The notes under the pieces: generated by a model
Told to the model about the DNA's origin: nothing
Database searches by the model: none
What the model saw: the letters and a program-made list of their open reading frames with translations, nothing else
Shown here: one piece after another, positions 1-23,722 of the stretch
How the letters are laid out: every line of letters begins with the position of its first letter
Position numbering within the stretch: position 1 is the first letter of the stretch
Made by a program: the position numbers and the translations under genes
Virus record (IMG/VR): IMGVR_UViG_3300002460_001321
Location: 1-23,722 of that record
Length of the DNA stretch: 23,722 nucleotides
Source: a virus
Strand: one strand, 5' to 3'

Positions 1-1089
1 ATTAAGTTGAGCGAGGATTCATCGGCGGCGGGAAAGTGGAACACGAATAAGGGAGGGGCGTATTTCGCCACAGGCATCGGCGGGGGGCTTACTGGGCGCG
101 GAGCAGATATTCTTTTACTCGACGACCCCGTAAAGGATAGAGCGGACGCTGAATCGGAGTTGGTGCAAAACTCAATGTGGGACTGGTATCGCTCGACTGC
201 TCGCACCCGTCTAAATCCCGGCGGGGCTATATGCTTGATCCAAACTCGCTGGAATGAAAAAGATTTAGCGGGCAGGATTTTGGAAAGCGGAGACAAATGG
301 GAGATTATCAAATTCCCCGCGATTGCCACCGAAGACGAAGAATTTAGAAAAGAGGGGGACGTTTTATGGCCAGAGGTTAAGGTGGGCGACGAGGTGTTTG
401 GATATTCCAAAGAGGCGTTGGATGAAATCAAGGAAGATGTGGGGGTGTATGATTGGGCCGCGCTTTTTCAGCAGGAACCTGTTGATATCGGCTCGCAGGA
501 GTTTAGGAGGTCATGGATGAAACCGATTACTCAACGGGAGGTGGATGCGATGAGTACGACCAATATCTTGACCGTAGATACGGCTATTTCAAAAAAGAGT
601 AGCGCGGATTATACGGGGTTTTGCGATAATGCGGTGAATAAAGAGAACTTTTGGCATGTTAAGGCGTGGAAAGCGAGATTGAATCCGCATGAACTTTTGG
701 ATACTCTATTCGCTTTGCATATTCAAAGGCGATACTCCAAAATTGGAATTGAAAAAACGACTTATACCGAGGGACTAAAGCCATTTTTGGAACAGGAACA
801 GAGGAAAAGAAACATTTTTCTTCCTATCGTCGAAGTTTTGCATAATCAGACGGCCAAAGAGACCAGAATTAGAGGATTGATACCCCGATATTCTTCGGGT
901 TCGGTGTTTCATATCGAGGGGCAATGCGAAGATTTGGAAAAAGAACAGTTGTCGTTCCCTAAGGGTCGGACGGACGATGTTTTGGATGCAGAGGCGTATC
1001 AGTTGCAACTCGACATTCCGGCTAAAACCGGCTTTTCGATTTTCCATCCTAAAAATATCGGGTTTAATCGGAGGCGGGGTATGTTTTAG
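1..1089 (+). CDS. terL: Phage terminase large subunit, C-terminal part (cut by window edge)
   Basis: This is the ATPase-nuclease that drives DNA into the prohead and cuts the concatemer. The reading frame is open to base 1, so the N-terminus with Walker A is outside the window. Counting from the TTG at base 7, a Walker B strand reads ILLLDD (about residues 35-40) and an LIQTRW segment (77-82) fits the ATPase coupling motif. The RNase H-like nuclease follows: VDTA with Asp191, IGIEK with Glu249, and TDDVLDA (322-328), which matches the late HDDxxDA-type acidic motif. Terminase next to portal is the standard order in tailed phages. The family call is firm from motifs and context; the packaging type (cos or headful) cannot be read from this fragment. 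Confidence 0.93.
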   Translation: MKLSEDSSAAGKWNTNKGGAYFATGIGGGLTGRGADILLLDDPVKDRADAESELVQNSMWDWYRSTARTRLNPGGAICLIQTRWNEKDLAGRILESGDKWEIIKFPAIATEDEEFRKEGDVLWPEVKVGDEVFGYSKEALDEIKEDVGVYDWAALFQQEPVDIGSQEFRRSWMKPITQREVDAMSTTNILTVDTAISKKSSADYTGFCDNAVNKENFWHVKAWKARLNPHELLDTLFALHIQRRYSKIGIEKTTYTEGLKPFLEQEQRKRNIFLPIVEVLHNQTAKETRIRGLIPRYSSGSVFHIEGQCEDLEKEQLSFPKGRTDDVLDAEAYQLQLDIPAKTGFSIFHPKNIGFNRRRGMF

Positions 1090-1090
1090 T

Positions 1091-1110
1091 TATTAACACT
1101 TATTAACACT
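1091..1110 (+). repeat. Perfect tandem decamer between terminase and portal
   Basis: TATTAACACT occurs twice head to tail right after the terminase stop and about 20 bases before a TATATT element. A two-copy operator or a promoter-upstream element is possible. Only the repeat itself is seen; no regulator is identified. Confidence 0.6.
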
Positions 1111-1131
1111 TGCGTATCGGCAAGGAAGTTG

Positions 1132-1137
1132 TATATT
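1132..1137 (+). promoter_or_regulatory. Possible -10 element directly before portal start
   Basis: TATATT ends six bases before the portal ATG, so transcription starting at the usual distance would begin at or next to the start codon. The best upstream match to a -35 box is a weak TTGCGT at 1110-1115, 16 bases away. The call rests mainly on similar elements at 11291, 14390 and 18118. Confidence 0.4.
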
Positions 1138-1143
1138 AAAAGT

Positions 1144-3078
1144 ATGATAGGAGAAATATATAAAGACACGCCCACATCTGCATATAATCCTTCAAAAGCG
1201 GTGCAGGATTTTACATCTATTGTGCAAAAGTCATACCAAGTCGGGGAAGAAATACTGACTAAACCATTTCGAGAACTTAATGAATATTCTGTTATTGAAG
1301 ACGCAAATCGTGGGGCTAGACTTTTTAACGCGTTTGTCGATGAAAATATCGAAGACCCCACCGAGGCGTGGAAGTGGAGAGGCACAAGGTCAATGGCACG
1401 AAATAAAGGTATAGCTATGCACGCCCAACTTACCGCCGCTTTTTTAAGACCGGGTTTTTCGGCGCAAAATGACGATGACGAAGTAGATAGGGATTTTTCG
1501 GATACGATGGACGAGATTGTGGAGTGGATGACCTTGCCGGCCAACTCTGATTATCAAAGTTCATTTCTTTCTTTGGTTTTTGGAATGATAGAAGCCCCCG
1601 TAGTTTATTTGGGCGCGGAATTTTATGAGGTCTATCAAAAAATCAAAGAAAAAACTGATAAGGGATATTCCAAAACAGACGTTCTTGACGAGGTTCTGTC
1701 GGGCTTCAAAGCCCCCGTATATTCCGCCGACCAGATTTTAATTACTAATCCTTACGAAAGAAATATCCAAAAACAAAAATGTATCATCAAGCGGAGGTGG
1801 ATTGAGTATCAGGAGGCGGAGGCGAAATACGGCGAACACGAAAATTGGGATTTTGTCCAGCCCGGAGTTAATACGGTCTTTAACGCAGACAATAGATTGT
1901 TTTATGATATTAAAGACGACGGCCATCCCTATCTGACTTTAGAAGTTACGTATCTCAATCGCAGGGAAGACACCGAGGTTTGTTTTTTGGGTGGGGTGTA
2001 TGTGGGGGATAAGAATGTTAAAAATAATCGGGTGAGGCACCGCGACCAAAAGAACGCGCCCAAATACGACATAACTCCTTTTGGATATCATCGCATCGGT
2101 TCTCATTTTTTCTATTACAAGTCGATGATGAACGCGATGGGCTGGGACAATATGCTGTATGACGCGATGTCCGAGATTCTGATGAATCGAGCGTTCCTTG
2201 AAGTAAATATGCCTGTTGCAGTTTCGGGTTCGGATAAAATTGATTCTGAAGTTATTTTCCCGTCATCGGTGGTGTCTTTTGCCGATGTGAACACCAGAGT
2301 TACACCGTTGCTTCCCGCAGGAAATATGGCGGCGGGATTTCAAGCATTGATGGCAACTAAAGATTCAATGGACGATGCGTCATTGTCCGATGTTCAGACG
2401 GGTCAGCTTCCGCAAGCCACTCAAAAAGCATATTCGGTGGCGCAAGCCCAAGCCAATGCTAAAAAGTTGATTGCGGGAGTGGGCAAGTCTTTGGCCGAAT
2501 CAGTTGTGCAGTATGGTTCTTTAATGGCAGATATTGTTTTGAATCATTTAACCGTCCCGCAGGTTGATGAAATCGTAGGAGAGAATACGAAGTTAAAATA
2601 TCGCAAATTCATTTTAGGCAAGCAAGTGGTGGATGGCAAAGAGGTGGACAAGGAAATTACTTTTGATGAGTTTTTTATCGGCAAGGAAATGACCCAGCAA
2701 GAAAAAGACGATTATAATTTGGGGCTTTTGGAAAAATCAGGTTATCCCGACAACAAGAAAAGTTTAAGAGTCATCAATCCGCATCTTTTTTCCAAGTATA
2801 AATACTTATCTCGCATAGACCCCGAAGAAATGTTCCCAAGAAATTCCGAGACGATGCAAGCATTACTGACGAATCTTTACACTATGCTGGCGAACGACCC
2901 GTACACCGAGCATGAGGCGTTGCACAGGGAGCTGATGTATTCTTTCTTCAAGAGTAAAGGAAAAAAATTCACCGCCGCGCCAAAAGTTCCGACAATTCCA
3001 CAAAGCGGTAAAACAAATCAGCTTGGGTCGATGGTGCAAGCTAAACAGGCGAGCATGATTGCTCAAGGGGCTGTTTAA
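1144..3078 (+). CDS. Phage portal protein
   Basis: The product is the dodecameric ring at the capsid vertex through which DNA enters and leaves. It is about 644 residues from ATG 1144, within the range of podovirus portals. It is mixed alpha/beta and charged, and near residues 430-480 it has a long helical stretch (AQAQANAKKLIAGVGKSL) of the kind found in portal stem and wing regions. The C-terminal 40 residues are Gln/Lys/Ala-rich. An in-frame TTG at 1129 would add five residues; ATG 1144 is preferred because TATATT sits just before it, and the AAGGAAG at 1122-1128 abuts the TTG with no spacer. The main support is position between terminase and scaffold plus overall composition; no signature short motif was seen. 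Confidence 0.82.
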   Translation: MIGEIYKDTPTSAYNPSKAVQDFTSIVQKSYQVGEEILTKPFRELNEYSVIEDANRGARLFNAFVDENIEDPTEAWKWRGTRSMARNKGIAMHAQLTAAFLRPGFSAQNDDDEVDRDFSDTMDEIVEWMTLPANSDYQSSFLSLVFGMIEAPVVYLGAEFYEVYQKIKEKTDKGYSKTDVLDEVLSGFKAPVYSADQILITNPYERNIQKQKCIIKRRWIEYQEAEAKYGEHENWDFVQPGVNTVFNADNRLFYDIKDDGHPYLTLEVTYLNRREDTEVCFLGGVYVGDKNVKNNRVRHRDQKNAPKYDITPFGYHRIGSHFFYYKSMMNAMGWDNMLYDAMSEILMNRAFLEVNMPVAVSGSDKIDSEVIFPSSVVSFADVNTRVTPLLPAGNMAAGFQALMATKDSMDDASLSDVQTGQLPQATQKAYSVAQAQANAKKLIAGVGKSLAESVVQYGSLMADIVLNHLTVPQVDEIVGENTKLKYRKFILGKQVVDGKEVDKEITFDEFFIGKEMTQQEKDDYNLGLLEKSGYPDNKKSLRVINPHLFSKYKYLSRIDPEEMFPRNSETMQALLTNLYTMLANDPYTEHEALHRELMYSFFKSKGKKFTAAPKVPTIPQSGKTNQLGSMVQAKQASMIAQGAV

Positions 3079-3114
3079 GTATGTATAGAGTGCCACAGGA
3101 AAACTGACACTTAT

Positions 3115-3153
3115 GGAGGAAAAATGTCACAAGTCGCAAGCGGATTGACATAA
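3115..3153 (+). CDS. Possible 9-codon micro-ORF with a strong ribosome-binding site
   Basis: GGAGG at 3115-3119 lies four bases before ATG 3124, which opens MSQVASGLT and stops at 3151-3153. This is the only strong Shine-Dalgarno/ATG pair noticed in the window. The end of the micro-ORF overlaps the -35 box of the promoter at 3145. It could be a leader peptide, the remnant of a gene start, or chance. An alternative ATG at 3113 in another frame gives 11 codons. Confidence 0.3.
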   Translation, partial: GGKMSQVASGLT

Positions 3154-3173
3154 AAACATATCGGCAATATAAT
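3145..3173 (+). promoter_or_regulatory. Perfect consensus sigma70-type promoter
   Basis: TTGACA (3145-3150), exactly 17 bases, then TATAAT (3168-3173): every consensus base and the optimal spacing are present. Transcription should start near 3180, about nine bases before the ATG of the polybasic micro-ORF at 3189, and could continue through the scaffold and capsid genes. It lies in the longest gap around the portal, so coding constraint does not explain it. Activity is inferred from sequence alone. Confidence 0.85.
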
Positions 3174-3188
3174 AAAAATAATAAAATT

Positions 3189-3242
3189 ATGAAAAAATTA
3201 AAAAAGAAAGTTAAGAAAGCAAAGAAAGGTCGAGGTTACTAA
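3189..3242 (+). CDS. 17-residue polybasic peptide
   Basis: ATG 3189 opens MKKLKKKVKKAKKGRGY, ending at TAA 3240-3242. Eleven of seventeen residues are Lys or Arg and there are no acidic residues. It is the first ORF after the consensus promoter, starting about nine bases past the predicted transcription start, with no Shine-Dalgarno site. Small basic peptides are known to condense DNA in some virions (for example protein J of microviruses), so DNA or RNA binding is plausible, but no family was recognised. It could also be a non-functional leader ORF favoured by A-rich DNA. The promoter and the compact GRGY end support a real gene. Confidence 0.5.
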   Translation: MKKLKKKVKKAKKGRGY

Positions 3243-3270
3243 AAATAAATTTATTTATGGAAGTTAAAGT

Positions 3271-3675
3271 ATGAAAGTTAATGGATTCGAATTAGTTACC
3301 CAGGAAAAAATCTCTCGCGCGTTAGAAGGAGTTGTAACGGGGTCGGGAAATAAAGTCGGCGGCATCGCCAATCCCGACGGCTCCTATGATGATGACGCTT
3401 TACTTGCGGAGTATGACCGTTTAGGCGGGCTTATTCGGAAAGGGATAGACAAAGTGAAAACCGGTTCTTTTTATGACTTCAAAGCCAAGAAGCCAAGAAG
3501 CAAACCGGAAGTTTCGTTTTTATTCCGCGTAAACGGAAAAGAAGTTGAAGTGCCAGACGGGGCAGAGCTTCCCGGAATTGTAAAGGCCGCAAGGTTATTG
3601 GCGGGTGAAGAAGGAGAAGCGGCGGTTGGGAGAGTGAAGAAGGAAGTCAAGACGACAAAAAGGAAGGAAAAATAG
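3271..3675 (+). CDS. Hypothetical protein between portal and scaffold
   Basis: A 134-residue protein of unknown function. The N-terminal half contains LLAEYDRLGGLIRKGIDKVKTGSF-like amphipathic sequence, the middle a short beta stretch (FLFRVNGKEVEVP), and the last 25 residues are very basic (KKEVKTTKRKEK). No signal peptide, membrane segment or cysteine is present. A weak GGAAG at 3259-3263 precedes ATG 3271. The basic tail and place in the head operon suggest a nucleic-acid or capsid-assembly role, but this is only context. It abuts the next gene with no gap, so the two are probably cotranscribed from the promoter at 3145. Confidence 0.7.
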   Translation: MKVNGFELVTQEKISRALEGVVTGSGNKVGGIANPDGSYDDDALLAEYDRLGGLIRKGIDKVKTGSFYDFKAKKPRSKPEVSFLFRVNGKEVEVPDGAELPGIVKAARLLAGEEGEAAVGRVKKEVKTTKRKEK

Positions 3676-4032
3676 ATGGATAAAACAGAACAGGAAATTT
3701 TACACAGGCATCTATCAAGATTTCTCGCAAGTGAATTTTTTGATACAATCACCGAAGATGATATTTTGAAACAGGATGCTGGGGGGCGCTGGACACACAG
3801 GGGGAACGTGCTTCAGCCGACAATGATGGGGTTGTTAAGCAAAGAGGCTACTGCCTTTAGTAAGATGGGACTGTTCAAAATCCTCTGCGATGAGATGCTG
3901 TGGCACGCCAAAAGCAAGCACAATAAAGCGACCACGGAACAAGACCTCATCACGGCGAATATCCTGGCGTATCTTATTGATGTTTTGCAGAGTAAAGTAA
4001 AGAAAATCGCGGAGATTAAAAAAACGCCATAA
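3676..4032 (+). CDS. Hypothetical small helical protein
   Basis: A 118-residue protein whose ATG follows the previous stop codon directly. GGAAGG at 3662-3667 is one of the few plausible ribosome-binding sites here. The sequence looks largely helical, with an N-terminal HLSRFLASEFFDTI segment and a C-terminal ANILAYLIDVLQSKVKKIAE helix. There is one cysteine and no export signal. No domain is recognised. Position between portal and scaffold would suit a head-completion or assembly factor, but nothing in the sequence proves it. Confidence 0.72.
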   Translation: MDKTEQEILHRHLSRFLASEFFDTITEDDILKQDAGGRWTHRGNVLQPTMMGLLSKEATAFSKMGLFKILCDEMLWHAKSKHNKATTEQDLITANILAYLIDVLQSKVKKIAEIKKTP

Positions 4033-4124
4033 GGCGATGCCCCAACGGGCTATCGAGCACTATCTCGTTAAACTGGATGCTCATTAGCTAAGAAAGTCCA
4101 CCGCAAACTTATTGCGGATGTCCT
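4033..4124 (+). promoter_or_regulatory. Structured 92-base leader before the scaffold gene
   Basis: The gap can fold into several local hairpins. CGATGCCC (4035-4042) pairs with GGGC plus ATCG (4047-4055) around CAAC with one bulged T. CGAG (4054-4057) pairs with CTCG (4064-4067). CCGCAA (4101-4106) pairs perfectly with TTGCGG (4112-4117) across ACTTA, ending seven bases before the scaffold ATG. None is followed by a T-tract, so termination is unlikely. Control of scaffold translation or transcript processing are candidates. No known RNA family is recognised, and it lacks a tRNA T-loop. Confidence 0.4.
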
Positions 4125-4862
4125 ATGACTAAAGAAGAAATCGAAGCGGCTGAAACCGCGAAAGCCGAAGCCGAGGCGAAAGCCGAAGCAGATGCGGATG
4201 CTTTGCTGGACAACGAAACCGAAGAGGAGAAGGAAGCCAGAGAAGCTGAAGAAGCACGTTCACAAATAGATTATGAAGCTGTTTTGAAAGTCGAGGAAGA
4301 AAGAATAGCCAGCCAACAAGCTATCGCTGAGGCCGAGTACAAACTGCGCGAAACCGAACACGATAAGAAAAAAATCGAGGAGGACGAAAAAAATAAACCT
4401 CTCACGCGCGGTGAAATGCAGGAGCTTCTTTTGAAAGAAAGACAGTCTGCCCAAAAAGAATTTCAAGAGCAAAGGGCTTTTGAAATTGCAAAGGGGTTGA
4501 CTGCTTCTGATGCGGAAGCGAAAGCCGCTGTCCTTTTTTGGAAAACGCGGGTTAATGCCACGGGCAATCTTGAAGAAGATGTTGCGTTTGCTGTTGGAGG
4601 ACTGAACTATAAAAAACTTATGGGACAAAACTCCGAACTGGCGCGAGCCCTACGAGGCAGAGAGACGGCGTTGAATGACGTTGCGGGAACATTTAGAGAT
4701 GCGCCCGAAGGCGTTGCGCCGAAGATGGACGCGGTAACAGTCGCCTCCTACAAACGAGCGGGATTCGCTTATGATGGTAAAGACCGACTTTGGAAAAAGA
4801 AACTGCCTAATGGCAAGTTCTTAATCAAAGACCCTCGCACTAAACAGACAACAATTTCGTAA
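4125..4862 (+). CDS. Probable capsid scaffolding protein
   Basis: A 245-residue, highly charged protein likely to act as internal scaffold for prohead assembly. Residues 1-110 are almost entirely Glu, Lys, Ala, Gln and Arg with heptad-like spacing, the pattern of a long acidic coiled coil. The C-terminal 45 residues become basic and compact (YDGKDRLWKKKLPNGKFLIKD region), as in scaffolds whose C-terminal helix-turn-helix binds the coat protein. There are no cysteines and no export signal. Placement after the portal and before the decoration and capsid genes matches the common portal-scaffold-coat order. The start is preceded by a hairpin and only a weak GGATG, so its translation may be controlled by the leader. 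No protease domain is seen, so it is a scaffold only. Confidence 0.75.
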   Translation: MTKEEIEAAETAKAEAEAKAEADADALLDNETEEEKEAREAEEARSQIDYEAVLKVEEERIASQQAIAEAEYKLRETEHDKKKIEEDEKNKPLTRGEMQELLLKERQSAQKEFQEQRAFEIAKGLTASDAEAKAAVLFWKTRVNATGNLEEDVAFAVGGLNYKKLMGQNSELARALRGRETALNDVAGTFRDAPEGVAPKMDAVTVASYKRAGFAYDGKDRLWKKKLPNGKFLIKDPRTKQTTIS

Positions 4863-4872
4863 TCGTTACAAC

Positions 4873-4891
4873 GGTTGGTTAAATACCAATC
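4873..4891 (+). other. Hairpin after the scaffold gene
   Basis: GGTTGGT (4873-4879) pairs with ACCAATC (4885-4891), with one G-T wobble, across TAAAT. It begins ten bases after the scaffold stop codon and is followed by AACGCTTTATT, which is only mildly T-rich. With the larger hairpin at 4915 it makes a two-hairpin intergenic segment. Confidence 0.5.
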
Positions 4892-4914
4892 AACGCTTTA
4901 TTAGCAACGTAATC

Positions 4915-4949
4915 AGAAAATCAACCGATCTAAAGTCGGGTGATTTTCT
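4915..4949 (+). terminator. Terminator-like hairpin just before the decoration genes
   Basis: AGAAAATCAACCGA (4915-4928) pairs with TCGGGTGATTTTCT (4936-4949) at 13 of 14 positions across a seven-base loop. The A-rich 5' arm and T-rich 3' arm resemble a bidirectional intrinsic terminator, although the T-run is inside the stem. It ends nine bases before the ATG at 4959, so it may instead be a leaky terminator, a processing site, or a structure that sets relative capsid-protein levels. Confidence 0.55.
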
Positions 4950-4958
4950 TGTATCAAA

Positions 4959-5489
4959 ATGAGAGCAGACTTAAAAGTAATTGGCCCCGCGGCCATCTGG
5001 CCTCGCTACCTCGTAGCGGGAGGAACCAGTATTCAAGCGGGAGAACCAGTACATTCGGTGGCAACATCGTCAGGCGGCGTCGCAACCGCAAATACGTTCG
5101 TACTTGCGGCGGCGGATACACCAACGATAGGTACCCATAGGTTTGGCGGTGTGGCGAATGAAAATTCGCAGAATAATAGCGCGGCAACGCCAGTAGTGAT
5201 AGAGCAATTTCTTAACTGTGCGATTCCTGTTCCGAATGTCGGGCGGCTTCGCGGCGCGGCACAAACCGCCGCATCAGTAGATACGCTGACAGAGTTAGCC
5301 CTTATCATAGGAGACTTTACTCTTATCGACTACAACGCGACGGGCGCGTCAGATGGCGGACAGCTTTACACAATCATCGAAGTAGCTGTCGCGGACACTG
5401 CGGGACTGGAAATTGTCGGTGGCAATACGGCGCTATCAACTCTCGATGCAGTAGTCGATGCGCGAGCTTATCGGCTTGATGTAACCTAA
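4959..5489 (+). CDS. Probable capsid decoration protein, copy A
   Basis: A 176-residue, Ala/Gly/Thr/Val-rich protein of mostly beta character with no signal peptide and one cysteine. It begins MRADLKVIGPAA and contains AGEP, LAAADTP, GTHRFGGVANEN, PVPNVGR and LIDYNATGASDGG. It is paralogous to the gene at 5496, about two-thirds identical by eye over the full length. Small beta-barrel proteins encoded immediately before the major capsid protein are often capsid cement or decoration proteins (as with lambda gpD before gpE), which is the basis for the call. A minor capsid or head-fibre role is possible. No ribosome-binding site is visible between the hairpin at 4915-4949 and the ATG. Confidence 0.6.
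   Translation: MRADLKVIGPAAIWPRYLVAGGTSIQAGEPVHSVATSSGGVATANTFVLAAADTPTIGTHRFGGVANENSQNNSAATPVVIEQFLNCAIPVPNVGRLRGAAQTAASVDTLTELALIIGDFTLIDYNATGASDGGQLYTIIEVAVADTAGLEIVGGNTALSTLDAVVDARAYRLDVT
5321..5359 (+). repeat. 39-base segment shared exactly by the two decoration paralogs
   Basis: The bases encoding LIDYNATGASDGG are identical at 5321-5359 and 5852-5890, even at third positions, while flanking sequence has diverged. A second exact match of 21 bases lies at 5099-5119 and 5639-5659. Recent conversion between the copies or strong constraint on this loop would explain it. Confidence 0.85.
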
Positions 5490-5495
5490 ACCACC

Positions 5496-6023
5496 ATGAG
5501 AGGAGACCTTAGTGTTATAGGCCCTGCGGCGAGTTTCCCCCGTTATTTAGTAGCGGCGGGAACCGCCATCAGCGCGGGTGAGCCACTGCACAATGTTGGT
5601 GCAACCTATACGGGCGGGGCTACTGATGTAAATACTTCCGTACTTGCGGCGGCGGATACGCCGGTAATAGGCACGCACGCTTTCAGAGGAATTGCGAATG
5701 AAAACGCTGTACTTTCTGGGAGCACGGTCGCAGAACAGTTCTTAAATACTTCTAACCCCGTTCCCAATGTGGGAAGGATTCGAGGTAGAGCGGAGACTGT
5801 GGGGTCAGTGGATACATTGACCGAGCTGGCTCTTTTAATCGGAGATTTCGTTCTTATCGACTACAACGCGACGGGCGCGTCAGATGGCGGTGAGTTATAT
5901 CTCATTAAAGAAGCGGCTTCCGCAGATACATCGGGGCTTGAGTTAGTTGGCGGTAACACCGCCATTCAGACCTTAGATGTCGTAGTAGATTTCCGAGCAT
6001 ATCGCACGGATGTAACCACGTAA
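5496..6023 (+). CDS. Probable capsid decoration protein, copy B
   Basis: A 175-residue tandem paralog of the preceding protein, separated by six bases. It keeps the same framework: MRGDLSVIGPAA, AGEP, LAAADTP, IANEN, PVPNVGR, SVDTLTELAL, LIDYNATGASDGG and the closing RAYRTDV. Differences cluster in residues 35-50 and 68-85, presumably exposed loops. This copy has no cysteine. Both copies keep intact frames, so neither is a decaying duplicate; they may occupy different capsid sites or form a hetero-oligomer. No ribosome-binding site is seen before the ATG. The function is inferred from size, composition and position before the capsid gene. Confidence 0.6.
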   Translation: MRGDLSVIGPAASFPRYLVAAGTAISAGEPLHNVGATYTGGATDVNTSVLAAADTPVIGTHAFRGIANENAVLSGSTVAEQFLNTSNPVPNVGRIRGRAETVGSVDTLTELALLIGDFVLIDYNATGASDGGELYLIKEAASADTSGLELVGGNTAIQTLDVVVDFRAYRTDVTT

Positions 6024-6047
6024 TTAGCAACTAATTAGTGAACCAAA

Positions 6048-7013
6048 ATGAATCCACAAGGAGGACATACAAGCGCGTTATCTCCTGACGCGGTTCAAAC
6101 AGAAATTGACGGCGTAGCGTGGGAAAAATATCAGCGACTTCAACAACCGGGATATCTTTCCGCACAAGATGATTTCTACTTCCACCAGTCAACAACTCCG
6201 TTGATGGCTTATACGTGGGATGAGGATTCAAACGTCGGGGGTTTCGATGAAACCGACGAGCAGGAAGAAATCACAAACACAGACACATTCATTGGCAACA
6301 CGAAAACCAAGCGAATCCAGAAATGGACGAAGCAGGTTCCCGTGTCTATTGAAGCGTTTATGGCCGACCAAGTCGGCAAACGTGCCAAAATCGGCGAGCA
6401 GATGGGAGACCGCGCCCGTTCGACACAAGACAAAAAAGCCATTCTTAACACTTATGGCGATGCTTTTGCGGGAAGCATCAATACAACGCCAGATGGGGAT
6501 GCGTGGGCATCCAATAGCCACACAACCCTAAAGGGAGCGACAATCGACAACCTAGAAACAGGCGCGTTGAATGCCGATAACCTTTGGATTGATGTGCAGT
6601 CATTGGCCAATATGAAAGGCCAAGACGGAGAAGCGGGGTCGTATGTGTTCGAGGGAATTTTGAATCCTTTCATTCTTTACAAGACCGCAAAGGAGGTGAT
6701 GAACTCGACACTTGTCCCGTTTTCGGGTGAGAACCAGATTAACTTCTTTGACACAGTGTACGGTACTGTCCGCATTGCGGCATCGATATTTCTGGGTTCA
6801 ACTTACAACACCAACACCAACGCCAATACGTCTTTTCACGTTCTTTCCTCACAGCACGGCGCTAACCGGAAGACCTTGAGAGATTTATGGACGAGCTTGA
6901 TTCCGCCAGAGAATACGGCGAACGACTCGTGGCTCTATCGAGGGCGATTTCTGGAAATGCACTTCCCAGAATCCCAGTCAGGTTCGGTGCATTCTAACGG
7001 AACAACTGCTTAA
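6048..7013 (+). CDS. Major capsid protein, HK97-fold type
   Basis: A 321-residue cytoplasmic protein with no cysteine, of normal length for an HK97-fold coat protein without a delta domain. It has an N-terminal arm, a Thr/Asp-rich segment around residues 60-85 that would suit the E-loop region, a long spine-helix candidate beginning IEAFMADQVGKRAKIGEQMG near residue 100, and a beta-rich C-terminal half ending in a flexible Gly/Ser/Thr tail. It follows the scaffold and decoration genes, the expected place. The ATG lacks an upstream ribosome-binding site; an AAGGAGGA sequence instead lies inside the gene at codons 4-6 and has no start codon after it. The call rests on context and overall pattern rather than a single motif. 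Confidence 0.78.
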   Translation: MNPQGGHTSALSPDAVQTEIDGVAWEKYQRLQQPGYLSAQDDFYFHQSTTPLMAYTWDEDSNVGGFDETDEQEEITNTDTFIGNTKTKRIQKWTKQVPVSIEAFMADQVGKRAKIGEQMGDRARSTQDKKAILNTYGDAFAGSINTTPDGDAWASNSHTTLKGATIDNLETGALNADNLWIDVQSLANMKGQDGEAGSYVFEGILNPFILYKTAKEVMNSTLVPFSGENQINFFDTVYGTVRIAASIFLGSTYNTNTNANTSFHVLSSQHGANRKTLRDLWTSLIPPENTANDSWLYRGRFLEMHFPESQSGSVHSNGTTA

Positions 7014-7040
7014 TTATTAACGTAATCGCAACCATATCCT

Positions 7041-7523
7041 ATGAATCAAAAATTTCTTTGGGTCGGGCTACTTGTTGCGTTAGTAATTGCAACTGGAGGG
7101 TACTTTTACCCAACACAGGTACAACAAGTAGTTGATACGCTAGGACGAATCGGAACGCGGTTTCCAAGCGGAATCACCGTTGGCCCCAGCGAAGGCCCAA
7201 ACTCGCTTTCCGCGTCGAATATCTCAAAGCTCATAACAGGAACTTGTAACTTGGGTGGTGCGCCGGCCTCTTTCTCGGCATCCACCACAGCCGTATTCAC
7301 TTGCTCTGCAACGGGGGCGCGTGCTTCGGATATTGTGATGATGACACCGCCAAAAGGCATGGCTTCCACGTCGGCAAACGAACTAGGATTCTTGTATGTA
7401 GCCGCAGAGGTCGTAACCAATGATGTAATTCAGGTTTCGATGACATTGCGGAGCGGTGCGGCGACAACATCATATATCCAAGCCACCTCATCATGGCAGT
7501 ATTGGTTAGTTGATACGCAATAG
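7041..7523 (+). CDS. Membrane-anchored Thr/Ser-rich ectodomain protein I
   Basis: A 160-residue protein of unknown function. Residues 5-23 (LWVGLLVALVIATGGYF) form one hydrophobic segment after a short basic start, fitting an uncleaved signal anchor with the rest outside. The ectodomain is beta-rich, Ser/Thr/Ala-rich and has two cysteines (GTC and FTC, about 20 residues apart) that could form a disulfide. The segment FPSGITVGPSEGPNSLSASN followed by a GTCNL core is of a type I associate with Patescibacteria and their phages, from memory only. It lies directly downstream of the capsid gene, where a tailed phage would not usually place an exported protein. No ribosome-binding site is visible. 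Confidence 0.72.
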   Translation: MNQKFLWVGLLVALVIATGGYFYPTQVQQVVDTLGRIGTRFPSGITVGPSEGPNSLSASNISKLITGTCNLGGAPASFSASTTAVFTCSATGARASDIVMMTPPKGMASTSANELGFLYVAAEVVTNDVIQVSMTLRSGAATTSYIQATSSWQYWLVDTQ

Positions 7524-7528
7524 GGAGG

Positions 7529-7580
7529 TAGAAACCTTACTCGCTCCTTACTTGTGATGGGGGGCGAGATGAGGTTTCTA
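7529..7580 (+). other. Long two-part hairpin after the first anchored protein
   Basis: TAGAAACCT (7529-7537) pairs perfectly with AGGTTTCTA (7572-7580), and CTCGCTCC (7540-7547) pairs with GGGGCGAG (7561-7568) with one wobble. A small TA/ATG-type internal loop separates the stems and the terminal loop is 13 bases. The structure starts five bases past the stop codon. No T-tract follows on either strand, so it is not a standard intrinsic terminator. A 3' stabiliser or processing site fits better. Confidence 0.65.
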
Positions 7581-7623
7581 TAAAAACCTAATAACTAAAA
7601 ATAACTAAAACATTTATGAATTT

Positions 7624-8241
7624 ATGAAAAAATATCTTTATACATCATTATTTGCGATTTTGTTCATCGGGCTTGCCGTTGGGGGGTACATATATCTCGC
7701 TTCACAGAGAGTATTAGGCAACGTCTCCAACACAACTTCGGCGTGCCAGACCGCATCAGCCACGACTTCGCCGAACTATATTCAAGCGGGTCGAGCTACC
7801 ACCACGCTTATACACGATTCTTACTCAAATACTTGCGGCGTCGGAAACGCATCATCCAATCCGACATTATCAGATTCGATAGCGGTAAGGGTGCAGATCA
7901 CCCCGTCTTCTTCTCCGCTTTCTACGCTGGATATGAACGTGCAGTATTCCGATAATGGACAAGATTGGTTTTGGAGTACTCCAAACATTACAGGTTCGAG
8001 CACTAATGTATTCGGGTTAGGAGTTAGGCAAACATTTGGAATAAATGTCGGCGCGACCACGACTCCGAATATGGAGCGATGTATCTCCGATACGACGTGT
8101 TTGAATGGGGCAACTACTTCGCGCAACTATGTGATTCCTGGTTACGCGCGTTACACTAGAATCATCTTTACCGCCCCGATTGGCACACAGCCTTCGGCGT
8201 TTTGGGCGGAGATGATGGGAACTAAACAAAGACAACCATAG
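7624..8241 (+). CDS. Membrane-anchored Thr/Ser-rich ectodomain protein II
   Basis: A 205-residue protein with a basic start (MKKY) and a hydrophobic segment at about residues 6-27 (LFAILFIGLAVGGYIYLA), predicted as a signal anchor. The ectodomain has four cysteines: SAC, NTC, ERC and TTC. The middle region STLDMNVQYSDNGQDWFWS resembles a beta-sandwich of the type seen in discoidin or carbohydrate-binding modules, and the end (ARYTRIIFTAPIGTQ, FWAEMMG) fits closing strands of such a fold. An upstream ATG at 7615 is in another frame and stops after three codons. Function unknown; glycan or surface binding is only suggested by the fold-like pattern. Confidence 0.72.
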   Translation: MKKYLYTSLFAILFIGLAVGGYIYLASQRVLGNVSNTTSACQTASATTSPNYIQAGRATTTLIHDSYSNTCGVGNASSNPTLSDSIAVRVQITPSSSPLSTLDMNVQYSDNGQDWFWSTPNITGSSTNVFGLGVRQTFGINVGATTTPNMERCISDTTCLNGATTSRNYVIPGYARYTRIIFTAPIGTQPSAFWAEMMGTKQRQP

Positions 8242-8270
8242 TTCGTAAAAAATAAATAGTTAAAAACGAA

Positions 8271-9434
8271 ATGAGCTTTCCTCTTTCGCAAATAAAAGAA
8301 AACCTAATTGGACTTTCTCACGGAGGAACTCTGAATAAGGTTAGAAGTCTTGAGGCTTTATTCGAGCGTGCCGCTTCGATGTTTCTGCAAAAATGTAAGC
8401 CATTGGAAACAATGCGATTTGGAACCTTGACCTCACTCGTTCACGATGACGTGTATAACTATTCTTTGCCGACAGATTATAATTCGTTGATAGACCTTCT
8501 ACCTCAAGACAACAGAACTAATTGGGATTTGGCTTTCAGACGTTTTGCGGGACAGTTTGATTTAGAGAAAGCCATTAAGCAGAAGACCATCTCGATTGAG
8601 GGAGACGAGGGTTCTAAAATAATCCGAATAAACTGGCGGACAAGACAGGGTAAAGTTCTTCATTCAATGAATGATGTGGATGATAATGGAACCTGGATTG
8701 CGGTAGGTTCGGCCGCGGGGATTGTTGCCAATACCATCTTCAAAGTTTCGGGTTCTGCTTCGATAGAATTTGATCTTGTGGCTTCGGGAGATGGTATCTC
8801 AAATATCGGAATGTCTGCGGTGGATTTAACGGACGAGGACGAAGTGGCTGATGCGTTTGTTCCGGTATATCTGGGAACCACCACGGGCATAACTTCTATC
8901 ACGGGAATCTGGGGTAACGATATTACTACAGCATACTGGACATCTGCCGCTCAAACTTTGCAAGCAGACGGTACGGCATTTAAGGCAGGATGGAATCTAT
9001 TAAAGTTTCCTTGGAGTACGGCTACCGAAACAGGCATAGTGGCCCCCGCTACCATAGATTCGTTCAAACTGACTTTTGCGGCGACGGTGGCCAAAAATAA
9101 TATAAGAGTAGATAACATCATTTTCTCGATCGGCAGGAATTTTGATATTAAGTATTATTCCAAGTTCTTGTTCAAGAACTCAACGGGGACATATCTTTCT
9201 CGTCCCGATTCAGACGAAGATAACGTAATGGTGGATAATGATTCGCTTCCGCTCTTTTTATTGGAATGTCTAAAAGCAATGGCTCACCAAGTTGAGGGGG
9301 TAGATTCAAACTTTGATTTGGCTTACGCCGAGAGAGAACTGGCCGCTTTATATCCCGCGTTTAAGTCGGAACACCCCGATCAAAGGAAAAAGGCCGCAAC
9401 AAAATACGGGGGTCTCCCTAGATTTCAAAGATAA
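8271..9434 (+). CDS. Head-tail adaptor-like protein with inserted carbohydrate-binding-like domain
   Basis: A 387-residue protein. The N-terminal part (about 1-125) contains SLEALFERAASMFLQKCKPLE, VYNYSLPTDYNSLIDLLP and FDLEKAIKQKTISIE; the C-terminal part (about 295-387) contains YLSRPDSDED, LFLLECLKAMAHQVEG and AERELAALYPAFKSEHPDQRK. Together they look like a helical phage adaptor, the ring joining portal to tail. Between them, residues about 130-290 form a beta-sandwich-like domain (SIEFDLVASGDGIS, GWNLLKFPWS, IDSFKLTFAA, IRVDNIIFSIG) typical in pattern of galactose-binding-like modules. A direct link to the nozzle gene, two bases downstream, supports a connector role. The domain assignment is by eye. 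Confidence 0.68.
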   Translation: MSFPLSQIKENLIGLSHGGTLNKVRSLEALFERAASMFLQKCKPLETMRFGTLTSLVHDDVYNYSLPTDYNSLIDLLPQDNRTNWDLAFRRFAGQFDLEKAIKQKTISIEGDEGSKIIRINWRTRQGKVLHSMNDVDDNGTWIAVGSAAGIVANTIFKVSGSASIEFDLVASGDGISNIGMSAVDLTDEDEVADAFVPVYLGTTTGITSITGIWGNDITTAYWTSAAQTLQADGTAFKAGWNLLKFPWSTATETGIVAPATIDSFKLTFAATVAKNNIRVDNIIFSIGRNFDIKYYSKFLFKNSTGTYLSRPDSDEDNVMVDNDSLPLFLLECLKAMAHQVEGVDSNFDLAYAERELAALYPAFKSEHPDQRKKAATKYGGLPRFQR

Positions 9435-9436
9435 CT

Positions 9437-11284
9437 ATGCAAAGATACTCTTTGGCGGAGGAAACACTCGGATATGTTACCGCGTCGGATGAAACTAATT
9501 CCGATAAGCGTCTTTTAGTTACTGGTTCACAAAACGTCCTCATTGATAGGCAAAAAAAAGTCAAAATTCGTTCGGGATTTACTCGTTTGGGTGCAGGAAA
9601 TAATGCCGAAACGCCCACACGCAACGCATGGACTTGGCTGACTTCCACGGGTACGGAACTTGCTCAAAAATTTTATGATGATGAGCTGGAAGTTTATCTA
9701 GGCACGATAGATGGAACAATTATCAATGCGTGGACGCGGGTAGCGGCAGGTTGGAGTACCACCGAGATTTTAAGACCCGCGAATTGGTTTGACACTACTG
9801 AAAATCTTGACCTTCAAATAATGGTTCAGGGAGACGCAAATGAATATGAGTGGAACGGCGCGGTGGCGGTAGTGCTTTCAATCACGGGTACAACAATAAC
9901 CAAAAATGGAACTAGCACATTTGCTCAAAGCAGATTTTATACAACGAGGAATAAATCCGTGACGTGCGCCAGAACAGGGACGACATACACATATACGGGT
10001 GGTGAGACGACTATAACTTTGACGGGAATTGCAGATACTACGGGACTTGTGGCGGGAGATATTCTGGTTCAGACCATTGTGACCCAGACGAACAAACCGG
10101 CCGCTTCTCATACCAATCACACCATCTCCGCTTTTGAAAATCAGATTATGGTTGGTTCGGAAGATGATAACGAAGTTTTAATTTCCAAGAATACCGATTA
10201 TACAGCGATTACTTATTCCACTCCCCGTCTTTCTGGTGAAGGAGGACTTTTGACCTTGGATGCTCCAGCTAAAGCGTTTGGAATACTTGGTTCATTTTTT
10301 GTTGTTTCTGCGGGCAGGAGTTCATGGTTTCGAGCGAATTATGAACAGATAACTGTTTCCACCACTCTCGCCGAAACTCTGAAGGTTAAAAAATTGAACA
10401 CGGGCGTAGATCAAGGAGCGCAAAATCAAGAAAGTACCGTGCAGTTAGGCAACGCCATTATCTTTCTTTCGCACGAACCTGCGGTGCGGATGATTAGCGA
10501 CCCCAACGAGTTAGAAGGATTAAGTCCCAAGACGCTTTCCAATCCGATTAAGCCAGATTTTGACGCGGAAACATTTACCAACGCGTGCGCTATTTGGCAT
10601 AAAAACGCTTATTATTTATCTGCTCCCGTAAATTCCAAAGTGTATATTTTGGAATTTATTGAGGATGCCGATGGGAAGTTAAAAAGATTTTGGAACTCAC
10701 CCCAAATTTTGCCCGTGAGAGCTTTCTCGGTTATCGGCGATGCTTTGCACGGACATTCCAACGGAGTTCCTGAAACCTATAAACTTTTTGATGGAACTTC
10801 AGATTTAGTGCCGAACGGAACGGCGGGAAATCCAGACGACAAGGTTCCTGTAAATGCTATCGCCGTTTTTGCCTATGACCTATACGGCGACAGGGTTAAT
10901 CTTAAAACCTTTGATGAGTATTTTTCCGAAGGGGAAATTACTCCCGCTACTACCGACTTGCTTCTTACTTTGAATTATGATTTTGGCGGTTCACGGCAAG
11001 TAATCAATCAAACTATTGATGGAACAGATGAAAATATCCTTCAGGGCAATGTCGGTTTTAATTCGCTTGGACAACAGAATCTCGGCGTGAATCCGTTGGG
11101 TGGACTTTTGAACCCGCCCGATGATGCAAGAAAATTTGCGGTCATACACGAAATCGCCAGAGAAGATTTTAGAATGATTCAGGCGGTATTTTCTACTAAT
11201 GAAATTGATAGATATTGGGCGATAACAACTCACGGGGCAAACGCCAAACTATCTCCGAGGAAAAACATTACTATTCATCAATAA
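9437..11284 (+). CDS. Tail nozzle/hub-like beta-rich protein
   Basis: A 615-residue cytoplasmic protein with repeated beta-strand blocks and only two cysteines. Features include an N-terminal NVLIDRQKKVKIRSGFTRLG segment, blade-like units with repeated Trp, Tyr and Gly (WTWLTSTGTE; FENQIMVGSEDDNEVLIS; GILGSFFVVSAGRSSWF; AIIFLSHEPAVRMIS; HKNAYYLSAPVNSKVYIL), and a C-terminal ITTHGANAKLSPRKN. This pattern fits a beta-propeller tail protein like the nozzle or tubular protein B of T7-type phages. Position right after the adaptor agrees, and its presence in place of tube and tape-measure genes supports a short tail. The exact family could not be confirmed. Confidence 0.62.
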   Translation: MQRYSLAEETLGYVTASDETNSDKRLLVTGSQNVLIDRQKKVKIRSGFTRLGAGNNAETPTRNAWTWLTSTGTELAQKFYDDELEVYLGTIDGTIINAWTRVAAGWSTTEILRPANWFDTTENLDLQIMVQGDANEYEWNGAVAVVLSITGTTITKNGTSTFAQSRFYTTRNKSVTCARTGTTYTYTGGETTITLTGIADTTGLVAGDILVQTIVTQTNKPAASHTNHTISAFENQIMVGSEDDNEVLISKNTDYTAITYSTPRLSGEGGLLTLDAPAKAFGILGSFFVVSAGRSSWFRANYEQITVSTTLAETLKVKKLNTGVDQGAQNQESTVQLGNAIIFLSHEPAVRMISDPNELEGLSPKTLSNPIKPDFDAETFTNACAIWHKNAYYLSAPVNSKVYILEFIEDADGKLKRFWNSPQILPVRAFSVIGDALHGHSNGVPETYKLFDGTSDLVPNGTAGNPDDKVPVNAIAVFAYDLYGDRVNLKTFDEYFSEGEITPATTDLLLTLNYDFGGSRQVINQTIDGTDENILQGNVGFNSLGQQNLGVNPLGGLLNPPDDARKFAVIHEIAREDFRMIQAVFSTNEIDRYWAITTHGANAKLSPRKNITIHQ

Positions 11285-11290
11285 TTAAAG

Positions 11291-11296
11291 TATAAT
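11291..11296 (+). promoter_or_regulatory. TATAAT element six bases before the anchored fibre start
   Basis: A perfect -10 hexamer lies in the 18-base gap and ends six bases before ATG 11303, which would put the transcript 5' end at the start codon. The sequence 17 bases upstream (TTACTA, 11268-11273) matches the -35 consensus at only three positions. Confidence 0.5.
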
Positions 11297-11302
11297 AAAA
11301 TC

Positions 11303-12769
11303 ATGTTTAACGTACTCGTATCGGCAATCATCGCAATTACTATTTCGGTTGGTTCTTTCTTTGGGATTAACCAATTTATTCTCAAACCCATACCCGAAAA
11401 CGAAATCAGGGAGATAATTAACTTTTATGTGGAGGAATCTATTAAAAATTCCCAGACCCTTGGAGCCGACTCAACGCTTCCAATCGCGGGTACAACTTAT
11501 AATCTTTCCGGGGCGGGAGTATCTTCCTCCGCAACCTCAATAACTCTCGCAACTCTGACCCTTCCCCAGACAGGTCAGAAACTTGTTGATTCCGATTTCT
11601 CCACTACTTTTTATTTGACCCTAGAGCCGGGGAACAGAACTAGACAAGAGATAGTATCCTGTACCACAGTCGTTCAAAATACGACTACAGCCACGCTTTC
11701 GGGCTGTACGCGAGGATTATCACCCATAACCCCCTATACCGCTTCTACAACGCTCCGGTTCGCTCATGGAGGGGGGACGCAGGTCATCTTCTCTGATCCG
11801 CCCCAATTATTCAACCAATTTGCGGGTAAAGACAATGATGAAACGGTTACGGGGATATGGGATTTCTCGACTTCGCCCACTGTTCCCACTCCAACTGCCG
11901 CAACCCAAGCGGCTAATAAAACTTACGTAGATAGCGGAGTTTTGGCGGGAGCCGCAACTTCTACCGAAAGCATAACGGGTATCTCGCGCCTTGCGACAAA
12001 ACTTCAAGGAGCTTCTTCCACTCCGACTACCGCCAATACACCATTGGTTATTCAAGCTCAATCTGCGACCTCAACTTATAATGGCGGGACGGCTGGAGGA
12101 AATGGATTGAATGTTGTGGTAACGCAGAATAATAACACTATTGACCCTAATTTTATTGCAACATCTTCCAATTACACTTGGACGGGTAACCAGACATTTA
12201 CTAAATCAACTACCACAAACGCAACAACAACTTCTTTACAGGTTTCAGCACTTGCTTCAACCTCGCAAATGATTGTGGGAGCGTTGGGGATAGGTGTGGC
12301 GACTACCACGCAGAGAAATGTGGAAATAGCGGGGGATTTGCAGATTTCCGGGGCGCTTTCAGTTAGCGGCGCCGGTCTTGATAAGATGGTGTTCCTTACC
12401 ACGCCGGTAAACTCGGTAAACCGGGCCACGTTTACCGCGGGAACGTACACCGACGTTGATTTAACCTCAACAACTACGCCAAATGTAGCGCGGTTTGCAA
12501 TTATAAACGCGAGACTTGATTGCACTTTAAGTTCCGTAGATGGCTCCAAAGGGTGCAGTGTCAAATTCCGCTTAAACGGTTCATCTGCCACTGCCAACCT
12601 TTCGCGGCTCGATAACATTCTTCAAGTTGCCAGCGTGAAAAGTGTACTTTCTGGGTTCTTTATCGTTCCCTTAGACTCAGGCGAGATATTCGAGTACGAC
12701 GTGAGTTCGCTGACGGGTGATGTGCCGACGATTGCGTTGCTGATTGATACAGTCGGATATATAAAATAA
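11303..12769 (+). CDS. Membrane-anchored tail-fibre-like protein
   Basis: A 488-residue protein with an N-terminal hydrophobic segment (VLVSAIIAITISVGSFFG, about residues 4-22) and then a very Thr/Ser/Ala-rich body. A fibre-like motif FSTSPTVPTPTAATQAANKTYVDSG (in part: ATQAANKTYVDSG, around residue 200) resembles the ATxAANKxYVD segment common in phage tail fibres. The C-terminal quarter (after LDKMVFLTTPVNSV) is a compact beta domain. Four cysteines occur as two close pairs (VSC/SGC and LDC/KGC). An exported fibre is unusual for a tailed phage; alternatives are a virion fibre with a hydrophobic docking helix or a host-surface protein. It has its own TATAAT and no ribosome-binding site. Confidence 0.68.
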   Translation: MFNVLVSAIIAITISVGSFFGINQFILKPIPENEIREIINFYVEESIKNSQTLGADSTLPIAGTTYNLSGAGVSSSATSITLATLTLPQTGQKLVDSDFSTTFYLTLEPGNRTRQEIVSCTTVVQNTTTATLSGCTRGLSPITPYTASTTLRFAHGGGTQVIFSDPPQLFNQFAGKDNDETVTGIWDFSTSPTVPTPTAATQAANKTYVDSGVLAGAATSTESITGISRLATKLQGASSTPTTANTPLVIQAQSATSTYNGGTAGGNGLNVVVTQNNNTIDPNFIATSSNYTWTGNQTFTKSTTTNATTTSLQVSALASTSQMIVGALGIGVATTTQRNVEIAGDLQISGALSVSGAGLDKMVFLTTPVNSVNRATFTAGTYTDVDLTSTTTPNVARFAIINARLDCTLSSVDGSKGCSVKFRLNGSSATANLSRLDNILQVASVKSVLSGFFIVPLDSGEIFEYDVSSLTGDVPTIALLIDTVGYIK

Positions 12770-12775
12770 ACCTTT

Positions 12776-14401
12776 GTGGCAAAAATCTACACCGATGAGC
12801 TAGGGCGGAAAGTATATGACTATTTGGGTCAAACTTTTTCAGCTACGACAGCCGAGCCGATTCTAAAATCTGAAGCTACTTCATTTTCCACCAACGCGGG
12901 AGCAGAAATCATAGACAGAAAGAAAGCGACATTTGATTTTCTTTCACCTCAAACCCCAGAACAAAGAGCGCAAGCATATCAAGCCGCGGGAGTTCCTTTG
13001 CCTCTTCCGCCAAAAATGGAAACCCCCGCGCCCGAACCCAACAGGGCCATTGACGGAACGATTGGCCAAGTTTTCACTTTTGACGAAATCTTAAAATCTC
13101 CCGCGGGCAATGACTTTACGGGATTTCACCAGACCGCCGATGGAAAGTATATTGCGGACGAAACAGCTTTAGCACGCATGGGGATTGTGGGAACGTCGAG
13201 CAATAAGACTCCCGCTCAAACCCAGGCCGATACGGATTTAACAAACGCTAAAGCCGAGCGGGATGCCGCAACTACAAAACTTAAAAATATAGATGTTTCC
13301 AACGACCCCGCGCTCCAGCAATCTCTCGCTAACATTTCAGCGCAATGGAATACGCGGATCGCGGATATGGAGCGCATCAACAAAAGCCGAGAAGCCGCTA
13401 TCACAACAACGGGAATCCGTTTGGGTTCCCGTTTTACGGGAGGCGCGGGTGGAATGTTTGGGTCAATTATTTCGGAGGAGGAAAGACAAGGAGTTTCAAG
13501 AATTGCTGGGTTAGAAGCTCAAAAACACGGAGCTTTGCTTTCCGCGACTTCGGCTTATAGAGAACAAAAATGGACAGAATACGCCAAATTTGTTGATTTA
13601 GCTGAAACAAAATATAAAGACCAAGTAGCCGAAGTTAATAAACTGAATGAAGCCCAAGTCGCGCAGGATAAAATTATTCAGGAAAGATTGAAACAAGAAC
13701 GCCAAGCCCAAAGATTGAGTTCTTTGGCGACTGCGGTGGCTAACTTAAAGAGTCAAGGCATAGAAGACCCCGCGACTCTTTTGGATTATATAAATACTTA
13801 TCAAGACGGTACTCAAACGGGAGCGAATCTGACAGCCCAAGAGTTGGATGAGATTCTGGACTTGTATCCTGCGAAGAAAGAGCCGAAAGAACCAAACATT
13901 CCCGCCGATATTCAGAAGTTCAAATCATTTTTTCCGAATACGGATATTACAACTCCTGAAGGTAGGCTACAGTATTTGAAGTGGCAAGCGCAAGAGGCGG
14001 CGGCGGAGAGAAAACCAGACGAATCTCAAAAGATTAAACCCGATACATTAGTTCATATGACGTTGAGAACGGCAGGATTAACGTCTGACCAAATTGATTC
14101 TATTGATAAAGGAGTAAGAGAAAATGGCTTTGATGTGGTGTATAAAGCAGAAAAAGACGCTGGCGCGTCCGAAGATAAGTTAAAAGCTCTGCAAAAAGCG
14201 TATGGAGTAAAACCCATTGTAACTAAGGCGGACATTGAAAAAGACATGAGAAGTTTGTTCACTACCAAAGAATTGCACCAGATGGCTGAAGACTTCGGAT
14301 ATGCTTCGGCATGGACGAAGGCAGATGAAGATATTACAAGAATGTTCGAGGAGGCTTCGCAGGAACAACTCATAAGAAAATTGGCCGAGTATATTAAGTG
14401 A
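12776..14401 (+). CDS. Coiled-coil internal virion (ejection) protein candidate
   Basis: A 541-residue protein starting at GTG, since no ATG lies near and the frame MAKIYTDELGRKVYDYLG begins seven bases after the preceding stop. It has no cysteine or signal peptide. Helical, Gln/Ala/Lys/Glu-rich segments occur at about residues 145-205 and 265-325, with a Gly-rich break between (RFTGGAGGMFG). The C-terminal part (about 420-540) consists of short charged helices. Length, composition and pairing with the 1206-residue gene one base away suggest internal proteins ejected with the DNA, as in T7 gp14-gp16 or P22 ejection proteins. No enzymatic motif was found. Confidence 0.55.
   Translation: MAKIYTDELGRKVYDYLGQTFSATTAEPILKSEATSFSTNAGAEIIDRKKATFDFLSPQTPEQRAQAYQAAGVPLPLPPKMETPAPEPNRAIDGTIGQVFTFDEILKSPAGNDFTGFHQTADGKYIADETALARMGIVGTSSNKTPAQTQADTDLTNAKAERDAATTKLKNIDVSNDPALQQSLANISAQWNTRIADMERINKSREAAITTTGIRLGSRFTGGAGGMFGSIISEEERQGVSRIAGLEAQKHGALLSATSAYREQKWTEYAKFVDLAETKYKDQVAEVNKLNEAQVAQDKIIQERLKQERQAQRLSSLATAVANLKSQGIEDPATLLDYINTYQDGTQTGANLTAQELDEILDLYPAKKEPKEPNIPADIQKFKSFFPNTDITTPEGRLQYLKWQAQEAAAERKPDESQKIKPDTLVHMTLRTAGLTSDQIDSIDKGVRENGFDVVYKAEKDAGASEDKLKALQKAYGVKPIVTKADIEKDMRSLFTTKELHQMAEDFGYASAWTKADEDITRMFEEASQEQLIRKLAEYIK
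14390..14395 (+). promoter_or_regulatory. TATATT element seven bases before the 1206-residue gene
   Basis: GTATATTAAGTG repeats almost exactly the motif before the portal and collagen-fibre genes. It lies in the last codons of the previous gene (Tyr-Ile-Lys-stop), so coding constraint may partly explain it. No -35 box was found. Confidence 0.3.
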
Positions 14402-14402
14402 T

Positions 14403-17400
14403 ATGCCCTATACACCAGTTTTAACCGCAAAACCTAGTTTGGGCTATGTGCCAGTGTTAGGAAAAACAAATATCCCAACGCCGTCTTTACCACTAGTCAT
14501 AAACAGTATTTTTGGCGAAACGGCACAATCCACTCCCGCGACGCTTCCTGCTGATTATCAACCGATTCAAAAAGCAGTAGGTGGATTTGCCGCCGATATT
14601 GGAAGGAGTATCGCTAGTAACATTGCAAGCGCCGGATTAACTATCGCGGGGAAAATAAATCCTACCGCGGGCGAGTTGTTGAAAGCCGAGGATTTTCACA
14701 ACTACTTTTCGCAAGGGCTTTTTGAAACTGTATTTGGCAAAGGAAAAGAAGTAAAATCTATTGAGCAAAGAATCGCTGAAGCTGAACCGAAAGTAGATGA
14801 ATGGAAAAAGGCGTTACAAGAAGTTGCTCAAACCCCTGGATTGAACGTACGAGAGCGTTTCGTGACGACAGTTCTTGCCAACCTGGACGTACCCTCTGTG
14901 GCTTTCATGGGAATTATGGGAAGCGTGGGACTTGATTTAACCCCGTTTGGAGGACTAGAAAAGGGCGCGTTCAAGGCGATGATAGAAGTCAAAACTATTG
15001 GAGAAGGAGTTAGTGTCTTGACTAAAATGGGAGTAGCGGAAGACCTAGCCCGTCAATTTGCTCAAGACGTGGTAAAAGTAATTGATGAAAAGTCAGCCAA
15101 AGCATTATTCACACATATCGCGGAAGTGCAACAAAAAACTACGGCAGTCAAAGAAGGCATAGCTGGCAGACGAGGACTTGAAAAAGTCGGTCTTGCTCCC
15201 GAAATATCGCCCACAATTTCTAGGACAGAGGAATCATTACTCAAAAGTCAAATACGTGCTGAAGCTAGAACAGCCAAAACTGTTGCAAAAGATATTCGTC
15301 GAACTGAAATTCCTGAAGCGGTGGCGGGAGCGACTGCGCGTGTAACAGAAAAGGCGACGACAGCTTTGCGCCAGCAAGAACTTTCCAGTTTTAGAAAACT
15401 TATTCGGGAAAGATTTTCTTATGAAAAAGCGATTGACGAGGTTCAGGCGATTGCTCAAAAAACAGTTCAAGTACTTAAAAATAAAGCTAAAGACTTTTTG
15501 GCGCAAAAAGCAGAGATTGTGGGTTATATCCGTACCCGTGTGTCTCCCGAACTGCGCGGCAGACTTCTCTCCGCAATGGCAACGGCTAAAACTCAAGGAA
15601 ATATTGCTTCTATCGTTCGCAGAACAAATATATTACGCAACGAAGAAATAAAAAAAGAAATTATCGGAGAGGTCGAAAAGATAATCGAGAAAGTAGATTC
15701 TTTGCCTAAACGACAGCAGGAGCGAATAGTAGAACTAACTGATAATTTAACCTCTAGGACTTTTTCTGAAAAGACCCAAAAGAAACTTGCCGATTTGAAG
15801 GATTTTCTTTCCCGTGAACCAAGCGCGTTATTTAAGTTTGGAGCGAAAACATTAAAGAAAACCGAACTTGCGGGAGAGTTGGGCAAACAAAACATTAGGG
15901 ATGTTCCAATACGAGACCTTATCGGTTTGCATCGTCGCTTAGAACATATTGCCGAGCAGGGAAAAGTTGTTGGCAGAGTAACGGCAGAAACCAAAGCGTT
16001 AAAAGTGGACAACGCTCTTAAAGAAATTGCTCAAAGTTCAAGAAATTTAGATAAAGGATTGCCCGCTCCACGAAAACCCGGAACGCCAGTTCCTGCGACA
16101 AGTTTCGCGGGTGCGAAAGATTCAATAGTCGAGGGTATGCGAAAAGGAGTGCAGTATTATGCTTCTCCTGATGTCGGGTTTCAGATTTTAGATAAAGGTG
16201 AATGGTTTGGCTCTAATTGGAGAATCTTCAAAGCACCAATGGATGAGGCCACTGATTTGTCGAACGAAGTAAGAAACACGATTATAGATAATCTTTTCGT
16301 GAAGATAAAAGACATCGAGGGTCGTTTGGGGAAACTTAAAAAAGAAAACTACGAACGTGTGATGTTATGGGCAACGCTTCGCCAAACCGGGGGGCGGGCA
16401 AAGCTCTTGAAAACTGATCCGAGAATGTACACCGATACATTTTTGGACAGCATTAAACTAAATGATAACGAAAGAGAATTTTATAACCTTGGCCGTTCTA
16501 TTTTTGACGAACTTCGCCCGCAGATTGAAAAAGTCACGTGGGCTACGCGCGGTGAAAAATTAGGCAAAGTAGATAACTATTGGAGTTGGGTGACGGATTT
16601 TAACAACTCCGACGAACTGTTCCAGCGTCTTTCTGGGGACTTTAATCTGCGAACCCGCACCGAACAAGGGTTCATCAAAACACGAAGTTTGGCGGGAACG
16701 CAAAGAATCAATCTTGATGCTTTGGAAGTTCTGACAAAACATATCAGCGATGCAACAGACTTCATACACAAGGAAGAATTGTTAAATCATTTGAGTCAAA
16801 TCGCACGGTCTGACAAATACGCAGAATCAGTAGGCAAAATCGGACAAAAGTGGACAGCGGGATGGCTGGATTTAATCGCGCGGGGCGGAACTCCAAAAGG
16901 ATACCAGCCCGGCCCGGTTTCTACCATTATCCGAAATATCGGACATGGAGTATTGGGTTTCAAGCTCTCTCCCATAGTCAAACAACCACTTTCTATGATT
17001 GTTGCGACTGGATTTCTTGGAAAAGACTCGCGTTATATGTTTGATGGTTCGCTACTCATTGGAAATTTTCGGGAAGGCATACACAAAATATCCAAACAAC
17101 AACTTTACAGGTCATTTGACGACCCTGTTTATACGCAGATGGCAAAATCCAAGAGACTGAAACAATGGCAGGAGTGGGGATATAAAGGAATCAAAGCCTT
17201 CGACTCTTTTTCGGCGGATAGCGTATGGTACGCGGCGTATCGTAAAAGTTTTAATGATAGGAGATTACAGTTCAACGCCGACGACTTTCGCGCGGGTAAG
17301 GCAGATAAAACCGCTAAAGAATATGCTGATTTAATAACACGTCGCACACAAGGAAGTTCGGAATATAAAGACGCGCCATTACTTTATTCTGTAAAATCGG

Positions 17401-18023
17401 ACAAGGATTATGTGATGGCACTTTTGCAGTTTCAGAGGTTTATTCACAATCAGTCTCTTTTGTGGAGAGATGCTAAAGTGGCATTGTTAAAGGAAAAAGA
17501 CCCTATAAAAGCGGCGGCGATTGCAACTTCGCTGGTTGCGGCGGGGATTGCCGAAGGATATATTACAACTGGAATAGCGCAAATTTTCGGAAGTCAGGAG
17601 ACTGCAAAAGGGGAAAGAGAACGACATATCGTCGAACGAGTATTTAGCGGTGTTGTGACTAACTTACCCGTGATTTCAAATCTTACAAGCATGGTGGAAT
17701 ACGGCGGAAGCGGAGTGCCTGCGATGGATGTATTCCGAAGAATGATTCAGGGAGGAACATCGGTGGTCGCGGGGAAAAAGACTGAAACAAAAATTAAAGG
17801 AGGGTTACTGGCGGCAGAAAGCGTAGCAGAAGTTGGTGGAATATCTGGCGCAAGTCAGGTGGGTCAGTTAATTAGAAAAGCTATTCCTGTATCCAAACCA
17901 AAATCAAAAGCTAACGCTGAAATTCTGAAAAAGTATGGCATAGAAGCTCCTTCTAAAAAAGACATACTTGAAAAATATAACATCAGTATCCCTAAATCTT
18001 CGCTATTAGAAAAATACAAATGA
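14403..18023 (+). CDS. Very large internal virion/ejection-type protein
   Basis: At 1206 residues this is the largest product here. It has no cysteine and no signal peptide. Residues 1-115 are Pro/Thr-rich then Gly/Ala-rich; 160-185 is hydrophobic (VAFMGIMGSVGLDL); 270-560 is a long charged helical region; 590-1130 is a mostly helical domain with many aromatic residues (MLWATLRQTGG, VDNYWSWVTDF, FSADSVWYAAYRKSF, LLQFQRFIHNQSLLWRDAK). About 1037-1062 is Ala/Ile-rich and could insert in a membrane. The C-terminal part resembles large phage polyvalent or ejection-type proteins, from memory. The last 38 residues carry three KY repeats. Gene size and neighbours fit a protein delivered into the cell with DNA. 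Confidence 0.58.
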   Translation: MPYTPVLTAKPSLGYVPVLGKTNIPTPSLPLVINSIFGETAQSTPATLPADYQPIQKAVGGFAADIGRSIASNIASAGLTIAGKINPTAGELLKAEDFHNYFSQGLFETVFGKGKEVKSIEQRIAEAEPKVDEWKKALQEVAQTPGLNVRERFVTTVLANLDVPSVAFMGIMGSVGLDLTPFGGLEKGAFKAMIEVKTIGEGVSVLTKMGVAEDLARQFAQDVVKVIDEKSAKALFTHIAEVQQKTTAVKEGIAGRRGLEKVGLAPEISPTISRTEESLLKSQIRAEARTAKTVAKDIRRTEIPEAVAGATARVTEKATTALRQQELSSFRKLIRERFSYEKAIDEVQAIAQKTVQVLKNKAKDFLAQKAEIVGYIRTRVSPELRGRLLSAMATAKTQGNIASIVRRTNILRNEEIKKEIIGEVEKIIEKVDSLPKRQQERIVELTDNLTSRTFSEKTQKKLADLKDFLSREPSALFKFGAKTLKKTELAGELGKQNIRDVPIRDLIGLHRRLEHIAEQGKVVGRVTAETKALKVDNALKEIAQSSRNLDKGLPAPRKPGTPVPATSFAGAKDSIVEGMRKGVQYYASPDVGFQILDKGEWFGSNWRIFKAPMDEATDLSNEVRNTIIDNLFVKIKDIEGRLGKLKKENYERVMLWATLRQTGGRAKLLKTDPRMYTDTFLDSIKLNDNEREFYNLGRSIFDELRPQIEKVTWATRGEKLGKVDNYWSWVTDFNNSDELFQRLSGDFNLRTRTEQGFIKTRSLAGTQRINLDALEVLTKHISDATDFIHKEELLNHLSQIARSDKYAESVGKIGQKWTAGWLDLIARGGTPKGYQPGPVSTIIRNIGHGVLGFKLSPIVKQPLSMIVATGFLGKDSRYMFDGSLLIGNFREGIHKISKQQLYRSFDDPVYTQMAKSKRLKQWQEWGYKGIKAFDSFSADSVWYAAYRKSFNDRRLQFNADDFRAGKADKTAKEYADLITRRTQGSSEYKDAPLLYSVKSDKDYVMALLQFQRFIHNQSLLWRDAKVALLKEKDPIKAAAIATSLVAAGIAEGYITTGIAQIFGSQETAKGERERHIVERVFSGVVTNLPVISNLTSMVEYGGSGVPAMDVFRRMIQGGTSVVAGKKTETKIKGGLLAAESVAEVGGISGASQVGQLIRKAIPVSKPKSKANAEILKKYGIEAPSKKDILEKYNISIPKSSLLEKYK

Positions 18024-18117
18024 CCAACCTACCTATCCTCTATAAAGTAAGGAGTAGATAAAGAGAAAAAATACAATAATAGAGACTCCAACCATATCTA
18101 ATCCCTACCACGTCTAG

Positions 18118-18123
18118 TATATT
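18118..18123 (+). promoter_or_regulatory. TATATT element in the gap before the collagen-like gene
   Basis: The 110-base gap 18024-18133 is AT-rich and holds AGTATATTAAAGTC ten bases before ATG 18134, close to the portal upstream sequence. An additional TACAATAATAG-type stretch lies at 18072-18082. No -35 box and no ribosome-binding site were seen. A separate transcript for the fibre cluster is plausible. Confidence 0.4.
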
Positions 18124-18133
18124 AAAGTCAAGT

Positions 18134-18910
18134 ATGCCCACCATCGCCGAAATCATCCAAGCCCGCAATCCCGCCTCCGCTCTTGAAAAAGAGGTGTCTA
18201 AGTTAGCGAGAGATTTGGAATCTCTAGCTCGTCAATTCGAGAAATTGCAATCTGACTCCGAGAGCTTAAAAAGCGAGATTAAGGCCGAAGTACAAAGCGA
18301 ACTAGGCAAGGTGGAGTCTCAAGCAGGGATACTACGGCACGTTGAGTCTTTGAAGGGCACACAGGGGCCGCAGGGCAACAAAGGAGATAGAGGCGAGTCA
18401 ATCATCGGCCCACAGGGAGAAAGAGGCCAACGGGGGCTTTTGGGGCCTAAAGGCGAGGATGGAAAAGCGGGCAGGGACGGCAAGGACGGGCTTAAAGGAG
18501 AAATAGGGGCGATTGGTCTAGCTGGCAAAGATGGGGAAAACGGTTCTCCCGACACCCCCGACCAAGTTATAGAAAAAATCCATGATTCCAAGAAGCTAAT
18601 TCAAAGAGAAAAGATTGATGGACTTGTTCAGTTTCTTGGGAACTTACAGCACGCTATCCGAGAGAAAGGCGGTGGGGTAGGCGGAGGAGGATTAGGGACG
18701 CCTGTTCATCAAAGTTTTTCAACAAGTTCTGTAACTACAACACTGACTTTATCTAACAATGTAGCAGCAAATGGATTTGCTATTTGGGCTTATTATAATG
18801 GACAATTTATTGTTAGAGGAAATCACTATACAATAAGTGGGAAAATAATAACTTTGACATTTATACCTAGCGACTCTACTAATGTTGATGTTATTTACTT
18901 TAGAACATAA
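18134..18910 (+). CDS. Collagen-like trimeric fibre protein
   Basis: A 258-residue fibre. Residues about 17-60 are a heptad-type coiled coil. From Gly75 there are 21 Gly-X-Y triplets, five before and sixteen after a two-residue interruption at GES-II-GPQ; these are rich in Lys, Glu, Asp and Arg and should form a trimeric collagen-like shaft. A short helix (IREKIDGLVQFLGNLQ-like) and a GGGVGGGGLG hinge (about 180) lead to a beta C-terminal domain of 65 residues ending DVIYFRT, which resembles tip domains of phage fibres. It has no cysteine and no signal peptide, so it is probably a true virion fibre. The DNA turns sharply AT-rich at the hinge, pointing to an exchanged tip module. Confidence 0.8.
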   Translation: MPTIAEIIQARNPASALEKEVSKLARDLESLARQFEKLQSDSESLKSEIKAEVQSELGKVESQAGILRHVESLKGTQGPQGNKGDRGESIIGPQGERGQRGLLGPKGEDGKAGRDGKDGLKGEIGAIGLAGKDGENGSPDTPDQVIEKIHDSKKLIQREKIDGLVQFLGNLQHAIREKGGGVGGGGLGTPVHQSFSTSSVTTTLTLSNNVAANGFAIWAYYNGQFIVRGNHYTISGKIITLTFIPSDSTNVDVIYFRT

Positions 18911-18912
18911 TA

Positions 18913-18928
18913 TGTCTGGGCCCACACA
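18913..18928 (+). repeat. Interrupted palindrome between the two fibre genes
   Basis: TGTCTGGGCCCACACA is symmetric around GGGCCC except for one mismatched pair. It starts three bases after the stop codon. It could be an operator, a short terminator stem (only TCTTAAT follows), or chance. A 13-codon ORF beginning at 18912 overlaps it and is not supported otherwise. Confidence 0.4.
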
Positions 18929-18968
18929 TCTTAATAAAGACTTTTATAGGTAAAAAACTTAAAACATA

Positions 18969-21140
18969 GTGAAAAAACTTCTTGTAGCCATTTTCGCCAT
19001 ATCACTTTTTCTAGGAACGCAAAACGCTTTCGCGCAGTTACGTATTTTCCAAGTTCCACAAGGGGGTACTGGCACATCAACGGTTTCATCTGGCGCAGTT
19101 CTCTATGGCAATGGTACGTCTCCGTTTCTTTCTGTCGGGCCATGTTCAGATGATCAAATTCTGAAATATACCAATAATATCCCTTTGTGCGCTACTGATG
19201 CGACCGGAGGCGGAGGAGCTTCGTCGGACTTCAATTATGTTGTAGGCGCGGAGGGGATTTATTTAACTCCCACTTCTACTATTGTGGGGCTTTTAACCAA
19301 TGCTTCTTCAACCATTTGGAAATTAACTACGGGGTTTTCGACTTCTACCAATGCAACCTCCACCAGCTTTCATTCCAATTTTGGCAACTTCTCAACCTCA
19401 ACGATTGGAAATCTTTTAACAGGCACAGTTACCGCAACATCAACTACTGCTAGTTCGTCTTTCAAAGATTTATTTTGGATAGATGGTCAAGCCACTTCGC
19501 TTTCACTTTCTGGGGGGCTAACCGCTCTAGGAGCTTTATCAGGTTCTAACCTTTCAGGCACAAATACGGGGGATATAACTTTGGCAGGTACTCCTAACTA
19601 TCTAACTCTTTCTGGTCAGCAGATTACTTTGACTAAACTTGATATTTCTGACGATACCAACGCTACAGCAGGTGTGGGGCTTACGCTTACAGCCAATGAT
19701 TTTGCTTGCGATACGGCCACCAGCGTGGCGTTTGGATGTCTTACTGCGGCTGATTGGACGACATTTAACTCTAAACAAGCAACCATCTCGGCAACTTGGC
19801 CTGTTATTTTAACTGGAGCTACGCTTTCGTTTGATGGACTTTCGACTTCCACCGCCGCAGTCATAGGAAATATCCCTTATTTTTCGGGAGTTAATACGTT
19901 CGCCAATGTAGCCACGGGCACAGTTTCAGGTTCGGGGGGCATAAACGTAACCGCAGGACGCTCGGCTATAGGGGGAGCGTTGGCTATTTCTGCTGATTGC
20001 ACCACCATTACAGGCGGCGCAGGACTTTGCGACGGGGTTGATGATACCAGTGCTGGTGGTGCATTTGCCTGGACACCGACCACCTGGGGAGGAGTTGCCG
20101 CCAATTCAACCTCGACCCTGCTTCTTCTAAATGCTGGCGCGGTCATCTCGACTTCTTCAATCGGACAACTTACAGTAGGAACTTTAACTGCCACTTCAAC
20201 AACCGCTTCTACAACTTTAGATGATTTCTTCTTCGTTCAAGGCCAAGGCACGGGATTATCCGTAACCAATGCAACTATAGGGACACAGCTTGCTGTAACG
20301 CCTCTAACTTCGGCAATTCTTTTAACGGGAGCCACCGGAATTTTAGCTGAATATACTGGCGCAACCTGTACCAACCAATTTATCCGTTCGCTTTCTGTTT
20401 TGGGCGCGGCAACTTGTGAGACCGTGGCTAATACAGACCTTGCAAACTCAACAATAAGCGGTATTGCCCTTGGCTCGAATTTGGCTGATTTAACAGCGAC
20501 TAACGGCACTCTTACTTTTTCAGGAATCTACACAGGCGCGACGGCGCGTACCATTGGTCTTAATCTTGCGTCTTCAAACTTATGGACTGCTTCAACTACA
20601 ATCCTTAATCTTTCGTCCGTTCTTTCTACTTCTACACAAGCTACTTCAACAAATCTTCATATCATCGCAACGGGTTATTTAACAATTCCTCAAGAAACTG
20701 CGCCAGTAATGGGTACGGCAGGTCAGATTGCTCTTGACACAACCGATAATCAATTCCTCATCGCAACCTCGACAAATAACGACCCGATAGTGCTTCCTTC
20801 AAAAAGCGGATTAAGATTCAGGGTATCTTCCACTTCCGCTCCCTTTTTTAGTGGATTTTCTTCTGGTAAACTTATAGGACTCCCTTCTGAATCTGATGGA
20901 TACTCCACCATTGCTATAACTTGTTCTGTCTGGGGAGGGACTTCGATTGTGGTGAATCTTACTGACGCGCAAGATAATGATTCAAATCAAATAACCTGTG
21001 GTACGGCAACATCCACTACCGCTATTCAATCGAATGGTACATTTACGGCACTAGAAGGCGCAAATCTTGAAACAGGAACAGTAACAGGAACTCCTAACTT
21101 TCTTTATATAAATATAACGAGGGTATGGACTCGTGAATAA
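18969..21140 (+). CDS. Secreted Thr/Ser-rich fibre-like protein with paired cysteines
   Basis: A 723-residue protein starting at GTG. It has a clear signal peptide: MKKLL, a hydrophobic core, then NAFA|Q, a good type I cleavage site at about residue 22. The mature part is beta-rich, with fibre-type motifs such as GGTGTSTVSSGAVLYGNG, NTGDITLAGTPNYLTLSG and TAADWTTFNSKQ, which resemble tail-fibre repeat units. An internal repeat (about residues 143-180 and 395-432) shares the core ATSTTAS, xDLFW/xDFFF and GQATSLS/GQGTGLS. Ten cysteines form five close pairs, suggesting disulfides. No ribosome-binding site is seen. It could be a host-attachment fibre that passes through the Sec route, or a surface adhesin displayed by the infected cell; catalytic motifs are absent. 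Confidence 0.72.
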   Translation: MKKLLVAIFAISLFLGTQNAFAQLRIFQVPQGGTGTSTVSSGAVLYGNGTSPFLSVGPCSDDQILKYTNNIPLCATDATGGGGASSDFNYVVGAEGIYLTPTSTIVGLLTNASSTIWKLTTGFSTSTNATSTSFHSNFGNFSTSTIGNLLTGTVTATSTTASSSFKDLFWIDGQATSLSLSGGLTALGALSGSNLSGTNTGDITLAGTPNYLTLSGQQITLTKLDISDDTNATAGVGLTLTANDFACDTATSVAFGCLTAADWTTFNSKQATISATWPVILTGATLSFDGLSTSTAAVIGNIPYFSGVNTFANVATGTVSGSGGINVTAGRSAIGGALAISADCTTITGGAGLCDGVDDTSAGGAFAWTPTTWGGVAANSTSTLLLLNAGAVISTSSIGQLTVGTLTATSTTASTTLDDFFFVQGQGTGLSVTNATIGTQLAVTPLTSAILLTGATGILAEYTGATCTNQFIRSLSVLGAATCETVANTDLANSTISGIALGSNLADLTATNGTLTFSGIYTGATARTIGLNLASSNLWTASTTILNLSSVLSTSTQATSTNLHIIATGYLTIPQETAPVMGTAGQIALDTTDNQFLIATSTNNDPIVLPSKSGLRFRVSSTSAPFFSGFSSGKLIGLPSESDGYSTIAITCSVWGGTSIVVNLTDAQDNDSNQITCGTATSTTAIQSNGTFTALEGANLETGTVTGTPNFLYINITRVWTRE

Positions 21141-21141
21141 T

Positions 21142-21648
21142 ATGAATAAAACAATTATCATTGCAGGGACAACTTTAGTTCTAGTCGCAGGAGTTTGGTC
21201 TCTACTTCCTAATGACAAAATAACTCTTACCAATCCGCAGGTTATTCAATGGAGTAAACCCACCACTGACGCAGAATGGGCGGAGGATGTGAAAAAAGAA
21301 GGTTTTGAACACCGAGCTGACGCTATTTTACAAGAAATGGTAGATGTTCATAAAGCTAAATTATTGAGAGTCATTGAGGGCAACCGAGAAACTTTAGAAT
21401 GTATGGAATGTATCAAGTTTAAGCTACGCCAAGCCAATCCCGACTGGACTGTGGCGGATGTGAACAATGAGTATCAAAACCAAGTCAATCAAGCCACTTG
21501 GGAAGTAGAAAAACTAAAACAGTCCGTTGAAAGAATGGAAAAGGAAATGGAGTTGAGAAAGGCGGGAAAAGTAAATAGGCGAGAAGACATATTACAAGCC
21601 AAGCCCTCGACTGAAAGGGAAAGAATAGAACTAGAAAAACTCAAATGA
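21142..21648 (+). CDS. Anchored coiled-coil protein with CxxC
   Basis: From ATG 21142 the product is 168 residues; an upstream in-frame GTG at 21133, overlapping the previous stop, would add three. Residues about 4-22 (IIIAGTTLVLVAGVWSLLP) are a single membrane segment. The outside part has many charged residues with a long coiled coil after residue 105 (EVEKLKQSVERMEKEMELRK) and one CMEC motif. One membrane helix plus a coiled coil resembles the layout of an inner-membrane spanin, but there is no lysin or outer spanin nearby and the host may lack an outer membrane, so that is a weak alternative. It overlaps the next gene by ATGA and is probably coupled to it. Confidence 0.65.
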   Translation: MNKTIIIAGTTLVLVAGVWSLLPNDKITLTNPQVIQWSKPTTDAEWAEDVKKEGFEHRADAILQEMVDVHKAKLLRVIEGNRETLECMECIKFKLRQANPDWTVADVNNEYQNQVNQATWEVEKLKQSVERMEKEMELRKAGKVNRREDILQAKPSTERERIELEKLK

Positions 21649-23267
21649 AAAAACTACTTATAATCTTTGCGTTTCTGGCTTTAGTGCCTTTGGCTAAGGT
21701 AGATGCCACTGCGTATTATGTCTCGTTTGAAACGGATATCGTCAATGGCAATGGACTTGCCACAACTACTCCTTTTAATAATCTTGACTCATTCACCGAA
21801 GTCGCTAGAAGTGCTGGAGATATTGCTTTTGTAAGAAGGGGATATGCTTCTACTACGAATGTAACTGACCTTAACTTCACTTCCGATGGCACTATCGCAA
21901 ATCCAATAATTATCTCTGCTGACTACGATAACCTCTGGAACGATTTTGCTTCTTCAACTCAAACTTATACTGTAGCGGTGGCTACTTCCACCTTTACCGC
22001 TTCGGCGGCACAATCAGAAATAATCGTTGGTGAATGGGTATATGTAAATGGCGATTGCGCGGAAACCTATAACTCAACTTCTCTTAATCAATGCGAGTTC
22101 GCTTACGAAGTATCGGCAGTGGCAAGCACATCTATATCTTTTTACTTACCCTACAAAGGCAATCAAACAGGAGCAGGGCATACTTTAAGGATTTTATCTC
22201 AAACTACTTTGGGCAGTAATCCGCAGTGGAATGTGGCTACTGGGGATTTTCAGTGGAACTTTGATACTGACAATTTTTGGTTAGTAAAGGGAATTGATAT
22301 TAGGGGCACGGATGTAAATGGTAGTGTTGAAATAGATTCTTCTGATGGTACTTTCTTTGAAGACATTTTATTTACTGGTGATGGTTCAACTGCGGTTTGT
22401 GTTTTTTTTACTGATGACGGTTCTAATACTATCTTCAAAAAGATACGTTGTTCTGGATACGGAGTAGGAAATAGTGGTTTTAATCAGAGCGCAGATACTT
22501 ATGGTACTTTAACAGTTCAAGACTCAATCATAGATGGGAATGGTGTAGGAGATAGATTCTTGCCCACAGCAAATCCTACACTAGCGTTTGTAAATAGATT
22601 TATTAGAGACTCGTTTATTGGAGGCAATACACAAGATGATATTGGTATTGCTGGTGCTGGAACAAAAAATATCTATAGAAATGTTATTCTGCGGTCTTCC
22701 GATGAGGTAAAGACTTTTACAACTTCTCCTTCTAGTCTGTTTTTTGAAAATCACGATGGGAATATTCTCTCCTCTCAACAAAACTCTATCGGGGCTGGAG
22801 TAAATATCAATACCATTTTACTTCAATCTACCACTACTAGTCCTGTTATCCGTTCTGGCGGCGGTGCTACCTCAATTCAGACAATCCCCACCACCAACAC
22901 CACCTCCATCTGGGACTTCAACAAAATCAAACTCTTCGAGTATCCCATCTACACCAACACCACCTCTAAAACTTATACTATGTATGCAATGTCTACTTCC
23001 ACTGCGGCGTGGACTACTGACCCGACTGCTAGTGAGTTCTGGCTACAATGTGAGTATTGGGCACATGATACAAACGCTACGTCCACGCGCAAGATTAAAA
23101 AGTCCACAGGAGTTTTTGATTTCAACGGAAGCACTGCGTGGCAAAGCATAAATGTAACCTGCCAACCATCTCAAACAGGAATAAATTACGTTTCAGCTTG
23201 GTATGCAAAAACAAAAGAAGCGGGTATGAATGAAGTGTTTATTGATTCTACAATAGAAATCCAATGA
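21645..23267 (+). CDS. Secreted beta-helix protein, possible tailspike-like
   Basis: A 540-residue protein with a signal peptide (MKKLLIIF then LAKVDA|T at about residue 22). The mature N-terminus, AYYVSFETDIVNGNGLATTTPFNN, resembles the opening of right-handed parallel beta-helix proteins, and residues about 210-400 have repeated short Gly/Asn/Asp turns with Ile/Val/Phe strands (FWLVKGIDIRG, FFEDILFTGDG, IFKKIRCSGYG, LTVQDSIIDGNG, FIRDSFIGGN, NIYRNVILRSS), as in pectate-lyase-like tailspikes. The C-terminal 90 residues form another beta domain with FWLQCEYWAHD. Six cysteines occur in three pairs. Glycan cleavage or binding is likely for the fold, but no catalytic triad can be assigned by eye. 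Both ends overlap neighbours by ATGA. Confidence 0.72.
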   Translation: MKKLLIIFAFLALVPLAKVDATAYYVSFETDIVNGNGLATTTPFNNLDSFTEVARSAGDIAFVRRGYASTTNVTDLNFTSDGTIANPIIISADYDNLWNDFASSTQTYTVAVATSTFTASAAQSEIIVGEWVYVNGDCAETYNSTSLNQCEFAYEVSAVASTSISFYLPYKGNQTGAGHTLRILSQTTLGSNPQWNVATGDFQWNFDTDNFWLVKGIDIRGTDVNGSVEIDSSDGTFFEDILFTGDGSTAVCVFFTDDGSNTIFKKIRCSGYGVGNSGFNQSADTYGTLTVQDSIIDGNGVGDRFLPTANPTLAFVNRFIRDSFIGGNTQDDIGIAGAGTKNIYRNVILRSSDEVKTFTTSPSSLFFENHDGNILSSQQNSIGAGVNINTILLQSTTTSPVIRSGGGATSIQTIPTTNTTSIWDFNKIKLFEYPIYTNTTSKTYTMYAMSTSTAAWTTDPTASEFWLQCEYWAHDTNATSTRKIKKSTGVFDFNGSTAWQSINVTCQPSQTGINYVSAWYAKTKEAGMNEVFIDSTIEIQ

Positions 23268-23530
23268 AAAAACTACTTTTAATTCCATTATTCCTCCTCC
23301 CCCTCACCGCAGGTGCTATTACAGGAGACGATACTCGCTTCGACTGGTCTTTAGGCCAACCCGCTATCACCGCAGACAACACAACTACCTGTAATGACAC
23401 AGCACAAGCTAGATTTGATTGGGTACTTGGACAACCAGCAATAGTGCATGATGCTACGGCTAATTGTACTGCGGCACCCCCCGCGGCAGGAGGTGGAGTA
23501 TCTGACGAAATAATCTTTTTTGAAGAATAA
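23264..23530 (+). CDS. Small secreted protein with two FDW-LGQPAI repeats
   Basis: An 88-residue protein with a signal peptide (MKKLLLIPLFLL, then TAGA|I at about residue 18), leaving about 70 mature residues. The mature part has two units: RFDWSLGQPAI (25-35) and RFDWVLGQPAI (50-60), each followed by a short Thr/Asn/Asp segment and one cysteine. A Pro/Ala/Gly linker leads to an acidic end, SDEIIFFEE. The repeats differ at most synonymous sites in the DNA, so the peptide motif is under selection. The gene overlaps the beta-helix gene by ATGA. Function unknown; a peptide that binds a partner through the repeats is a reasonable inference. Confidence 0.65.
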   Translation: MKKLLLIPLFLLPLTAGAITGDDTRFDWSLGQPAITADNTTTCNDTAQARFDWVLGQPAIVHDATANCTAAPPAAGGGVSDEIIFFEE

Positions 23531-23545
23531 ATTGATAAGATTTCG

Positions 23546-23704
23546 ATGAGACCATTCAACGCTATCGTATTCATCCCCCTCGCCATTTTTCTCACGTTTC
23601 TTTTGTGGCTGTTTTTGGTAACCCAAAATGAAAATAAGATACCGATTTTGGAAGATGTAGAATTTATACCGAATGAAATTATATTTGAAGAAGGCAAAGG
23701 TTAA
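23546..23704 (+). CDS. 52-residue single-pass membrane protein
   Basis: ATG 23546 opens MRPFNAIVFIPLAIFLTFLL and continues WLFLVTQ, one strong hydrophobic segment at about residues 6-26, followed by a polar, acidic tail ending EFIPNEIIFEEGKG. It begins 16 bases after the secreted repeat protein and ends one base before the next ATG. The tail shares EIIF-EE with the end of the preceding protein (DEIIFFEE), which suggests a common partner. A holin cannot be excluded on size and topology, but a single helix with an acidic tail is not diagnostic. No cysteine; no clear ribosome-binding site. Confidence 0.6.
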   Translation: MRPFNAIVFIPLAIFLTFLLWLFLVTQNENKIPILEDVEFIPNEIIFEEGKG

Positions 23705-23705
23705 T

Positions 23706-23722
23706 ATGCAAGGTCAGATAAC
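23706..23722 (+). CDS. First codons of a further gene (cut by window edge)
   Basis: ATG 23706 follows the previous stop by one base and begins MQGQI before the window ends. A GGCAAAGG stretch upstream could serve as a weak ribosome-binding site. Only the compact spacing supports it. Confidence 0.4.

Follow-up and report, generated by a model that had tools for sequence, protein, structure and literature searches.

The J protein of phiX174-type microviruses is a small basic DNA-binding head protein, found in ssDNA phages that have neither a terminase nor a portal. In dsDNA phages, the charge of the packaged DNA is usually attributed to metal ions and polyamines. Short ORFs placed directly after a promoter and before an operon are familiar as the leader peptides of attenuated operons. 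We present here a polybasic micro-ORF lying behind an exact consensus promoter in the gap between the portal gene and the following gene, here called A2, of an uncultured phage. A literature search returned nothing directly on such peptides and nothing on DUF6496 (PF20106), a family of small basic proteins to which another product of the same phage belongs. We put the probability at about 0.5 that the micro-ORF is a genuine micro-gene, lineage-variable, dispensable and mobile, that encodes a polybasic nucleic-acid-binding peptide within the packaging and head module of a podovirus-like tailed phage.

Genome context

The window, meaning the whole stretch of 23,722 bases that was analyzed, is a 23.7-kb virus record; an identical 29-kb contig (L001) extends it upstream. 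It encodes a terminase, the portal, A2, a coiled scaffold candidate, two paralogous small head-type proteins, and a PF25209 capsid protein. The terminase shares about 41% identity with its counterpart in cyanophage Pam1. Threonine-, serine- and alanine-rich tail-type proteins recall a Patescibacteria host, which is an impression only. Portal relatives were found in viral_contigs (24 at 49 to 100% identity, with further ones recovered via alignment), and none were found in genome_contigs or the phage collection. The features at the locus are collected in Table 1.

Table 1. Features of the portal-A2 junction and its flanking genes (positions in the window)
Feature	Position	Strand	Description
Portal protein gene, 644 aa	1144-3078	+	phrog_156 portal, E 8e-5; upstream neighbor of the gap
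Relic of the 3' end of an HNH endonuclease gene, VCIECHRKTDTYGGKMSQVASGLT and stop	3079-3153	+	Matches HNH-type C-termini in relatives
-35 box TTGACA	3145-3150	+	Sequence match; doubles as the last codons of the HNH relic, TTG ACA TAA
-10 box TATAAT	3168-3173	+	17-nt spacing; -10 elements enriched at the same junction in relatives
Polybasic micro-ORF MKKLKKKVKKAKKGRGY	3189-3242	+	ATG to TAA; 17 aa, 9 Lys and 1 Arg (59% K/R); no Shine-Dalgarno; rare in gap shuffles
Conserved A2 leader element RGGTCG-N3-6-TTATTA	3227-3241	+	Window copy AGGTCGAGGTTACTA; overlaps the GRGY-stop codons
A2, the gene after the portal	3271-3675	+	134 aa, K-rich tail; homologues in nearly all relatives

The sequence-only reading, made before this analysis, had placed the micro-ORF in a portal-scaffold gap. 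That label does not hold, as A2 is not recognizably a scaffold: it has no PHROG or Pfam match, and its AlphaFold model (pLDDT 79) has no fold match. The scaffold candidate, a coiled E/A/K-rich protein, lies downstream of A2 at 4125-4862. The start of A2 is nearly duplicated at 3257-3284 (ATGGAAGTTAAAGT / ATGAAAGTTAATGG); the first ATG (3257) is out of frame, and its frame stops across the second. The A2 homologues in L006 (4401-4802), L010, L013, and L014 begin with an additional lysine-rich stretch (MIKAKKKKKIVKKEGKKLEGY...), which looks like a basic segment fused to A2. Just 5' of the capsid gene, the tandem paralogous small proteins at 4959-5489 and 5496-6023 are probably capsid cement or decoration proteins.

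Promoter, micro-ORF, and HNH relic

The promoter agrees with the sigma-70-type consensus (TTGACA, 16 to 18 nt, TATAAT) at 12 of 12 positions with a 17-nt spacer, as the sequence-only reading had stated. It is the sole exact match among all 23,722 bases when both strands and spacers of 15 to 19 nt are considered. Shuffled sequences predict 0.03 such matches, and 3 of 100 shuffles contain one. Looser promoter-like matches are not enriched in the window (26 found versus 28.1 in shuffles). The exact promoter sequence, searched in viral_contigs, matched only the same phage. At the portal-A2 junction of the relatives, TATAAT occurs in 22 of 63 versus 34 of 270 control gene upstreams, and the extended form TGnTATAAT in 15 of 63 versus 16 of 270. 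Since -10 elements are thus enriched at this junction, the window promoter is a strong local version of a position-conserved promoter. Its location means that A2 and the head genes would be transcribed from it as well. A general enrichment of promoters before small basic ORFs was weak (p 0.014) and was set aside.

Transcription is predicted from sequence to start at about position 3180, about 9 nt 5' of the micro-ORF ATG, and the earlier description of a 17-residue polybasic ORF nine bases past the likely start is therefore upheld. The peptide has a net charge of about +10 and nearly lacks hydrophobic residues. The bases preceding the ATG (AATAATAAAATT) contain no Shine-Dalgarno sequence. Dinucleotide shuffling of the 192-nt gap in the window produced an equally long and basic ORF in 13 of 20,000 cases. 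The only second copy of the micro-ORF is in L001, which is identical to the window over 9,075 bases.

The HNH relic matches C-termini in L004 (NGRVLCIDCHKKTDTYAGK) and L032 (NGRVLCKNCHKSTDTYG), and the same relic is present in the portal-A2 gap of L030. An intact HNH gene (PF01844, 2e-14) occupies this gap in L007. HNH endonucleases are scattered through these phages, with decayed C-terminal fragments in L030 (7914-8051) and L004 (5766-5867) as well as in the window, and insertions recur in the portal-A2 gap. The window illustrates how the remnant of a homing endonuclease gene can come to underlie a promoter.

Relatives and recurrence of small basic ORFs

The gap between the portal and the next gene was compared in about 65 nonredundant IMG/VR relatives. 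In most, the portal-to-A2 distance is 10 to 60 nt and no micro-ORF is present. Among those surveyed, gaps of more than 75 nt are not empty spacer; they are filled by short or longer ORFs, including the HNH endonuclease of L007 and basic proteins of 43 to 93 aa in L061, L067, and L072. Lysine-rich micro-ORFs occur in this gap in the window, in L030 (MKKKKVAKKVKKAVKKVSKKK, 21 aa, ending KKK), and in L051 (MKKTVKKVAAKKKAPTKKKRG, 21 aa, ending KRG, without GGTCG). The distance from micro-ORF stop to A2 start is 28 nt in the window and about 21 to 22 nt in the other two. Directly 3' of A2, L035 encodes a lysine-rich peptide of 18 aa (MKKTKKTVKKVAKKGKKK). These four are the cases of 17- to 21-aa peptides with at least 50% K/R encoded adjacent to A2 on the coding strand. 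The expectation that relatives would hold un-annotated K/R-rich micro-ORFs is thus confirmed for the same and neighboring gaps.

The portal tree places the window, L030, and L051 apart from one another, on different branches, and in each case a sister has no gap ORF. Most relatives have no micro-ORF in the gap, and the sister taxa L002, L032, and L015 are among them. L015, the closest relative of L051, keeps TGnTATAAT and lacks the micro-ORF. Compared with its close relatives L038 and L039, L035 contains one extra block of about 60 nt, a discrete insertion in which the micro-ORF lies. The separate branches, the absence from L015, and the insertion in L035 together indicate that the micro-ORF was gained and lost, or moved. 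The sequence-only reading had named a promoter kept without the micro-ORF as evidence against itself. This counts by half against it, as several relatives, including L015, show that pattern. In L035, there is also a hint that the micro-ORF originated by duplication of the K-rich tail of A2.

A conserved leader element precedes A2. GGTCG is present upstream of A2 in 27 of 63 relatives (43%) versus 5 of 270 (2%) upstreams of other genes, mostly 24 to 39 nt (about 32 nt) before the A2 start codon and often followed by GTTAAT. The junctions that carry the element include those of L002, L015, L016, L017, L019, L024, L028, L029, L032, L060, L064, L066, L069, L073, and L084, among others. Some copies of GGTCG are intergenic and others, overlapped by the portal gene, are read in differing frames; the motif is therefore a signal in DNA or RNA and not in the peptide, possibly a regulator site or an RNA element. 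No RNA family or structure was found at the A2 leader. In the window, the element lies exactly where the micro-ORF reads K-G-R-G-Y-stop, so that the cis-element dictates the last five codons. Neither this element nor the HNH relic figured in the sequence-only reading. GRGY was accordingly rejected as a peptide signature at this locus and cannot be used as peptide evidence. The conserved GRGY-type end anticipated by the sequence-only reading is not seen in L030 or L051 either.

Small basic ORFs recur beyond chance in these phages. ATG-started ORFs of at least 15 aa with at least 50% K/R were found in 10 of 257 same-strand gaps; 200 shuffles gave a mean of 0.115 and never more than 2, and the opposite strand of the same 257 gaps held none. 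Longer basic genes of the same module are under purifying selection, a result that applies to these longer genes only: homologous pairs gave pS/pN values of 0.68/0.29, 0.62/0.28, and 0.83/0.35. A 9-nt indel between the basic genes of L005 and L009 preserves the frame. A C-terminal Tyr is present in 12 of 30 small basic ORFs versus 22 of 643 larger proteins, a comparison in which some ORFs are homologous to each other and the p-value overstates independence. Basic proteins of 27 to 72 aa are encoded 5' of the terminase in many relatives, and several of them begin with S-[RSG]-A-x-[KR] and end in Tyr. The window's phage encodes a 55-aa DUF6496 protein there (MPLSSSARRMFMRQAMREL...KTRKAGY; L001 1148-1315, E 2e-8), beyond the left end of the window.

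A scan of 2.9 million viral contigs for KKGRGY-stop returned 39 stretches, mostly without a start codon. Besides the window's phage, four lysine-rich micro-ORFs with this end lie in structural or lysis operons (L116, L107, L113, and L114), of which those of L113 and L114 have a GGAGG ribosome site. The ORF in L117 is out of frame inside an acidic coil gene and was treated as spurious. K-rich micro-ORFs ending in KKGRGY or KKGY are present in structural or packaging operons of unrelated phages, namely L116, L113/L114, and the cultured Zobellviridae phage MEP401 (OP830906.1; L143 198-263), which has an un-annotated 21-aa ORF (MMDKKKKKKVMKKKKPMKKGY) 5' of its terminase. In that region, MEP402 has an annotated 37-aa K-rich protein. 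The micro-ORF of L116 is absent from the same spot in MEP401 and MEP402.

Interpretation and comparison with known systems

If the micro-ORF is a gene, the sigma-70-type promoter would start a transcript about 9 nt before its ATG, with the micro-ORF as first cistron and A2 and the head genes next. Were it transcribed and translated, as we infer, the peptide would bind nucleic acid and have a role in the head. It would most likely be unstructured and would neutralize or organize nucleic acid; DNA during head filling is the first candidate target and RNA the second. DNA condensation, action on nucleic acid, and a leader peptide, the roles proposed by the sequence-only reading, are each possible, and that interpretation as a whole is partly supported. 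A broader claim, which we find doubtful, is that podovirus-like tailed phages widely carry genes for tiny (12 to 40 aa), lysine-rich, often Tyr-ended peptides that hop around the terminase-portal-head region, act as protamine-like packaging or core peptides, and are missed because they fall below gene-calling limits.

The main rival regards the promoter and the A2 leader element as the functional features and the ORF as a by-product of an A-rich leader joined to GGTCG, left behind after decay of the HNH gene, with no peptide made or needed. We consider this possible and lean against it. A-rich leaders yield lysine codons easily, which weakens the case for a micro-gene; the HNH relic overlaps the -35 box, GGTCG underlies the GRGY codons, no Shine-Dalgarno is present, and the promoter occurs without the micro-ORF in L015, L011, L013, L017, L032, and others. 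Against a by-product stand the rarity of so long and basic an ORF in gap shuffles, a family-wide excess of such ORFs that has no counterpart on the opposite strand, and similar ORFs elsewhere without the GGTCG element (L035 and L048).

It is unlikely that the micro-ORF is a translated leader (upstream ORF), in which translation rather than the peptide would control A2 and ribosomes ending on GGTCG would uncover or hide that element or reinitiate at A2. No attenuator was detected at 3180-3290, where the fold is weaker than in shuffles (z +2.2) and no terminator-like site lies on the + strand; L051's ORF lacks GGTCG, and the basic ORF is 3' of A2 in L035 and L054. The placement of the ORF's 3' end on the leader element and the short stop-to-A2 distances in the window, L030, and L051 speak, however, for such control. 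Very improbable, in our estimate, is a truncated or relocated copy of one of the small basic proteins whose usual gene position is 5' of the terminase and which have the S-R/S/G-A-x-K/R motif at the N-terminus and a Tyr at the C-terminus. In its favor, proteins of this kind are found 5' of TerL in many relatives and within the portal-A2 gap in L061, L067, and L072, the window's phage has its upstream 55-aa DUF6496 protein, and the C-terminal half of L009's protein is among the best matches to the peptide. The micro-ORF, though, has neither the N-terminal motif nor an in-frame upstream start, the similarity is mostly lysine composition (E about 0.1 to 0.7), and the cis-element accounts for the shared GY end.

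Provided that they are translated, peptides of this kind would form a layer of phage head genes that is invisible to current annotation, with a protamine-like role in dsDNA phages that can be tested. The analysis also brought to light a conserved leader element, RGGTCG...TTATTA, before the post-portal gene in a large group of uncultured phages.

Among known systems, the attenuation leaders resemble the micro-ORF in being short, directly 3' of a promoter, and before an operon, but the window lacks terminator and antiterminator hairpins and an amino-acid biosynthesis context. The DUF6496 protein encoded upstream of the terminase by the same phage is likewise small and basic, whereas the micro-ORF has only 17 aa and no DUF6496 region; the 21-aa relatives in L030 and L051 have no PF20106 match. 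J protein shares the very short length, the K/R-rich composition, the place among head genes, and an aromatic last residue. DNA binding is proven for J, however, and the micro-ORF phage is no ssDNA microvirus: it has TerL, a portal, and a PF25209 capsid protein, no homology to J is demonstrable, and the aromatic end of the micro-ORF coincides with the cis-element. The micro-ORF of Methylophilales phage MEP401, although it comes from Zobellviridae with other neighbor genes and no demonstrated homology, resembles that of the window in size, composition, xGY end, and position in the packaging region.

Follow-up and report, generated by a model that had tools for sequence, protein, structure and literature searches.

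Sec-type signals and paired cysteines in a conserved set of proteins encoded within the structural module of a tailed-phage clade with a likely Patescibacteria host

By the usual understanding, the folding and assembly of tailed-phage structural proteins take place in the reducing cytoplasm. The Lom protein of phage lambda is expressed late and has been implicated in adhesion (PMC9836094), while the pneumococcal PblB carries a predicted signal peptide, and the PblB of S. mitis, which tail morphogenesis requires, is released in the lytic cycle and then reaches the surface of other cells (PMC4508584). For the phages of groundwater Patescibacteriota, a helping role in surface adhesion has been suggested for the genes of ConA-like lectins (PMC12911398). 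No report of a conserved set of export genes within the structural module of a tailed phage was found in the literature, whose coverage was incomplete.

The locus analysed here is a 23.7-kb stretch of DNA (hereafter, the window), an IMG/VR-type virus record whose upstream region is also covered by a near-identical 29-kb contig. Its gene set includes TerL, portal, scaffold, two decoration-like copies, an HK97-fold capsid, adaptor-like and nozzle-like proteins, two probable ejection proteins and a collagen fibre. The phage belongs to Caudoviricetes by its TerL (PHROG 38 terminase, 1.1e-62), portal and HK97-fold capsid, and its gene order is podophage-like; no match to tube or tape-measure genes was obtained in the window, and the adaptor and nozzle were assigned from the gene order only. 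The window genes end at TGA, so that code 25 is unneeded, which speaks against the code-25 host lineages. Promoter and terminator scans gave no excess over shuffled sequences. The features considered are as follows.

1129..3078, + strand: portal protein (PHROG 156 portal, 8.6e-5; 24 related contigs at 49-100% identity), context
6048..7013, + strand: HK97-fold major capsid protein (Pfam Phage_capsid_4, 1e-7), synteny anchor and context
7041..7523, + strand: "+1" exported protein, signal anchor, 2 Cys (family A4, 56 rows)
7624..8241, + strand: "+2" exported protein, signal anchor and beta-sandwich-like domain, 4 Cys
8271..9434, + strand: adaptor-like protein without signal, 2 Cys (by position and conservation), context and control
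9437..11284, + strand: nozzle-like tail protein without signal (by position and conservation; weak PHROG tail match, 0.025), context and control
11303..12769, + strand: exported fibre-like protein, signal anchor, helical linker, beta domain and variable C-terminus
12776..14401, + strand: probable internal or ejection protein, no signal, no Cys (by position), context
14403..18023, + strand: large probable ejection protein of 1206 aa, no signal, no Cys (by position), context
18134..18910, + strand: collagen-like tail fibre, no signal, no Cys (PHROG tail fibre, to 1.2e-15; Pfam Collagen, 3.9e-9), context
18969..21140, + strand: long exported fibre, Sec signal, 10 Cys (syntenic signal-bearing fibre after collagen in relatives)
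21142..21648, + strand: signal-anchored, Lys-rich, probably coiled-coil protein with CxxC, not fibre-like
21645..23267, + strand: exported protein, signal peptide, 6 Cys (no Pfam, PHROG or NCBIfam match)
23264..23530, + strand: small exported protein, signal peptide, 2 Cys (RFDWxLGQPAI present twice)
23546..23704, + strand: single-pass membrane peptide of 52 aa, 0 Cys (from sequence)

An earlier note on this DNA had read the genes at 7041, 7624, 11303, 18969, 21142, 21645, 23264 and 23546 as beginning with a signal peptide or signal anchor, and all eight open at these positions with a strong hydrophobic N-terminal segment, the best 15-residue Kyte-Doolittle mean being 2.15 to 2.84 against no more than 1.1 in any remaining gene of the module; the start of 21142 is an ATG inside an ORF opening at GTG 21133. 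When the same hydrophobicity rule was applied to T7, P22, lambda, crAss001 and phi29, one of 79 structural genes passed, namely lambda Lom. The Sec signal of 18969 ends in a cleavage-type sequence (..NAFA/Q) and is followed by the motif LRxxQxPQGGTG, with Ser and Thr making up 29% of the protein. The eight proteins are of more than one class, 21142 and 23546 not being fibre-like. By eye only, the N-terminal start of 21645 resembles that of beta-helix proteins. Neither these nor the other exported window proteins matched a family in Pfam, PHROGs or NCBIfam, and the window portal, adaptor and fibre, as well as the portal and nozzle of an outgroup, found no match in INPHARED.

The relatives were gathered by a portal search (24 loci) and a capsid search (80 loci kept), and the co-location expected from the window was borne out in them: of the 54 distinct contigs on which capsid and adaptor are both present, 52 carry at least one signal-bearing gene between the two (two such genes in 41 contigs and four in one, the range being 1 to 4), and in 28 of 30 cases the gene that follows the nozzle has a signal. 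Nearly all relatives that extend past the collagen fibre encode there a long Ser/Thr-rich protein with a signal. A complete, circularly permuted relative of 39.6 kb, with 32% capsid identity, still carries a signal on two genes behind the capsid and, after the fibre slot, encodes a signal-bearing protein of 994 aa with 12 Cys. The +1 proteins form one family, in which a motif of the type LGA-x-GTRFPNG(I/L) is kept after the anchor, the C-terminus being highly variable and beta-rich. Two orthologues of 11303, L053 and L098, are without signal.

Relatives of the capsid in MAG contigs were assigned to Kaiserbacteria (49% identity) and Microgenomatus (40%), with another at 33% in a Methylococcaceae bin; one of the binned contigs is of 3.9 kb, and a binning error is possible there. 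No link by integration or by spacer was seen. On these binned contigs, a Patescibacteria host is likely, in keeping with the earlier note, though to ascribe the feature to Patescibacteria phages in general would be too broad. A trait of all such phages is ruled out by the unrelated siphophage-like prophage of the Patescibacteria genome G108, whose structural module has signal-bearing proteins (two) at the lysis end only, so that the feature is one of the present clade. A search of 276 host-class genomes, run without positive control, did not recover the 11303 family.

The cysteine counts given earlier for the eight proteins (2, 4, 4, 10, 2, 6, 2 and 0) are exact, and the proteins named as cysteine-free are so. 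As evidence of export, the even counts are weak within the window alone, since the portal, 8271 and 9437 also carry 2 Cys each (dec1 and 3676 have one each, and TerL three), but the argument becomes strong across the relatives. When only Cys-containing proteins were counted and near-duplicates were removed at 70%, even numbers were found in 91 of 93 after-capsid exported proteins and in 21 of 22 orthologues of 11303; the corresponding control values were 16/37 for the portal, 16/30 for the adaptor, 8/25 for the nozzle, 9/34 for the decoration protein and 3/16 for the capsid. Among the Cys-containing proteins of the 3' exported set, 22 of 23 have even numbers, with counts ranging from 2 to 24. 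The cysteine parity thus tracks the signal rather than the gene class. Chance as the origin of the signal and cysteine pattern is ruled out by the reference phages, the parity controls and the synteny counts together. In the sampled proteins of the host class, even counts occur in 14 of 17 exported proteins versus 37 of 76 cytosolic ones, and the disulfide-forming VKOR is encoded in 25 of 55 genomes of the putative host class.

Because homologous proteins do not give independent counts, the coupling of alignment columns weighs more than parity. In the family alignment A5, columns 183 and 199 both hold Cys in 16 rows and neither does in 8, with no row having a single Cys, and columns 144 and 151 of A6 are both occupied in 6 rows and singly in none. 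Cys 237 of A5, present in 7 rows, goes with Cys 213 in 4 of them and with Cys 166 in the other 3, these being likely partners taken from the column counts and a reading of the alignment. The pairs are thus gained, lost or moved as units in the relatives. Of the two signal-less orthologues, L098 has none of these A5 pairs, and L053 keeps 183/199 within a total of five Cys. In the structure model of 11303, the domain at about 61-170 is confident (pLDDT about 85-93) and places Cys120 and Cys135 on neighbouring, paired strand segments, as judged from positions rather than distances; the other pairs fall in low-confidence parts of the models. The model of 7624, a poor one (pLDDT 59), consists of a helix at 3-26 and strands, and as a low-confidence query it gave only weak BFVD matches to small phage beta proteins.

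The signals themselves have the charge distribution of exported proteins, with a mean charge before the hydrophobic core of +1.38 in the after-capsid proteins and +1.42 in the 11303 orthologues, compared with -1.72 for internal hydrophobic stretches, and a negative n-region in one of 109 signal-bearing proteins. The median core length, 20 residues in the after-capsid proteins and 19 in the 11303 orthologues, resembles that of uncleaved anchors, whereas 18969, 21645 and 23264 have signals of the cleavable type, the core of 18969 ending in a typical cleavage sequence. Parity and the paired gain and loss of cysteines support well an export with oxidative folding, and the earlier case for a real export is strongly strengthened by the parity and n-region charge of the relatives; that these proteins are exported with paired cysteines is rated as very likely.

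In three relatives (L088, L078 and L013), the 11303 orthologue starts with a cleavable-type signal followed by a LysM or LysM-like stretch. Pfam LysM (2.9e-11) was matched in one A5 member, probably L088 as judged from sequence; L078 lies outside A5, and the LysM-like stretches of L078 and L013 were recognised by reading. In these relatives, the membrane anchor has apparently been swapped for a cleavable signal plus a putative wall-binding module. At equivalent 3' slots, the exported proteins of two relatives contain a Laminin_G_3/ConA-like lectin domain (4.8e-28 and 3.8e-18), and a YadA_head domain (1.2e-7) is present in an exported protein at such a slot as well. A +1-type C-terminal domain (6.8e-22) is encoded on a Patescibacteria contig of chromosomal appearance, where its neighbours are a signal-bearing protein and ABC-transporter-like genes; its ORF is cut at the contig end and misses its own N-terminus. 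Together, the LysM swap, the lectin and YadA domains and this contig speak for proteins that are tethered to, or secreted from, the cell that makes them. The swap also bears on the reading of the hydrophobic N-termini as virion-internal anchors or membrane-inserting ejection segments of proteins that assemble in the cytoplasm and never pass Sec. The virion gene order agrees with such a role, and the ejection proteins of podophages are able to enter membranes during infection; however, the n-regions are positive, the 18969-type signals are of cleavage type, and the cysteine pairing is confined to signal-bearing proteins, which together with the LysM-type exchange makes it very improbable.

Among a surface layer, fibres maturing outside and secreted adhesins, which the earlier note had offered side by side, display or secretion is now favoured over incorporation into virions. 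From the computed signals, conservation, paired cysteines and domain swaps, we infer display, timing, binding and benefit along the following lines. The genes would be transcribed late, together with the virion genes, and the infected cell would export the fibre- or adhesin-like proteins through Sec, with the disulfides being formed outside the cell, possibly by the VKOR that host-class genomes often encode. The +1, +2 and 11303 proteins would be held by the N-terminal membrane anchor, and the 11303 of the three relatives by the LysM or LysM-like module, so that a coat of adhesive fibres may be shown on the cell surface before lysis and may change how the cell meets its partner cells, other phages or progeny virions. 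On balance, the probable explanation is a set of late fibres or adhesins that are exported by Sec, stabilised by disulfides and either shown on the infected cell or secreted from it.

Some observations run against display: the genes occupy the places of virion genes, the family of 11303 resembles a virion fibre, and with L053 and L098 devoid of signal, one function may work unexported. LysM and lectin domains are found in virion fibres too. An alternative is that of virion fibres that are exported, folded and oxidised on the cell surface and joined to virions at or after lysis, for which the positions conserved among the virion genes, the combination of conserved motifs just past the signal and variable C-termini that phage fibres also show, and the two signal-less 11303 orthologues may be cited. 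In BFVD, moreover, 11303 has its best structural matches among phage proteins, one of them with an S74 domain, the search of PDB giving nothing significant. However, a protein with an uncleaved anchor or with a LysM tether to the wall would be expected to stay on the cell debris, the cluster's own collagen fibre is unexported, and we know of no tailed phage with such an assembly, so that this route is considered unlikely, though worth keeping in view. Surface proteins that mainly block superinfection or mask receptors, rather than adhering to partner cells, would also accord with export and a cell tether, and exported exclusion proteins are common in phages. The known ones are mostly small, single and often early, in contrast to the three to eight large variable proteins of a late module here, and the lectin and YadA-type domains indicate binding; this function is accordingly rated as rather improbable.

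An even chance is given to the view that the clade equips its infected host with an exported fibre coat of several components, or lets its own fibres mature outside by means of Sec and disulfides. If either is true, a part of tailed-phage structural assembly has moved across the membrane, perhaps with control of the contact of an episymbiont with its partner cell. A disulfide-paired export cassette in the structural module of dozens of uncultured phages would break the rule of cytoplasmic assembly and would give a molecular handle on phage-altered cell-to-cell contact in ultra-small episymbionts, and, given the parity test and the positions of the genes, this idea can be tested directly.

Compared with the described systems, the ConA-like lectins of the groundwater phages belong to the same Pfam family as the domains in the exported 3' slots of the two relatives, but were reported as scattered auxiliary genes, and the text describing them makes no mention of signal peptides (PMC12911398). 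The head fibres gp8.5 of phi29, which adjoins the capsid gene, and gp21 of crAss001 are small fibre proteins among the head genes, a position similar to that of 7041 and 7624, which have no family match in Pfam or PHROGs, head fibres included; these reference proteins are without signal, in contrast to the strong conserved signal here. Lambda Lom is likewise an exported protein encoded beside tail genes. However, it is an outer-membrane protein (Ail/Lom, PF06316) encoded by one short gene ending the tail operon, and the exported window proteins have no match to this outer-membrane barrel family in Pfam, PHROG or NCBIfam; here, three to eight exported proteins are interleaved with the capsid, adaptor, nozzle and fibre genes. 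PblA and PblB of the streptococcal phage SM1, and the pneumococcal PblB, are fibre-like phage proteins acting as cell-surface adhesins, as is proposed here, whereas the proteins of the present clade are distinguished by export signals conserved across the clade and by paired cysteines.

The signal-bearing gene slots between the capsid and adaptor genes vary among the phage relatives recovered by portal and capsid searches. The first exported gene (+1) is duplicated in tandem in L014 (7637-9039), each copy encoding 229 aa with 2 Cys, and is absent from L043, L044 and L081; in these three loci and in L049, the second slot (+2) is occupied by a 94-aa beta-like protein with one Cys and without a real signal. 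In the subgroup of L016, L018, L032, L060, L066, L076 and L077, the exported genes after the capsid are retained but the tail module differs, with additional ORFs of ~150-950 and 620 aa located 5' of a diverged adaptor (25-29% identity). At the 3' end of the window (23264-23704), the last two proteins have similar C-termini, ..SDEIIFFEE and ..PNEIIFEEGKG, and the 23264 protein carries two copies of RFDWxLGQPAI.

Cpn60-type chaperonins (PF00118) are encoded upstream of TerL in two relatives:

L002:3367-5061, Cpn60-type chaperonin, 2.8e-20
L004:5985-7715, Cpn60-type chaperonin, 1e-23

Other relatives repeatedly have ORFs of similar size 5' of TerL or portal, and chaperonin-like sequences are present in L097, L110 and G020:C144. 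The latter contig (L171 and L172), a complete, circularly permuted relative of 39.6 kb, belongs to a Methylococcaceae bin, and may be either a misbinned epibiont phage or a sign of a genuinely broader host range.

The siphophage-like prophage L161, L162 (G108:C11) adjoins host-like metabolic genes in a genome of a Patescibacteria class, and its lysis end contains an ORF that appears papain-like by eye. An Amidase_2 protein of L101 also has a sub-threshold Peptidase_C1 match.
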